From positions 806,001-870,000 of the forward strand of contig NZ_CP087719.1 of the NCBI RefSeq assembly GCF_020991085.1: 64,000 bases of DNA. The letters run 5' to 3'. The stretch's first letter is position 1. The number at the start of each line of letters is the position of its first letter. This DNA is from Roseomonas sp. OT10 (GTDB taxonomy: Bacteria; Pseudomonadota; Alphaproteobacteria; Acetobacterales; Acetobacteraceae). The notes beneath the pieces were generated by a model that did not search any database, had not been told where the DNA came from, and saw only the letters and a program-made list of their open reading frames with translations. Of this stretch, positions 1 through 64,000 are shown piece after piece. The translations under genes were made by a program, and so were the position numbers.

Positions 1-587
1 ATGCGCAGGAACAGCCAGAGGTCGATCACCTCCTGCCAGCGCTGGTCGAAGGCCCCGGTGGCGCGGATCGCCGCCGTGCGCATCAGCATGGTGGAGAAGC
101 AGAAGCCGCTGCCGAAGGCGCCCAGCATGGCGCGGGGCCCCGGCGTCAGCCGCGGCCAGGCGTGGCCGGTGCCGCCGAAGCGCCGCCCGTCGCGGTCGAT
201 CCAGGCGGCGGGGCCGTGCACCAGGGACACCCGCGGCTCGGCGTCGAGGAAGGCCACCGCCTCCTTCAGGAAGTCCGGCTCCCAGCGGTCGTCGGCGCCG
301 AGGAAGACGATGTACTCGCCCCGCGCCAGGCTGCAGCCGCGGTTCACGTTGCCGGCCAGGCCGAGATTGGCCTCGTTGCGTCGATACGCCAGGCGCGGGT
401 CGCCGTAGCGCGCCATCACCGCCGGCGTGTCGTCGGTGGAGACGTTGTCCAGCACCAGCAGCTCGTAATCCGTGAAGGACTGGGCCAGCACGCTCTCCAC
501 GGCCGCCGGCAGGTACTCGGCCATGTTGTGGGTCGGGATGGCGACCGTGACCCTGGGGGCAGGCGCCCCGGGAGCGAGCGGGCTCAC
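1..587 (-). CDS. Family 2 glycosyltransferase (C-terminus cut by window edge)
   Basis: Transfers a sugar from a nucleotide-sugar donor during surface-polysaccharide synthesis at the cytoplasmic membrane face. The N-terminal GT-A fold is clear: VTVAIPTHNMAEYL at the start, LVLDNVSTDD for nucleotide binding, and FLGADDRW carrying the Asp-x-Asp-like metal site. I start it at a GTG that overlaps the stop of the upstream rfbG by four bases, which suggests translational coupling. About 195 codons are visible; the rest lies left of the window. The family is certain, the sugar and acceptor are unknown. Its place after rfbF and rfbG suggests it may use a CDP-deoxyhexose product (inference). Confidence 0.85.
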   Translation of the reverse strand, partial: MSPLAPGAPAPRVTVAIPTHNMAEYLPAAVESVLAQSFTDYELLVLDNVSTDDTPAVMARYGDPRLAYRRNEANLGLAGNVNRGCSLARGEYIVFLGADDRWEPDFLKEAVAFLDAEPRVSLVHGPAAWIDRDGRRFGGTGHAWPRLTPGPRAMLGAFGSGFCFSTMLMRTAAIRATGAFDQRWQEVIDLWLFLR

Positions 588-1714
588 GCCACGGCCCACC
601 CGGCGCCCGCCGCGCGCGCGGCGGCGGTGTAGCCGGCGATCTGCGCGATCGAGAAGTCCCGCATCTCCGTCCCTCCCGCCAGATGGGCCCGGTACCAGTC
701 GATGGTGGCGCCCAGCGCCGCCTCCGCCTCCCAGGCGGAGCGCCAGCCGAGGCGGTGGACCGCCTTGCTGGAATCGACGCGCAGCACCTGCGCCTCCTTC
801 CCGGCCGGGTCGCGGCGGATCACCAGCCGCGTGGAATGGCCGGGCCAGCGATCCAGCACCAGCCGCACCAGCGCCGCCGCCGGCAGGGGCACCAGCTCGC
901 GCGGGCCGAAGTTCCAGCCCTCCTCGGCGGTGCCGGGCTCGGTCAGCAGCCGGGCGCCGAGGTGCAGGTAGCCGGAGAGGCAGTCCAGCACGTGCTGCCA
1001 GGGCCGCGTCGCCTCGGGGTTGCGCACGACGATCTCCTCGCCGGCGGCGATGGCGCGCACGATGTCGGGCACCAGCCGGTCCGCCGCCCAGTCGCCGCCG
1101 CCGATCACGTTGCCGGCGCGGGCGGAGGCGACGGCGAAGCCGCGCGGGGCTTCCGCGTGGCGCTGGAAGCGTTCGTCGCGGTAGACCTCCGCCACCAGCT
1201 CGGCGCAGGCCTTGCTGCCGGCATAGGGCTCGTGCCCGCCCAGCGGGTCGGTCTCCCGATAGGCCCATTCCCAGCCGACGTTGCGGTAGCACTTGTCGCT
1301 GGTGGCGACGAGCGCGGCCCGCACCGAGGGGGTGCGGCGGGCCGCCTCCAGCACGTTGACCGTGCCCATCACGTTGACCTCGAAGGTCTCCCGCGGGTCG
1401 ACGAAGGCGCGCCGGACCAGCGGCTGGGCGGCGAGGTGGAAGACCATCTCCGGCGCCTCCGCCGCGAGGATGCCGGCGAGGCGCGCGTAGTCCCGCACGT
1501 CGCAGCGCAGGTCCGCCAGCTGCCCCGCCATGCCGCAGGCGGCGTAGTGGCTCGGCGTCGTGGGCGGGTCGAGGGAGACGCCGATCACCTCCGCCCCCAG
1601 CTGGCGCAGCCAGAGCGAGAGCCAGGAGCCCTTGAAGCCGGTATGGCCGGTGACGAGCACCCGCCGCCCGGCATAGGCCCCGAAGAAGTCGGCGCCGGAG
1701 AGCGGGGCGCTCAT
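584..1714 (-). CDS. rfbG: CDP-glucose 4,6-dehydratase
   Basis: Converts CDP-D-glucose to CDP-4-keto-6-deoxy-D-glucose, the branch point for CDP-dideoxyhexoses. It is a 376-residue extended short-chain dehydrogenase: NAD-binding GHTGFKGSW near residue 24, TSDKCY in the active-site region, and the YxxxK pair in YAGSK. Length and the FKGSW and DKCY signatures are typical of RfbG rather than of the dTDP-glucose enzyme. ATG overlaps the stop of the upstream epimerase gene by four bases (ATGA). It works with the cytidylyltransferase rfbF two genes upstream. No rfbH-type dehydrase is seen in the window, so the final sugar is not defined. Confidence 0.93.
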   Translation of the reverse strand: MSAPLSGADFFGAYAGRRVLVTGHTGFKGSWLSLWLRQLGAEVIGVSLDPPTTPSHYAACGMAGQLADLRCDVRDYARLAGILAAEAPEMVFHLAAQPLVRRAFVDPRETFEVNVMGTVNVLEAARRTPSVRAALVATSDKCYRNVGWEWAYRETDPLGGHEPYAGSKACAELVAEVYRDERFQRHAEAPRGFAVASARAGNVIGGGDWAADRLVPDIVRAIAAGEEIVVRNPEATRPWQHVLDCLSGYLHLGARLLTEPGTAEEGWNFGPRELVPLPAAALVRLVLDRWPGHSTRLVIRRDPAGKEAQVLRVDSSKAVHRLGWRSAWEAEAALGATIDWYRAHLAGGTEMRDFSIAQIAGYTAAARAAGAGWAVA

Positions 1715-2709
1715 GCCACGGCCTCCGCCGGCAGGCCCATGCGGTGGCGCTGCCAGGCGATGGTGCGCCGCAGCCCTTCCTCCAGCCCGGTGGTCGCGTG
1801 CCAGCCCAGCACCCGCGCCGCCTTGGCGGCGGAGGCGCGCTTGATCGAGATCTCCCCCGGCGTGCTGCGCCCCAGGGCCGGCGCCAGGTCCGGGCGCCCG
1901 GCCAGGGTGAGGACGCGTTCGACGATCTCCAGCACGGTATGGGCCGCCTCATCGCAGAAGTTGAAGGCCTGGCCCGCGATGCCGGGCCGGTCCAGCGCCT
2001 CCGCCAGCGTCAGCAGCGCCTCCGCCGCGTCATCCACATAGAGGTAGTTGCGCATGGAGCTGCCGTCGCCGCGCAGAACCTGGCGGCGCCCCTCCAGGGT
2101 CGCGACGATGGTGCCGGCCATCAGCCGGATCAGCGCCACGTCGCCCGGGCCGTAGAGGTTGCAGAAGCGGGCGATCGCCACCGGCAGGCCGTAGGTGACG
2201 TGGTAGCAGCGCGCCGCCGTCTCGGCGCAGACCTTCGACGCCTCGTAGGGGAAGCTGGCGCCGAGCGGGCTGTCCTCGGTGAAGGGGGTGCCGTCGTTCT
2301 CGCCATAGACGGAATCGGTGGAGGCCAGCACCACGCGCGGCGGGACGGGCGCGCGCCGTGCCGCTTCCAGCAGGTTCCAGGTGCCGCGCGCATTCAGCTC
2401 GAAGGCCGGGGCGGGGTTGTCCCGCGCCACCGTCGGCAGCGTCTGCGCCGCCAGGTGGAAGACGGCATGCAGCCCCGGCCGGGCCAGCAGCGGCGCCAGC
2501 GCGGCGGGGTCGCGGATGTCCGCCGCCGCCAGCTCCACCCCCGGCATCCCGTCGGGCCGGGCATGGGCGCCGGCGGGGTTGAGCAGCCCGACCACCCGCG
2601 CCCCGCGCTCCGCCAGCAGCCGCGCCAGCGCGCCGCCCAGGAAGCCGCCGACGCCGGTGACCAGCACCGCCCGCCCGGCCCAGCCGGGCGCCTCCACCGG
2701 CCGGGGCAT
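1711..2709 (-). CDS. NAD-dependent epimerase/dehydratase, CDP-sugar pathway
   Basis: A 332-residue extended SDR protein lying between rfbF and rfbG. It has the Rossmann motif VTGVGGFLGGALA near the N-terminus, VVLASTDSVYGE around the catalytic Ser/Thr, and YEASK as the YxxxK pair. It probably reduces or epimerises a CDP-keto-deoxyhexose made by RfbG, as CDP-abequose or CDP-tyvelose enzymes do, but the exact reaction cannot be read from sequence. I chose the ATG preceded by GGAG five bases upstream. A GTG five codons earlier would overlap the rfbF stop by four bases and is the alternative start. Confidence 0.85.
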   Translation of the reverse strand: MPRPVEAPGWAGRAVLVTGVGGFLGGALARLLAERGARVVGLLNPAGAHARPDGMPGVELAAADIRDPAALAPLLARPGLHAVFHLAAQTLPTVARDNPAPAFELNARGTWNLLEAARRAPVPPRVVLASTDSVYGENDGTPFTEDSPLGASFPYEASKVCAETAARCYHVTYGLPVAIARFCNLYGPGDVALIRLMAGTIVATLEGRRQVLRGDGSSMRNYLYVDDAAEALLTLAEALDRPGIAGQAFNFCDEAAHTVLEIVERVLTLAGRPDLAPALGRSTPGEISIKRASAAKAARVLGWHATTGLEEGLRRTIAWQRHRMGLPAEAVA

Positions 2710-2720
2710 CGCCGCTCCGG

Positions 2721-3533
2721 TCACGGCAGGGCCCTGGTGGACCAGGGCGCTTCCCCCGTGGCCCAGATCTCGTTGAGCTGGCGGTAGTCCTTGAAGGTGT
2801 CCATGCACTGCCAGAAGCCGTCGTGGCGGCGCACCCGCAGACCGCCATCCGCCGCCAGCCGCGACAGCGGCTCGCGCTCCAGGATGCAGCCCTCGTCGGC
2901 GTCGAGGTAGTCGAAGAACTCGCGGCGGAAGACGAAGAAGCCGCCGTTGATCACCGCCGTCGTGCGCGGCTTCTCGGCGAAGGCCCGGACCCGGTCGCCC
3001 TCCACCCCCAGCACGCCGAACTGCGAGTTCGGCACCACGCCGGTCACCGTGCCGATCGCGCCGTGCGCCAGGTGGAAGTCCAGCAGCGCGCCGATGTCGA
3101 TGTCGGACACCCCGTCGCCATAGGTCAGCATGAAGTGCTCCACCTCGCCGACATGGCGCTGCACCCGCTTCACCCGCCCGCCGGTCTGGGTCTTGGCGCC
3201 GGTGTCGACGAAGCTGATGTCCCAGTCGTCCTTCTGCCGGGCGTCGAGGTAGCGCGGCGTGCCCTCGTCCAGGCGCAGGGCGAAGTCGCGCAGCCGCGGC
3301 TCGTACTGCAGGAAGAAGTCCTTGATCATCTGGCCCTTGTAGCCGAGGCACAGGACGAACCGCTTGAAGCCGTGCCGGGCGTAGAGGTTCATGATGTGGC
3401 ACAGGATCGGCCAGCCGCCGATCTCGGCCAGCGGCTTGGGGCGGTACTGGCTCTCCTCGTGGAAGCGCGTGCCCTCCCCGCCGCAGAGGATCACCACGGG
3501 GATGTCGCGTGCTGGCGCCCGTCCGTCGCTCAT
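2721..3533 (-). CDS. rfbF: Glucose-1-phosphate cytidylyltransferase
   Basis: Makes CDP-glucose from CTP and glucose-1-phosphate, the first committed step for CDP-deoxyhexoses. About 270 residues, the usual length. Near the N-terminus it has the nucleotidyltransferase motif LCGGEGTRF followed by RPKPLAEIGG. The middle has YGDGVSDIDIG for metal and substrate binding, then AFAEKP and GGFFVFRREFFDYL, as in RfbF. The start is set by GGAGG six bases before this ATG. An ATG two codons earlier overlaps the upstream gene's stop (ATGA) and is possible. It is followed closely by the epimerase and rfbG, forming one operon. Confidence 0.93.
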   Translation of the reverse strand: MSDGRAPARDIPVVILCGGEGTRFHEESQYRPKPLAEIGGWPILCHIMNLYARHGFKRFVLCLGYKGQMIKDFFLQYEPRLRDFALRLDEGTPRYLDARQKDDWDISFVDTGAKTQTGGRVKRVQRHVGEVEHFMLTYGDGVSDIDIGALLDFHLAHGAIGTVTGVVPNSQFGVLGVEGDRVRAFAEKPRTTAVINGGFFVFRREFFDYLDADEGCILEREPLSRLAADGGLRVRRHDGFWQCMDTFKDYRQLNEIWATGEAPWSTRALP

Positions 3534-3535
3534 CT

Positions 3536-5068
3536 TCATCCTCCGGTAAGGGGGCGCCGGTTCAGGCGCAGCAGCTCGCGCAGCAGGACGAAGCCCGCCG
3601 CCGCCACCAGCCCGCCAGCCAGCCCCATGATCAGGAAGCGCCGCACGTTGGGGGAGGAGGGCAGCACCTCCGCCGTCGGCGGCATGATGATGCGCAGGTT
3701 GGTCAGCGCCGCCTGGCCCAGCGCCTCCGCGATGCGTGCCTCCTCCACCCCGCGGTCGTAGCGCGCGCGCAGGCTCCGCAACCGCTCCACCTCGCCCTCC
3801 GCCTGGGCGATGCCGATCTCGGCCGCCGCGGTCTCGCGCAGCAGCTCCCGGACCTGGCGCAGCTGCGCCTCCAGCTGCCCGGCGCGGGCGTTCAGCCCGT
3901 CCAGCGCGCCCTGCTTCGCCACCACCTCGCGCGACAGGCTGTCATACTGCTGGTTGGCGCCGCGCGTGACCTCGGCCACCAGGTATTCGGGCTCGCCGGC
4001 CAGGTCCCGCTCCAGCGCCGCGATCTGGCGCTCCACGTCGCCGACCTCCGGGCTGCCGGGGGCATAGCGCGCGCGCAGGTTCACCAGCTCCAGCCGCAGC
4101 TGCAGCAGCCGCGCCCGCATCTCGTCGCCCGCGCGGTTGCGGGCCTGGGTGCTGGTCACCACCGTCTCGGGGGAGAGCCCCGCCAGGGCGCGCTTCGCCG
4201 GCTCCAGCTCCGCGGCGACCTGGGCCGAATCGGAGCGGGTCTGCGCCAGTTGCAGCTGCAGGTCGCCCTCCGCCTTCAGCAGCAGGCTGCGCTGCTCCGG
4301 CGCCGACCAGGCGGCCGCGCGCTGGCCGCGCAGGCCGAGCAGCCGCTCCTCGGCCGCGCGCAGCTGCGCCGCGACCGCGTCGCGCTCCCGCCCGAAGAAC
4401 TCGCCGACCGCGGGGCTGCGGTGGACGCGCAGGTGGCTCTCCACCGCCTTGTCGAGGAAGCGTTGCAGCACCAGCTCCCCGCCCTCGCGGTCCGGGAAGC
4501 GCAGCGTCACCTCGATCACGTCGGACTTGCGCACCTGCTCGATCTGCAGCGCCCCGCCGATGGCCAGCACGACCCGGTCCAGCGGCGTGGTGCGCGGCCG
4601 CAGCCCGAGCATCACGTTGATCTCGCGCAGCGCGTCGTTCGCCTTGCGCATGAGGGTCTTGGGGACCCACTTGATCCACTGCCAGAGCGTCGCCGGCTCC
4701 GTCTCGGCGAGGAAGAAATCCGCCCCGAGGTCGTCCACCACCTGCCGGATCAGCCGGGGGTCGGTGAGGATCTCCACCTCCAGCGCCACGTCCTCCGGGC
4801 GGCGGCTGGCCGGCATCACCTGGGCGCCGTCGCGCACGCCGAGCACGGGTGGCGCGGTGGTCTCCTGGCCCTGCTGCACCAGCACCTTGGTCGTGACGGC
4901 GTAGATGGGCGAGGAGATCATCATCACGCCGAGCATCGCCAGCACGCCCGCCCCGGCCCCGGCCAGGAGCAGTCGCCAGTGCCGCACCAGGACGCGCAGC
5001 ATCCCCATGGCGTCGAGCGGCGTCCATGTGGCGCGCGGCAGGCCCTGCAGGGTCCGAAGCTCGGTCAC
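3536..5068 (-). CDS. GumC/Wzz-type polysaccharide chain-length and export protein
   Basis: Inner-membrane polysaccharide co-polymerase that sets chain length and helps export. It has an N-terminal membrane segment (LLLAGAGAGVLAMLGVMMI), a long periplasmic region with heptad-like coiled coils rich in Arg, Glu, Ala and Leu, and a second membrane segment close to the C-terminus (FLIMGLAGGLVAAAGFVLL). No Walker kinase domain is fused, so any tyrosine-kinase partner would be elsewhere. The start is uncertain. I use a GTG about 30 residues before the first membrane segment; an in-frame TTG at 5104 would add 12 residues. Neither has a strong ribosome-binding site. First gene of the minus-strand rfbF/rfbG operon. 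Confidence 0.82.
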   Translation of the reverse strand: MTELRTLQGLPRATWTPLDAMGMLRVLVRHWRLLLAGAGAGVLAMLGVMMISSPIYAVTTKVLVQQGQETTAPPVLGVRDGAQVMPASRRPEDVALEVEILTDPRLIRQVVDDLGADFFLAETEPATLWQWIKWVPKTLMRKANDALREINVMLGLRPRTTPLDRVVLAIGGALQIEQVRKSDVIEVTLRFPDREGGELVLQRFLDKAVESHLRVHRSPAVGEFFGRERDAVAAQLRAAEERLLGLRGQRAAAWSAPEQRSLLLKAEGDLQLQLAQTRSDSAQVAAELEPAKRALAGLSPETVVTSTQARNRAGDEMRARLLQLRLELVNLRARYAPGSPEVGDVERQIAALERDLAGEPEYLVAEVTRGANQQYDSLSREVVAKQGALDGLNARAGQLEAQLRQVRELLRETAAAEIGIAQAEGEVERLRSLRARYDRGVEEARIAEALGQAALTNLRIIMPPTAEVLPSSPNVRRFLIMGLAGGLVAAAGFVLLRELLRLNRRPLTGG

Positions 5069-5308
5069 GATCGGCGCGGTTCCATCAGGCGAAGCATATC
5101 CCAAAAAAAGAGAAATTCGACGACGTTCAACGGCGACCGGAATCAGGGAGCCCCGCCGGCCCGGGGCATCGCGCCCGGAGGGCGGCGACGTCAGGCGCCC
5201 GTCGCGCCAGGCCCCGGTTCAGGGCACGAGATACATGGTCGTTTCTGGTGCGCAGATCGGGCTATACAGTCCATTCCATGCAACTTGACACGGTGTCTGG
5301 CACGCTCC

Positions 5309-5327
5309 GCAAATGGTTGCAAATGGT
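5309..5327. promoter_or_regulatory. Tandem GCAAATGGT direct repeat in divergent polysaccharide promoter region
   Basis: The 357-base gap between the divergent GumC-like and LegB-like genes (5069-5425) holds no convincing gene. Its right part is unusually AT-rich for this genome. GCAAATGGT occurs twice in phase, at 5309-5317 and 5319-5327, one helical turn apart. Just downstream TTGCAA (5317-5322) and TAATGT (5339-5344), 16 bases apart, could form a weak promoter for the plus arm. The repeat looks like a binding site for a regulator of the plus-strand genes, but its protein is unknown. Confidence 0.4.
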
Positions 5328-5425
5328 AATGAGTGAGGTAATGTTTCTTTGCCGACACAAAATGCGGCGCGGCCTATGCACGCAGAAGTTGTAATGACGA
5401 AGCTCTGACCGGGACCGATCGATCA

Positions 5426-6415
5426 ATGAACTGGACAGGCAAGCGGGTGCTGGTGACGGGCGCCGGCGGTTTCATCGGCAGCAACGTGGTGGAGGCGCTG
5501 GCCACCCGCGGCGCCGCCGTCACCGCCTTCCTGCGCTATCGCTCCGGCGGGGACCTGGGCACGCTGGCCTTCGTGCCGCGGGAGATCCGCGATTCGCTGA
5601 ACATCGCCTACGGCGACCTAGCCGACCCGGGGACCGCCGCCGCCCTGCCGCGCGGCCAGGACATCATCGTCCATGCCGCCGCGCTGATCGGCATCCCCTA
5701 CAGCTATGTCCACCCGGTCGAGGTGGTGCGCACGAACACCCTGGGCACCACCTACCTGCTGGAGGGCTGCCGGCGCGAGGGGATCGAGCGGATCGTCTGC
5801 TTCTCCACCAGCGAGGTCTACGGCACGGCGCTCTACGCCCCGATCGACGAGGACCATCCGCTCCAGGGCCAGTCCCCCTATTCGGCCAGCAAGATCGGCA
5901 GCGACCAGATCGCGCTGAGCTACCACCGCTCCTTCGACCTGCCGGTGGCGATCGTGCGGCCCTTCAACACCTACGGGCCGCGGCAATCGACCCGGGCGGT
6001 GATCCCCACCATCATCAGCCAGGCGCTGCGCGGCGGGGCGGTGAAGCTCGGCGCCGTCAGCCCCACGCGCGACCTCTGCTACGTCGGCGACACAGCGGAA
6101 GGCGTGGTGCGGATCTGCGAGAGCGAGGCGGCGCTGGGCGAGGTGATCAACATCGGCACCGGCCGGGAGATCTCCATCGGCGAGCTGGCGCAGATGATCT
6201 TCCGCCTGATCGGCCGGGAGCCGGAGATCGTCACCGACGAGAAGCGGCTGCGCCCCGGCAAGAGCGAGGTGATGCGGCTGATCGCCAGCCAGGAGAAGTG
6301 CCGCCGCCTGCTCGGCTGGGCGCCGGGCGTCACGCTGGAGGAGGGGCTGGGCCGGACCATCGAGTGGATCCGCGCCAATCCCGGCTTCTTCCAGCACGCC
6401 GACTACCATGTCTGA
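5426..6415 (+). CDS. LegB-like NAD-dependent 4,6-dehydratase
   Basis: A 329-residue extended SDR enzyme with VTGAGGFIGSNVVEAL at the N-terminus, STSEVYG, and the YxxxK pair in SPYSASKIGSDQIAL. The stretch RPFNTYGPRQSTRAVIPT is characteristic of LegB-type UDP-sugar 4,6-dehydratases, so it probably dehydrates a nucleotide sugar for a surface glycan. The substrate is not certain: no legC, legI or legH homologue is in the window, so legionaminic acid synthesis is not implied. It is the first gene of the plus arm, and the nucleotidyltransferase that follows 14 bases later may supply its substrate. Confidence 0.82.
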   Translation: MNWTGKRVLVTGAGGFIGSNVVEALATRGAAVTAFLRYRSGGDLGTLAFVPREIRDSLNIAYGDLADPGTAAALPRGQDIIVHAAALIGIPYSYVHPVEVVRTNTLGTTYLLEGCRREGIERIVCFSTSEVYGTALYAPIDEDHPLQGQSPYSASKIGSDQIALSYHRSFDLPVAIVRPFNTYGPRQSTRAVIPTIISQALRGGAVKLGAVSPTRDLCYVGDTAEGVVRICESEAALGEVINIGTGREISIGELAQMIFRLIGREPEIVTDEKRLRPGKSEVMRLIASQEKCRRLLGWAPGVTLEEGLGRTIEWIRANPGFFQHADYHV

Positions 6416-6429
6416 GGAAGGATGAGGCG

Positions 6430-7146
6430 ATGAAGGCGGTCATCCTGGCCGGCGGCAAGGGCACGCGCCTGGCGCCCTATACCACCGTGCTGCCCAAGCC
6501 CCTGGTGCCCGTCGGCGGCATCCCGATCGTGGAGACGGTGCTGCGGCAGCTCCGCCACCACGGCTTCACCGAGGTGGTGCTGGCGGTGGGCTACCTCAGC
6601 CCGCTGATCCGGGCCTATTTCGATCCCAACCCGCTGACCCAGCGCATGTGGATCCGCTACCACCAGGAGAGCGAGCCGCTCGGCACCGCCGGCGCGCTGG
6701 CCAGCATCGAGGGGTTGAACGAGGATTTCCTCGCCATGAACGGCGACCTCCTCACCACCCTGGACTACGCGGCGATGATGCGCTTCCACCGCGAGCGCGA
6801 CGCCACCCTGACCGTCGCCGTCACCGACCGCCGCTACCAGATCGAGGTCGGCGTGCTGGGCATCGAGCCCGACCAGCGGATCACCGGCTACACGGAGAAG
6901 CCGGTCCAGATCTTCCCCGCCAGCATGGGCATCTACATCTGCTCGCCGCGCATCTTCGGCTTCATGGAGCCGGGCAAGCCGCTGGACGTGCCCAGCCTGG
7001 TGGTGCGCCTGATCGAGGCCGGGCAGCCCGTCCTGGCCTATCGTTCCGAAGCGTCCTGGCTCGACATGGGGAACCCGACCGACTACGCCCGCGCCAGCGA
7101 GGCCTTCGAGGGGAACCGCAGCGCCTTCCTGCCGGACGGAGCGTGA
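6430..7146 (+). CDS. Sugar-1-phosphate nucleotidyltransferase
   Basis: Activates a sugar-1-phosphate with an NTP. The 238-residue protein is a short single-domain enzyme: LAGGKGTRLAPYT and PKPLVPVGG at the N-terminus, MNGDLLTTLDY for the metal-binding Asp, and YTEKP. It lacks the extra C-terminal domain of long mannose-1-phosphate guanylyltransferases, and resembles the RmlA/GCD1-like family used for unusual surface sugars. ATG follows the dehydratase stop by 14 bases with GAGG just upstream, so the two are co-transcribed. NTP and sugar specificity cannot be decided from the sequence. Confidence 0.85.
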   Translation: MKAVILAGGKGTRLAPYTTVLPKPLVPVGGIPIVETVLRQLRHHGFTEVVLAVGYLSPLIRAYFDPNPLTQRMWIRYHQESEPLGTAGALASIEGLNEDFLAMNGDLLTTLDYAAMMRFHRERDATLTVAVTDRRYQIEVGVLGIEPDQRITGYTEKPVQIFPASMGIYICSPRIFGFMEPGKPLDVPSLVVRLIEAGQPVLAYRSEASWLDMGNPTDYARASEAFEGNRSAFLPDGA

Positions 7147-7170
7147 GACGGGCGCGGCAGGGGGCGGCGC

Positions 7171-7745
7171 CTGATCCGCTCGGCGCGATGCGCTGACGCC
7201 TGCCAGCGTGGCGCCTGTGGCCGGGGGCAAGGCGCTGCCTCGCCCCCGTACCCCCACTCCGCCAGGACCCTGCGGGCCCTGGACCCGATTGGTGCTGCCG
7301 CGGGACAGCCTGCGACGGGGTCACGGCGCCGAGGAGCCACGCTCCTCGGCGAGCACGGCGTCCGCCCTCGCTGACACCTTCTGAGCTTTTTCAGAGTTCC
7401 GCCTGTCCGTGTTTCGTCAGGGTTCAGCCCGCAGGCTGACGGCATCTCCGGAGAGCCATGTGTGGACGGCCCCCTTGGTACAAGTGGGATGGGACGTTGA
7501 GAGGCCGCGGTCGGGTGCGGTCATGTGTCCGGCCTGTTGATGCGCCTGTTGACCACTGCCCTGATGCAGTCCGCGGCCCGGCTCCCAACCAAACTCCTGC
7601 CGGGGACCGGGGCCCGCTTGTGGCCCGGCAGGGGAGGGTCGGGGACGGGGATCGACGCACGGCGTCGATGCCGCAGGCCGGCGTCCCCTCCCGGTCCGAC
7701 GCCCGAACACCACAGCATGACGGGTCATCCCGCCGTCGGTATAGG
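7171..7745 (+). repeat. Dispersed MITE-like element, copy A (longest, about 575 bp)
   Basis: Fills the gap between the convergent nucleotidyltransferase and HNH genes. The same sequence recurs at 33947-34359 (inverted) and 56154-56602. The ends form an imperfect inverted repeat of about 20 bp (13 of 20 match in this copy). Internal palindromes shared with the other copies include GCCGAGGAGC/GCTCCTCGGC with a three-base loop (7328-7350), an arm pair CCAGGACCC/GGGCCCTGG, and ATCGACGC/GCGTCGAT. This copy carries roughly 120 extra bases (about 7445-7590) absent from the others. No convincing protein is encoded. Open frames through it are best read as GC-rich artefacts. Confidence 0.85.
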
Positions 7746-7752
7746 CCCCGCC

Positions 7753-8154
7753 CTATCGGCATCCCTGTGGCCGGGGGCGCCAGCCCAGGCGGCAGTCCCG
7801 CTCGGTGTTGCAGCGCCGGCAGGCCACGGCGAGGTTGGCCGGGCGGTCGGTGCCGCCCAGCTTGCGGGGCAGGATGTGCTCGAAGCTCGGCCGGTCCGCG
7901 GGATCGGCGGCGGTCTCCTCCATGCGCTTGCCGCAGTGGCAGCAGCGGTGGTTCTGCTCGCCCGAGAGCCGCTCGCGGAAGCGGGGCGTGTTCCAGCGCG
8001 TGTCGCCGGTCAGCCGGGCATCCTCGCACAGCAGCCGCAGGTGCCGCTCCTCCCAGGGATTCGCGGCGACCGCTGCCTCGCGGTCGGGGCCGCGATGGCA
8101 GGCCCAGGCGGCGTCCATCTCCTGGCGGCGTCGTTCCGCGTCCCGGGTGATCAT
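7753..8154 (-). CDS. HNH endonuclease
   Basis: A 133-residue small nuclease of the HNH family. The C-terminal half has the zinc and catalytic module: CCHCGKRM, then FEHILPRKLGGTDRPANL with the HNH histidine, and CRRCN closing the second Cys pair. The N-terminal half is charged and probably helical. It could act in DNA repair or restriction, or be a relic of a mobile element; family membership does not say which. I start at the ATG preceded by GTGGGG; an ATG six codons upstream lacks a ribosome-binding site. It stands alone, with its stop eight bases from the end of repeat copy A. Confidence 0.8.
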   Translation of the reverse strand: MITRDAERRRQEMDAAWACHRGPDREAAVAANPWEERHLRLLCEDARLTGDTRWNTPRFRERLSGEQNHRCCHCGKRMEETAADPADRPSFEHILPRKLGGTDRPANLAVACRRCNTERDCRLGWRPRPQGCR

Positions 8155-8226
8155 GGCCCCACCATGCCTCATGGTGGCTGAACGTCCTGGGGTGGCGCCG
8201 GGGTTCCGGCGCTGCCCCCGGATCGC

Positions 8227-8460
8227 TCAGCGTCGCAGGAAGACGGGCAGGCCGCCAGCCTGCCCAGGCGCCAGGCCGGCCGGGCCGCCCCGGTCCGGCG
8301 GCGCCGTCCGGGTGGCGGTGGTCATCGCCAGGGCGGGCGGCCACCCGGTGGCCGGGGCGCTACCGCCGTGCTCAAGGGCCTTTCCGGCCAGCGCCGGCAC
8401 TGCCGCCGCATCGACCGGGAGAGCCACGGCCGCAGCGAGTCGAGAGAGGACGAGGGGCAT
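8227..8460 (-). CDS. Possible small exported protein, unknown function
   Basis: A 77-residue open frame inside the 535-base gap between the HNH and GntR genes. It begins MPLVLSRLAAAVALPVDAAA, which could be a signal peptide, and continues with an Ala, Gly and Pro-rich tail without recognisable motifs. The ribosome-binding site is weak. Codon composition fits coding DNA, but GC-rich non-coding DNA in this genome also gives such frames. I do not recognise it. The rest of the gap is AT-richer promoter sequence for the GntR gene. Confidence 0.25.
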   Translation of the reverse strand: MPLVLSRLAAAVALPVDAAAVPALAGKALEHGGSAPATGWPPALAMTTATRTAPPDRGGPAGLAPGQAGGLPVFLRR

Positions 8461-8598
8461 GGCAGCCGCTTCCCTGGGCCGCGGGCCCCATTGCCCGCCG
8501 GCTCCGTGGATATGTGTTCTCCATTCGATCTGAAGAACCGCTGAAATTCCGCAATCCGGCATCGCAAGACATGATGATTCGCATGGCTTCCGCGCAAA

Positions 8599-8608
8599 CT
8601 GTCTACAA
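8599..8608 (+). promoter_or_regulatory. Upstream GntR/FCD operator candidate
   Basis: CTGTCTACAA matches the FadR-subfamily GntR consensus TnGTnnACnA at all but the first fixed position. It lies 82 bases before the chosen start of the GntR gene, and 74 bases from a perfect match at 8673. The pairing suggests autoregulation of the GntR-acnD-prpF operon, perhaps with looping or cooperative binding. Confidence 0.5.
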
Positions 8609-8672
8609 GATGCAGCATGGGTGGTAGCAGAGTGCCGGAATTGCCGTGTAACCCGGTCAGAAATGCCGATTC

Positions 8673-8682
8673 TTGTCGACAA
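8673..8682 (+). promoter_or_regulatory. Perfect GntR/FCD operator candidate
   Basis: TTGTCGACAA is a perfect ten-base palindrome and an exact match to TnGTnnACnA, the half-site pattern bound by FadR-type GntR regulators. It sits seven bases before the ATG at 8690, so binding would block transcription or translation initiation of the operon. Its position also argues that translation starts at 8690 rather than at the ATG at 8663, which would put the operator inside the coding region. Confidence 0.6.
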
Positions 8683-8689
8683 CAAACCA

Positions 8690-9411
8690 ATGGCGGGCCT
8701 GTCCCCGGCGGAGCCGGGTAGCGATACCCTGGCGGAGGCCCTGGTCCAGCGCATCGGCGATGCGATCATCCAGGGGGAACTCGCCCTGGGCTCCCGCATC
8801 AGCGAGCCCACCCTGGCGCGCCGCTACCAGGTCAGCCGCGGACCCCTGCGGGAGGCGCTGAACCGGCTGCAGGAGCGGCGGCTGATCGACCGGGTCCCGC
8901 GCCTCGGCGCGCGGGTCGTCACGCTGTCGGCGGAGACGCTGCGCCAGATCTACGGCGTCCGCGGCGCGCTGGAGGGGATGGCGGCGCGCGAGGCCGCCTC
9001 CGTCATGGCGCCGGAGGACCTGGCCGGGCTGCGCCGGCTGCTGGCGGCGCAGGGCGCGGCGCTGGAGGCCTCGGGCGACGACGCCCCCAATGCGCTGGGC
9101 CGCGCCGACGAGGATTTCCACGCGCTGATCGCGCGCGCCAGCGGCAACGCGCTGCTGGTGCGGCTGCTCTGCGACGACCTCTACCAGCAGCTCCGCCTCT
9201 ACCGCTCGCAGCTGCGCCGCGTCGCCGGGCGTGGGCGGCGCGCGGTGGAGGAGCACCGCCGCATCCTCGACGCGATCGAGGACCGCGACCCCGAAATGGC
9301 CGAGTTGCAGATGCGGCGGCACATCGCCGCCTCCTATGCCGCCCTCGTGCCCAGCTTCGCGCCGGATGGCGCGGCCGCGCCACGTCGGCGCAGGAAGAAG
9401 GAACGCCCGGA

Positions 9412-9415
<4 letters not shown>
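8690..9415 (+). CDS. GntR-family (FadR/FCD) regulator of acnD-prpF
   Basis: A 241-residue transcription regulator. The winged helix-turn-helix is near the N-terminus (SRISEPTLARRYQVSRGPLR, then ALNRLQERRLIDR). The C-terminal two thirds form an all-helical FCD ligand domain with the metal-binding pattern of Asp and His residues (ADEDFHALI, then EEHRRILDAI and MRRHI). It overlaps the acnD start by four bases (ATGA), so it is co-translated with its likely targets. The ligand may be methylcitrate or another tricarboxylate (inference). The start is uncertain: ATG at 8663 or GTG at 8621 would lengthen the N-terminus, and no candidate has a clear ribosome-binding site. Confidence 0.85.
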
Positions 9416-12068
<2,653 letters not shown>

Positions 12069-12072
<4 letters not shown>

Positions 12073-13217
12073 GCCTGATCCGCATCCCCGCCGTCTACAT
12101 GCGCGGCGGCACCAGCCGCGCGCTGTTCTTCCACCAGCGCGACCTGCCGGCGGAACGCGCGGCCTGGGACGCGATCTTCTGCGCCGCCCTGGGCAGCCCG
12201 GACCCGAACGGACGGCAGCTCGACGGCATGGGGGGCGGCATCTCCTCCCTCTCCAAGGTCGCGGTCATCGGTCCGCCCAGCCGCGACGATGCGGATGTGG
12301 ACTACACCTTCGCCCAGGTGCAGGTGACGGAGGCGCTGGTCGGCTATCGCGGCAACTGCGGCAACATCTCCTCCGCCGTCGGGCCCTTCGCGCTGGAGGA
12401 GGGGCTGGTCGCGGCCTCCGGCGACCGCGCCACGGTGCGCATCCACAACACCAACACGCGCAAGGTGATCGTGGCCGAGTTCCCGTTGCGCGACGGGCTG
12501 CTCGACCCCGACGGCGATTTCGCGCTGCAGGGGATCGGCGGCACGGCGGCGCCGATCCGCCTCGCCTTCCGCGAGCCCGGCGGGGCCGCGACCGGCCGCC
12601 TGCTGCCCTCCGGCGAGGCGCGGCAGGTGCTGGAGGTGGAAGGGCTCGGCGCGCTGGAGGTATCGCTGGTCGATGCCGCCAATCCCGTGGTCTTCGTCGC
12701 GGCGGAAACCCTCGGCCTGACGGGCTCGGAGAAGCCGGACGCGCTGACCGCCGATCCCGCGCGCCTCGCGCAGTTCGAGGCGATCCGCGTCGCCGCCGCC
12801 GTCGCCATGGGGCTGGTGGGCGAGGCGGAGGAGGCGCGGCGCAAGGTGAAGAACGTGCCGCAGGTGATGCTGGTGGCCCCGCCGCGCGACGCGCCCTCGG
12901 CCACCGGCGCGACGCTGCGCGCGGAGGAGATGGACGTGCTGGTGCGCGCCGTCTCCGCCGGGCTGCCGCACAAGGCGACGCCGCTGACGGGAGCCATGTG
13001 CCTGGCCGTCGCGGCGCGCATCCCGGGCTCGCTGCCGCAGCGCCTCGCCCGGCCACGCAGCGAGAGCGAGGACCTGCGCGTCGCGCACCCCTCCGGCATC
13101 CTGCCCGTGGCCGCGCGCACCCGCGTCGAGGATGGCGCCGTCATCGCCGAGGAGGCGGTGGTCTACCGCACCGCGCGCCGGCTGATGGAAGGCCGCGTGC
13201 TCGCCCGGCTGCCGTGA
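12069..13217 (+). CDS. prpF: PrpF-family aconitate isomerase
   Basis: A 382-residue diaminopimelate-epimerase-fold isomerase. It converts 2-methyl-trans-aconitate made by AcnD to the cis form used by the next cycle enzyme. Family features are RIPAVYMRGGTSRALFF at the N-terminus, the YRGNCGNISSAVGPFAL region around the active-site Cys, and HKATPLTGAMCLAVAARIPG near the C-terminus. Start is a GTG overlapping the acnD stop by four bases. Related enzymes act on other tricarboxylates such as aconitate or tricarballylate, and the Bug receptors downstream leave that possible here. Confidence 0.9.
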
Positions 13218-13352
13218 TGCGCGGCGGGCCGGAACGCGCGCCGCAGGCCGGGGCCATCGCCGGCTGCCCTCGGCCGGCGGGCGGGTCTATGCTCCGCGCA
13301 AAGGCCGACGGCGCACGGAATGGCGCCGCGGCGGGAGGAAGCGAGGAACGCC

Positions 13353-14300
13353 ATGGCCCGCATCGCCATCGAGCACGTCACGGAATACGCCTACCACAAC
13401 CCGGTCGGGCTCACCCGGCACCGGCTGATGGTGCGGCCGCGCGACAGCCACGACCTGCGCCTGCACGGCGCGACGCTGAAGGTCGATCCGGCACCCGCCT
13501 CCGTCCACTGGGCGCACGACGTCTTCGGCAACTCCGTCTGCCTGCTGCAATGGCCGGAGGAACTGCGCACGACGCGGCTGCGCATCGTCTCCACCCTGGA
13601 CCTCACGCACTACCCGGACTGCCCGGACCTGCCGGCGCCGGCGCTCTACCCCTGGGCGGAGAGCTTCCCCTTCGCCTATCCGGAGCTGGAGGCGCCGGAC
13701 CTGGCCCTGCTGGCCACGCCGCAATTCCCCGATCCGGAGGGGCGGGTGCGCGACTGGGCGCGGCGCTTCGCCGGCGAGGGCGCGCGCACCCTCGACCTGT
13801 TACGCGACATGACGCGGGCGATCAAGGCGGAGTTCGGCTACGGCGCCCGGCACGAGGAGGGCACGCAGCCCCCGGCCGAGACGCTGGCGCTGGGCACGGG
13901 GACCTGCCGCGACTTCGCGCTGCTGATGATGGAGGCGCTGCGCCATCTGGGCGTCGCGACGAAGTTCGTCACCGGCTATCTCTACGACGATTGCGGCACC
14001 ACGCGGGGCGGCGGCTTCACCCATGCCTGGTGCAGCGTCTACCTGCCCGGCGCCGGCTGGGTGGAATACGACCCGACGAACGGGCTGATCGCCGGCACGA
14101 ACCTGGTGCGCATCGGCGTGACGCGCGGGCCGGAGCAGGCGATCCCCATCGCCGGCGGCTACTACGGCGCGGCGGGCGACACCAAGGGTCTGCACGTGAA
14201 CGTCACGGTCACCGCCGTGCCCGAGGCGCCGAAGGCCGGCGAACCCTCGGCCGGCCGGCTCGTGGTGCCGCAGCAGCAGCTTCGCGCGACGCCCGCCTGA
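13353..14300 (+). CDS. Transglutaminase-like protease-fold protein
   Basis: A 315-residue protein with an N-terminal bacterial transglutaminase-like domain (IEHVTEYAYHNPVGLTRHRL, with the usual HYPD motif) and a C-terminal transglutaminase core. The catalytic triad is visible: Cys185 in GTGTCRDFALLMMEAL, His224 in FTHAWCSVYLPG, and Asp240 in VEYDPTNG. These proteins are thought to be cysteine peptidases or amidases, often linked to alpha-E and circularly permuted ATP-grasp partners, which are absent here. GAGGAA lies six bases before the ATG. No signal peptide is seen, so it is probably cytoplasmic. Physiological substrate unknown. Confidence 0.85.
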   Translation: MARIAIEHVTEYAYHNPVGLTRHRLMVRPRDSHDLRLHGATLKVDPAPASVHWAHDVFGNSVCLLQWPEELRTTRLRIVSTLDLTHYPDCPDLPAPALYPWAESFPFAYPELEAPDLALLATPQFPDPEGRVRDWARRFAGEGARTLDLLRDMTRAIKAEFGYGARHEEGTQPPAETLALGTGTCRDFALLMMEALRHLGVATKFVTGYLYDDCGTTRGGGFTHAWCSVYLPGAGWVEYDPTNGLIAGTNLVRIGVTRGPEQAIPIAGGYYGAAGDTKGLHVNVTVTAVPEAPKAGEPSAGRLVVPQQQLRATPA

Positions 14301-14451
14301 CACCCGGCCCACCCCGCCACGGGGCGAGGCCGGTCCGGCCGCGGGGCCGCGACACCCGGGAGCGACGGACGGGGCTGCCCGGGCGGCGCCCCGGTTCGCG
14401 GTGCCGTGCGCTCCCTCCGAACCACCCGACCAGCAAGACAGGAAACGTCCC

Positions 14452-15408
14452 ATGCAACGACGCCAGCTTCTCGCCGCCACGGCGCTGCTCGCCGCCGCCG
14501 GCCCCGCCGCCCGCGCGGCGGAGCCCGCCTCCTCGCTGAACATCTTCGTCCCCGCCGCGCCCGGCGGCGGCTGGGACGGGCTGGGCCGCGCCATCGAGCT
14601 GGTCGCCCGCCCGGGCGGGCTGGTGCAGTCCGTGCAGTTCGAGAACCTGGCCGGCGGTGCCGGCACGGTGGGGCTGGCGCGCTTCGTCGCCACGCGGCGT
14701 GGCCGGGCGGACAGCCTGTTCATCGGTGGCGCCTCCCTGGTGGGCCCGCCCATCGTGAACCGCTCGCCGCTGAGCCTGGCCGACATCACCCCGATCGCGC
14801 GGATGACGGAGGAGGCGGCGGTGGTGGTGGTCCCCGCCGACAGCGAGTTCCGCGACATGCGCCAGCTCGGCGACGCGCTGCGGGCCGAGCCGAAGGGAAT
14901 CCCGATCGCCGGGGCCGGCGGCGGCACGGTGGACCACGTCATCCTCGGCCTGCTGTTCAAGGCGCTGGGCCGCAAGCCGCTGGACGCGCAGTTCGTTTCC
15001 TTCCCCGGCGGCGGCGCCACCACGGCGGCGGTGATCGGCGGGCAGGTGAAGGCGGCCGTCGCCGGCTGGGGCGAGTTCAGCGAGTACGTGAAGACCGGCC
15101 GGGTCCGGGCGCTGGCCACCTCCGGCGAGCGGCGCCTCTCGCCGGAGGTGCCGACGCTGAAGGAGAGCGGCTACGACGTGGTCGCCACCAACTGGCGCGG
15201 CCTCTTCGCGGCGCCGGGCATCACGGCCGAGGCGAAGGCGGCGCATGTCCGCTTCGCCACGGCGCTGCATGCCCTGCCGGCCTGGAAGGAGCTGCTGGAC
15301 ACGCGCGGCTGGGACGACGCCTTCCTGACCGGCGGGACCTTCGCGGACTTCCTCGCGCGCGACCGCAAGGATACGGAGGGGGTGCTGAAGGATCTCGGCC
15401 TCGCCTGA
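14452..15408 (+). CDS. Bug/TctC-type periplasmic solute receptor (first of pair)
   Basis: A 318-residue extracytoplasmic binding protein with an N-terminal export signal (RRQLLAATALLAAAGPAARA). The mature part has Bug-family signatures: VPAAPGGGWDGLGRA for ligand-carboxylate binding, FENLAGGAGTVGLARF, and a central pattern ending PTLKESGYDV. AGGAAA precedes the ATG by seven bases. Such receptors normally feed a TctAB tripartite tricarboxylate transporter, but no tctA or tctB is in the window. Proximity to acnD-prpF suggests a tricarboxylate ligand (inference). Confidence 0.87.
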   Translation: MQRRQLLAATALLAAAGPAARAAEPASSLNIFVPAAPGGGWDGLGRAIELVARPGGLVQSVQFENLAGGAGTVGLARFVATRRGRADSLFIGGASLVGPPIVNRSPLSLADITPIARMTEEAAVVVVPADSEFRDMRQLGDALRAEPKGIPIAGAGGGTVDHVILGLLFKALGRKPLDAQFVSFPGGGATTAAVIGGQVKAAVAGWGEFSEYVKTGRVRALATSGERRLSPEVPTLKESGYDVVATNWRGLFAAPGITAEAKAAHVRFATALHALPAWKELLDTRGWDDAFLTGGTFADFLARDRKDTEGVLKDLGLA

Positions 15409-15471
15409 GCCGGGACGCGACGGACGCGCCGGGACGGGCCGGCGCGTACCGCATGACGGGAGGAAACAGGA

Positions 15472-16443
15472 ATGTCCGTATTCGTGCGCCGTGCCCTGCT
15501 GGCACTCGCGGCCGCCCCGCTGGCCCGGCCCTACCTCGCCCACGCCCAGGGCAGCTGGCCGAACGGCCCGGTCCGGCTGGTGGCGCCGTTTCCGCCGGGC
15601 GGCAGCGCCGACCTTCTGTGCCGGCTGCTCCAGGCGCCGTTGCAGGCCTCGCTGGGCGTGCCGATCGTCGTCGAGAACCGGCCCGGCGCCAGCGGCGCGC
15701 TGGGCACGGCAGTGGTCGCCCGCGCGCCGGCCGACGGGCAGAGCTTCGTGCTGGTCTTCGACACGCATGTGGTGAACCCGGCGCTGAACCCCACGCTCGG
15801 CTTCGAGCCGAAGGACCTGCGCGGCGTGATGCTGGTCGCCAGCGCGCCAATGCTGGTGGCGACCGCGAAGGCCAAGCCCTTCGCCGACCTGCCGGCGCTG
15901 ATCGCGCGGGCGAAGGCGGCGCCGGAGACGGTGACCTATGGCACGGTGGGCATCGGCAGCCTGGCGCACCTGACGATGGAGCGGGTGCAGGACGTGACGG
16001 GGACGAAGATGATCCACGTCCCCTACCGCGGCGGCGGGCCGATGAGCACGGCGGCCTCGGCGGGCGAGATCGACCTGGCCGTGGCGAGCGTCGTCGGGCT
16101 GGGCGGGCAGGTGGGCACCACGCTGCGCGCCCTGGCGCAGACGGGTGAGGCGCGGTCCCCGCTACGGCCGGATATCCCGACGCTGATCGAGGGCGGCGTG
16201 CCCGGCGTCTCCGCCAAGGCCTTCTGGGGGCTGATGGCGCCGGCGGGGCTGCCGGACGCGATCCTCGCCCGCTTCCACGCGGCGCTGGTCGAGGCGCTGC
16301 GGCAACCCGCCATCCGCCAGCCGCTGGAAGGGCAGGGGGTGGACGTGGTCGCCTCCACCCCGGCGGAGTTCGACCGCTTCCTGGAGCAGCAGGCGGCGAT
16401 CTGGACCCAGGTGGTGCGGGAGAAGCGCATCACCGCCAACTGA
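15472..16443 (+). CDS. Bug/TctC-type periplasmic solute receptor (second of pair)
   Basis: A 323-residue Bug-family receptor with a signal peptide cleaved near LAHAQGSWP. Family motifs are VRLVAPFPPGGSADLLCRLL, VVENRPGASGALGTAVVA, and HVPYRGGGPMSTA. It is clearly a different sequence from the preceding receptor, so this is not a recent tandem duplication. GGAGG lies upstream of the ATG. As with its neighbour, no membrane partner of the tricarboxylate transporter family is seen. It may deliver ligand to a transporter or sensor encoded elsewhere, as is common where Bug receptors are numerous. Confidence 0.88.
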   Translation: MSVFVRRALLALAAAPLARPYLAHAQGSWPNGPVRLVAPFPPGGSADLLCRLLQAPLQASLGVPIVVENRPGASGALGTAVVARAPADGQSFVLVFDTHVVNPALNPTLGFEPKDLRGVMLVASAPMLVATAKAKPFADLPALIARAKAAPETVTYGTVGIGSLAHLTMERVQDVTGTKMIHVPYRGGGPMSTAASAGEIDLAVASVVGLGGQVGTTLRALAQTGEARSPLRPDIPTLIEGGVPGVSAKAFWGLMAPAGLPDAILARFHAALVEALRQPAIRQPLEGQGVDVVASTPAEFDRFLEQQAAIWTQVVREKRITAN

Positions 16444-16449
16444 GCCGGT

Positions 16450-16489
16450 CCCGGGGGGAGGGGGCCCCGTGCGGGACTGCCCCCCCGGG
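16450..16489 (+). terminator. GC-rich hairpin after second Bug receptor
   Basis: A nine-base-pair perfect stem, CCCGGGGGG (16450-16458) with CCCCCCGGG (16481-16489), encloses a 22-base loop and begins seven bases after the receptor stop codon. There is no following T-run, as is common at this GC content, so termination is inferred from position. Confidence 0.45.
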
Positions 16490-16521
16490 CCGCGCGTCTG
16501 GCCACCGGATGGGCACGGCCT

Positions 16522-16603
16522 GTCCAGATGGACGGCAGGGTGCCTAAAACAAACAGGCTTGACTGTATCTTCCCATCCGGACGAACCTTCCGCCATCGGA
16601 TGG
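16522..16603 (+). promoter_or_regulatory. Candidate operators upstream of TetR-liv operon
   Basis: The leader before the TetR gene holds two palindromes: GTCCA-GA-TGGAC at 16522-16533, and a wider pair CCATCCG (16573-16579) and CGGATGG (16597-16603). The second arm overlaps the TetR ribosome-binding region. A TTGACT box at 16559-16564 lies between them, but I found no good -10 partner. Autoregulation by the adjacent TetR protein is the simplest reading. Confidence 0.35.
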
Positions 16604-16610
16604 AGGCGGA

Positions 16611-17264
16611 ATGGACCGCAGCAACAGCCGCAGGACGCAACAGGAGCGCAGCGCCGACACCACGGCGCGGCTGCTGGACGCGACCATCGACCTGCTGCAC
16701 GACCGCGGGCTGCACCGCATGTCCACCTCGGACATCGCCGCGCGGGCCGGGGTTTCCCGCGGCGCGCTGACGCACCACTTCCCCTCGCGCGAGGAGATCG
16801 TCGCCGCGGCGATCGCGCGGCAACTGGGCGGCTGCACGCGCGACCTGCACGAGATGGCGCGCGGCATCCGCCGCTCCGGCGGCAGCAGCGACGGGATCGT
16901 CGACCACCTCTGGCGGATGATGAACGACCGGCTCTTCTACGTGACGCTGGAGTACCTGCCGGAAGCCCGGCACAACCCCGAGTTCCGCGACCGGATCCTG
17001 CCGGTGGTGAAGGAGTTCCATCAGGGGCTCGACGCCGTCTGGGCGGAGCTGGCGTCGCAGGCTGGGGTGGAGGCGGGGCGCGCGCTGGTGCTGATGAACG
17101 CGACCATGTGCCTGATCCGCGGCATGATCGCCCAGACCACGGTGCGGGAGGACCCGCCCTACTTCCAGGCCCTGCTGGAGTTCTGGAAGGAGCAGCTGCG
17201 GCGCGAGTTCCCCCGCGCCCCGGCGCGGCGGGACGCCCCCGCCCTCGCGGGGGCCGACCGGTGA
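16611..17264 (+). CDS. TetR-family regulator of the liv-type operon
   Basis: A 217-residue repressor. The DNA-binding domain is at the N-terminus: ARLLDATIDLLHDRG, then MSTSDIAARAGVSRGALTHH and FPSREEIVAAAI. The C-terminal helical domain binds an unknown ligand. GGAGG lies five bases before the ATG. Its stop overlaps the GTG of the ABC ATPase by four bases, so it is part of the transport operon and probably controls it in response to the imported compound or a metabolite. Confidence 0.88.
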   Translation: MDRSNSRRTQQERSADTTARLLDATIDLLHDRGLHRMSTSDIAARAGVSRGALTHHFPSREEIVAAAIARQLGGCTRDLHEMARGIRRSGGSSDGIVDHLWRMMNDRLFYVTLEYLPEARHNPEFRDRILPVVKEFHQGLDAVWAELASQAGVEAGRALVLMNATMCLIRGMIAQTTVREDPPYFQALLEFWKEQLRREFPRAPARRDAPALAGADR

Positions 17265-18049
17265 GCGCCGCCGCGCGGGAGGCCCCGGCCTGGCCGCTGG
17301 TGGCCGAGGACATCCGCCTCGCCTTCGGCGGGCTGCACGCGCTGGACGGCGCCGGCTTCCACGTCGCGCCGGGCCTCGTCACCGGGCTGATCGGCCCGAA
17401 CGGCGCCGGCAAGACCACGATGTTCAACGTGCTCTCCGGCCTGCTGGTGCCGGATGCGGGGCGCGTCACCTTCTTCGGCGAGCGGATCGAGGGCGAACGG
17501 CCGCACCGCATCTCCCGGCGCGGGCTGATCCGCACCTTCCAGATCGCGCGCGGCTTCCCGAAGCTGACGGTCTTCGAGCACCTGATGGCCTATGGCGCGC
17601 GCCAGCCGGGCGAGGCGCTGTGGCCCGCGCTGCTGGGCACGGCGGCGGCGCGGCGGCGGGAGGCGGAGCTGGCGGAGCGGGCGCTGGGGATCGCGGGGCG
17701 GCTGCGCCTGTCGCACGTGCTGGACAACCGCGTCACCGACCTGTCGGGCGGGCAGAAGAAGCTGCTGGAGATCGGCCGCGCCCTGATGGCCGAGCCGCGC
17801 ATGATCCTGTTCGACGAGCCCGCGGCGGGGGTGAATCCGACGCTGGCGGAGGAGATCGGCGACCACCTGCTGGCGCTGGCGGAGGTCGGGCTGACGGTGC
17901 TGATCGTCGAGCACGACATGGCGCTGATCGAGCGCATCTGCGCCCGCGTCATCGTCATGGCGCAGGGCCGCACGCTGATCGAGGGCAGCTTCGACGAGGT
18001 GCGCGCCGACCGCGCCGTGCAGGACGCCTATCTCGGGGGCCGGCGGTGA
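17261..18049 (+). CDS. livG: Branched-chain-type ABC transporter ATPase (LivG family)
   Basis: Cytoplasmic ATPase subunit, 262 residues. Walker A is GLIGPNGAGKTT, the signature is LSGGQKKLLEIG, Walker B is MILFDEPAAG, and the switch His is in VEHDM. The long insert with RTFQIARGFP after Walker A and the VNPT segment are typical of LivG rather than LivF. GTG start overlaps the TetR stop by four bases. It pairs with LivF, LivH, LivM and the receptor encoded next. The family carries amino acids, amides, urea and aromatic acids, so the substrate is open. Confidence 0.92.
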   Translation: MSAAAREAPAWPLVAEDIRLAFGGLHALDGAGFHVAPGLVTGLIGPNGAGKTTMFNVLSGLLVPDAGRVTFFGERIEGERPHRISRRGLIRTFQIARGFPKLTVFEHLMAYGARQPGEALWPALLGTAAARRREAELAERALGIAGRLRLSHVLDNRVTDLSGGQKKLLEIGRALMAEPRMILFDEPAAGVNPTLAEEIGDHLLALAEVGLTVLIVEHDMALIERICARVIVMAQGRTLIEGSFDEVRADRAVQDAYLGGRR

Positions 18050-18804
18050 GCGCCCCGGCCACCGCGCTGCTGCGCGCCGAGGGCATCGTCGGCGGCTATG
18101 CCTCCGCCGAGCAGGTGGTGAAGGGCGTGCACCTCGCCGCCGATGCCGGCGAGCTGGTGACGGTCATCGGCCCCAACGGCGCCGGCAAGTCCACCGCGCT
18201 GAAGCTGGTGACGGGGCTGCTGCGCCCCTCCGCCGGGCAGGTCCTGCTGCAGGGCGAGGCGCTGGCCGGCCGCTCCCCCCAGGCCATCGCCCGGGCCGGG
18301 ATGGTGCTGGTGCCGCAGGAGCGCAACGTCTTCGGTGCGCTCTCCGTGGCCGAGAACCTGGAGATGGGCTGCCTCTTCGAACGGGCGGAGACGCGCCACC
18401 GCGCCGCCGCGCTCTACGACCGCTTCCCGATGCTGGCCGAGAAGCGCCGTGCCCCGGGGCGCAGCCTCTCCGGCGGGCAGCGGCAGATCCTCGCCGTCGC
18501 CATGGCGCTGATGGCGCAGCCGCGCGCGCTGCTGCTGGACGAGCCCACCGCGGGGCTGAGCCCCAAGGCGGCGGAGGAGCTGTTCGCGCTCATCCGCCGC
18601 ATCGCCGATGACGGGCTGGCGGTGCTGATGGTGGAGCAGAACGCGCTGGAATCCCTCTCCATCTCCGACCGGGCCTATGTGCTGGTGGATGGCCGCAACC
18701 ACCTCGACGGCCCGGCCAGGGCCGTGGCCGACGACCCCGACATCCGCCGCCTCTTCCTCGGCGGGCGCAGCCAGAATCCGTCCCCCACCCCTCCCGGAGC
18801 CTGA
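18046..18804 (+). CDS. livF: Branched-chain-type ABC transporter ATPase (LivF family)
   Basis: Second ATPase subunit, 252 residues. It has Walker [14 protein letters not shown], then VLVPQERNVFGALSVAENL, which marks the LivF branch. The signature is LSGGQRQILAVAMAL, Walker B is LLLDEPTAGLSP, and VEQN replaces the switch-region His-containing loop as usual in LivF. Start is a GTG overlapping livG by four bases. The last residues (after LFLGGR) are a short Pro and Ser-rich tail leading into the receptor gene. Confidence 0.92.
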   Translation: MSAPATALLRAEGIVGGYASAEQVVKGVHLAADAGELVTVIGPNGAGKSTALKLVTGLLRPSAGQVLLQGEALAGRSPQAIARAGMVLVPQERNVFGALSVAENLEMGCLFERAETRHRAAALYDRFPMLAEKRRAPGRSLSGGQRQILAVAMALMAQPRALLLDEPTAGLSPKAAEELFALIRRIADDGLAVLMVEQNALESLSISDRAYVLVDGRNHLDGPARAVADDPDIRRLFLGGRSQNPSPTPPGA

Positions 18805-18805
18805 C

Positions 18806-20017
18806 ATGACCGACCTGTCCCGCCGCCAGCTTCTGGGGGCCGGCGCCCTCCTCTCCGCCCCCCTCGCCCTGCCGTCCCTGGCGCGGGCCCAGCCGGCCGG
18901 CGCTTCCGGCGAGCCGATCCGGCTCGGGACGCTGACGCCGCTGACCGGCTCCGGCGGCTCCTACGGGCCCGCCATGGCGGAGGTGGTGCGCAAGGCGGCG
19001 GCGGAGATCAACGCCGCCGGCGGCGTGCTGGGCCGGCCGCTCGCCATCATCTCCGAGGACGACCAGACCAATCCCGAGGCCGGGCTGCGGGCCGCGCGCA
19101 AGCTGATCGACATCGACAAGGTCGCCGCCATCATCGGCACCTGGGCGTCGTCGGTCACCACGGCGGTGGCGCCGGTCTGCTGGCAGTCGGGCACCTTCCT
19201 CGCCACCGTCTCGGGGGCGGATTCCATCACCCAGCTGCCGCACCAGGGCTTCCTGATCCGCACCCAGCCCAACACCACGCTGCAGGGCCGCAAGTTCGGC
19301 GAGTTCGCGCTGGAGATCGGCGGCAGGACGGTGGCCTTCGTCTCGCCGCAGACGCCCTTCACCGACAGCCAGTTCGGCGAGCTGAGCAAGGCCGTGGAGG
19401 CCGCCGGCGGCAAGACGAGCAAGCTGATCTACGACGACAAGAAGACGACGCTGCGCACGGAGGTCGACCAGGTGCTGCGCGGCCGGCCGGACGTGATCGT
19501 GATGGGCGGCTACACCACCGACACGGCCGTGCTGGTGCGCGACCTCTACCGGGCCAGCTTCCGCGGCAAGCTGGTGGGCTTCGCCTATGCGGTGAACAAG
19601 CAGCTGGTGGATTCCCTGCCCGCCGATGTCAGCGAGGGCATCTACACCCTCTCGCCCTCCCCGGCGGAGGGGGCCGGCGGCTATGCCCATGTCGGCCGCC
19701 TGCTGGGCAATGCCACGCCCGACACCTACAGCTGCCAGGTCTTCGACCACCTGAACCTGATCGCCATGGCCATGGCGGCGGGCAAGGGAACCACGGGCAC
19801 CGTCATCAAGGACAGCATCCGCACCGTGTCGCAGGGTGGCGGGCAGCGGGTGGACAACGCGGTGGACGGGCTGCGGCTCATCGCCGCCGGCACCAGGGTG
19901 GACTATGACGGCGCCTCCGGCCCCTGCGACTTCACCCCGGCGGGCGACATCACCGACGCGAAGTTCCGCTACGAGCAGGTGAAGGGCGGCAAGATCACCC
20001 TCCTCAAGATCGCCTGA
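18806..20017 (+). CDS. Periplasmic receptor of the liv-type ABC transporter
   Basis: A 403-residue type I periplasmic binding protein (Peripla_BP_6 family). It has a twin-arginine-like signal (SRRQLLGAG, cleaved near ARAQPA). The first lobe starts IRLGTLTPLTGSGGSYGPAM, and VVRKAAAEINAAGGVLGRPL is typical of Leu/Ile/Val-type receptors. EDDQTNPEAGLRAARKLID is also characteristic. GGAG lies seven bases before the ATG. The ligand is not readable from sequence; the amidohydrolase and dehalogenase genes downstream suggest a compound that is hydrolysed after uptake. Confidence 0.9.
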   Translation: MTDLSRRQLLGAGALLSAPLALPSLARAQPAGASGEPIRLGTLTPLTGSGGSYGPAMAEVVRKAAAEINAAGGVLGRPLAIISEDDQTNPEAGLRAARKLIDIDKVAAIIGTWASSVTTAVAPVCWQSGTFLATVSGADSITQLPHQGFLIRTQPNTTLQGRKFGEFALEIGGRTVAFVSPQTPFTDSQFGELSKAVEAAGGKTSKLIYDDKKTTLRTEVDQVLRGRPDVIVMGGYTTDTAVLVRDLYRASFRGKLVGFAYAVNKQLVDSLPADVSEGIYTLSPSPAEGAGGYAHVGRLLGNATPDTYSCQVFDHLNLIAMAMAAGKGTTGTVIKDSIRTVSQGGGQRVDNAVDGLRLIAAGTRVDYDGASGPCDFTPAGDITDAKFRYEQVKGGKITLLKIA

Positions 20018-20883
20018 TGGGCGAGGCGGTCCTCCAGGCGCTGGTGAACGGCGTCGTCTCGGGGTCGCTGCTGGCGCTGCCGGCGCTGGGATTCAGCGCC
20101 ATCTTCGCCGTGCTGCGCTTCCCGAACTTCGCCATCGGCGCGCTGGCGACCGCCGGCGCCTATGCCGCCTGGGCGGCGAACGTCCCGCTGGCCATGCCCA
20201 TCGGGGCGGGCCTGCTGGCGGCTTTCGCCCTGGCCGCCCTGCTCGCCGTGATCCTGCAGGCCGGGGCGCTGGAGCGGCTGTCGCGCGGCGGGGCGTTGAT
20301 GCAGGCGATCGGCTCCCTGGCCCTGGCCATGGTGGTCGAGAACGCGTTGCGCTTCGCCTTCGGCAACGACCTGCAGGCCTTCGACCTGCCGCTGGCGCGC
20401 GACCTCGTGCTGGGGCCCATCCGCATCGGGCCGCAACAGGTGACCAACCTGCTGGTGGCGCTGGGGGTGATGGGCGCGCTCTGGGCCTTCCTGGCGCTGA
20501 CCTCCGTCGGGCGCTCGATGCGCGCGGTGGCGGACAACCCCGACCTGGCCCGGCTGCGCGGCGTCGACCCGCGCCGCGTGGCGCTGCTGACCGTGGCGGT
20601 CGGCGGCGGGCTCTGCGGGCTGGGCGGCACGCTGATCGGGCTGGACACCGCCATCGACCCGCTGCTGGGCGGGCGCGTGCTGCTCTCCGTCTTCGCCGCC
20701 GCGGTGCTGGGGGGGCTGGGCAGCATCCCCGGCGCGGTGGCGGGCGCCTTCCTGATCGGCATGGCGGAGGAGTTGACGGTGCTGGCCCTCTCGCCCGCCT
20801 ACCGGCTGGCGGTGGGCTTCCTGGTGATCCTCGCGGTGCTCTCCGTGCGGCCCGCCGGGCTTCTCGGCAGCCGGGCGGGCTGA
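20017..20883 (+). CDS. livH: Liv-type ABC permease (LivH family)
   Basis: Inner-membrane permease, 288 residues, with about eight hydrophobic segments. It starts with LVNGVVSGSLLALPALGFSA, equivalent to the conserved LivH N-terminal helix. The cytoplasmic coupling loop is RSMRAVADNPDLARLRGVD, and GGLGSIPGAVAGAFLIG is the C-terminal family signature. ATG shares one base with the stop of the receptor gene (TGATG). It forms the channel with LivM. Confidence 0.92.
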   Translation: MGEAVLQALVNGVVSGSLLALPALGFSAIFAVLRFPNFAIGALATAGAYAAWAANVPLAMPIGAGLLAAFALAALLAVILQAGALERLSRGGALMQAIGSLALAMVVENALRFAFGNDLQAFDLPLARDLVLGPIRIGPQQVTNLLVALGVMGALWAFLALTSVGRSMRAVADNPDLARLRGVDPRRVALLTVAVGGGLCGLGGTLIGLDTAIDPLLGGRVLLSVFAAAVLGGLGSIPGAVAGAFLIGMAEELTVLALSPAYRLAVGFLVILAVLSVRPAGLLGSRAG

Positions 20884-20887
20884 GCGC

Positions 20888-21787
20888 GTGGAAACCTACC
20901 TCCTCTTCACCCTCGTCATCGGCTCGGTCTACGCGCTGCTGGCACAAAGCCTGGTGCTGTCCTGGGGCATGGCCGGGCTGGTCAACCTGGGCCTGGCCGG
21001 CTTCTTCGCGGTCGGCGCCTATGCCTCCGCCATGCCGACCACCTGGGCCGGGATGCCGGTGCCGCTCGGGATGCTGGCCGCCATGCTGGCGGGCGGCCTG
21101 GCGGGGCTGGTGGTCTGCTTCACCACCCTGCGGCTGCGCGACGACTACCTCGCCATCGTCACGCTGGGCTTCGCCGAGATCGTGCGGCTCGTCGCCTCCA
21201 ACGAGGTCTGGCTGACCGGCGGCACGGACGGCATCGCGGGCGTCCCGGGCTTCGTGCGGCGGGAGGCGGGGCTGGGCTTCCACCTCGGCTCGCTGGCCGT
21301 CGCGGTGGCGGCGGTGGCGGCGGTCTATGCGCTGCAGCGCCGCCTGCTGCACGCGCCCTGGGGCCGCGCCCTGCGTGCCGTGCGGGAGGACCAGGTGGTC
21401 GCCGCGGTGGCCGGCAAGAACGTGGTGCGCTTCAAGGCGCAGGCCTTCTGCCTGGCCGCCGCCGTCGCCGGCCTCGCGGGCGCGATCTACGGCCACTACA
21501 CCAGCTACGTCGCGCCGGACCAGTTCCAGCCGCTGATCACCATCTACATCTTCCTCGCCGCCACGGCGGGCGGGCATGCGCGGCCCGCCGGGGCGGTGCT
21601 GGGCGCCTACCTGCTCGTCGCCTTCCTGGAGGCGACGCGCTTCCTGGCGGAGCTGGCCCCGGCGCTGTCCGCCGTCCAGCGCGCCTCGCTGCGCGAGATG
21701 CTGGTGGGGATCGGGCTGGTGCTGGTGCTCAGCCTGCGGCCCGACGGGCTGCTTCCCGAGAGATCCCAGAAGGCCCCGCTGCCTTGA
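20888..21787 (+). CDS. livM: Liv-type ABC permease (LivM family)
   Basis: Second permease subunit, 299 residues with many membrane helices. LivM features include SLVLSWGMAGLVNLGLAGFF, LRLRDDYLAIVTLGFAEIVR, the EVWLTGGTDGIAGVP loop and the coupling segment GRALRAVREDQVVAAVAGKN. Start is a GTG four bases after the livH stop. It completes the importer, giving all five expected subunits in one operon. Confidence 0.92.
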   Translation: METYLLFTLVIGSVYALLAQSLVLSWGMAGLVNLGLAGFFAVGAYASAMPTTWAGMPVPLGMLAAMLAGGLAGLVVCFTTLRLRDDYLAIVTLGFAEIVRLVASNEVWLTGGTDGIAGVPGFVRREAGLGFHLGSLAVAVAAVAAVYALQRRLLHAPWGRALRAVREDQVVAAVAGKNVVRFKAQAFCLAAAVAGLAGAIYGHYTSYVAPDQFQPLITIYIFLAATAGGHARPAGAVLGAYLLVAFLEATRFLAELAPALSAVQRASLREMLVGIGLVLVLSLRPDGLLPERSQKAPLP

Positions 21788-21811
21788 GCCCCCTGCATTG
21801 AGGATGCGCCG

Positions 21812-22306
21812 ATGAAAGACCGCCTGCTTCCCGAGCTGCTCACCGTCACCGACGCCATCGCCCGCGACGGCGCGCCGGAGGCCGCCTTCGCCGCGGTGGA
21901 CGCCGCCATCGGCCGGCTGCTGGACCACGGGCTCTTCACCATCCTGACCGTCTGCGAGGGGGGCGAGGAGGTGGAGCGCATCTACTCCTCCGACCCCGGC
22001 TCCTATCCCGTGCAGGGCCGCAAGCGCATGGGGCCGACCCCCTGGGGCGATCTGGTGCTGACGCGGAAGCAGACCTTCCTCGGCCCCGACGTCGCCGCCA
22101 TCCGCTGGGCCTTCCCGGACCACGAGCTGATCGAGAGCCTCGGCCTGGGCAGCGTGATCAACGTGACGGCGCAGCTGGGCGGCGAGGTGCTGGGCACGGT
22201 GAACGTGCTGGACCGCGAGGGCGCCTACACGGGCGAGGAGCAGGTGTCGCTGGTGCGCGCCTTCACCCCGCACCTGATCCCCGCCCTTCTGGCCAAGCGC
22301 GCCTGA
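21812..22306 (+). CDS. GAF-domain protein in transport operon
   Basis: A 164-residue protein made almost entirely of one GAF-like domain: GRLLDHGLFTILTV, VERIYSSDPGSYPVQGRK, GSVINVTAQLGGEVLGTVNV and the final GEEQVSLVRAFTPHLIPALL. GAF domains bind small molecules. No catalytic or output domain is fused, so it may be a small-ligand binder or part of the catabolic step, as related stand-alone GAF proteins occur beside amidohydrolases. It has GAGG eight bases before ATG and lies between livM and the amidohydrolase. Confidence 0.8.
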   Translation: MKDRLLPELLTVTDAIARDGAPEAAFAAVDAAIGRLLDHGLFTILTVCEGGEEVERIYSSDPGSYPVQGRKRMGPTPWGDLVLTRKQTFLGPDVAAIRWAFPDHELIESLGLGSVINVTAQLGGEVLGTVNVLDREGAYTGEEQVSLVRAFTPHLIPALLAKRA

Positions 22307-22318
22307 CGGAGGCCGAGC

Positions 22319-23557
22319 ATGACCGCGATCCTGTTCCGCAACGCGACGCTCCTCGACGGCACGGGAGAGGGCGCCCTGCCGGGCCATGACCTGCTGGTGG
22401 AGGGCGAGGAGATCCGCGAGGTCTCCGACCGGCCGATCAGGGCCGCGTCCGCCCGGGTGGTCGACCTGGCCGGCAGGACGCTGATGCCCGGGCTGATCGA
22501 CTGCCACGTGCACGTCATCGCCAGCATGGCCAATCTCGGCGCCAATGCGGAGCTGCCCAACACGCTGGTGGCGCTGCGCTCGGCGCGGATCATGAAGGAG
22601 ATGCTGCTGCGCGGCTTCACCACCGTCCGCGACCTGGGCGGCGCCGATATCGGGCTGGTGATGGCCATCGAGGAGGGGCTGATCGAGGCGCCGCGCCTGA
22701 TGATCTGCGGCAAGGCCCTGTCCCAGACCGGCGGGCACACCGACTACCGCGGCCCCTACCACGCGCGCGACGTCGCCTACTACGCCGAGCGCGCGGGCAC
22801 GCTGGGCCGGGTCGTGGACGGGGTGGATGCCCTCCGCCGCGCGGCGCGCGAGGAGCTGAAGACGGGCGCGCAGTTCATCAAGATCATGGCCAATGGCGGC
22901 GTCTCCTCGCCGACCGACCCGATCCACTTCCTGGGCTTCTCCGCCGACGAGGTCCGCGCGGCGGTGGAGGAGGCGGGCAATGCCGGCACCTACGTCGCCG
23001 CCCACCTCTACACGGACGACGCGATCCGGCGGGCGGTCGAGCTGGGCGTCGTCTCCGTGGAGCACGGCAACCTGATCACGCCGGAGACGGCGCGGCTGGT
23101 GAAGGAGCGCGGTGCCTATGTCGTGCCGACCAACGTCACCTTCGACCGGCTGGCGAAGGAGGGGGCGCAGCTCGGCCTGCCGCCCGCCTCCGTCGCCAAG
23201 ATCGAGGTGGTGCGCGGCCAGGGCATCGAGGCGCTGGGCATCCTGCACGAGGCGGGGGTGATGATGGCCTATGGCTCCGACCTGCTCGGCCCCATGCACC
23301 GGCACCAGTCGGACGAGTTCACCCTCCGCGGCCGGGTGTTGCCGGCGATGGAGGTGATCCGCTCCGCCACCGTCAACGCCGCGAAGGTGGTGAAGCAGGA
23401 GGGGCGGCTGGGCGTGCTGGCTCCCGGGGCGCTGGCCGACCTGATCGTGGTCGACGGCGATCCGCTGGCCGACCTGTCCCTGCTGACCGGCCAGGGCCGG
23501 CACATGCCCGCCATCCTGAAGGGCGGGCGCTTCGTCAAGGACGAGCTGGGCGCCTGA
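22319..23557 (+). CDS. Metal-dependent amidohydrolase (Xaa-Pro dipeptidase/carboxypeptidase-like)
   Basis: A 412-residue amidohydrolase-superfamily enzyme. The metal site is complete: HxH in PGLIDCHVHV, the Lys of FIKIMANGGVSS for carbamylation, His in YVAAHLYTD and in VSVEHGNL, and Asp in MAYGSDLLGP. The beta-sandwich closes with GVLAPGALADLIVVDGDPL. Closest family is the group containing Zn-dependent Xaa-Pro or aryl-dipeptide hydrolases; the substrate is probably an N-acyl or peptide-like compound (inference). It follows the GAF gene by 12 bases and is probably the first catabolic enzyme for the imported compound. Confidence 0.87.
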   Translation: MTAILFRNATLLDGTGEGALPGHDLLVEGEEIREVSDRPIRAASARVVDLAGRTLMPGLIDCHVHVIASMANLGANAELPNTLVALRSARIMKEMLLRGFTTVRDLGGADIGLVMAIEEGLIEAPRLMICGKALSQTGGHTDYRGPYHARDVAYYAERAGTLGRVVDGVDALRRAAREELKTGAQFIKIMANGGVSSPTDPIHFLGFSADEVRAAVEEAGNAGTYVAAHLYTDDAIRRAVELGVVSVEHGNLITPETARLVKERGAYVVPTNVTFDRLAKEGAQLGLPPASVAKIEVVRGQGIEALGILHEAGVMMAYGSDLLGPMHRHQSDEFTLRGRVLPAMEVIRSATVNAAKVVKQEGRLGVLAPGALADLIVVDGDPLADLSLLTGQGRHMPAILKGGRFVKDELGA

Positions 23558-23586
23558 GCGTGCCACGGACGGAACGGGAGGCCCGC

Positions 23587-24309
23587 ATGCGGCTGAGCGA
23601 CTACAAGGTGCTGACCTTCGACTGCTACGGCACGCTGATCGACTGGGAGGGCGGCATGGTCGCGGCGCTGCAGCCGCTGGCCGACCGCGCGGGGCGCGGC
23701 CTGACGCGCGACGCCATCCTGCAGGCGCATGCGCGGCACGAATCCGCGCAGCAGGCGCAGACGCCGACCAAGCCGTACCGGGAGCTGCTGGCGATCGTCT
23801 ACAAGCGGCTCGCCGAGGAATGGGGTGTGGCGGCGGACTGGGAGGAGTGCGTCCGCTACGGCCTCTCGGTCCGGGACTGGCCGGCCTTCCCGGATTCGGC
23901 CGAGGCGCTCGCCTACCTCAAGCGCTTCTACAGGCTGGTCATCCTGTCCAACGTGGACAACGAGACCTTCACGTACAGCAACCGGCGCCTGGGCGTGGAG
24001 TTCGACGCCATCATCACGGCGGAGGACGCCGGCAGCTACAAGCCCAGCCTGCGCAACTTCCGCTACATGCTCGACCGCCTGGGCAGCATGGGGCTGGGAG
24101 CGGGCGAGGTGCTGCACACGGCGGAGAGCCTGTTCCACGACCACAAGCCGGCGAACGAGGTCGGCCTGGCCTCCTGCTGGATCCACCGCCGCCACCAGCA
24201 GGAGGGCTTCGGCGCGACCATGGATCCGGGCGAGCGGCCCCGCTTCGACTTCCGCTTCGAGAGCATGGCGGCCCTGGCGCGGGCGCATGCGGCGGAGCAG
24301 GCGGGCTGA
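23587..24309 (+). CDS. HAD-superfamily hydrolase, haloacid dehalogenase type II-like
   Basis: A 240-residue HAD hydrolase. Motif I is LTFDCYGTLIDWEGG with the nucleophilic Asp, motif II is VILSNVDNE, the Lys is in AGSYKPSLRNF, and motif IV is HDHKPANEVGL. The cap domain size and DWEGG match type II 2-haloacid dehalogenases, but many members dephosphorylate instead, so dehalogenation is not proven. GGAGG five bases before the ATG sets the start. Last gene of the liv-amidohydrolase operon. Confidence 0.85.
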   Translation: MRLSDYKVLTFDCYGTLIDWEGGMVAALQPLADRAGRGLTRDAILQAHARHESAQQAQTPTKPYRELLAIVYKRLAEEWGVAADWEECVRYGLSVRDWPAFPDSAEALAYLKRFYRLVILSNVDNETFTYSNRRLGVEFDAIITAEDAGSYKPSLRNFRYMLDRLGSMGLGAGEVLHTAESLFHDHKPANEVGLASCWIHRRHQQEGFGATMDPGERPRFDFRFESMAALARAHAAEQAG

Positions 24310-24316
24310 TCCCGGC

Positions 24317-24339
24317 GGGCCCGCCATCCGGGCGGGCCC
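24317..24339. terminator. Bidirectional hairpin between convergent HAD and FMN-reductase genes
   Basis: A perfect nine-base-pair stem, GGGCCCGCC with GGCGGGCCC, closes a five-base loop. It fills most of the 37-base gap between two convergent stop codons, so it probably terminates both transcripts. Confidence 0.65.
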
Positions 24340-24346
24340 CGGTCCT

Positions 24347-24922
24347 TCAGGCCGCGGCGGCGTGCAGCGCGCGGATGTCGCGCAGGAGATCGCCGACGGC
24401 ATTGAGGGCGAAGCGCAGCGCCGCCTCCTCCACCAGCTTGCCTTCGGAGACCTTCTTGTCCGCCTGGGCGATGGCCACCTCGGGCCGGGTGACGATGCGG
24501 GATTCGGTCGAGAAGAGCGTGTCGCGCAGCTGGCTCTGCGCGCGCGCGCCGCCGGTCGAGGCAGGGGAGGCGGTCATGATCAGCACCGGCTTGCCCTTCA
24601 GCTTCGACTTGCCATAGGGGCGGGACGCCCAGTCCAGCGCGTTCTTGATCACCCCGGACATGCCGCCATTGTATTCCGGCGAGCAGATCACCAGCCCGTC
24701 GGCCCGGCCCACCGCGGCGCGCAGCATCTTCACGCCCAGCGGCGGGTCCTCCGTGTCCAGGTCCTGGTTGTAGAGCGGCACCTCGTCCAGCGGCAGCAGC
24801 TCCATCCGTGCCTGCGGCGCCGCCGCCTCCTGCAGGGCGCGCAGCACGGCCGTGCAGTGCGACGCCTTGCGCAGGCTGCCCGACAGGCCGAGCAGCAGCG
24901 GCAGGTCCCCGGTTTCGCTCAT
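24347..24922 (-). CDS. NADPH-dependent FMN reductase
   Basis: A 191-residue flavodoxin-fold oxidoreductase. The FMN phosphate loop is GLSGSLRKASHC at the N-terminus, PLYNQDLD follows, and CSPEYNGGMSGVIKNALDW is the family signature for NAD(P)H:FMN, chromate or quinone reductases. It reduces FMN or small electrophiles in the cytoplasm. ATG overlaps the stop of the upstream mmsB-like gene by four bases, so the two are coupled. The functional link between them is not obvious. Confidence 0.88.
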   Translation of the reverse strand: MSETGDLPLLLGLSGSLRKASHCTAVLRALQEAAAPQARMELLPLDEVPLYNQDLDTEDPPLGVKMLRAAVGRADGLVICSPEYNGGMSGVIKNALDWASRPYGKSKLKGKPVLIMTASPASTGGARAQSQLRDTLFSTESRIVTRPEVAIAQADKKVSEGKLVEEAALRFALNAVGDLLRDIRALHAAAA

Positions 24923-25809
24923 CCATCCGTCTCCGTCTTGCTGCCCCGCAGCATGCGGATGATTCCGGAGAAATCCACCCCGCCATTTCCGTCCCCGACG
25001 AAGCGCTGGTACAGCGCCAGCGCCTGGGCCCCCAGCGGGGTCTGGGCACCGGTTTCCCCCGCCGCCTGCTGCGCCAGCCCGACATCCTTGGCCATCAGCG
25101 CGGCGGCGAAGCCGGGGCGGTAGTCGCGGTTGGCCGGACTGCCCGGCACCGGCCCCGGTACGGGGCAGTAGGTGGTCAGGGCCCAGCACTGGCCGGAGGA
25201 TTTCGAGGCGACGTCGAACAGCGCCTGATGCGACAGGCCGAGCCGCTCCGCCAGGACGAAGGCCTCGCAGGTGCCGATCATGCTGATCGCCAGCAGCATG
25301 TTGTTGCAGGCCTTGGCCGCCTGCCCGGCGCCGGAGGCGCCGCAATGCACGATGGTCCTGCCCATGGCGGCCAGGACCGGCTCGGCCCGGGCGAAGGCGG
25401 CGTCGGGGCCGCCGACCATGAAGGTGAGGGTGCCCGCCTCCGCCCCCATCACTCCGCCGGAGACGGGGGCGTCCAGCATCGCCCGGCCGCTGGCGGTCGC
25501 CACCTCGCGCGACGTTGCCACGTCGATGGTGGAGCAGTCGATCAGCACCGCGTCGCCCGCGCAGGCATCGGCCATCCCGCCGGCGCCGATCCAGGCCTCG
25601 CGCACATGCTGCCCGGCGGGGAGCATGGTGAGGACGAACTCCGCCCCCCGCGCCGCCTCGGCGGCGGAGCCGGTCTGGCGGGCGCCCGGGACATGCGCCA
25701 TGGCCTCGGCCGAGAGGTCGAAGACCGCCAGCTCGTGGCCGGCGCGCAGCAGGTTGCGCGCCATCGGGCCCCCCATGTTCCCCAGCCCCACGAAGCCGAT
25801 CCGTGCCAT
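24919..25809 (-). CDS. mmsB: 3-hydroxyisobutyrate dehydrogenase family enzyme
   Basis: A 296-residue beta-hydroxyacid dehydrogenase. NAD-binding GFVGLGNMGGPMARNL starts the protein, DAPVSGGVMGAEAGTLTFMV is the substrate motif, and the catalytic Lys is in GAGQAAKACNNMLL. The C-terminal pattern SSGQCWALTTYCPVPGPVPG followed by YRPGFAAALMAKD is characteristic of 3-hydroxyisobutyrate dehydrogenase in valine catabolism, which is why I prefer MmsB over tartronate semialdehyde reductase. It is first in a two-gene unit with the FMN reductase. Confidence 0.85.
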   Translation of the reverse strand: MARIGFVGLGNMGGPMARNLLRAGHELAVFDLSAEAMAHVPGARQTGSAAEAARGAEFVLTMLPAGQHVREAWIGAGGMADACAGDAVLIDCSTIDVATSREVATASGRAMLDAPVSGGVMGAEAGTLTFMVGGPDAAFARAEPVLAAMGRTIVHCGASGAGQAAKACNNMLLAISMIGTCEAFVLAERLGLSHQALFDVASKSSGQCWALTTYCPVPGPVPGSPANRDYRPGFAAALMAKDVGLAQQAAGETGAQTPLGAQALALYQRFVGDGNGGVDFSGIIRMLRGSKTETDG

Positions 25810-25921
25810 GCCCGCCCTCCCTGTCCGCCGCCTGTGCCCGTTCCCGGGCGGCCCCCGCCGGCGTGCCGGGGGTCTCGCCCTCCTCCCGCCGTGGGCGCCG
25901 GCCCGCGGCGGGGCGCCGTCC

Positions 25922-27754
25922 TCAGTCGAGATCCGTGACCGTCACGTAGCGGCCCGGCGCCGGCTCCAGCGGCGGCAGGGCAGGGCTGCCCGGCTCGCGC
26001 GCGGCCACCTCCGTGTCGTCCAGCCCCGTCACCCAGCGCTGCCAGTCGGGCCACCAGGAGCCGGCCAGCTCCGTCGCGCCTTCCAGCCACTGCTCCGGTT
26101 CCTTCGGCAGCTCGCCGCCGACCCAGTGGCTGTACTTGCCGGCCTCGGGCGGGTTCACGACGCCGGCGATATGGCCGGAGGCGGCGAGGACGAAGCGCGT
26201 CGGCCCGCCATAGAGCTGCGTGGCGCGATAGGCGCTCTTCCACGGGGCGATGTGGTCCTCGCGCGTGGCGAGGACGTAGCTCGGCACCCTGATCTTCCGC
26301 AGGTCGAGCGCGACGCCGTCCAGCGTCACCCCGCCCGGCTTCACCAGGTCGTTCTGCTGGTACATGCGGCGCAGGTAGAAGCTGTGCATCGCCGCCGGCA
26401 TGCGGGTGCTGTCGTCGTTCCAGTAGAGCAGGTCGAAGGGGAAGGGCTCCTGCCCCAGCAGGTAGTTCTGCACCACGAAGGACCAGATCAGGTCGTTGGC
26501 GCGCAGCATGTTGAAGGTGGCGGCCATCTCGCGGCCTTCCAGGAAGCCGCGCCGCTCCATGCGCTCCTCCAGCGCCTGGAGCTGCTCCTCGTCGATGAAG
26601 ACGCCGAGCTCGCCCGCCTCCTCGAAATCCACCATGGTGGTGAAGTAGGTCGCCGAGCGGATGCGCGTGTCGCGCTTCGCCGCCATGTGCGCCAGCGTCG
26701 CCGCCAGCAGCGTGCCGCCCAGGCAGTAGCCGATGGCGTTCACCTGCCGCTCGCCCGTCGCCTTCTGGATGGCGTCCAGCGCCTCGTAGGGACCCTGGCG
26801 CATGTAGTCCTCGAAGCCGCTGGCCGCGAGCGTCTCGTCCGGGTTGACCCAGGAGATGACGAAGACCGTATGCCCCTGCGCCACCGCCCAGCGGATGAAG
26901 GAGTTCTTCGGCCGCAGGTCCAGCACGTAGTACTTGTTAATCCAGGGCGGCACGATCAGCAGCGGCCGCTTCAGCACCGTCTCGGTCGTCGGCGCGTACT
27001 GGATCAGCTCCATCAGCGCGTTGCGGTACACCACCTGACCGGGCGTCACCGCGAGGTTCCCGCCGACCTCGAACTTGCTGTGGTCGGTCATGCTGATGCG
27101 CAGGTTGCCGCGCCCGCGCTCCAGGTCGCCCAGCAGGTTGGACAGCCCCTTCAGCAGGTTCTCGCCGCCCGTCTCGGCGGTGCGCCGCAGCACCTCCGGG
27201 TTGGTCAGCAGGAAGTTGCTCGGGCTCATCGCGTCCACGAACTGGCGGGTGTAGAAATCCACCTTCTGAACGATCCGCGGATCGAGCGTCTCCTCCGTCC
27301 CGCGCACGACGTTCTGCAGGTAGCGGGCGGAGAGCAGGTAGGATTGCTTGATGAAGTCGAAGACCTCGTTCTCGCGCCAGGCGTCGTCCTTGAAGCGCCT
27401 GTCGCCCTTCGGCTCGGCGATCACCGGCTGGACCGGATCGCCCATCATCCGCCGCGCCGTGTTCTGCCACAGCGTCAGGTAGTCCTGCCAGAAGCCGATC
27501 TGCGCCTGCATCAGCCGGGCCGGGTTGGTCATCAGCCGCGCGGCCATCTCCATGAAGGCGCCGCCCAGGTTCAGCGGGTCGAGCGGGTTGCTCCCCGCAT
27601 CCGGCCTTCCGGGCGGCAGGATGTCGCGCTGCCGCTTGAGGAAGTCGGCGACGATGCGCTGCCCACGCTCGGCGACATCGGCCATGGTGCGGCTGACCAG
27701 GGCCGGATCGGGCATGGCGAAGGGCTTGTCGGTGGAACCGGAATCCTGGCTCAT
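25922..27754 (-). CDS. phaC: Class I polyhydroxyalkanoate synthase (stand-alone copy)
   Basis: Polymerises (R)-3-hydroxyacyl-CoA on the granule surface. The protein has 610 residues, typical of class I. The lipase-like box is GYCLGGTLLA with the nucleophile at Cys344; the catalytic His is in SGHIAGVVNPP and the Asp in REDHIAPW. The N-terminal domain (FVDAMSPSNFLLTNP, PPWINKYYVLDL) matches the family. It is not next to phbA or phbB and is clearly different from the second synthase at 35528-37606, lacking that protein's Pro-rich N-terminal extension. The two may differ in substrate range or granule role. Confidence 0.93.
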   Translation of the reverse strand: MSQDSGSTDKPFAMPDPALVSRTMADVAERGQRIVADFLKRQRDILPPGRPDAGSNPLDPLNLGGAFMEMAARLMTNPARLMQAQIGFWQDYLTLWQNTARRMMGDPVQPVIAEPKGDRRFKDDAWRENEVFDFIKQSYLLSARYLQNVVRGTEETLDPRIVQKVDFYTRQFVDAMSPSNFLLTNPEVLRRTAETGGENLLKGLSNLLGDLERGRGNLRISMTDHSKFEVGGNLAVTPGQVVYRNALMELIQYAPTTETVLKRPLLIVPPWINKYYVLDLRPKNSFIRWAVAQGHTVFVISWVNPDETLAASGFEDYMRQGPYEALDAIQKATGERQVNAIGYCLGGTLLAATLAHMAAKRDTRIRSATYFTTMVDFEEAGELGVFIDEEQLQALEERMERRGFLEGREMAATFNMLRANDLIWSFVVQNYLLGQEPFPFDLLYWNDDSTRMPAAMHSFYLRRMYQQNDLVKPGGVTLDGVALDLRKIRVPSYVLATREDHIAPWKSAYRATQLYGGPTRFVLAASGHIAGVVNPPEAGKYSHWVGGELPKEPEQWLEGATELAGSWWPDWQRWVTGLDDTEVAAREPGSPALPPLEPAPGRYVTVTDLD

Positions 27755-27885
27755 CGTGCTCGTCGTTCTCGCGCTTCCTCGCCTCCGGCCCCTTCCCGCC
27801 GCGTCGCCCGCACGGCCTGCCGAAGGCGCTTCACGGCTCTTCGGTTCTGCGGCAAACCGGCTTGGAGTAGCGGGACGGTTGCGGG

Positions 27886-28488
27886 ATGGACCACAGGCAG
27901 GACGAAACTAGGCGGGGCGGCAGGGGGCGGCAAGGATGGTGGGCCGCATGGCCGCTGCCCCCCCTGCTGCCGGCCTGCCGGCCGCTGCCGGGCCTCCTGT
28001 TACCGGGCCTCCTGCTGCTGGCCGGCTGCGTCGGCTCCCCCGGCGAGGGGCCGCTGGAATTCTACCGCCAGGTCTCCGGCGAGGCGCTGGACGGCCGCGC
28101 CATGCCGCCCGGCCTGGACGATCGCTACCCGAACCTGGCCAACGTGCCGCAGCGCCCGGCCCGCGGGGAGGCCTCGGCCCGCGAGGCGCTGTCCCGCGCC
28201 CTGGCCGACTACCGCGCCCAGTCCCGCAGCCCCCTGCCGTCGGACGTTCCGCTGCCCGACCCGCCGGCCACCCCGGGCGCCGCGGAGGTCCCCCGCCAGC
28301 CGCCGGCGCCGGCCCGCCTGGCCGCCGCCCCGCCGATCGGCCCCAGCCCGAGCAGCGAGGTGCTGCGCGGCGACACGGCGGACCCCGGTCCGCAGGCCCC
28401 GGCCGCCCCGCCGGCCGAGCTGCTGGCCCCGCCGGCCCCCGACCTCTCCGCCCCGCCCCCGCCGCCGGCGCTGCTGCGCAACCCCTAG
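27886..28488 (+). CDS. Proline-rich lipoprotein, unknown function
   Basis: A 200-residue protein with an Arg-rich N-terminus, a hydrophobic stretch and a lipobox LLAGC, so it is probably a lipid-anchored envelope protein. After the Cys comes a moderately conserved-looking piece (EFYRQVSGEALDGRAMPPGL, then YPNLANVPQRP), a short helix (REALSRALADYRAQS), and a long Pro and Ala-rich tail that could span the periplasm. The YPNLANVP motif occurs in other alphaproteobacterial lipoproteins. Divergent from the stand-alone phaC. No function can be assigned. Confidence 0.7.
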   Translation: MDHRQDETRRGGRGRQGWWAAWPLPPLLPACRPLPGLLLPGLLLLAGCVGSPGEGPLEFYRQVSGEALDGRAMPPGLDDRYPNLANVPQRPARGEASAREALSRALADYRAQSRSPLPSDVPLPDPPATPGAAEVPRQPPAPARLAAAPPIGPSPSSEVLRGDTADPGPQAPAAPPAELLAPPAPDLSAPPPPPALLRNP

Positions 28489-28489
28489 C

Positions 28490-28507
28490 CGCCGCCCCGG
28501 GGCGGCG
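28490..28507 (+). terminator. Perfect 18-base palindrome after the lipoprotein gene
   Basis: CGCCGCCCCGGGGCGGCG starts two bases after the lipoprotein stop. As RNA it would fold into a short very stable hairpin, suiting a terminator before the downstream aminotransferase gene. There is no T-run. Confidence 0.4.
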
Positions 28508-28595
28508 CGGGCGGCGGGGTTGCCGCGACGCCGGGCCTCGCCCTGGAGCGGCGGTGGGGCTACACGTGGCCGGATCGATAACCCGGACTGCCATC

Positions 28596-29834
28596 ATGAG
28601 CGACGAATTCCACCGCATCCGCCGACTGCCGCCCTATGTCTTCGCCGAGGTGAACGGCGCCAAGGCCAAGGCGCGGGCGGCGGCGGAGGACATCGTGGAC
28701 CTGGGCATGGGCAATCCGGACAGCCCGACGCCCCCGCACATCGTGGCCAAGCTGGTCGAGGCGGTGCAGGACCCGCGCACCCACCGCTATTCCGCCTCGA
28801 AGGGCATCCCCGGGCTGCGCAAGGCGCTCGCCGGCTACTATGCCCGCCGCTTCGGGGTGAAGCTCGACCCGGAGACGGAGGTGGTCGCGACCCTGGGGTC
28901 GAAGGAGGGGCTGGCGAACCTGGCCCAGGCCATCACCTCGCCGGGCGACACCATCCTGGTGCCCAACCCGTCCTATCCGATCCACCAGTTCGGCTTCATC
29001 ATCGCCGGCGCGTCGGTGCGGTCCATCCCGCACACCCCGGATGACGAGATGCTGGCGGCGATCGACCGGGCGGTGCGGCATTCCGTGCCCAAGCCCACCG
29101 CGCTGATCGTGAACTTCCCGTCCAACCCGACGGCGCTGCTGGCCGATATCGAGTTCTACCGCGAGGTGGTGCGGATGGCGAAGCAGCACGACCTGTTCGT
29201 GCTGTCCGACCTCGCCTATGCGGAGCTGTATTTCGGCGACAAGGTGCCGCCCTCCATCCTGGAGGTGCCGGGGGCCAAGGACGTGGCGGTGGAGTTCACC
29301 TCCATGTCCAAGACCTACAACATGCCCGGCTGGCGCATGGGCTTCGCCGCCGGCAACCCGAAGCTGATCGCCGCCCTGACGCGGGTGAAGTCCTACCTGG
29401 ACTACGGCGCCTTCACGCCGATCCAGGTCGCCGCCACCGCCGCGCTGAACGGGCCGCAGGACTGCGTGGCGGAGATGCGGACCCTGTACCGGGAGCGCCG
29501 CGACATCCTGGTGAAGGGGCTGAAGCAGGCCGGCTGGGACGTGCCCTCGCCCGAGGGCTCCATGTTCGTCTGGGCGCCGATCCCGGAGCGCTTCCGCCAC
29601 CTGGGCTCGGTCGAGTTCTCCAAGCTGCTGCTGGCCAAGGCCAAGGTCGCCGTGGCACCCGGAATCGGCTTCGGCGAGTATGGCGACGGCCATGTCCGCA
29701 TCGCGACCGTGGAGAACGCCCACCGCATCCGCCAGGCGTTGCGCGGCATCCGCACCTTCCTCGCCGCCGACAATGGCGGGCCTTCCGCCGAGGCCCCCAC
29801 GGATCTGGCCCCCACGGAGCTCGCACGGGCGTGA
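28596..29834 (+). CDS. alaC: PLP-dependent aminotransferase (AlaC/LL-DAP aminotransferase-like)
   Basis: Class I aminotransferase of 412 residues. Substrate loop GMGNPDSPTPPHIV, then HRYSASKGIPGLRKAL, the cofactor pocket LVPNPSYPIHQFGF and FPSNPTALLAD, and the PLP-binding Lys in SMSKTYNMPGWRMGF. This pattern fits the glutamate-pyruvate (AlaC) branch close to LL-diaminopimelate aminotransferase. In this position, directly before homoserine dehydrogenase with a four-base overlap, it probably serves aspartate-family or alanine metabolism. The C-terminal tail after residue 395 is low-complexity and dispensable-looking. Confidence 0.87.
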   Translation: MSDEFHRIRRLPPYVFAEVNGAKAKARAAAEDIVDLGMGNPDSPTPPHIVAKLVEAVQDPRTHRYSASKGIPGLRKALAGYYARRFGVKLDPETEVVATLGSKEGLANLAQAITSPGDTILVPNPSYPIHQFGFIIAGASVRSIPHTPDDEMLAAIDRAVRHSVPKPTALIVNFPSNPTALLADIEFYREVVRMAKQHDLFVLSDLAYAELYFGDKVPPSILEVPGAKDVAVEFTSMSKTYNMPGWRMGFAAGNPKLIAALTRVKSYLDYGAFTPIQVAATAALNGPQDCVAEMRTLYRERRDILVKGLKQAGWDVPSPEGSMFVWAPIPERFRHLGSVEFSKLLLAKAKVAVAPGIGFGEYGDGHVRIATVENAHRIRQALRGIRTFLAADNGGPSAEAPTDLAPTELARA

Positions 29835-31123
29835 GCCGTCCCCTCGCCATCGGGCTCGCGGGCCTCGGCACCGTGGGCGCGGGCACGCTCGCCCTGCTGC
29901 GTGCCAATGCGGAGCTGATCGCCGCCCGCGCCGGCCGGCCGCTCGCCGTCACCGCCGTCGCCGCGCGCGACCGGGCGCGCGACCGCGGCCTCTCGCTGGA
30001 AGGGCTGCGCTGGTACGAGGACCCGGCCGCCCTCGCCCACGACCCGGACGTGGAGGTGGTGGTCGAGGCGATCGGCGGCGCCGAGGGCCCGGCCCGCGCC
30101 ACGGTCGAGGCGGCGCTGGCCGCCGGCAAGCCCGTGGTCACCGCGAACAAGGCGCTGCTCGCCGTCCATGGCGCGGAGCTGGCCCGCGCCGCCGAAGCCA
30201 GGGGCGTGCCGCTGGCCTTCGAGGCGGCGGTCGCGGGCGGCATCCCCGCCATCAAGGCGCTGCGCGAGGGGCTGGCGGCCAACCGCCTCTCCCGCGTCAC
30301 CGGCATCCTCAACGGCACCTGCAACTACATCCTGACCGTGATGCGCGAGCAGGGGCGCGAGTTCGCCGAGGTGCTGGGGGAGGCGCAGAAGCTCGGCTAC
30401 GCCGAGGCCGACCCCTCCTTCGACGTGGACGGCATCGACGCCGCGCACAAGCTGGCCATCCTGGCGGCGCTGGCCTTCGGCCGGCCGGTGGATTTCTCGG
30501 CCGTGCATGTCGAGGGCATCCGGCGCATCTCGGCGCTCGACATCCGGCTCGCCGACGAGCTGGGCTTCCGCATCAAGCTGCTGGGCCTCGCCCGCAGCAC
30601 CGCGGCGGGGATCGAGACCCGCGTCCATCCCTGCATGGTGCCGGTCGCGCATCCGCTGGCGCGGGTGGACGGGGTGTTCAACGCCGTGGTGGCGGAGGGC
30701 GACTTCGTCGGCCGCGTGGTGCTGGAGGGCCGCGGCGCCGGGGCGGGACCCACCGCCAGCGCGGTGGTGGCCGACCTGATCGACATCGCCCGCGAGCGCC
30801 ACACCCCCGTCTGGGGCGCGGGGCTGGAGGCGCTGAGCCCCGACCCCTCCGTCCCGATGGCGGAGCGCGCCGGGGCCTACTACCTGCGGCTGATGGTGGT
30901 GGACCGCCCCGGCGTGATCGCGGACGTGACGGGCGCGCTGCGCGATGCCGGCATCAGCCTGGAATCCATGATCCAGCGCGGCCGCGCCCCGGGCGAGGCG
31001 GTGCCGGTGGTGCTGACCACGCATGACGCGACGGAGCGGGCGATGCGCGCCGCCCTGTCGCGGATCGAGGCGCTGGAGACGGTGCTGGAGCCGCCGGCGC
31101 TGATCCGAATCGAGACCTTCTGA
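29831..31123 (+). CDS. hom: Homoserine dehydrogenase
   Basis: Reduces aspartate semialdehyde to homoserine for threonine and methionine synthesis. The 430-residue protein has the NAD(P)-binding GLAGLGTVGAGTLALL, the catalytic region ANKALLAVHG and FEAAVAGGIPAIKALREGL, the family signature GILNGTCNYIL, and AEADPSFDVDGIDAAHKLAI. A C-terminal ACT domain (YYLRLMVVDRPGVIADVTGA) allows feedback control, probably by threonine. Start is a GTG overlapping the aminotransferase stop. Confidence 0.95.
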   Translation: MSRPLAIGLAGLGTVGAGTLALLRANAELIAARAGRPLAVTAVAARDRARDRGLSLEGLRWYEDPAALAHDPDVEVVVEAIGGAEGPARATVEAALAAGKPVVTANKALLAVHGAELARAAEARGVPLAFEAAVAGGIPAIKALREGLAANRLSRVTGILNGTCNYILTVMREQGREFAEVLGEAQKLGYAEADPSFDVDGIDAAHKLAILAALAFGRPVDFSAVHVEGIRRISALDIRLADELGFRIKLLGLARSTAAGIETRVHPCMVPVAHPLARVDGVFNAVVAEGDFVGRVVLEGRGAGAGPTASAVVADLIDIARERHTPVWGAGLEALSPDPSVPMAERAGAYYLRLMVVDRPGVIADVTGALRDAGISLESMIQRGRAPGEAVPVVLTTHDATERAMRAALSRIEALETVLEPPALIRIETF

Positions 31124-31141
31124 GGCACGGGAGCCGGGACC

Positions 31142-32134
31142 ATGTCGGACATCACGCGCGACGCCACCCATTCCGACCGCAACCTCGCCCTGGAGCTGGT
31201 GCGGGTGACCGAGGCGGCGGCGCTCGCCGCCTCCGCCTGGATCGGGCGGGGCGACAAGAACTCGGCCGACGGCGCCGCGGTGGACGCGATGCGCCGCGCC
31301 TTCGACGCGGTGGCCATCACCGGCACGGTGGTGATCGGCGAGGGCGAGATGGACGAGGCGCCGATGCTCTACATCGGCGAGAAGGTCGGGGCCGGCGGCA
31401 TGGCGGTGGACATCGCCGTGGACCCGCTGGAAGGCACCTCGATCACCGCCAAGGGCGGCCCCAACGCGATCGCCGTGCTGGCGGTGGCGGAATCCGGCGG
31501 CTTCCTGCACGCGCCCGACATCTACATGGACAAGATCGCGGTGGGCCCCGGCCTGCCGGCGGGGGTGGTGGACCTGGACGCCACCCCGGCCCAGAACCTG
31601 CGCGAGCTGGCACGGGCCAAGAAGTGCGACATCAACGACTTGGTCGTCTGCACCCTGGACCGCGACCGCCACAAGGAGATGATCCGCGCCTGCCGCGAGG
31701 CGGGCGCGCGCATCATGCTGCTGGGCGATGGCGACGTGGCCGGCGTGGTCGCCTGCTCCCAGCCCGAGGCGGGGGTGGACATCTACATGGGCTCGGGCGG
31801 CGCGCCGGAGGGCGTGCTGGCCGCCGCCGCCTTCCGCTGCATCGGCGGCCAGCTCCAGGGCCGGCTGCTCTACGAGGATGACAGCCAGGTCGAGCGCGCC
31901 AAGGCCATGGGCATCCTCGACCCGCACAAGAAGTTCTCGACCCACGAGATGGCGCGGGGCGACGTGATCTTCGCCGCGACCGGCGTGACCACCGGCGCCT
32001 TCCTGCGCGGCGTGCGCAAGACCGGCCAGGGCGCCGTGACGCATTCCATCGTCATGCGCAGCAAGACGGGCACCGTCCGCTACATCGAGGGCCACCACAA
32101 CCAGACCCTGAAGCCGGGCCGCTTCTTTGCCTGA
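31142..32134 (+). CDS. glpX: Class II fructose-1,6-bisphosphatase
   Basis: Hydrolyses fructose-1,6-bisphosphate in gluconeogenesis. The GlpX-type enzyme has 330 residues with the metal-binding motifs GEGEMDEAPMLYIGE and VDPLEGTS, and GSGGAPEGVLAAAAFRCIGG near the C-terminus. GGGAG precedes the ATG. It sits between hom and recJ, an arrangement I believe is conserved in several alphaproteobacteria (from memory). The last bases overlap the recJ start. Confidence 0.95.
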   Translation: MSDITRDATHSDRNLALELVRVTEAAALAASAWIGRGDKNSADGAAVDAMRRAFDAVAITGTVVIGEGEMDEAPMLYIGEKVGAGGMAVDIAVDPLEGTSITAKGGPNAIAVLAVAESGGFLHAPDIYMDKIAVGPGLPAGVVDLDATPAQNLRELARAKKCDINDLVVCTLDRDRHKEMIRACREAGARIMLLGDGDVAGVVACSQPEAGVDIYMGSGGAPEGVLAAAAFRCIGGQLQGRLLYEDDSQVERAKAMGILDPHKKFSTHEMARGDVIFAATGVTTGAFLRGVRKTGQGAVTHSIVMRSKTGTVRYIEGHHNQTLKPGRFFA

Positions 32135-33923
32135 CGGGGAGCCCGGCAGAGCGGCGGGCGCCGAACCGGTCCTCGGCGTCGCCCAGAGCGTCACGGGCCG
32201 CCGCTGGGTCTGGCGCGGCGGCGACGAGCGGCTGGGCCTCGCCATCGCCCAGCGCCTGGCGGTGCCCGAGCTGGTCGGGCGCCTCCTCGCCGGCCGGGGC
32301 GTGAGCCCGGAGGCGGCGCCGGACTTCCTCGACCCGACGCTGCGGGCGCTGCTGCCCGACCCCTCCTGCCTCGTGGACATGGACGCGGCCGCCGACCGGC
32401 TGGCGCGCGCCGTGCGCGAGGGCGAGCGGGTCGCGGTCTATGGCGACTACGACGTGGACGGCGCCTGTTCCGGCGCGCTGATGGTGCGGGTGCTGCGCGC
32501 CCTGGGTTGCGAGGCGGAGCACTACGTCCCCGACCGCATCCGCGAGGGCTACGGCCCCAACCCGGCCGCCATCGCCCGGCTCTGCGAGGACGGCGCGACG
32601 CTGATCGTCTGCGTCGATTGCGGCATCGCGGCGCACGAGGCGCTGGAGGCGGCGCGCGGCCACGCCGAGGTGGTCGTGCTGGACCACCACAAGGCGGAGG
32701 GCCCGCCGCCCCGGATCGTCGCGGCGGTCAACCCCAACCGGATCGACTGCACCTCCGGCCTGAACCATCTCTGCGCCGCGGCGGTGGGCTTCCTGGCCGC
32801 GGTGGCGACCCAGCGGGTGCTGCGCCGCTCCGGCTTCTTCGCCCATCGCGACGAGCCGCGGCTGCTGGAGCTGCTGGACCTCGTGGCGCTGGCCACCGTC
32901 TGCGACGTGATGCCGCTGACCGGGCTGAACCGCGCGCTGGTCGCGCAGGGGCTGAAGGTGATGGCCCGGCGCGAGCGCCCCGGCATCGCCGCGCTGCTGG
33001 AGGTGGCCGGGGTGAAGGAGGCGCCGACCGCCCATACGCTCGGCTACGTCCTCGGCCCCCGCATCAACGCCTCCGGCCGGATCGGCGAGCCGGACCTCGC
33101 CCTGCGGCTGCTGGCCGGGGACGACCCGGTCGAGGCCCGCGCCATGGCGGAGCGGCTGGACGCGGTGAACCGCCGGCGCCAGGAGGTGGAGGCCGACGTC
33201 CTGGGTGCCGCCATCGCCGAGGGCGAGCGGCAGGCGGATGCGGGCAGCCCCGTGCTGCTGGTCTCCCGCGAGGGCTGGCATCCCGGCGTGGTCGGCATCG
33301 TCGCCGGCCGGCTGAAAGAACGCTTCAACCGCCCGTCCCTGGTGGCCGGCATCGCCGACGGGGTGGCGCGTGGCTCCGGCCGCTCGGTCCCTGGCGTCGA
33401 CCTGGGGGCCGCCATCATCGCCGCCCGGCAGTCAGGTTTGCTGCTGACCGGCGGCGGGCATGCCATGGCCGCCGGCTTCTCCTTCGCGCCCGACCGGGAG
33501 TCGGAGCTGCGCGCCTTCCTGGCCGAGCGGCTGAGCCACGCCAACGCCCTGCCAGCCGCGGCCGACCTGGCGGTGGAGGGCACGCTGTCCGTCCAGGCCG
33601 CGACGGCCGAGATGGCGGGGCAGGTGGGACGCCTAGCGCCCTTCGGTCCGGGCAACGAGGAGCCCCTCTTCGCCTTGCGCCGGGCCCGCATCGTGCGCGC
33701 CGACCGCGTCGGACGCGAGGGCGGGACGGTGCGCGCCTTCCTGGAAGGGGAGGGGGGCGGACGGCTGAAGGCCATCTGCTTCCGCGCCAAGGACGGGCCG
33801 CTGGCGCAGCTCCTCCTGACCTCCGGCGGGGCGCCGGTCCACCTGTGCGGCGCGCTGCGGGCGGAAAGCTGGAACGGCACCGTCACCACCAGCCTGCACG
33901 TGCAGGACGCCGCCCGCGCCTGA
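32127..33923 (+). CDS. recJ: Single-stranded-DNA-specific exonuclease RecJ
   Basis: 5'-3' ssDNA exonuclease used in recombination, mismatch and base-excision repair. The protein has 598 residues with DHH-family motifs: YGDYDVDGACSGAL, ICVDCGI, LDHHKAEG, and the DHHA1 GGGHAMAAGF, followed by an OB-fold end. The N-terminal segment GVAQSVTGRRWVWRGG is conserved in RecJ, so the start must lie upstream of it. TTG at 32127, overlapping glpX by eight bases, is the only start codon available there. The dispersed repeat begins 23 bases after the stop. Confidence 0.95.
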   Translation: MPDGEPGRAAGAEPVLGVAQSVTGRRWVWRGGDERLGLAIAQRLAVPELVGRLLAGRGVSPEAAPDFLDPTLRALLPDPSCLVDMDAAADRLARAVREGERVAVYGDYDVDGACSGALMVRVLRALGCEAEHYVPDRIREGYGPNPAAIARLCEDGATLIVCVDCGIAAHEALEAARGHAEVVVLDHHKAEGPPPRIVAAVNPNRIDCTSGLNHLCAAAVGFLAAVATQRVLRRSGFFAHRDEPRLLELLDLVALATVCDVMPLTGLNRALVAQGLKVMARRERPGIAALLEVAGVKEAPTAHTLGYVLGPRINASGRIGEPDLALRLLAGDDPVEARAMAERLDAVNRRRQEVEADVLGAAIAEGERQADAGSPVLLVSREGWHPGVVGIVAGRLKERFNRPSLVAGIADGVARGSGRSVPGVDLGAAIIAARQSGLLLTGGGHAMAAGFSFAPDRESELRAFLAERLSHANALPAAADLAVEGTLSVQAATAEMAGQVGRLAPFGPGNEEPLFALRRARIVRADRVGREGGTVRAFLEGEGGGRLKAICFRAKDGPLAQLLLTSGGAPVHLCGALRAESWNGTVTTSLHVQDAARA

Positions 33924-33946
33924 GGTCCCGGCCCGAGAAAGGGGAC

Positions 33947-34359
33947 CTGATCCGGACGGCGGGATGACCTGGCCTGTGGTGCTGTCGTGTTCCGGCGTGG
34001 GACCGGGAGGGGACGCCGTCCCCTCCCAGACCCTCCCCTGCCGGGGCCACAAGCGGGCCCCGGACCCCGCTGGGAGTTGGTTCTGTGCGGTGGGTATCAG
34101 TCTGCGGGCTGAACCCTGACGGAGCGCGGACAGGCGGGACTCTGGAAAAACTTCAGAAGGCGTCAGCGAGTGCGGCGGCCGGTCCCGCCGAGGAGCATGG
34201 CTCCTCGGCGCTGTGACCCCGTGTCAGGCTGTCCCGCGGCAGCGCCAATCGGGTCCAGGGCCCGCAGGGTCCTGGCGGAGTGGGGGTACGGGGGCGAGGC
34301 CGCGCCTTGCCCCCGGGCCACGGGCGCCGGACGCCAACGCATCCCGCCGCACGCATGAG
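33947..34359 (-). repeat. Dispersed MITE-like element, copy B (inverted, about 413 bp)
   Basis: Occupies most of the gap between convergent recJ and phbB. It runs opposite to copies A and C. The ends are the clearest of the three: reading inward from each end, 16 of the first 20 bases match (consensus CTGATnCGnnCGGCGGGATG). The hairpin GCCGAGGAGC/GCTCCTCGGC is at 34187-34209. The nested ATCGACGC/GCGTCGAT hairpin of the other copies is missing and replaced by a perfect GGGAGGGGAC/GTCCCCTCCC stem. No coding potential is convincing. The remaining 85 bases to the phbB stop show nothing clear. Confidence 0.87.
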
Positions 34360-34444
34360 GTCTGCGCCTGGACAAGGGGCGCAACTGTCGGCGCCCCCTC
34401 TGCCACCGGGCAGCGAAGGCATGGCCCTCGCCGCCCGCTGGCCT

Positions 34445-35167
34445 TCAGTACATGTGCTGGCCGCCGTTGATCGACAGCGTGGAGCCGGTGATGAAGTCCG
34501 CCTCGTCCGCGGTGAGGAAGGCGACGCCGCGGGCGATGTCCTCCGCCGTGCCGAGCCGGCCGCGCGGGATGCGGGCGATGATCTTCTCCAGCACGTCGGG
34601 CGGCACCGCGCGGACCATCTCCGTGTCCACGTAGCCGGGCGCGATGGCGTTCACGGTGATGCCACCCTTGGCGCCTTCCTGCGCCAGCGCCTTGGTGAAG
34701 CCGTGGATGCCCGACTTGGCGGCGGCGTAGTTCACCTGACCGTACTGGCCGGCCTGGCCGTTGATCGAGCCGATGTTGACGATGCGGCCGAACTTCTTGG
34801 CCGTCATGCCGTCCCAGACCAGCTTGCACAGGTTGAAGCAGGAGCCGAGGTTGGTGTCGATCACCTCGTCCCACATCTTCCGGTCCATGCGCTTCATGGT
34901 GCCGTCGCGGGTGATGCCCGCATTGTTCACCAGCACCTCGATCTGGCCGAACTCCTCGGTGATCGCCGCGACCGCCGTCCGGCAGGCCTCGAAGTCGCCC
35001 ACGTCGAACTTGCGGGTCGGGATGCCGGTGCGCTCGGTGAAGGCGGCGGCGGCCGCCTCGTTGCCGGCATAGGAGGCGATGACCGTCCGCCCCTGCGCCT
35101 TCAGCGCCTCGCTGATGGCGGCGCCGATCCCGCGCTGCCCGCCCGTCACCAATGCTACGCGTGCCAT
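34445..35167 (-). CDS. phbB: Acetoacetyl-CoA reductase
   Basis: NADPH-dependent reductase making (R)-3-hydroxybutyryl-CoA for PHB. It is a 240-residue classical SDR with VTGGQRGIGAAISEAL at the N-terminus, NNAGITRDGTMKRM, catalytic Ser in NIGSINGQAGQ and the YxxxK pair in YAAAKSGIHGF. The C-terminal ITGSTLSINGGQHMY ending is diagnostic of PhbB. AAGGAGG seven bases before the ATG is the strongest ribosome-binding site seen in the window. Last gene of the phbA-phaC-DUF6489-phbB operon. Confidence 0.95.
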   Translation of the reverse strand: MARVALVTGGQRGIGAAISEALKAQGRTVIASYAGNEAAAAAFTERTGIPTRKFDVGDFEACRTAVAAITEEFGQIEVLVNNAGITRDGTMKRMDRKMWDEVIDTNLGSCFNLCKLVWDGMTAKKFGRIVNIGSINGQAGQYGQVNYAAAKSGIHGFTKALAQEGAKGGITVNAIAPGYVDTEMVRAVPPDVLEKIIARIPRGRLGTAEDIARGVAFLTADEADFITGSTLSINGGQHMY

Positions 35168-35226
35168 GGAGATTCCTCCTTGCTGTGAAGCCCCAAACGT
35201 TCCGACGGCCCGGACCGGGCCGCCGG

Positions 35227-35508
35227 TCACTTCTCGCGCTTGCCGCCGGTCGCTCCGGCGGAGCCACCCATGTTGCCGAACGGCGCGCGCATTATGTTGG
35301 CCATCATCTCCTGCGCCTGGGCGGGGTTCCAGGGAGAGAGCGGCATCCATGCCTTGAACAGCGCCTCCGGCGTCGTCGCCGACAACGCCTCCAGCATCTG
35401 CTTCTCCATCCGGGCCATGACGGCGTCCTGCATCGGCTTCACGTCGGGCAGGCCGAAGAAGCTTCGCGCCTCCTCCGGCGTGCAGTCCACCTCGATGTTG
35501 AACTTCAT
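35227..35508 (-). CDS. DUF6489 family protein in PHB operon
   Basis: A 93-residue protein beginning MKFNIEVDCTPEEARSFFGL and followed by PDVKPMQDAVMARMEKQML, which matches a small alphaproteobacterial family I recall as DUF6489. The middle is helical and amphipathic, and the C-terminus is Gly-rich and basic. It is 19 bases after phaC and 60 bases before phbB, so it is part of the PHB operon. A granule-associated or synthase-modulating role is an inference from position only. It does not resemble PhaR or classical phasins. Confidence 0.75.
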   Translation of the reverse strand: MKFNIEVDCTPEEARSFFGLPDVKPMQDAVMARMEKQMLEALSATTPEALFKAWMPLSPWNPAQAQEMMANIMRAPFGNMGGSAGATGGKREK

Positions 35509-35527
35509 GGCCCGAACCCTTTCCCGG

Positions 35528-37606
35528 CTACTTCTCCATCACGTAGTCGCCCGGCGCGTCCATCAAGGGGGGATGGGACGCGCTGCCCATCGGCGGCGGC
35601 GGGCCCTTGCGGCCGGAACGCTGCGCCAGCCAGGCGGTCCAGTCCGTCCACCAGCTGCCGTCGTGCCGTTCGGCGGCGCGGCGCCACTCGCCCGCCGTCG
35701 CCACCTCCGGCGCCTCCGCCGGCTGGGTCCAGTAGGTGCCCTTGCCGCCGGGCGGGTTGATGATGCCCGCGATGTGGCCGCTGGAGGCGAGGATGAAGCG
35801 GACCTCGCCGCCCGCCAGCTTGGTGATGCGCCAGGCCGCGTCCCAGGGGACGATGTGGTCCTTCTCCGCGCCGACGGCGTAGAGGGGGAGGGTGATCTTC
35901 CCCAGGTCGATCGCCTCGCCCTTGAGGCGGATCGCGCCCGGCTTGATCAGGTTGTTCTCGCGGTAGGTGTTGCGCAGGTACCAGCTGTGCGCGGCGCGGG
36001 CCATGCGCGTGCCGTCGCTGTTCCAGTAGAGCAGGTCGAAGGCCGGCGGCTTCTCGCCCATCAGGTAGTTGTTGACGACGTTGGCCCAGATCAGGTCGTT
36101 CGAGCGCAGCAGGTTGAACATGTTGGACATCTCGCGGCTGTCCAGGTAGCCGCGTTCCATCATCTGCTGCTCCATCAGGTCCACCGCCGGCTCCTCCACG
36201 AAGACGGCGGTGTCGCCGACCTTCGAGAAGTCCTGCAGCGAGACCATGAAGGTCGCCGAGGCGAAGCGGTCGTCCCCCTTCGCCGCCAGCCAGGACAGCG
36301 CCATCGCCAGCATGGTGCCGCCGATGCAGTAGCCCATGATGTTGACCTTGGCGCTGCCGGTGATGTCGCGCACCACGTCGCTGGCTTCCAGCACGCCCAG
36401 GTCGATGTAGTCCTCGATGGTGGTGCCGTCCATCGAGGCGTCGGGGTTCTTCCACGACACCATGAACACCGTGAAGCCCTGGTCGTTCAGGTGCTTCACC
36501 AGGCTGTTCTTCGGCTGCATGTCGAGGATGTAGAACTTGTTGATCCAGGGCGGCAGCAGCAGCAGCGGCACCTTGTGCACGCTTTCCTGCGTCGGCGCGT
36601 ACTGGATCAGCTCGATCAGCTTGCTGCGGTGGACGACCTTGCCCGGCGAGAGGGCGAGGTTGCGCCCCGGCGCGAAGGCGGTGGCGTCCACCATGGACAG
36701 CCGCCCCTCGCGCAGGTCGTTGGCGAGGTTGCGCGCGCCGTCGGCGAGGCTGGCGCCGCCCGTCTCCATCGCGCGCCTCAGCGCGGCGGGGTTGGAGAGC
36801 AGCATCAGCGACGGGCTGGTCGCATCGACGAACTGGCGCAGGTGGAAGTTCAGCCGCTGCCGCTCCGCCTCGTCCATGTCGCCGCTCTCCCCCTGGCGCA
36901 GCAGCCAGTCGGAGGCGAGCAGGTAGGCGTCCTTCAGCGTGCGGTAGGCGGGGTTGTTCTGCCATTCCGGCGCGGCGAAGCGCTTGTCGCTGCCCTTGGC
37001 CTCCGGCGCCGCGGCCTCGGCGGTGCCGAGCCAGCGGCGGCTCGCCTCGTTCCAGTTCTCCATCGCCGTGCGCCAGAGCGAGGCGTTCAGCTCCGCCGCC
37101 GCGGCCATGGCGGTGGCCGGGTTGCCGAGCGAGCGCAGCCAGACGGTCCGCAGCGCGCGGGCGATCTCCGCCCAGTCCACCGGCACCACCTGGCGCAGCG
37201 GGTTGGCGTTCCACACCTTGTCCACGGCGCGCAGCACGGGGTCGCGGGCCAGCGCCTCGTTCACCTGCCGCACCCCGCCGGCCAGGAAGGCGCCGGCCAT
37301 CTCGTCGCCCGCGCCCTGCCACCAGGCGGCGCTCGGGTTGCTCCAGGCGGGCGTGGCCCCGGACATGGCCCGCATCCAGGAGGACCAGAGGCCCAGCATG
37401 GCATCGGGGCCCGGCGGGCCGCCCGTCTCGGCGCCCGCCTCGGCGGGCGGCGGCTCCGGCGGGGTCCAGCCCGGCGGGGCGTCGGGTCCCTTCGCCTCGG
37501 GCGGGCGCACGTCGCCGTCCGGGGCCTGGAGGGCCTCGGCGGGCGGCGGCTCGGGGATCTCCTCGGCTGCGGGAGACACCTTCCTGCTTCTGGGGCTGCG
37601 TGCCAT
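35528..37606 (-). CDS. phaC: Class I polyhydroxyalkanoate synthase (operon copy)
   Basis: A 692-residue PHA synthase, about 100 residues longer than usual class I enzymes. The extra part is a Pro, Glu and Ala-rich N-terminal segment (about residues 1-70). The catalytic core has the lipase-like box GYCIGGTMLA with Cys427, Asp in AEKDHIVPW, and His in SGHIAGIINPP; FVDATSPSLMLLSNP and PPWINKFYILDM are family hallmarks. It is encoded between phbA and DUF6489. With the stand-alone synthase at 25922-27754, the window encodes two divergent class I synthases. Confidence 0.94.
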   Translation of the reverse strand: MARSPRSRKVSPAAEEIPEPPPAEALQAPDGDVRPPEAKGPDAPPGWTPPEPPPAEAGAETGGPPGPDAMLGLWSSWMRAMSGATPAWSNPSAAWWQGAGDEMAGAFLAGGVRQVNEALARDPVLRAVDKVWNANPLRQVVPVDWAEIARALRTVWLRSLGNPATAMAAAAELNASLWRTAMENWNEASRRWLGTAEAAAPEAKGSDKRFAAPEWQNNPAYRTLKDAYLLASDWLLRQGESGDMDEAERQRLNFHLRQFVDATSPSLMLLSNPAALRRAMETGGASLADGARNLANDLREGRLSMVDATAFAPGRNLALSPGKVVHRSKLIELIQYAPTQESVHKVPLLLLPPWINKFYILDMQPKNSLVKHLNDQGFTVFMVSWKNPDASMDGTTIEDYIDLGVLEASDVVRDITGSAKVNIMGYCIGGTMLAMALSWLAAKGDDRFASATFMVSLQDFSKVGDTAVFVEEPAVDLMEQQMMERGYLDSREMSNMFNLLRSNDLIWANVVNNYLMGEKPPAFDLLYWNSDGTRMARAAHSWYLRNTYRENNLIKPGAIRLKGEAIDLGKITLPLYAVGAEKDHIVPWDAAWRITKLAGGEVRFILASSGHIAGIINPPGGKGTYWTQPAEAPEVATAGEWRRAAERHDGSWWTDWTAWLAQRSGRKGPPPPMGSASHPPLMDAPGDYVMEK

Positions 37607-37644
37607 GGCGTTCTTCCCGTTCCTCCCCGTCCGGCTGTTCTGGG

Positions 37645-37677
37645 GCGCCGGCCCCGGGATCGCCCCGGGGCCGGCGC
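37645..37677 (-). terminator. Strong intercistronic hairpin between phbA and phaC
   Basis: A perfect 14-base-pair stem (GCGCCGGCCCCGGG with CCCGGGGCCGGCGC) closes a five-base loop in the 80-base spacer between phbA and phaC. No T-run follows on the minus strand. It may be a partial terminator or an mRNA-processing and stability element that sets the thiolase-to-synthase ratio. Confidence 0.55.
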
Positions 37678-37686
37678 GTCACCGCC

Positions 37687-38862
37687 TCAGGCGGCTTCCA
37701 CGCACATGGCGACACCCATGCCGCCGCCGATGCACAGCGTGGTCAGGCCCTTCTTCGCGCCGCGCCGCTTCATCTCGTAGAGCAGCGTCGTCAGCACGCG
37801 CGCGCCCGAGGCGCCGATCGGATGGCCCAGCGCGATGGCGCCGCCGTTCACGTTCACCCTGTCCGGGTCCCAGCCGAGGTCCTTGTTCACCGCGCAGGCC
37901 TGCGCCGCGAAGGCCTCGTTCGCCTCGATCAGGTCGAGGTCCTGGATGTTCCAGCCGGCCTTCTTCAGCGCCTTGCGCGACGCCGGGATCGGCCCGGTGC
38001 CCATGATGGTCGGATCGACCCCCGCCGTGGCCCAGGAGGCGATGCGCGCCAGCGGCGTGATGCCGCGCTTCGCCGCCTCGGACGCCTTCATCACCACGAA
38101 GGCGGCGGCGCCATCGTTGATGCCCGAGGCGTTGCCGGCCGTCACCGTGCCGTCCTTGGAGAAGGCGGGGCGCAGCTTGGCCAGGATCTCGGCGGTCGTC
38201 TCCGGCTTCGGGTACTCGTCCTTGTCCACCACCGTGTCGCCCTTGCGGCCCTTCACGGTGACGGCCGTGATCTCCTCGTCGAAGCGGCCCGCCTTCTGCG
38301 CCTCGCCTGCCTTGCGCTGGCTGGCGGCGGCGAAGGCGTCCTGCTGCTCGCGGGTGATCTGGAAGGCCTTGGCCACGTTCTCGGCTGTCGTGCCCATGTG
38401 GTAGCCGTTGAAGGCGTCCCACAGCCCGTCGCGGATCATCGTGTCGACGAAGGCCAGGTCACCCATCTTCTGCCCGTTGCGCAGGTGCGCGGCGTGCGGC
38501 GACTGGCTCATGCTCTCCTGCCCGCCCGCGATCACGATGGACGCGTCGCCGGTCAGGATCTGCTGTGCCGCGAGCGCGACGGAGCGCAGGCCGGACCCGC
38601 AGACCTGGTTGATCGCGAAGGCGGTGCGCTCGACGGGGATGCCCGCATTCACCGCCGCCTGGCGGGGCGGGTTCTGCCCGCCCAGCGCGGTCAGGACCTG
38701 GCCGAGGATCACCTCGTCCACCTCCTCCGCGCTCACCCCCGCACGCTCCAGCGCGGCCTTGATCGCGATGGTGCCCAGCGCCGAGGCCGGCAGCCCGGCC
38801 AGGGCCCCGTTGAACGCGCCCACCGGCGTCCGCGCCGCCGAGGCAATGACGATGTCGTCCAT
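37687..38862 (-). CDS. phbA: Acetyl-CoA acetyltransferase (beta-ketothiolase)
   Basis: Condenses two acetyl-CoA to acetoacetyl-CoA, the first PHB step. It is a 391-residue biosynthetic thiolase with the nucleophile Cys in [17 protein letters not shown] (about residue 88), [41 protein letters not shown], and the second Cys in [11 protein letters not shown]. It starts the minus-strand PHB operon, followed by phaC, DUF6489 and phbB. ndh ends 29 bases upstream, so transcription may read through from there. Confidence 0.95.
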
Positions 38863-38891
38863 CTCTCGCTTCCTTCCTTGTCGGGAAACCG

Positions 38892-40292
38892 TCAGTGCAG
38901 CTTCACATGCGGCTCGGTCCGCCGCGTGATCAGCCGCGCCAGGGTCGTCAGCGCCACCTTGGGCCAGCCGTGCAGCGCGCGTTCGTGCATCTTGTAGAGC
39001 GACTGGTACATGATGCGGGCGACGAAGCCCTCGATCATCATGCTCTTGCCGGAGAGGAAGCCCATCAGGTTCCCCACCGTCCGCTCCTCGCCCAGCGAGA
39101 CCAGCGAGCCGAAGTCGCGATAGGTGTAGGGCTCCGGCGCCTCCCCGCGCAGCCGGCGGCGGAGCTGGCGGAACAGGTGCTCCGCCTGCTGGTGCGCCGC
39201 CTGGGCGCGGGGCGGGACGGGGCGGTCGTGCCCGGGCCGGGGCGCCGCGGCGCAGTCGCCGAAGGCGAAGACGTCCGCATCGCGCGTGGTCTGCAAGGTC
39301 GGCCCGACGACGAGCTGGTTGGTCTTCGTCACCTCCAGCCCGTCGAGCTCGGCCAGCACCGCCGGCCCCTTCACCCCCGCCGCCCAGACCACCAGCTCGG
39401 AGGGGATGAAGCCGCCATCGGCGAGTTGCACGCCATCGGCGCGGACCTCGCTGACCTTGGCGTTCACCCGGATCTCGACGCCGAGCCGCGTCAGCACGCC
39501 GGTCGCGGCGGCGGAGATTCGCGGCGGCAGGCCGGGCAGGATACGCTCCGCCGCCTCGATCAGGGTGATCTGGATATCGCGCTCCGGGTCCACCCGGTCC
39601 AGGCCATAGGCGATGACGGTGCGCGTCGTGCGGTGCAGCTCGGCCGCCAGCTCCGACCCCGTGGCGCCGGCGCCGATGATGGCCACGTGGAGCTGCTCCG
39701 GCCGCACCGGCCCGTGCTGGGTATGGGCGCGCAGGCAGGCGTTCACTAGGCGCCGGTTGAAGCGCTCCGCCTGGGCCAGGGTGTCGAGGGCGATGGCGTG
39801 CTCCGCCACGCCGGGGGTGCCGAAATCGTTCACCACGCTGCCGACGGCGATCACCAGCGTGTCGTAGGGAATGGTGCGGCGGGGCGTGATCTCCCGCCCC
39901 TCCTCGTCCAGCGTGGGAGCCAGCAACACCTGCTTCGCGGCGCGGTCGAGGCCGATCATCTCGCCGTAGCGGAAGCGGAAATGGTGCCAGTGCGCCTGGG
40001 CGAGATAGTCCAGCTCGTGCTCGTCCACGTTCATGCTGCCGGCCGCGACCTCGTGCAGCAGCGGCTTCCACAGGTGGCGGCGGCCGCGGTCGACCAGGGA
40101 GATCTCCGCCTCGCCGCGCCGGCCGAGCGTGTCGCCCAGCCGCGTCGCCAGCTCCAGCCCGCCGGCGCCGCCGCCCACGATGACGATGCGGTGCAGGCCG
40201 GGATCGGGCCGGGTCTCGGGCGCGCGGGGGGTGGCGGCCACGGCCGCGGCGCCGCCCTGCTCCCGGTCCGACATGCCCGCCCTGTCCGCCAT
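38892..40292 (-). CDS. ndh: Type II NADH:quinone oxidoreductase
   Basis: Single-subunit, non-proton-pumping NADH dehydrogenase on the inner face of the membrane, about 466 residues. FAD-binding [17 protein letters not shown] is near residue 36, the NADH Rossmann fold [17 protein letters not shown] near residue 205, and VFAFGDCAA contacts FAD. The C-terminal amphipathic stretch (GLPPRI onward to [18 protein letters not shown]) is the membrane-attachment region of NDH-2. ATG at 40274 is an alternative start. It could relieve NADH excess that otherwise favours PHB synthesis; this link is inferred from adjacency. Confidence 0.92.
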
Positions 40293-40309
40293 CGCCAGCC
40301 CGTGCGACG

Positions 40310-41698
<1,389 letters not shown>

Positions 41699-41898
41699 GA
41701 CGGCGGTTCTCCTAGGCCGGGCCTCGGGCCTCGGCCCGGGGATGGCGCGTCGCGGAAAGGTAGTGCCTGGAGGCCCGGTCCGCCATGGCCGCCCGCATGG
41801 CGGCTCTTCCGGGAGCCGGCGGCCGGACGGCCCCCACCCGCGCAGCCCCGGTCGGGGCGGGGCGCGGTTGTCGTCCGGCCGGGGTGGTCATGCCGGCC

Positions 41899-43944
41899 TC
41901 AGCCCTTCTTCTTCGGGATGTAGAGGTCGGTGATCGTGCCCTCGAACACCTCCGCCGCCATGCCGATCGTCTCGGACAGGGTGGGGTGGGGGTGGATCGT
42001 CAGGCCGATATCCTCGGCATCCGCGCCCATCTCGATGGCGAGCGCGGCCTCCGCGATCAGGTCGCCCGCGCTGGGCCCCACGATGCCGCAGCCGACCAGG
42101 CGGTGCGTCGCCTCGTCGAACAGCACCTTGGTGATGCCCTCGTCGCGGCCAAGCGAGAGCGAGCGCCCGCTGGCGGCCCAGGGGAAGACCCCCTTGCCGA
42201 GCTTGATGCCCTTCGCCTTCGCCTCGTTCTCCGTCATGCCGACCCAGGCCACCTCGGGGTCGGTATAGGCGACGGAGGGGATGACCTTGGCGTCGAAGAA
42301 GCTGGCCTTGCCCGAGGCCGCCTCCGCCGCCACGCGCCCCTCATGCACCGCCTTGTGGGCGAGCATGGGCTGGCCGACCACGTCGCCGATGGCGAAGATG
42401 TTCGACACGTTGGTGCGCTGCTGCCGGTCCACCGGGATGAAGCCGCGCTCGTCCACTGCGACGCCCGCATTCTCGGCGCCGATCAGCTTGCCGTTGGGGC
42501 GGCGGCCGACGGCGACCAGGACCCGGTCGAAGGTCTCGCTGCTCTGGCCCTTCGGCCCCTCGAAGGTCGCGACCAGCCCCTCGGCCGTCGCCTCGACCTT
42601 CAGCACCTTGGTCTTGAGTAGGATGGCGGCGTAGCGCTTCTCGATCCGCTTCATCAGCGGCGTGACGATGTCCTTGTCGGCGCCGGGAATGATCTGGTCC
42701 ATCAGCTCGACCACCGTCACGGCGGAGCCGAGGCTGTGGTAGACCGTCGCCATCTCCAGCCCGATGATGCCGCCGCCGATGACGAGCAGCTTCTTCGGCA
42801 CGTCCGCCAGTGCCAGTGCGCCCGTGCTGTCGATCACCCGCGGATCGCCATGCGGCACGAAGGGCAGCGTCACCGGCTCCGACCCCGCGGCGATGATCGC
42901 CTGGTCGAAGGTGATGGTCTTGCGCCCGGCCTCGCCCTCCACCGTCACCTCGTTGGCGGCGGTGAAGCGGCCCAGCCCCTGGACCACCGTGACCTTGCGC
43001 TGCTTGGCCAGGCCCGAGAGCCCGCCGGTCAGGCGTTTGACCACGCCGTCCTTCCAGCCGCGCAGCGCGTCGATGTCCACCGAGGGCTTGGCGAAGGTGA
43101 TGCCGGCATGGCCGACCTCCTCCGCCTCGTCCAGCACCTTGGCCGCGTGCAGCAACGCCTTGGACGGGATGCAGCCCACGTTCAGGCAGACGCCGCCCAG
43201 GCTCGGCCAGCGTTCCACCAGCACCACCTGCTTGCCGAGGTCCGCGGCGCGGAAGGCGGCGGTGTAGCCGCCGGGGCCGGCGCCCAGCACCAGCACCTCG
43301 GCATGCAGGTCGCCCTTGCCGGCGGCGGGCTTCGCCGCCGGGGCGGCGATGGCTGGGGCGGCCTGGGGCGCGGGGGCGGCCGGGGCAGGGGCGGCGGCAC
43401 CGGCCGCGCCCTGCAACGTCAGGATCAGCGTGCCCTGGCTGACGCGCTCTCCGACGGCGACCTTCAGCGCCTTCACCACGCCCCCGGCCGGGGCGGGGAT
43501 GTCCATGGTCGCCTTGTCGGATTCCAGCGTCAGCAGCGGGTCGTCCGCCTGGATCGTGGCGCCGGCGGCGACATGCACCTCGATCACCGGCACGTTCTTG
43601 AAGTCGCCGATATCGGGAACGCGGACTTCGATCTCCGCCGCGCCTGCGGGGGCCGCGGAGGGGGCCGCTGCCTGCGCCACCGCGGGCAGGGCCGCCGCGG
43701 CGCCCCCCTCCGCCCCGTCGAGCAGCAGGATCGGCGTGCCCTGGCTGATCCGGTCGCCCGGCTTGACCAGCAGCTTCGCCACCGTCCCCGCCTGCGGCGC
43801 CGGGATGTCCATGGTGGCCTTGTCGGATTCGAGCGTCAGCAGCGGATCGTCCACCGCCACCGTCGCACCCTCGGCCACGTGCACCTCGATGACGGGCACG
43901 TCCTTGAAGTCCCCGATATCGGGGACCTTGATCTCCACGCTCAT
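41899..43944 (-). CDS. lpdA: Dihydrolipoyl dehydrogenase with two N-terminal lipoyl domains
   Basis: E3 subunit of the pyruvate dehydrogenase complex, 681 residues instead of about 470. Two complete lipoyl domains precede the flavoprotein: the lipoylated Lys is expected at Lys42 and Lys144, each in ESDKATMD. Ala and Pro-rich linkers follow each. The E3 body has the FAD motif VLGAGPGGYTAAFRAADLG, the redox pair Cys253 and Cys258 in GGVCLNVGCIPS, and the C-terminal His-Glu pair in HPHPTLSE. The two lipoyl domains share most residues, so this is an internal duplication. GGAGG precedes the ATG. Confidence 0.95.
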   Translation of the reverse strand: MSVEIKVPDIGDFKDVPVIEVHVAEGATVAVDDPLLTLESDKATMDIPAPQAGTVAKLLVKPGDRISQGTPILLLDGAEGGAAAALPAVAQAAAPSAAPAGAAEIEVRVPDIGDFKNVPVIEVHVAAGATIQADDPLLTLESDKATMDIPAPAGGVVKALKVAVGERVSQGTLILTLQGAAGAAAPAPAAPAPQAAPAIAAPAAKPAAGKGDLHAEVLVLGAGPGGYTAAFRAADLGKQVVLVERWPSLGGVCLNVGCIPSKALLHAAKVLDEAEEVGHAGITFAKPSVDIDALRGWKDGVVKRLTGGLSGLAKQRKVTVVQGLGRFTAANEVTVEGEAGRKTITFDQAIIAAGSEPVTLPFVPHGDPRVIDSTGALALADVPKKLLVIGGGIIGLEMATVYHSLGSAVTVVELMDQIIPGADKDIVTPLMKRIEKRYAAILLKTKVLKVEATAEGLVATFEGPKGQSSETFDRVLVAVGRRPNGKLIGAENAGVAVDERGFIPVDRQQRTNVSNIFAIGDVVGQPMLAHKAVHEGRVAAEAASGKASFFDAKVIPSVAYTDPEVAWVGMTENEAKAKGIKLGKGVFPWAASGRSLSLGRDEGITKVLFDEATHRLVGCGIVGPSAGDLIAEAALAIEMGADAEDIGLTIHPHPTLSETIGMAAEVFEGTITDLYIPKKKG

Positions 43945-43969
43945 GCGCGCCGCCTCCCTTCCATTCCCG

Positions 43970-45247
43970 TCACAGCACCAGCCGGCGCACGTCCTCGAGG
44001 ACATGGGCGAGGTGGCGGGTGAAGCGGGCGGCCAGCGCCCCGTCGATCACGCGGTGGTCGTAGGAGACGCAGAGCGGCAACATCAGCCGCGGCTGGAAGG
44101 CCGCGCCATCCCAGACCGGCGCCATCTTCGAGCGCACCACGCCCAGGATCGCGACTTCCGGCGCGTTCACGATGGGGGTGAAGCCCGTGCCGCCGATGCC
44201 GCCCAGGGAGGAGATGGTGAAGGTGCCGCCGGACATGTCCGCCGCGCCCAGCTTGCCGTCGCGCGCCTTCTTGGAGATGGCGCCCATCTCCTGGCTCAGC
44301 TCCACGATGCCCTTGCGGTCGGCATCCTTGATGACGGGCACGACCAGCCCGTCCGGCGTGTCCACCGCGATGCCGATATTGTAGTACTTCTTGAAGATCA
44401 GCGCGTCCTTCTCCGGGCTCAGCGAGCTGTTGAACTCCGGGAAGGCGCGGAGCGCGGAGACGCTGGCCTTGATGAGGAAGGCGAGCAGGGTGACGCGGTA
44501 GCCCTTCTCCTTGCCCGCGGCGTCCAGCTCCTTGCGGTACTTCTCGATCTCCGTGATGTCCGCCTCGTCATTGTGGGTGACGTGCGGGATGTTCAGCCAC
44601 GACCGGTGCAGGTGGGGCCCGGAGAGGCGCTTGATGCGCGCCAGCGGCTTGCTCTCGATCGCGCCGAACTTGGAGAAGTCGACGGCCGGGATCTCGGGGA
44701 TGCCCGAGCCGGCGGCGGGGGCCGGAGCCGCCGCGGCGGCGGCCGGCGCGGGACCGCGCAGAAAGGCCTTCACGTCGTCCGGGGTGATGCGGCCCTTCTC
44801 GCCGCTGCCCTTCAGCGCGGTCAGGTCCACGCCCAATTCGCGCGCCAGGCGGCGGACGGCGGGGCTGGCATGCACGCCGGAGAAGTCGGGCGAGGTGCCG
44901 CCGGCGCGGGTGCTGACCGGGGCAGGGGCGGGAACCGGGGCCTTGTCCTGCGGCGCGGGCTCCTGCTGCGCGATGACGGATGGGGGCGGGGTCACCGGCG
45001 CCTCGGCGGCGGGGGCGCCGCCCTCCAGCACCAGCAGCGGCGTGCCCTGGCTGACCCGGTCGCCGACCTTGACCAGCACCTGCGCGACCTTGCCGCCGGC
45101 ACTGGCCGGGACCTCCATGGTCGCCTTGTCGGATTCCAGGGTGATCAGCGTGTCGTCCACCTGGACCGTGTCCCCGGGGGAGACGTGCACCTCGATGATC
45201 GGCACGTCCTTGAAGTCACCGATGTCGGGGACCGTGATCTGGCTCAT
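43970..45247 (-). CDS. aceF: Pyruvate dehydrogenase E2, dihydrolipoamide acetyltransferase
   Basis: Core subunit that passes the acetyl group to CoA. The 425-residue protein has one lipoyl domain (Lys41 in ESDKATMEV), an Ala/Pro linker, a peripheral subunit-binding domain (VHASPAVRRLARELGVDL, GRITPDDVKAFL), a second linker, and the catalytic domain ending with SYDHRVIDG (His398). With only one lipoyl domain it complements the E3 that carries two. I start at the ATG; a GTG three codons upstream is possible. It lies 25 bases before lpdA. Confidence 0.94.
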   Translation of the reverse strand: MSQITVPDIGDFKDVPIIEVHVSPGDTVQVDDTLITLESDKATMEVPASAGGKVAQVLVKVGDRVSQGTPLLVLEGGAPAAEAPVTPPPSVIAQQEPAPQDKAPVPAPAPVSTRAGGTSPDFSGVHASPAVRRLARELGVDLTALKGSGEKGRITPDDVKAFLRGPAPAAAAAAPAPAAGSGIPEIPAVDFSKFGAIESKPLARIKRLSGPHLHRSWLNIPHVTHNDEADITEIEKYRKELDAAGKEKGYRVTLLAFLIKASVSALRAFPEFNSSLSPEKDALIFKKYYNIGIAVDTPDGLVVPVIKDADRKGIVELSQEMGAISKKARDGKLGAADMSGGTFTISSLGGIGGTGFTPIVNAPEVAILGVVRSKMAPVWDGAAFQPRLMLPLCVSYDHRVIDGALAARFTRHLAHVLEDVRRLVL

Positions 45248-45278
45248 CTCTGGCACCTTCGCCGTGTTTCCATCCCGG

Positions 45279-45305
45279 CCGGGCGGCGGGGTTTCCGCCG
45301 CCCGG
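45279..45305 (-). terminator. Intercistronic hairpin between aceE and aceF
   Basis: An 11-base-pair perfect stem (CCGGGCGGCGG with CCGCCGCCCGG) and five-base loop fill the centre of the 81-base aceE-aceF spacer. As at phbA-phaC, no T-run follows, and an attenuation or mRNA-stability role is more likely than full termination because aceF has no evident promoter of its own. Confidence 0.5.
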
Positions 45306-45328
45306 GACGCGCAGTGGGGTAGGGGGAT

Positions 45329-47992
<2,664 letters not shown>

Positions 47993-48096
47993 AGGTCTCC
48001 TCCCAGGGGCGGCGCTTCGCACGCGACCCCACCGGCCGCGACCCGGAGACTGGCCCGGGAAACGGACGCAACTTCCTTCTGCCGAATCACCATAGG

Positions 48097-48163
48097 GTGT
48101 CACAAATCGACAAGGAATAGGGGGGAGGGCGTAATATTCGTGTCAATTCGCATGGGCTGACAC
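48097..48163 (-). promoter_or_regulatory. GTGTCA inverted repeat and half-site upstream of aceE
   Basis: The 373-base gap between plsC and aceE (47993-48365) holds no clear gene. In its AT-richer part GTGTCA (48140-48145) and TGACAC (48158-48163) form an inverted repeat with a 12-base spacer. A further GTGTCA lies at 48097-48102, closer to aceE. On the minus strand the 48140 arm also gives a TTGACA-like -35 box. This could be a repressor or activator site tuning the operon to pyruvate supply; the protein is unknown. Confidence 0.4.
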
Positions 48164-48365
48164 GGCGGCTTCCGTCCCTGTCGACGTGTTCTCCTGGCTG
48201 GCGATGCCGACACTCGAATGGCCTCACCTAGAGGCGCCGGCGGCAACCCCACAAGATCGTGGCCGACGCCCGAAAGGTTTCGGACTATCGGCCGGGGCGG
48301 ATGGTTGCGCAACCGACACGCTCATTTGCCTGAGTTGATCTTTGTCTTTTAGAAGAATGCGGTGG

Positions 48366-49082
48366 CTATCCGGCCTCGCCCAGTTGGCGCACGGCGGTTT
48401 CGCAGCCCCGTGCCAGGGCCTCCCATCCCGCGCGGTCGTTGGTCAGGCCGCGCGCGTCCAGGGCGGGCCCGATCACCAGGCGCAGCGGCCCTGGCCGCGG
48501 CAGGCCGCGCCCCGCGGGCCAAGCGGCATGCGCGCCGTGGAGGTGGCAGGGCACCACCGGCACCGCCGTGCCCGCGACCAGCGCGCCCAGCCCCGGCTGG
48601 AAGGGCCCCATCCGACCGTCCCGGCTGCGCGTGCCCTCGGGGAACAGGATGTAGACCAGCCTGTCCTGCACCAGCCGCTCGCGCAGCGTCGCGATGTCGC
48701 GCCGCCCCGTGCGCTTGCGCCAGACGGGCAGGGCGTTGACCGCATAGGCGGCGAAGGCCGAGGCGGCGGCGTTGCCGAAGAAGTAGTCCCCCGCCGCCAG
48801 CACATGCGCGCGCCGCGCCGCCTCGCCGCTCAGCACGGCGGAGAGGGTCAGCGCGTCGAGGTGGCTGCAATGGTTGGCGACCAGCACGAAGGGTGGCGAG
48901 GCCGGCAGGTTCTCGCGCCCTTCGACGCACAGGGAATGGGCGGCGCGCAGGTAGCCCCGCACCAGCCGGCGCCAGACGCCCTGCAGCAGCGCGCCGCCCA
49001 GCCCCGCCTCCCGCATCTGGCTGCGCAGCCGCTCGCCCGGCGCGAGGCCGAGGTCGCGCGCGGGCTTCATCTCCCACTTCAC
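48366..49082 (-). CDS. plsC: 1-acyl-glycerol-3-phosphate acyltransferase (PlsC family)
   Basis: A 238-residue membrane-associated acyltransferase. Motif I is NHCSHLDALTL (HX4D), motif III is FPEGTRSRDGRMG, and PVVPCHLHG provides motif IV. It would acylate lysophosphatidate or a related lysolipid. Start is a GTG one base after the cdsA stop; an ATG four codons later is also possible. It is last in a CDP-alcohol transferase-cdsA-plsC operon, so the three enzymes probably act in one phospholipid pathway. Confidence 0.88.
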   Translation of the reverse strand: MKWEMKPARDLGLAPGERLRSQMREAGLGGALLQGVWRRLVRGYLRAAHSLCVEGRENLPASPPFVLVANHCSHLDALTLSAVLSGEAARRAHVLAAGDYFFGNAAASAFAAYAVNALPVWRKRTGRRDIATLRERLVQDRLVYILFPEGTRSRDGRMGPFQPGLGALVAGTAVPVVPCHLHGAHAAWPAGRGLPRPGPLRLVIGPALDARGLTNDRAGWEALARGCETAVRQLGEAG

Positions 49083-49083
49083 C

Positions 49084-50091
49084 TCACGACCCCCCGGTCA
49101 GCACGCGCGTCGGCTGGTCCAGCCCGAAGCCGACGAGGTAGCCGATCAGGTGGAAGGCGATGGGTGCCACCAGCAGCAGGCTGTTGAAGCGGTCCAGGAT
49201 GCCGCCATGGCCGGGCACCGCGGCCCCCATGTCCTTGATGCCCAGGTCGCGCTTGATCGAGGACAGCATCAGGTCGCCGCACTGTCCCCCGATGCTGACC
49301 AGCAGGCCCAGCAGCACCAGCAAGGCCGGGTTCGCCATCGGCGTTCCGGCGAAGATGCGCGCGCCCACCAAGGCGACCAGCGTGGTCGTCGTCGCCAGCG
49401 CCCCCAGCGCGCCCGCGACGGTCTTGTTCGGGCTGGTGGCGGGCAGCAGCTTGCGGCGTCCGAACAGCTTGCCGAAGGTGAAGGCAGCCACGTCGTTCAG
49501 CGCGACGGCGGTCAGCAGCAGCAGCACCAGAGGACGGTAGCCGGGATCGTTGGCCATGTAGCCGAGATGCGCGAGCCCCGCGCCGAACAGCATGAAGGCG
49601 AAGACGCCCAGCGCCACGCGCTGCACGTAGCCCTCCGGCCGGTCCTGCGGGATGGTGCCGATGGCGATGGCCGCCGTGGTCAGCGGCCAGAGCGCGACGA
49701 AGAAGCCGTACCAGTGGTCCAGCGCGGCGAGGTTCACCAGCAGGATGCCCAGCGCGACGATCGCCACCAGCACGCGCTCGCGGAACAGCCCCGTGGCGCG
49801 GTCGAACTCGCGCAGGCAGGCGAGGCCGAGGACCGTGACCGCGCCGATGGTCCAGGCGCGCCCAGCCAGCACCGGCCCCAGCATCAGCGGCAGCAGCACC
49901 ATCCAGGCGCCGAGCCGCAGCCACAGCTCCCGCCGCAGCGCGGGCGACAGCCGGCCCGCGAGCTGCAGTCCGCCGATCGCCAGGGCCGCGAGCAGCAGCA
50001 CGGCGGCGGTGGCGGCGACGATGCCCTGCGTCACCGGATGCTCGAAGGCGCGGGCGAAGCCCTCGGGGGCGGTCGGACGGTGCAGCATCAC
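49084..50091 (-). CDS. cdsA: Phosphatidate cytidylyltransferase (CdsA family)
   Basis: Forms CDP-diacylglycerol from phosphatidate and CTP in the inner membrane. About 335 residues with some eight hydrophobic helices. The signature is near the C-terminus: SSIKRDLGIKDMGAAVPGHG followed by GILDRFNSLL, with the first Asp in VALNDVAAFTFGKLFGRR. The extra N-terminal region and pairing with a CDP-alcohol transferase resemble the YnbA-YnbB type rather than the housekeeping uppS-cdsA-dxr context. GTG start overlaps the upstream stop by four bases. Confidence 0.9.
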   Translation of the reverse strand: MMLHRPTAPEGFARAFEHPVTQGIVAATAAVLLLAALAIGGLQLAGRLSPALRRELWLRLGAWMVLLPLMLGPVLAGRAWTIGAVTVLGLACLREFDRATGLFRERVLVAIVALGILLVNLAALDHWYGFFVALWPLTTAAIAIGTIPQDRPEGYVQRVALGVFAFMLFGAGLAHLGYMANDPGYRPLVLLLLTAVALNDVAAFTFGKLFGRRKLLPATSPNKTVAGALGALATTTTLVALVGARIFAGTPMANPALLVLLGLLVSIGGQCGDLMLSSIKRDLGIKDMGAAVPGHGGILDRFNSLLLVAPIAFHLIGYLVGFGLDQPTRVLTGGS

Positions 50092-50762
50092 GCCCGCCGC
50101 AGCGCGCGCGCCGTGCCCGCCAGCCGGCGCAGGGCCGTGGCGAGCGACAGCAGCAGGATCAGCCAGAGCGCCCAGGCGGGCAGGGCGGCCGCCGCCTGCC
50201 AGGAGAACGGCGCCAGGGCCCCCCAGGCACCCAGCGCGGTGACGAGGGCCATGCGCTGCTGCTTGGCCATGGGGCCGCGGAAGTCGCTCGGCGCCCCGGC
50301 CGCCTTGCCCACGGCGCGGACATAGGCGGTCGCCATCGCGGCCAGCGCCGCCCCCAGCCCCAGCGCGGGCGCCCCCGCCGCCACGCCCAGTCCCCAGAGC
50401 ACGGCGGTGTCGGAGACGCGGTCCGGGACCTCGTTGAACAGCTCCCCCAGCGGCGAGGCGATGCCGCGCCCGACCGCCACCATCCCGTCCAGCAGGTTGG
50501 CCAGCAGCCGCAACTGCACCAGCACCGCACCGGCCAGCCAGAGCGGCCGCGCCGCCTCCGGCGCCCAGGCGGTGCCGGCGAAGGCGAGACCCGCCAGCAC
50601 CCCCGCAGCCATGCCGGCGAGCGAGATTCCGTCCGCCGAGGCCCGGCGCCGCACCAGCCAGGCGGCCACCCGCCCCGTCACCGCCAGATCCCGCGCCGCG
50701 ATCGGGCGCCTGTCGCCCGGCGCCCGCATCCCGCCCGCTTCTCCTCCCTGCTCCGCCGTCAC
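50088..50762 (-). CDS. CDP-alcohol phosphatidyltransferase family protein
   Basis: A 224-residue integral membrane enzyme with about six helices. The CDP-alcohol transferase motif is recognisable but altered: NLLDGMVAVGRG, then SPLGELFNEVPDRVSD. Compared with DxxDGxxAR...GxxxDxxxD, the first and third Asp are Asn and the Arg is Val. Similar substitutions occur, as I recall, in the YnbA-like branch, so it may still be active, probably using the CDP-diacylglycerol made by the coupled cdsA. The acceptor alcohol is unknown. GTG start chosen because GGGAG lies eight bases upstream; other starts are possible up to 50813. Confidence 0.78.
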   Translation of the reverse strand: MTAEQGGEAGGMRAPGDRRPIAARDLAVTGRVAAWLVRRRASADGISLAGMAAGVLAGLAFAGTAWAPEAARPLWLAGAVLVQLRLLANLLDGMVAVGRGIASPLGELFNEVPDRVSDTAVLWGLGVAAGAPALGLGAALAAMATAYVRAVGKAAGAPSDFRGPMAKQQRMALVTALGAWGALAPFSWQAAAALPAWALWLILLLSLATALRRLAGTARALRRA

Positions 50763-50915
50763 CGCAGCATCTCCCGGATCGTTCCCTTGGCCGTGTGGCG
50801 CCGATCCTGGCACGGGTCCGACCTCCGGTCAGTCGGCCGCCGATTCCCGGTGGCGGGGCGGATGGTGGCGGAGCGGGTCAGCCCTTCCGGACACGAGGTT
50901 TCCCTGAGAGGCGCG

Positions 50916-50927
50916 AATGATTATCGT
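50916..50927 (+). promoter_or_regulatory. Fur/Irr-like site before siderophore-receptor gene
   Basis: AATGATTATCGT lies in the divergent region 30 bases before the chosen TTG start of the iron-type binding protein. AATGATTATC matches the second half of the classical Fur box (AATCATTATC) with one mismatch. It is one of the few AT-rich stretches nearby, consistent with iron control by Fur or Irr. Confidence 0.5.
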
Positions 50928-50957
50928 CTGCGCGATCGATCCGTTGCGAGGCGCTCC

Positions 50958-52079
50958 TTGACCCTGCCTTTGCCCCGGCGCGGCCTGCTGCCGCTCGCCG
51001 GCCTCCTGGCCATGCCCGCCCTCGGCCGCGCCGCCGGGGCCGTGACCGTGCGCGACGTCGTCGGCCGCGAGGTGACGCTGCCCGCCCCGGCCAGGCGGCT
51101 GCTGCTGGGGGAGGGGCGCTTCATCCAGCTCCTCGCCCTGCTGGAGCGGCAGGACCCGGCCGGGCTGGTCGCCGCCTGGATGGGCGAGTTCCAGCGCACC
51201 GATCCCCAGGGCCATGCCCAGTTCGTCGCCCGCTTCCCGGCGGCGGCGCGGATCCCCGTGGTCGGCGCCTCGGCCGCCGAGACCTTCTCCATCGAGCGCG
51301 CGCTGGATGCGAGGCCGGACCTCGCCATCCTCGGCCTGGACGGGCACGGGCCGGGCAAGGCCGCCGAGGCGGTGGCGCAACTGGAGCGCGCGGGGGTGCC
51401 CGTCGTCTTCATCGACTTCCGCCAGGAGCCGCTGGAGAACTCCGCCCGCAGCATCGGCCTCGTGGGCCGGCTGATCGGGCGGGAGGCGCAGGCCCGGGAG
51501 TACCTGGATTTCGTCCAGGGCCGGATGGACCGGATCCGCGCCGCCCTGGCCGCCGCCAACCCCGCCCAACCCGCCGTGCTGATGGAGATGCGGGCGGGGG
51601 GCGGGCGGGAATGCTGCGGCTCTCCCGGCCGCGGCAACCTGGGCGAGTTCATCGCCTTCGCCGGCGGCCGCAACATCGGGGCTGACATCATCCCCGGCGC
51701 GCTGGGGCAGCTCAACACCGAATACGTCGTGGCGCAGCAGCCGGCGGTCTACGTCGCCACCGGCGGCACGGGCGGCGGCGCCGATGGTGCGCCGAAGCTG
51801 GGCGCCGGCGTCACCGAGGCGGAGGCGCGCGCGGCGCTGCGCGGCACGGTGGCGCGCACGGGCATCGCGGGACTTCCGGCGGTGCGGGAGGGCCGGGCCC
51901 ACGGCCTGTGGCACAGCTTCTACAACAGCCCGCTGAACATCCTGGCGCTGGAGGCGATGGCGCGGTGGTTCCACCCGCAGATCTTCGCCGATCTCGACCC
52001 CGGCGCGACCCTGGCCGCCATCAACGCGCGCTTCCTGGCCGTGCCACTCGATGGGACCTACTGGGTGTCGCTGCGTTGA
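50958..52079 (+). CDS. Periplasmic iron-siderophore-type binding protein
   Basis: A 373-residue class III binding protein (Peripla_BP_2, TroA-like). The N-terminal signal is [20 protein letters not shown]. The mature part begins [20 protein letters not shown], typical of Fe-siderophore, heme or cobalamin receptors, and [11 protein letters not shown] is the C-lobe start. [14 protein letters not shown], with adjacent Cys residues, is an unusual piece. I choose a TTG with GAGG six bases upstream because the signal peptide begins there and the Fur-like site lies just before it. It heads an operon with permease and ATPase. Confidence 0.87.
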
Positions 52080-53119
52080 GCGCCGCCACCGCCGCGGCGG
52101 GCTATCGCCGCCTGCTCCTGCGGCGCCAGGCGCTGCTGGCGCTGCTCGCCGTGCTGCTGGTCGTGGCGCTGTCCTGCGACGTGCTGACCGGGCCCTCCCG
52201 CCTGCCGCCGGGGGACCTGCTGGCGGTGGTCTTCTCGCCCTCCACCGCGACGGGGCCGCTGCGCGTCATCGTCTGGGACGTGCGCCTGCCCTATGCGCTG
52301 ATGGCCGTCCTCGTCGGCGCCTCGCTGGCGCTGGCGGGGGCGGAGATGCAGACGGTGCTGAACAACCCGCTGGCCAGCCCTTTCACCCTCGGCGTCTCCT
52401 CCGCCGCCTCGCTGGGCGCGGCGCTGGCTATCGTGCTCGGGCGCGGCGTGCCCTGGGTGCCGCAGGACTGGCTGATCCCGGCCAATGCCTTCGTCTTCGC
52501 CTTCGGCTCGATGATGCTGCTGCACTTCATGAGCCGGCTGCGCGGGGCGGGGGTGGATTCCCTCGTGCTGTTCGGCATCGCCCTGGTCTTCGCCTTCAAC
52601 GCGCTCGTCGCGCTGCTCCAGTTCGTCGCCACCGAGCAGGCGCTGCAGCAGCTCGTCTTCTGGTCCATGGGCAGCCTGGCGCGCGCCACCTGGCCCAAGA
52701 TCGGCGTGGCCGCGCTGGCCCTGGCCGTCTGCGTCCCCTTCCTGGTGCGTGCCGCCTGGAAGCTGACGGCGCTGCGCCTGGGCGAGGACCGGGCGCGCTC
52801 CTTCGGCGTGGATGCCGCCGCCCTGCGCCGCGGCGCGCTGCTGCGCGTCAGCCTGCTCGCCGGCGTCTCCGTCGCCTTCGTCGGCACCATCGGCTTCGTC
52901 GGGCTGGTGGGCCCGCACGCCGCGCGGCTGATGGTGGGCGAGGACCACCGCTTCTTCCTGCCGGCCTCGGCGCTCTGCGGCGCGCTGCTGCTCTCGCTCT
53001 CCTCCATCGCGGCCAAGCTGCTCGTCCCCGGCCTGCTGATCCCGATCGGCATCGTCACCGCCCTGGTCGGCGTGCCCGTCTTCATCGCGCTGGTCTTCGG
53101 CCGGGGGCGCGCCGCGTGA
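52076..53119 (+). CDS. FecCD-family iron transporter permease
   Basis: A 347-residue inner-membrane permease with about ten helices. FecCD hallmarks are [20 protein letters not shown] (the RLPR-like motif), [38 protein letters not shown], and [19 protein letters not shown] near the C-terminus. Start is a TTG overlapping the receptor stop by four bases (TTGA), which fits the coupling pattern in this genome. It probably homodimerises, as no second permease is present. Confidence 0.9.
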
Positions 53120-53940
53120 CGGAGCACGTGCGCGCGCCGCTGATCGCGGAGCACATCTCCGTCGGCTATGGCCGGCGGCAGGTGATCCGGGACCTCTCCC
53201 TGGCGCCGATGCTGCCGGGCACCCTCACCGCCCTGGTCGGGCCGAACGGGGCGGGGAAGTCCACCCTGCTGCGCGGCCTCGCCGGGCTGGTGCCGGCGAA
53301 GGGCGCCATCCGCCTGGGGCCGCTCGACCTCGCCGCCATGTCGATCGGGCAGCGGGCGCGCCACGTCTCCTACATGCCGCAGGGCCTGCCCCAGGGCGTG
53401 GCGCTGACGGTGCTGGAGACGCTGGTCGGCGCGCTCAAGGCGGTGGCCCCCGCCTCGGGCCCGGTCACCGGCGAGGAGGCGGCGCGGCGCGGCCTCGCCC
53501 TGCTGGAGCGGCTGGGCGTGGCCGACCTGGCGCTGCGCGGGCTGGACCGCCTCTCCGGCGGGCAGCGCCAGCTCGCGGGCCTGGCCCAGGCGCTGATCCG
53601 CGAGCCGGAGGTGTTGCTGCTGGACGAGCCGACCAGTGCGCTGGACCTCCGCTTCCAGCTCTCGGTGATGGGGCTGGTGCGGGAGATGGTGCTGGAGCAC
53701 GGGCTGGTCGGCGTGGTGGTGCTGCACGACCTGGTGCTGGCCGCGCGCTTCTCGGACCGGGTGGTGATGCTGCACGACGGCGCCCTGGACGCGGACGGCA
53801 CGCCGGAGGAGACGATGACCTCCGCCATGCTGGCCCGCGTCTACGGGGTGCAGGCGCGGATCGAGCGCTGCTCGCAGAACCACCTGCTGGTGCTGGCGGA
53901 CGCGGCCCTGCCGCGGGAGGACGGCGCGGCCCGGGCCTGA
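53116..53940 (+). CDS. FecE-family iron transporter ATPase
   Basis: A 274-residue ABC ATPase. Walker A is [16 protein letters not shown], the signature is [15 protein letters not shown], Walker B is [12 protein letters not shown], and the switch is VVLHDL. The first half carries [19 protein letters not shown] start overlaps the permease stop by four bases. With the receptor and permease it forms a complete importer for a ferric siderophore, heme or vitamin B12; the Fur-like site favours iron. Confidence 0.92.
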
Positions 53941-54026
53941 CCGGCCGCGCCCGGCCCGGCCCGGGGGCACCCTCCCCAGCCGGCGCCGGAGGGGCTACAC
54001 CGGGCATTCCACGCCGCGGAGGGAGG

Positions 54027-55745
54027 ATGCCCGAGGGCATCGCGCCACAGGGCCTGTCGCCGGCCCGCCTCGCCGACCCGTCCGTCACCCCGGCCAGGGC
54101 GGGGCGAGGATCGTCCTGGCGCGTCTCGCCGCTGCTGCGGCGGATCCTGCTGCTGAACGCCCTGCCGCCCTTCCTGCTGGCGGCCTCGCTGCTCTACCTC
54201 GACCAGTACCAGAACGGGCTGCTTGCGGCCGAGGTCGCGGGGCTGCGGACCCAGGCGCGCATCTACGCCAACGGCGTGGCCGAGGCGGCCGTGCGCATGC
54301 GCGACGACAAGCCGATCCTGGACCCGGAGGCGGCGCGCCCGCTGCTGCGCCGCCTGGCCGAGCCGAGCCCCAACGTGCAGGCCAAGCTCTTCGACATCAA
54401 CGGCTTGCTGGTGGCGGACAGCCGCGTGCGGGAAGGCTCGGGCGGCAGCATCGTGACCGAGCCGCTGCCGCCGCCCGACCCGCCCGGCGCGGTGCGCGGG
54501 CTGGCGGACTGGCTGGTGACCAGCCTGCTGCGCTGGGGGGGCGCGCCGCGGGCGCCGAACGACGTCGTGGTGGACCTGCGTCCCGATGCGCCGTCCTTCG
54601 ACTGGCAGCCGGAGTTCGGCGGCCAGAACGGCAATGAGCGGCGCGAGGAGCTGCGCCTCGCCCTGGAGGGCGGGGTGAACCCCTATGTCCGCCGCACGGG
54701 CGACGGCCGGCTGCTGGTGTCGGTGGCGGAGCCGGCGCGGCGGGCCAACCAGTCCGTGGGCATCGTGCTGCTCACCGGCGAGGCGCGGGAGGTGGACCGC
54801 CGGCTGGTGCAGATCCGCGGCAGCGTGCTGGGCCTGTTCGTGCTGGCGCTGGCAGTGACGGTGGGCCTGTCCTTCTACCTCGCCCGCACCCTGGCCTCGC
54901 CGATCCTGGCCCTGGCCCAGGCCGCCCGGGCGATGCGCCAGGGCAAGGGCCGCGCCGGCTCGGTGCCCGCGCCGCTGCTGGCGCGCGGCGACGAGATCGG
55001 CACCCTGGCCCGTGCCTTCCAGGAGGGGGCGACGGCGCTCTGGGCGCGGGTGGACAGCAACGAGCGCTTCGCGGCGGATGTCGCGCACGAGCTGCGCAAC
55101 CCGCTCACCTCCGTCCGCTCCGCCATCGAGACGCTGCGGCGGATCGAGAACCCGGAGCACCGCAACCGTCTGCTGGCCATCATCGCCGAGGATGCGGTGC
55201 GCATGGACCGGCTGATCGGCGACATCGCCGATGCCTCGCGCGTGGATGCGGAGCTGTCGCGCACCGCGACCGAGCCGGTGGACATCGCCCCGATCCTCTC
55301 CGCCCTGGCCGAGCTGCACGCGGCCACGCGGCAGGGCGAGGACGCGCCGCAGCTGGTGCTGGAGGCGCCGGCCCAGGGGCTGGTGGTGCGCGGCGTGGAG
55401 GGACGGCTGGTGCAGGTCCTGCGCAACCTGCTGGGCAATGCCGTCTCCTTCTCGCCGCCCGGCGGCACGGTGACGGTGCGGGCGCGGCCCACCGGGGCGA
55501 TGGTGGAGATCTGCGTCGAGGACGAGGGCCCCGGCATCCCCGAGGCCAAGCTGGAGCACATCTTCGACCGCTTCTACAGCGAGCGGCCGCTGGGCGAGCG
55601 CTTCGGCCAGCATTCGGGCCTCGGCCTGTCCATCTGCCGCCAGATCGTCGAGGGGCTGTCGGGCCGCATCATGGCGGAGAACCGCCGCGACGCCGCGGGT
55701 CACGTGGCCGGGGCCCGCTTCGTCGTGCGCCTGCCCGCGAGCTGA
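54027..55745 (+). CDS. ChvG/ExoS-like sensor histidine kinase
   Basis: A 572-residue membrane sensor. An N-terminal helix (RILLLNALPPFLLAASLLYL) and a second near residue 270 flank a periplasmic domain of about 210 residues. HAMP follows (SPILALAQAARAMRQG). The H-box is FAADVAHELRNPLTS (His354), then N-box RNLLGNAVSF, G1 EDEGPGIPEAKL and G2 GLGLSICRQIVEGLSG. Architecture resembles ChvG/ExoS, which sense envelope or acid stress. The usual chvI regulator upstream and hprK downstream are absent, so the partner must be encoded elsewhere. Confidence 0.85.
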   Translation: MPEGIAPQGLSPARLADPSVTPARAGRGSSWRVSPLLRRILLLNALPPFLLAASLLYLDQYQNGLLAAEVAGLRTQARIYANGVAEAAVRMRDDKPILDPEAARPLLRRLAEPSPNVQAKLFDINGLLVADSRVREGSGGSIVTEPLPPPDPPGAVRGLADWLVTSLLRWGGAPRAPNDVVVDLRPDAPSFDWQPEFGGQNGNERREELRLALEGGVNPYVRRTGDGRLLVSVAEPARRANQSVGIVLLTGEAREVDRRLVQIRGSVLGLFVLALAVTVGLSFYLARTLASPILALAQAARAMRQGKGRAGSVPAPLLARGDEIGTLARAFQEGATALWARVDSNERFAADVAHELRNPLTSVRSAIETLRRIENPEHRNRLLAIIAEDAVRMDRLIGDIADASRVDAELSRTATEPVDIAPILSALAELHAATRQGEDAPQLVLEAPAQGLVVRGVEGRLVQVLRNLLGNAVSFSPPGGTVTVRARPTGAMVEICVEDEGPGIPEAKLEHIFDRFYSERPLGERFGQHSGLGLSICRQIVEGLSGRIMAENRRDAAGHVAGARFVVRLPAS

Positions 55746-55777
55746 CGCGGCCGTACCCCCCCATCCGGACCGAAGGC

Positions 55778-56137
55778 ATGAACGAGGCCCTGATCTACAC
55801 GATGGTCCGCGGCGAGGACTGGCGCGCCGCCGAGGCGGCCGGCGCCTACCACGGCTCCGCCGACGACCGGCGCGACGGCTTCCTGCACTTCTCCACCGCC
55901 GCCCAGTTGCGGCAGAGCGCCGCGAAGCACCGCGCGGGCGAGGCGGACCTGTGGCTGCTGGCGGTGCCGGCCGCCTCCCTGGGCGCGGCACTGCGCTGGG
56001 AGCCGGCGGCGGGCGGGCGGCGGCCCGGCCTCTTCCCGCATCTCTACGGCGCCCTGCCGGTCGCGGCGGTGGAGGCCGCGGTCCCCCTGCCGCTCGGCCC
56101 GGACGGGCTGCACCAATTTCCGCCCGGCATCCCCTGA
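55778..56137 (+). CDS. DUF952 family protein
   Basis: A 119-residue protein matching the DUF952 pattern: ALIYTMVRGEDWRAAEAAGA, YHGSADDRRDGFLHFSTAAQ with the invariant [22 protein letters not shown], and the end FPHLYGALPVAAV. The fold resembles ADP-ribosyl-binding or glutathione-related proteins in some reports, but function is unsettled. It starts 32 bases after the kinase stop and may be co-transcribed. Repeat copy C begins 16 bases after its stop. Confidence 0.88.
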   Translation: MNEALIYTMVRGEDWRAAEAAGAYHGSADDRRDGFLHFSTAAQLRQSAAKHRAGEADLWLLAVPAASLGAALRWEPAAGGRRPGLFPHLYGALPVAAVEAAVPLPLGPDGLHQFPPGIP

Positions 56138-56153
56138 CCGGCTGCCGCCGCGC

Positions 56154-56602
56154 CTCATACGCGCGGTGCGATACCTCGATCCGTGCCGGCGTAGCGCGGG
56201 TGGCCCGGGGGCAAGGCGCTGCCTCGCCCCCGATACCCCCACTCCGCCAGGACCCTGCGGGCCCTGGACCCGGAGGGTGCTGCCGCGGGACAGCCTGCGA
56301 CGGGGTCACGGCGCCGAGGAGCCATGCTCCTCGGCGGGACCGGCCGCCGCACTCGCTGACGCCCTCTGAAAGCTTTCTTCGGAGTCCCGCCTGTCCGCGC
56401 TCCGTCAGGGTTCAGCCCGCAGGCTGACGGCAGCCGCGCAGCACCAGACTCCCAGCTGGGACCGGGGCCCGCTTGTGGCCCCGGCAGGGGAGGGTCCGGG
56501 ACGGGGATCGACGCACGGCGTCGATGCCGCAGGCCGGCATCCCCTCCCGGTCCGCCGCCGGACCATGACGGACAGTTCAGGTCATTCCACCTTCGGTATC
56601 AG
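56154..56602 (+). repeat. Dispersed MITE-like element, copy C (about 449 bp)
   Basis: Same orientation as copy A, lying between the convergent DUF952 gene and a small minus-strand secreted-protein gene. Terminal repeats match at 12 of 20 positions. At one position both ends carry T where both ends of A and B carry C, a paired change. The GCCGAGGAGC/GCTCCTCGGC hairpin is at 56313-56335 and the ATCGACGC/GCGTCGAT hairpin around 56507-56525. The right terminus (CGGTATCAG on the plus strand) supplies the stop codon of the minus-strand gene. No convincing coding sequence lies inside. Confidence 0.87.
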
Positions 56603-56943
56603 CGACTCGGCCGGGGCGTCCAGGGCCAGTCCGGCAGGACCACCGGGGGCAGGGGCATCGGCACCGCGGCAGGCGGGGCAGGGTCCGGGCAGGCGGGGCG
56701 GAGCGGGCCGCAATCCCAGCGGAACCCGTCCTGGCGCCCGGTCAGGCTGCCACCACGCTCGAAGCGGCAGAGGCATTGCTTGCCGCCAAGGCAGGCCGCC
56801 ACGCCCTCGCGCGGGGCGTTGCAGACGGGCATGGGCGGGGCGCCCTGGGGGAAGGCGTCGCCGAAGCCCTCACCCACACCATCCGCCCAGGCAGCGCCGC
56901 CGAGCAGGAGAAGGCCGGAGAGCAGGATCGGAAGGGAATGCAT
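56599..56943 (-). CDS. Small cysteine-containing secreted protein, unknown function
   Basis: A 114-residue protein with a clean signal peptide (LPILLSGLLLLGGAAWA, cleaved before DGVGEG). The mature part has five or six Cys residues: PVCNAPREGVAACLGG, KQCLCRFERGG, then WDCGPLRPACPDP, likely disulfide-bonded in the periplasm. The C-terminus is Pro-rich. GGAAGG lies immediately before the ATG. Its TGA stop lies within the terminal repeat of copy C, so the natural C-terminus may have been changed by insertion. I do not recognise the family. Confidence 0.65.
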   Translation of the reverse strand: MHSLPILLSGLLLLGGAAWADGVGEGFGDAFPQGAPPMPVCNAPREGVAACLGGKQCLCRFERGGSLTGRQDGFRWDCGPLRPACPDPAPPAAVPMPLPPVVLPDWPWTPRPSR

Positions 56944-57158
56944 CCTTCCCGCAGCCTGAGGCAGGGCGGGCTGCCATGCGGTTAACGCCGGGGCCGGGCG
57001 CCGGCGGTGCCCGAGGGAAGGATCACCTTTCGCGCAGGTCTGTACACCTTTGGACGCCGCGCGCATTCCTCCTTGAAAGCGGCTACCCTTAGAACTGATA
57101 TTGCACTGCACAAGAAGGCCCTGCCAGAGCTGGGCCCGCCAGGAGTGGAGACCCCGAC

Positions 57159-57635
57159 ATGGATCAGCCTGCGGCCCGGCCCCTGCAAGCCACGCCCGCG
57201 CGCTGGGTGCCGGGGCGTCACGTGGCCACGGCTGCGCCCCTTCCGAGCTTCTGGACCATGCTGGGCCGGGGGGCGGTGAACCGGTGCCCGGTCTGCGGCG
57301 AGGGCCGGGTGTTCCAGGGCTACCTGACGGTCGTGCCGGAATGCAGCGTCTGCCACGCTCCCCTGGGCTCGCTGCGGGCGGACGACGCCCCGCCCTATTT
57401 CACCATCTTCCTGGTCGGCCACCTGCTGGTGCCGGTGGTCTTCTGGGTGGAGCGGAACTGGGAGCCGCCGATGTGGGTCCACATGGCCGTGTGGCTGCCG
57501 CTCTTCGCCATCGCCTCTACCCTGCTGCTGCGGCCCGTCAAGGGCGCGACGGTGGGGCTGATGCTGCGCCTGGGCTTCGGCGGCAGCGCGCCGGCCCCGG
57601 CCTCCTCCCCGGATGATTCGCGGCGTGACGTCTGA
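57159..57635 (+). CDS. DUF983 family membrane protein
   Basis: A 158-residue protein with a zinc-ribbon-like N-terminal half (NRCPVCGEGRVF, then ECSVCHAPLGSLRADDAP) and two membrane helices (FTIFLVGHLLVPVVFWVE and HMAVWLPLFAIASTLLL). This is the DUF983 layout, common in alphaproteobacteria, often near cytochrome oxidase or nudix genes. Function unknown. Its last codons overlap the next gene by 23 bases, so the two are coupled. Confidence 0.88.
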   Translation: MDQPAARPLQATPARWVPGRHVATAAPLPSFWTMLGRGAVNRCPVCGEGRVFQGYLTVVPECSVCHAPLGSLRADDAPPYFTIFLVGHLLVPVVFWVERNWEPPMWVHMAVWLPLFAIASTLLLRPVKGATVGLMLRLGFGGSAPAPASSPDDSRRDV

Positions 57636-58098
57636 CCAGCGCCTGGCGGAGATCCGCCTGCCCCCGGGGGTGGCCTCGCCCAGCGCCTATGCCGAGGCCG
57701 ATCGCAACCAGGCCGTGGCCGACCTGCTGGCGGAGAACCGCTTCGACCCGCCCGGCCTGCCCCCCGGTCCCTACCGGCTGAATCTCGACCTGCGGGACGG
57801 GCGGCTGCTGCTCGACATCCGCGATGCCGCGGACACGCCACTGCACGGCTACGCCCTGGCGCTCGGTCCGTTCCGCCGGCTGATCAAGGACTACCTGATG
57901 GTGGTCGGCAGCCATGAGGAGGCGGTGGCCGGGGGAGGGCCGGACGCGCGGGTGCAGGCGATCGACATGGGCCGCCGCGGCCTGCATGACGAGGCGGCGG
58001 AACTGCTGCGCGAGCGCCTCGCCGGGCGGGTGGAGGTGGACTTCGCCACCGCCCGCCGGCTCTTCACGCTGGTCTGCGCCCTGCACAACCGGGTATAG
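57613..58098 (+). CDS. UPF0262 family protein
   Basis: A 161-residue soluble protein of the UPF0262 family. The conserved parts are RNQAVADLLAENRFDP, YRLNLDLRDGRLLLDIRD, GPFRRLIKDYLMVVGSH, AIDMGRRGLHDEAAELLRER and VEVDFATARRLFTLVCALH. The family is nearly confined to alphaproteobacteria, supporting the taxonomic guess. A GTG four codons after the ATG is an equally good start. No biochemical role is established. Confidence 0.88.
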   Translation: MIRGVTSDQRLAEIRLPPGVASPSAYAEADRNQAVADLLAENRFDPPGLPPGPYRLNLDLRDGRLLLDIRDAADTPLHGYALALGPFRRLIKDYLMVVGSHEEAVAGGGPDARVQAIDMGRRGLHDEAAELLRERLAGRVEVDFATARRLFTLVCALHNRV

Positions 58099-58160
58099 GG
58101 CGGCGGGGCGCCGCCGGCCGGACGGCTGGCCCCACGCCGAACCTCAGCCGGCCGCAGCCG

Positions 58161-59033
58161 CTACCCCGCTTCCGCCAGCCGGCGCCCGGCCCGTTCCAGC
58201 AATGCCGAAACCGGCAGCGGGGACGCCGCCCAGGGCGCCGAGGTGACCAGCACGTCCGCTCCGGCCCGCGCATAGGCCGCCGCGTTCGCCTCCGTCACGC
58301 CGCCGGCGGCGGCCAGCAGCGGCCGGCGCGGATGGCGGCCCAGCGCCTTGGACACCTCCGCCACCTGCTCGGGCTTCAGCCCGGCGAGCTGGACGATGTC
58401 CACGTCGGCATGGGCCAGCTGCACCGCCTCGTCCACGCTCGCCACCTCGACGGCGATGCGGCGGGCGGGCTCCGCGGCGCGCAGCCGGGCGACCCAGAGA
58501 TAGGGCGGCTCGCGCCCCAGCAGGGCGCGGTGCTGCGCCAGCACCAGTACCGCATCGGACAGGCCCAGCCGGTGCGGCACGCAGCCGGCCGCCATCACGG
58601 CCTTCAGCATCGCGTCGCGCGTCCCCGGCAGGTGGCGGCGGGAGCAGGCGACCGAGACCTCCGCCCGCACCTCCTGGGCCGCCGCGCGGATACTCGCCGC
58701 CCGCGTGGCCACGCCGGAGGTGGCCCCGAGCAGCGACTGCGCCACCGGGGCGGCGCGATGCAGCGCGCCGAGCATCCCCTCGGCCTGCAGGATCGGGCTG
58801 CCCTGTTCGAGCTGCGCGCCGGTGGTGCAGAAGCGCCGCACCTCCGTGGCGCCTGCCAGGCGGAACAGGCTTTCCGCCTCCTCCGGGCAGCAGACGGTCA
58901 TCGGCGCCCCGGCCCGCAGCACGGCACGCCCCGGGACCTCGGCCAGCCGCAGCGCGGCGGTGGTCAGGTCGCCATAGGGAGAGTCCTCCTGGAGCATGGC
59001 CTCCAGGCGGGATGGGGCGATGGCGAAGCTCAT
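58161..59033 (-). CDS. modD: ModD-like (quinolinate phosphoribosyltransferase-fold) protein
   Basis: A 290-residue protein of the NadC-like phosphoribosyltransferase fold, best matching ModD: EDSPYGDLTT at the start, then SGVATRAASIRAAAQ, CSRRHLPGTRDAMLKAVMAA, HRLGLSDAVLVLAQHRALLG, and AGGVTEANAAAYARAGADVL. ModD genes usually accompany molybdate-transport operons and are proposed to act in molybdenum metabolism. No modABC lies in the window, so this copy is an orphan. A second look at NadC is reasonable, but the HRLGLSD segment favours ModD. Confidence 0.83.
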   Translation of the reverse strand: MSFAIAPSRLEAMLQEDSPYGDLTTAALRLAEVPGRAVLRAGAPMTVCCPEEAESLFRLAGATEVRRFCTTGAQLEQGSPILQAEGMLGALHRAAPVAQSLLGATSGVATRAASIRAAAQEVRAEVSVACSRRHLPGTRDAMLKAVMAAGCVPHRLGLSDAVLVLAQHRALLGREPPYLWVARLRAAEPARRIAVEVASVDEAVQLAHADVDIVQLAGLKPEQVAEVSKALGRHPRRPLLAAAGGVTEANAAAYARAGADVLVTSAPWAASPLPVSALLERAGRRLAEAG

Positions 59034-59139
59034 GGGCGGCGTCCTCTCGCCGCCGATAAGGCGCCGAAACGCCAGGGCGGCTCAAGCGCCGCGCGCGCGT
59101 TGCCGGGCTGCGCCGGGCACAGGCGTTGCGGGCGGCCGC

Positions 59140-60171
59140 CTACCGCCAGTGCGCCATGGGCAGGCCGGCGACGGGGCTGGGGAAGCAGGGAATCGTGGTG
59201 CCGCGCAGGCTGCCGATGCAGGCGGTGCGCAGGTCCGGCCCGGCGAAGGTGATGCTGGCGAACCAGGGCGCGAGCCGCCCGCCCGCGGCCAGCATGTCCG
59301 CCGGCGTGGCGGTGCCGGCGCGGAACGCCGCCTCCAGCGCCGCGGTGGCGGCGGGATCGCCGTCGTCCAGCAGGGTCAGCAGCTCGCCCTCCGGCGTCAG
59401 CGCCAGCACGCGGTCGGCCATCACCTGCGCGATCCAGAGGTTGCCGAAGGCGTCGAAGGCAATGCCGTCGGGAAAGCCCGGGGCGATCTCGCTCGGTCCG
59501 AAGACCTCCCGCCCCGTGACCGCGCCGTCGTCGCCGATGCGCAGGCGGGTGATGCGCCGCCCCGTGGTCTCGGCGACGTAGAGCCATTCCTCCGCGGCGT
59601 CGAAGCGGATCTCGTTGGTGAAGGCGAAGCCCTCCGCCACCACCCGCAGCCCGCGCCCGTCCGCCATGGCGACATAGCCGTCGCCGGGCCCGGGGCGCAT
59701 CGCCTCCATCCAGTTCCGCCGGCGGGTGGAGACGGTCAGCCAGACCCGGTCGCGGCGGTCGCGCAGCACGAAGTTCACCTTGCCGATCGGCATCCCGTCG
59801 ATCGAATCGTGCAGCACGCGGGAGGTGCCGTCGCGCTCCATCAGCTCCAGCCGATCGGTGCCGAAATTGGCGATCAGGAAGCGCCCCGCCCGGTCGAAGG
59901 CCAGGCCGTTCGGCAGCGTGCCGGTGGTGAAGCGCTCCGCATCGTCGGCGGCGGCCGCGAAGGCGGGCGTCCGCTGCCCGACGAAGCGCTGCGTCCCGTC
60001 CGGGGCGATGCGCATCACCCCGCCGCGCGCATCGGCCGACCAGAGCGTGCCGTCGCGCTCGGCCAGGATGCATTCCGGCCGTTGCAGGTCACGCCCGACA
60101 TGGCGGATCGCGGCCGGGTCCACGACGAAGCCGCGCAACGGATTGCCTGCCCCTGGCCCTGCCCCTGGCAT
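59140..60171 (-). CDS. SMP-30/gluconolactonase family protein
   Basis: A 343-residue six-bladed beta-propeller hydrolase that probably opens sugar or xenobiotic lactones. Metal ligands are visible: Glu in RPECILAERDG, Asn in TLPNGLAFDRAG and FAFTNEIRFDAA, and Asp in FPDGIAFDAFGN. No signal peptide is seen. GGAGG lies eight bases before the ATG. It is divergent from a TetR gene, with a palindrome between them, so TetR probably represses it. Confidence 0.87.
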   Translation of the reverse strand: MPGAGPGAGNPLRGFVVDPAAIRHVGRDLQRPECILAERDGTLWSADARGGVMRIAPDGTQRFVGQRTPAFAAAADDAERFTTGTLPNGLAFDRAGRFLIANFGTDRLELMERDGTSRVLHDSIDGMPIGKVNFVLRDRRDRVWLTVSTRRRNWMEAMRPGPGDGYVAMADGRGLRVVAEGFAFTNEIRFDAAEEWLYVAETTGRRITRLRIGDDGAVTGREVFGPSEIAPGFPDGIAFDAFGNLWIAQVMADRVLALTPEGELLTLLDDGDPAATAALEAAFRAGTATPADMLAAGGRLAPWFASITFAGPDLRTACIGSLRGTTIPCFPSPVAGLPMAHWR

Positions 60172-60187
60172 GGATCTTCCTCCTGGT

Positions 60188-60205
60188 CTTGGACGTTCGA
60201 CCAAG
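60188..60205. promoter_or_regulatory. TetR operator candidate between SMP-30 and tetR genes
   Basis: CTTGGACGTTCGACCAAG is an 18-base near-perfect palindrome with one mismatched pair per arm. It lies 16 bases before the SMP-30 start and 47 bases before the TetR start. This is the expected geometry for a repressor controlling both divergent genes. Confidence 0.6.
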
Positions 60206-60252
60206 AGAAGCCCCGCGGCCCGGCTTTGACAAGCGCCCGGGGCCCCCGCGTG

Positions 60253-60885
60253 ATGCCCGCGATGAGCGAGACGACCCGCGACCGCATCCTCGATGCCGCC
60301 GAACGGCTCTTTGCCGCCGGGGGCGGGCCGGACGGGGCCTCCATGCGCGACATCGCGGCCGAGGCGGGGGTGCGCCTGTCCCATGTCACCTACTACTTCG
60401 CCGCCAAGGAGGCGCTGTACCGCGCGGTCTTCGCCCGGCGGGCGGAGGCCCTGGCGGCCGCGCGGGCCGCCGCGCTGGCCGAGGCCCCGCCTGGCGACGT
60501 CACGGCGCTGATGCGTGCCTTCGTCGGCCCGTCCGTGCGGCAGCGCTTCGGCACCGGGGCCCAGGGCGCGGCCTTCGCCCTGTTGACCGCGCTGGAGGCC
60601 ACCAGCCCGCGCGAGGCGGAGCGTGGCATCATCGCCGACTTCTTCGACCCGACCGCCGAGCGCTTCCTTGCCGCCCTTGCCCGCCTCCACCCGGATGCGC
60701 CGCGCGACGCGCTGGTGGAGGCCTATCTCTTCGCCATGGGGGCGCTCGTCACCGCGATGGCCGGGACGGACCGGCTCCGCCGCCTGACCGGCAGCCTCAC
60801 GCCGGAGGAGGCGCCGGAGGCCCTGGCGGAACGCCTCGCCCGCTTCTGCGCGGCCGGGGTGGAGGCGATCCTCGCGCCGGCCTGA
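60253..60885 (+). CDS. TetR-family regulator, divergent from SMP-30 gene
   Basis: A 210-residue repressor with helix-turn-helix near the N-terminus (RILDAAERLFAAGG, ASMRDIAAEAGVRLSHVTYY, FAAKEALYRAVF). The C-terminal part resembles the CecR/YbiH-like domain (QRFGTGAQGAAFALLTALEA, FLAALARLHPDAP). No ribosome-binding site is clear. ATG at 60262 or GTG at 60250 are alternative starts. It probably controls the lactonase gene through the palindrome in the 81-base gap. Confidence 0.85.
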   Translation: MPAMSETTRDRILDAAERLFAAGGGPDGASMRDIAAEAGVRLSHVTYYFAAKEALYRAVFARRAEALAAARAAALAEAPPGDVTALMRAFVGPSVRQRFGTGAQGAAFALLTALEATSPREAERGIIADFFDPTAERFLAALARLHPDAPRDALVEAYLFAMGALVTAMAGTDRLRRLTGSLTPEEAPEALAERLARFCAAGVEAILAPA

Positions 60886-60911
60886 CGCGGCCCCGGGCCG
60901 CACCATGGCGC

Positions 60912-60939
60912 TTGACAGCCGCCATGGCCGTAGGATGAT
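60912..60939 (+). promoter_or_regulatory. Sigma-70-type promoter before LacI-family gene
   Basis: TTGACA (60912-60917) is followed 16 bases later by GATGAT (60934-60939), four of six matches to TATAAT. The predicted start of transcription falls inside the operator at 60942-60955, so repressor binding would block initiation. Confidence 0.55.
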
Positions 60940-60941
60940 CG

Positions 60942-60955
60942 GTAAACCGCTTTAC
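60942..60955 (+). promoter_or_regulatory. LacI/GalR-type operator
   Basis: GTAAACCGCTTTAC has perfect arms GTAAA and TTTAC with the central CG dinucleotide typical of LacI-family operators. It overlaps the expected transcription start of the promoter at 60912-60939, and lies directly upstream of the LacI-type gene, which implies autoregulation of this sugar operon. Confidence 0.7.
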
Positions 60956-61046
60956 AAGGCGTGCTGGCATTTCCGCCGACCGAACCCTTCCGGCCCCAGG
61001 GCAGGGGCGCCGCCCTGATCGCACGGGCGCGGCGCGGCTGCAGGAC

Positions 61047-62030
61047 GTGGCCGCGCTCGCCGGCCTGTCCCCGGCCGCGGTGTCGCGCTTCCTCAACGGC
61101 GGGCTGCACCTGCCGGAGGAGACGGCGCGGCGCATCCGTGCGGCCGTCGCGGAGCTGGACTACCGCCCCAGCCCGCTCGGCCGCCGCCTGAGCCTGGGGC
61201 GCAGCGACACGCTCGGCCTGGTGCTGCCCGACATCGCCAACCCCTTCTTCGCCGCCCTGGCCGACGCGGTGCAGGCGGAGGCGGAGGCGCAGGGCCAGGA
61301 CCTGCTGCTCTGCGCCACCCGCAACCGCCTGGGGCGGGAGCTGGACGACCTTGCCCGGCTGCAGCGTGCCGATGCGGATGGCGTGCTCTTCGTCACCAAC
61401 CACGCCGACGACGGCACCCTGGCCACGGCAATCGCCCGGCACGGCCAGGCGCTGGTGCTGCTGGACGAGGACGTGGCCGGCGCGCGGGTGCCCAAGGTCT
61501 TCGCCGACAACCTGGCCGGCGGCCGGCTCGCCGCCGAACACCTGCTGGCGGCCGGGCACCGGCGCCTGGCCCTGCTGGGCGGGCCGCCGGGGGTGATGAG
61601 CGCGGCCGAGCGCGCCGCGGGCTTCCGCTCCGCCGTCACCGCCGGCGGCGGGGCGGTGGTGTTCGAGGCGGCGGGGGACTACCTCGCCGCCGCCGGCCAT
61701 GCCGCCGGGCTGCGCCTCCTCGCCATGGCCGAGCCGCCCACGGCGGCCTTCGCCAGCTCCGGCGAGACCGCGCTCGGCCTGCTGCTCGCGGCGCGGGAGC
61801 GCGGCGTGGCGGTGCCGGGGAGGCTGTCGGTCGTGGCCTTCGACGATGTCGGCCCGATGGGCCTGATGCAGCCGCCGCTGACCGCGATCCGCCAGCCGGT
61901 CGCCGAGATGGGCCGCCAGGGGGTGGCGTTGCTGCTGGCGCGGCTGCGCGGCGGGCCGGTGCCGCAGGCGCCGCTGCGCCTGCCGGTGGAACTGATCGCG
62001 CGCGGCTCCGTCGCGCCGCCCGGATGCTGA
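61047..62030 (+). CDS. LacI-family regulator with doubtful N-terminus
   Basis: Regulator of about 327 residues. The helix-turn-helix is VAALAGLSPAAVSRFLNGG, followed by the hinge TARRIRAAVAELDYRP and a periplasmic-binding-protein-like ligand domain starting TLGLVLPDIANPFFAAL. Only the GTG at the first V of the helix-turn-helix can start this frame. The frame is open for 100 bases upstream (reading RLQD just before), but it contains no ATG, GTG or TTG. The true start may be a rare codon, or a one-base shift may join a GTG at 60961 in the neighbouring frame. Probable ligand: a sugar handled by the downstream kinase. Confidence 0.8.
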   Translation: MAALAGLSPAAVSRFLNGGLHLPEETARRIRAAVAELDYRPSPLGRRLSLGRSDTLGLVLPDIANPFFAALADAVQAEAEAQGQDLLLCATRNRLGRELDDLARLQRADADGVLFVTNHADDGTLATAIARHGQALVLLDEDVAGARVPKVFADNLAGGRLAAEHLLAAGHRRLALLGGPPGVMSAAERAAGFRSAVTAGGGAVVFEAAGDYLAAAGHAAGLRLLAMAEPPTAAFASSGETALGLLLAARERGVAVPGRLSVVAFDDVGPMGLMQPPLTAIRQPVAEMGRQGVALLLARLRGGPVPQAPLRLPVELIARGSVAPPGC

Positions 62031-62044
62031 GGGGAGACGCCGTT

Positions 62045-62821
62045 TTGCCCAAGACCAAGGTCCTGCTGGTCGGCGAGAGCTGGGTCAGCGCCGCGACCCA
62101 CTACAAGGGATTCGACGCCTTCGGCAGCGTCACCTTCCACAAGGGGGCCGAGCCGCTGGCCGAGGCGCTGCGGGACAGCGCGTTCGACCTGACCTACATG
62201 ACCGCGCACGAGGCGGCGGAGGGCTTTCCCTTCACCCTGGAGGGGCTGTCGGACTACCGCGCCATCCTGCTCTCCGACATCGGCGCCAACACGCTGCTGC
62301 TGCCGCAATCCGTCTGGCTGCATGGCCGGCCGACGCCGAACCGCCTGAAGCTGATCCGCGACTGGACGGCGGCCGGCGGCGGGCTGGTGATGATCGGCGG
62401 CTACCTGACCTTCCAGGGCTTCGACGGGCGCGGCCGCTGGCACCGCACCCCGGTGGAGGCGGCGCTGCCCGTCACCTGCCTGCCCTATGACGACCGTATC
62501 GAGGCCCCGGAGGGCTTCCGTCCGGAGATCACCGGCCCCGCCGACCACCCCATCCTGCGCGGGCTGGAGGGGGAGTGGCCGCTGCTGCTGGGCGCCAACG
62601 AGGTGATGGCGCGGGAGCGGGAGGACGTGCAGATCCTGGCGCGGCTGCCGGCGGAGCAGGGCGGCCATCCGCTGCTGGTCACCGGCCGGCATGGCGAGGG
62701 GCGGACCCTGGCCTGGACCTCCGACATCGGCCCGCACTGGCTGCCGGAGGATTTCGTCCGCTGGCCCGGCTATGCGACGCTGTGGCGCAACGTGCTCTCC
62801 TGGGTGACCGGGGCGCGCTGA
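62045..62821 (+). CDS. Glutamine-amidotransferase-like protein (DUF1355 type)
   Basis: A 258-residue class I amidotransferase-fold protein: KVLLVGESWVSAATHYKGFD at the N-terminus, YRAILLSDIGANTLLLP, and GGGLVMIGGYLTFQGFDGRG. The catalytic Cys of true amidotransferases is not evident (IGGYLTF replaces it), so it may be a non-enzymatic or altered member, like ThuA-related proteins in sugar operons. I start at a TTG with GGGGAG nine bases upstream; ATG at 62024 overlaps the LacI stop and would add seven residues. Confidence 0.8.
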   Translation: MPKTKVLLVGESWVSAATHYKGFDAFGSVTFHKGAEPLAEALRDSAFDLTYMTAHEAAEGFPFTLEGLSDYRAILLSDIGANTLLLPQSVWLHGRPTPNRLKLIRDWTAAGGGLVMIGGYLTFQGFDGRGRWHRTPVEAALPVTCLPYDDRIEAPEGFRPEITGPADHPILRGLEGEWPLLLGANEVMAREREDVQILARLPAEQGGHPLLVTGRHGEGRTLAWTSDIGPHWLPEDFVRWPGYATLWRNVLSWVTGAR

Positions 62822-62867
62822 TGCCGGGCAGCCCCTCCCACCCCGCGGCGCGGAGGCCGCCACGCCG

Positions 62868-63761
62868 GTGAGCCGCCTCTGCGTCCTCGGCAATGCAGGA
62901 CTTGACCTGCGCCTGCCCGTGCCGCGCCTGCCCCGTCCGGGCGAGACGCTGGTCGGCGGCGCGGCCAGCCGGGCGCCCGGGGGCAAGGGGCTGAACCAGG
63001 CGGTGGCGGCCGCCCGCTGCGGCCTCGGCCCCGTGCGCTTTTGCGCGCCCCTGGGCACGGATGCGGAGGGCCGGGAGGTCGCGGCGCGCCTCGCGGCGGA
63101 GCCCCTGGACGCGACGTTCCACCACCCCGGCCCGCCCACCGACCTGTCGGTGCTGCTGGTCTCGCCCGATGGCGAGAACGCCATCGTCACCGCCGGGGCC
63201 TGCGCCGATGCGCTGGGGGCGGCGCCGGCCGCGGCCTTTGCGGCGGAGGCCGGCGCCGGCGGCTGGGTGCTGCTGCAGGGGAACCTCTCGCTGGACGCCA
63301 CCGCCGCCGCCCTCGCCGCGGCGCGGGCGGCCGGCGCGCGATGCCTGCTCAACCTCGCGCCGCTGCGCTGGCCGGCCATGGCGCTGCTGCCGGGCCTCGA
63401 CCTCGCCGTCGCGAATGCCGTGGAGGCGCGCGACCTGACCGGGCTGGAGGCGGAGGCGGCGGCGCTGGCGCTGCACCGGGCCGGCGCGGCCGTGGCGGTC
63501 GTCACGCTCGGCGCCGCCGGGCTGGCCATGGCCACCGGGGCGGGCGTGCGCCGCCTGCCGGCCGCGCCGGCCCGGGTGCGCGACACCACAGGGGCGGGCG
63601 ATGCCTTCTGCGGCGTGCTGGCGGCGATGCTGGCCGCCGGCGCGGCGCCGGAGCCGGCCCTGGCCGCGGCGCAGCGCGCCGGCGCCCGGACGGTGGAGCG
63701 GGAGGGCGCCTTCGACGCCCTGCCGGACGGGCCCACCCTGCGCGCCCTGGCGGCAGCATGA
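62868..63761 (+). CDS. PfkB-family sugar kinase (ribokinase-like)
   Basis: Phosphorylates a sugar or nucleoside with ATP. The 297-residue protein has [20 protein letters not shown] and [15 protein letters not shown] at the N-terminus, [17 protein letters not shown], and the catalytic motif [16 protein letters not shown] with the Asp base. Start is a GTG with GGAGG about 12 bases upstream. The next gene, an ABC ATPase, starts within its stop codon (ATGA), so kinase and transporter form one operon under the LacI-type regulator. Confidence 0.9.
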
Positions 63762-64000
63762 CCCCGGCGCTCCCGCCCCCGACCCTGTGGCTGGAGGACG
63801 TCACCATCGCCCTCGGCCCGCCAGGCCGGCGCGTGCCGGTGGTGGAGGGGGTTTCGCTGCGCCTCGATCCCGGGCGCATCCTCTGCGTGGTGGGGGAGAG
63901 CGGCTCGGGCAAGAGCGTCACCGCCATGGCGCTGATGCGGCTGCTGCCGCCGGGCATCACCGCCGTCACCGCGACGGCCCTGCGCTTCGCGGGCACGGAC
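63758..64000 (+). CDS. Peptide-type ABC transporter ATPase (3' end outside window)
   Basis: The first 81 codons of an ABC ATPase. It has WLEDVTIAL near the start and Walker [21 protein letters not shown], the form typical of dipeptide/oligopeptide (DppD/OppD) and some sugar ATPases. The missing remainder prevents finer assignment. Overlaps the kinase gene by four bases. Confidence 0.85.

Follow-up and report, generated by a model that had tools for sequence, protein, structure and literature searches.

Evidence for a MITE family with a conserved hairpin interior, probably a mobile bidirectional 3'-end array, in Roseomonas sp. OT10

What is the sequence that recurs three times within a 64,000-nucleotide stretch of the Roseomonas sp. 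OT10 genome (the whole stretch analysed, hereafter the window), and why does it lie where it does? The original prediction held that the three copies share extended sequence, end in 20-bp inverted repeats, encode no convincing protein and represent a genome-wide family of non-autonomous mobile elements, or of REP/BIME-like repeats, moved by an enzyme encoded elsewhere. Direct comparison within the window bears out the shared sequence: positions 7221-7392 and 34145-34316 (inverted) are 91% identical, 34145-34294 and 56228-56377 (inverted) 91% and 7243-7384 and 56228-56369 (direct) 90%, and a 25-nt core occurs exactly three times against 0.00 expected. The predicted termini were almost exact, in that their outer bases, CTGAT, parse as C, the target triplet TGA and T, and the imperfect terminal inverted repeat itself is 16 bp long. 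Without the triplets, the elements proper span 7175-7741, 33951-34355 and 56158-56598. The copies and the terminal repeats of copy 2 are:

7172-7744, plus strand: copy 1, a long variant, including its terminal triplets; convergent genes at 6430-7146 (plus) and 7753-8154 (minus)
33948-34358, minus strand: copy 2 with its TGA triplets (33948-33950 and 34356-34358)
56155-56601, plus strand: copy 3 including its two TCA triplets; gene called on the left at 55778-56137 (plus)
33951-33966, plus strand: terminal inverted repeat at the genomic left end of copy 2, 0 mismatches
34340-34355, minus strand: terminal inverted repeat at the genomic right end of copy 2, 1 mismatch

The triplet duplications of copies 2 and 3 are intact (TGA and TCA, respectively), and that of copy 1, with TGA on the left and TAG on the right, is not. 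Convergent called genes flank copy 2 (32127-33923, plus; 34445-35149, minus). The right triplet of copy 3 (56599-56601) is the stop codon of an ORF at 56599-57111 (minus), which makes copy 3 convergent as well; our gene caller overlooked this ORF, so that copy 3 is scored as codirectional in the context count below. None of the three copies encodes a convincing protein, as had been predicted, since the ORFs of at least 60 aa that touch them, judged by eye, lie across one another in many reading frames, as is usual for GC-rich DNA. Copy 1 carries about 135 additional bp in mid-element (window about 7458-7592), across which two other copies of this genome (G000), C1:3503490-3503912 and C1:678492-678930, also align (query 19-447 and 15-445) and which the other scored G000 copies skip; this suggests a longer subfamily represented by these three copies. 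Elsewhere in the window, at 43333-45232, there are three related 288-nt direct repeats with 70-72% identity to the first, perhaps repeated protein domains.

The family extends throughout the 5.69-Mb genome, as predicted, and further copies are plentiful: the core has 213 matches at up to three mismatches and none for the reversed control, and the terminal pattern has 201 matches at up to two mismatches against 5 for its reversed control. We collected 110 copies from the best matches listed for the core and the terminal pattern, about 100 places for each, and from an alignment search, of which 100 were aligned; 18 further copies were found and left out of this set. Across the 100 aligned copies, the terminal repeats mark an abrupt boundary between conserved sequence and random flanks. 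Element length has a median of 416 bp and a 10-90% range of 408-441 bp among the 61 copies with both ends preserved. The duplication test used the 61 of the 110 copies in which both ends scored at least 15. Identical terminal triplets were found in 46 of them, compared to 24.0 expected from triplet frequencies (TGA/TGA in 24 copies, TCA/TCA in 21, TTA/TTA in 1 and differing triplets in 15), the middle base agrees in 52 compared to 27.0 expected, and of 14 three-base registers tested only the TNA one stands out. These counts demonstrate, at the level of sequence, a 3-bp TNA target duplication upon insertion. With sharp-ended terminal inverted repeats, target-site duplications, high copy number and no internal transposase gene, the family qualifies as a MITE, here a DDE-type DNA transposon that is non-autonomous and about 410-440 bp long, and its mobility is well supported.

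All 98 termini with no or one mismatch are on contig C1 and none is on the two smaller contigs, C2 and C3, which is why the transposon may be inactive at present. Such termini are sparser in one part of C1: the 0.9 Mb from 0.3 to 1.2 Mb hold 28 of them, and the 1.8 Mb from 1.2 to 3.0 Mb hold 15. An exact scan of genome contigs for the terminal repeat gave seven single matches, in Pseudomonas, Paenibacillus and Clostridia-like records, among which the host is possibly absent; plasmid and phage collections gave no match and viral contigs no exact core, the host's own records being possibly absent from them too. A window protein had a single distant relative, at 39%, among virus contigs.

The insertion sites show a second regularity, overlooked by the original prediction: most copies lie between convergent gene ends, often on a stop codon. 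Of the 109 copies with two called neighbours, 86 are flanked by convergent genes, 23 by codirectional genes and none by divergent genes, compared to 114 convergent, 303 codirectional and 82 divergent among all 499 neighbouring gene pairs of the same stretches, which had been picked around copies; the gene calls come from our own codon-usage caller, by which at least one gene (56599-57111) was overlooked. Among 101 copies in which one end or both are good, 74 have the stop codon of a neighbouring gene as their target triplet, and because an in-frame TGA at that point must be the original stop, the insertion rebuilt the stop codon. Special targeting of stop codons was considered and rejected: a random choice of TNA between the two stops predicts 30.8 stop-codon cases among 45 convergent copies, against 35 observed (about 0.06), and as it nearly predicts what is observed, no special targeting is needed. 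A TNA between convergent genes is very often the TGA stop of either gene, and its duplication restores the stop and leaves the protein intact, a geometry seen in the copies themselves; the survival of such insertions would then account for the pattern. An empty site for copy 2 was sought in 14 genus relatives. The left flanking gene is present in all 14 and the right one clearly in 13, and the two are adjacent in none; in those 13 relatives they lie either on separate contigs or at distant places of a single contig, so that synteny is broken. A pattern search beside the orthologous genes found no element except for a hairpin-A-like match in one relative (G006), and the fetched stretches, which cover only part of each genome, show no synteny with each other.

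The original prediction also overlooked that the interior of the element is a conserved multi-hairpin array, which occurs across the bacterial family. Two inverted arms of about 120 bp, each with an outer and an inner hairpin, surround a central hairpin C, so that the order is outer hairpin, linker, inner hairpin, central hairpin and then the mirror image. In copy 2 the hairpins are:

34290-34314, minus strand: hairpin A (outer, arm 1), from sequence and covariation
34251-34275, minus strand: hairpin B plus ACCC (inner, arm 1), from sequence and covariation
34187-34209, minus strand: hairpin C (central), from sequence and covariation
34041-34063, minus strand: hairpin E (inner, arm 2), from sequence; outside the four helices of the covariation count
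34005-34027, minus strand: hairpin F (outer, arm 2), from sequence and covariation

None of 100 shuffles folds as well as either strand of copy 2 (z = -5.04 and -4.93), and in the consensus fold the linkers, too, pair with each other (columns 60-66 with 330-336). The inverted alignment of one arm with the other scores 57, compared to a maximum of 48 in 500 shuffles, and 27 of 500 shuffles equal the score once the terminal repeats are removed, so that the inner similarity by itself is modest. Among the 100 aligned copies, the fraction of differences from the consensus is 0.002-0.028 in the stems, 0.104 in the linkers, 0.23-0.25 in the terminal repeats and 0.58 in the flanks, the stem values for hairpin B and part of hairpin A being overstated as conservation because many copies were found by exact core match. 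For covariation within the genus, alignment A1 combined 14 G000 copies (random draw, both ends good) with 25 of 34 copies from relatives, leaving out nine composite copies; one locus appears twice, which gives 38 distinct rows. Among these 38 sequences from four genomes, 14 of 39 pairs in hairpins A, B, C and F changed on both sides, compared to 3-5 in slid controls; the relative copies had been collected by allowing up to four mismatches to the core, a criterion biased towards hairpin B. Hairpin B also holds an A.C mismatch, G.T on the other strand, for which none of the 38 distinct A1 sequences has a standard pair.

A curated Rfam family was rejected as an identity for the array, since the window gave no match at gathering scores; seven loci gave two weak matches below them. 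The single site that a simple terminator scan reported for copy 2, 34059-34074, falls on the edge of hairpin E and is not itself one of the five hairpins, and no T tract directly follows the G000 hairpins by eye.

How widely is this interior shared? The family sample includes five genus relatives, of which G003, G006 and G011 each have 59-100 matches of a 28-nt core and the other two have 1 and 0; the elements of the former three are diverged in sequence and the same in layout, and 1 of 28 arrays in the genus relatives lies between divergent genes. Beside purD, the array is full in G011, shortened in G006 and a remnant in G003 by eye, so that it is not essential there. The G000 copy at purD has an intact TCA duplication and may or may not descend from the same ancient insertion as those of the relatives. 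Three loci of genus relatives (L087, L090 and L097) hold palindromic composites built from two A-B-type arms, and the ends of the L087 and L090 composites resemble the G000 terminal repeats, all by eye.

A covariance model of the kind originally proposed was built for hairpins A-C from 28 sequences (R1) and searched against relatives, with 12 candidates scored per genome under strict filters. It matches 59 of 249 genomes of the bacterial family, in 29 of 102 genera, and at class level 2 of 240 genomes only, G000 itself and G419. Twenty loci from other genera, the best-scoring ones, were fetched and 18 were compared by eye. All 18 begin with an outer hairpin, a linker and an inner hairpin; the mirror-image arm is clear in 12, is present in part in L245 and is not visible in the inspected stretch of L230, L233, L234, L246 and L249. 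A hairpin-linker regular expression, too strict a rule, matched 4 of the 20. L221 has the central hairpin AAAAAGGCC...GGCCTTTTT, for example. The contexts of 24 other-genus arrays are 15 convergent, 9 codirectional and 0 divergent. A set of 31 distinct sequences, drawn almost entirely from other genera, shows changes on both sides in 28 of 30 pairs, compared to 6-14 when slid; of 772 cells, 183 changed on both sides and 757 are Watson-Crick, with 3 G.T, 10 A.C and 2 others, in an alignment that leans towards the covariance model to which it was fitted. By eye, the inspected other-genus loci have no terminal repeat in common, and we infer that the array predates the transposon. In L230 and L233, the DNA after one array arm has a GC content of 48-59% per kb in surroundings of about 70%, which would fit an insertion of foreign cargo into the array. 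At L232:7000-7200, the outer hairpin and linker are repeated in tandem several times.

Based on these results, we consider it reasonably probable that the family is a mobile bidirectional 3'-end (terminator) array, namely a MITE with a structurally conserved hairpin interior. The array would act on the transcripts of both flanking genes, either as a bidirectional terminator or as a 3'-end stabiliser, and possibly terminates transcription from both sides. A function at both 3' ends would explain why the array is tolerated, why its stems are conserved and why it is nearly absent from promoter gaps. Bidirectional use would also explain why nearly all pairs are Watson-Crick, because any G.U pair becomes an A.C when the opposite strand is read. 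A broader scenario, which we put forward only tentatively, is that a class of multi-hairpin 3'-end arrays across the bacterial family, for which we found no name, insulates convergent genes, and that such an array was captured here in a TNA-duplicating transposon and spread as a bidirectional terminator that rebuilds stop codons.

The main rival is that the palindromes matter as DNA, as protein-bound dyads, cruciforms or products of hairpin-templated repair, with no selection on RNA, because such causes would likewise disfavour G.U pairs; the scarcity of G.T (3 of 772 cells) beside so many cells changed on both sides agrees with it. We regard it as unlikely, as two A.C mismatches are fixed rather than repaired in the G000 copies (hairpin A, 96 of 100; hairpin B, 99 of 100, the latter within the search core) and the location at 3' ends fits transcripts better. 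We give no greater weight to an ordinary MITE with a passive interior, whose terminal repeats and duplications are indeed present and whose hairpins would be alike through youth or gene conversion. Gene conversion or hairpin-templated repair could keep stems alike, and the interior linkers, too, resemble each other more closely than the ends do, which is what conversion would produce. Against passivity, the stems of the 100 copies vary by 0.2-2.8% compared to 38% for the loop of hairpin C and 10% for the linkers, stem pairs show compensating changes between species, and the array occurs in many genera where no such terminal repeat is seen by eye.

The other branch of the original prediction was a family of the REP/BIME kind, mobilised by a RAYT (Y1 transposase). 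Palindromes, high copy number and convergent and codirectional 3' ends are features of REPs as well (PMC3733652). This branch is now very improbable: Y1_Tnp has no match in this genome at E 0.01, at which a positive control detected it in 6 of 14 genomes, and a TNA duplication is present, as in DDE transposition. The search for a transposase with the same termini was also negative, as MITE-like ends are absent from the 30 loci checked among 34 DDE_Tnp_1 matches, the only DDE family covered. Of the 98 termini with no or one mismatch, 96 belong to ordinary copies and the other two have no partner end at up to four mismatches nearby (the stretch covered on one side of one of them being 1.3 kb). 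A candidate autonomous copy at C1:4698165 was rejected, being a lone end beside a gene stop with the nearby IS beginning about 210 bp further. A 956-bp IS with 12 copies in this genome has flanks that fit TNA duplications by eye, and its ends, GAGCCTGATCCGAAATT, are unlike those of the MITE, TACGGACGGCGGGATG. At L126 (G000:C1 about 1033901-1036141), an IS with a DDE_Tnp_1 gene adjoins about 255 bp of an element copy, as if it had inserted in or beside that copy. The mobilising partner may have been lost or may have diverged. That the window holds three unrelated terminators or a chance similarity of GC-rich intergenic DNA can be dismissed as next to impossible given the core counts in the window and the genome, even though the termini alone are weak evidence within the window (9 matches at up to three mismatches against 3.1 expected) and strong evidence only genome-wide.

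Among known systems, IS1031-type IS of the IS5 family and the eukaryotic PIF/Harbinger Tourist-like MITEs make a 3-bp TNA duplication, as does the family described here. The MITE does not share its ends with an IS1031-type IS (GAG...), and those of the 956-bp IS of this genome are different from its own. The RIME/ABC elements of Rhizobium are mosaic modules, a likeness to our arrays in different hosts that is one of description only. Two hairpin arms with a joining linker also make up the CIR repeats of Caulobacter and Brucella (PMC2229807), again in different hosts and likened by description only. The Correia/NEMIS and ERIC MITEs have units of <200 bp that are A+T-rich with mostly TA ends, and RNA secondary structure has been proposed to matter in them (PMC2229807); MITEAba12 is 111-114 bp long, makes 9-bp duplications and has a known partner IS (PMC6382973). 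The family described here resembles all three in being non-autonomous and often intergenic, with terminal inverted repeats and target duplication, and differs from them in its median length, GC-richness, TNA duplication, want of a partner among the loci searched and two-arm hairpin array across a bacterial family. REPs are 20-40 bp long with GTAG or CGTC tags and often RAYTs, and have been proposed as terminators or RNA stabilisers (PMC3733652); our family is like them a set of high-copy palindromes preferring convergent and codirectional 3' ends, and unlike them has no RAYT found in this genome. None of the papers listed by the literature searches, which covered few subscription journals and in one case listed 10 of 44 papers, was seen to describe the family or to report MITEs in Roseomonas.

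If the preferred reading of a mobile bidirectional 3'-end array is true, the family would exemplify selfish DNA whose spread depends on its being useful or harmless precisely at gene ends, and it would provide a route for copying termination signals around a genome. Hairpins with the same layout and different sequences across genera would, moreover, form a natural experiment for distinguishing among selection on RNA, selection on DNA palindromes and repair artefacts.
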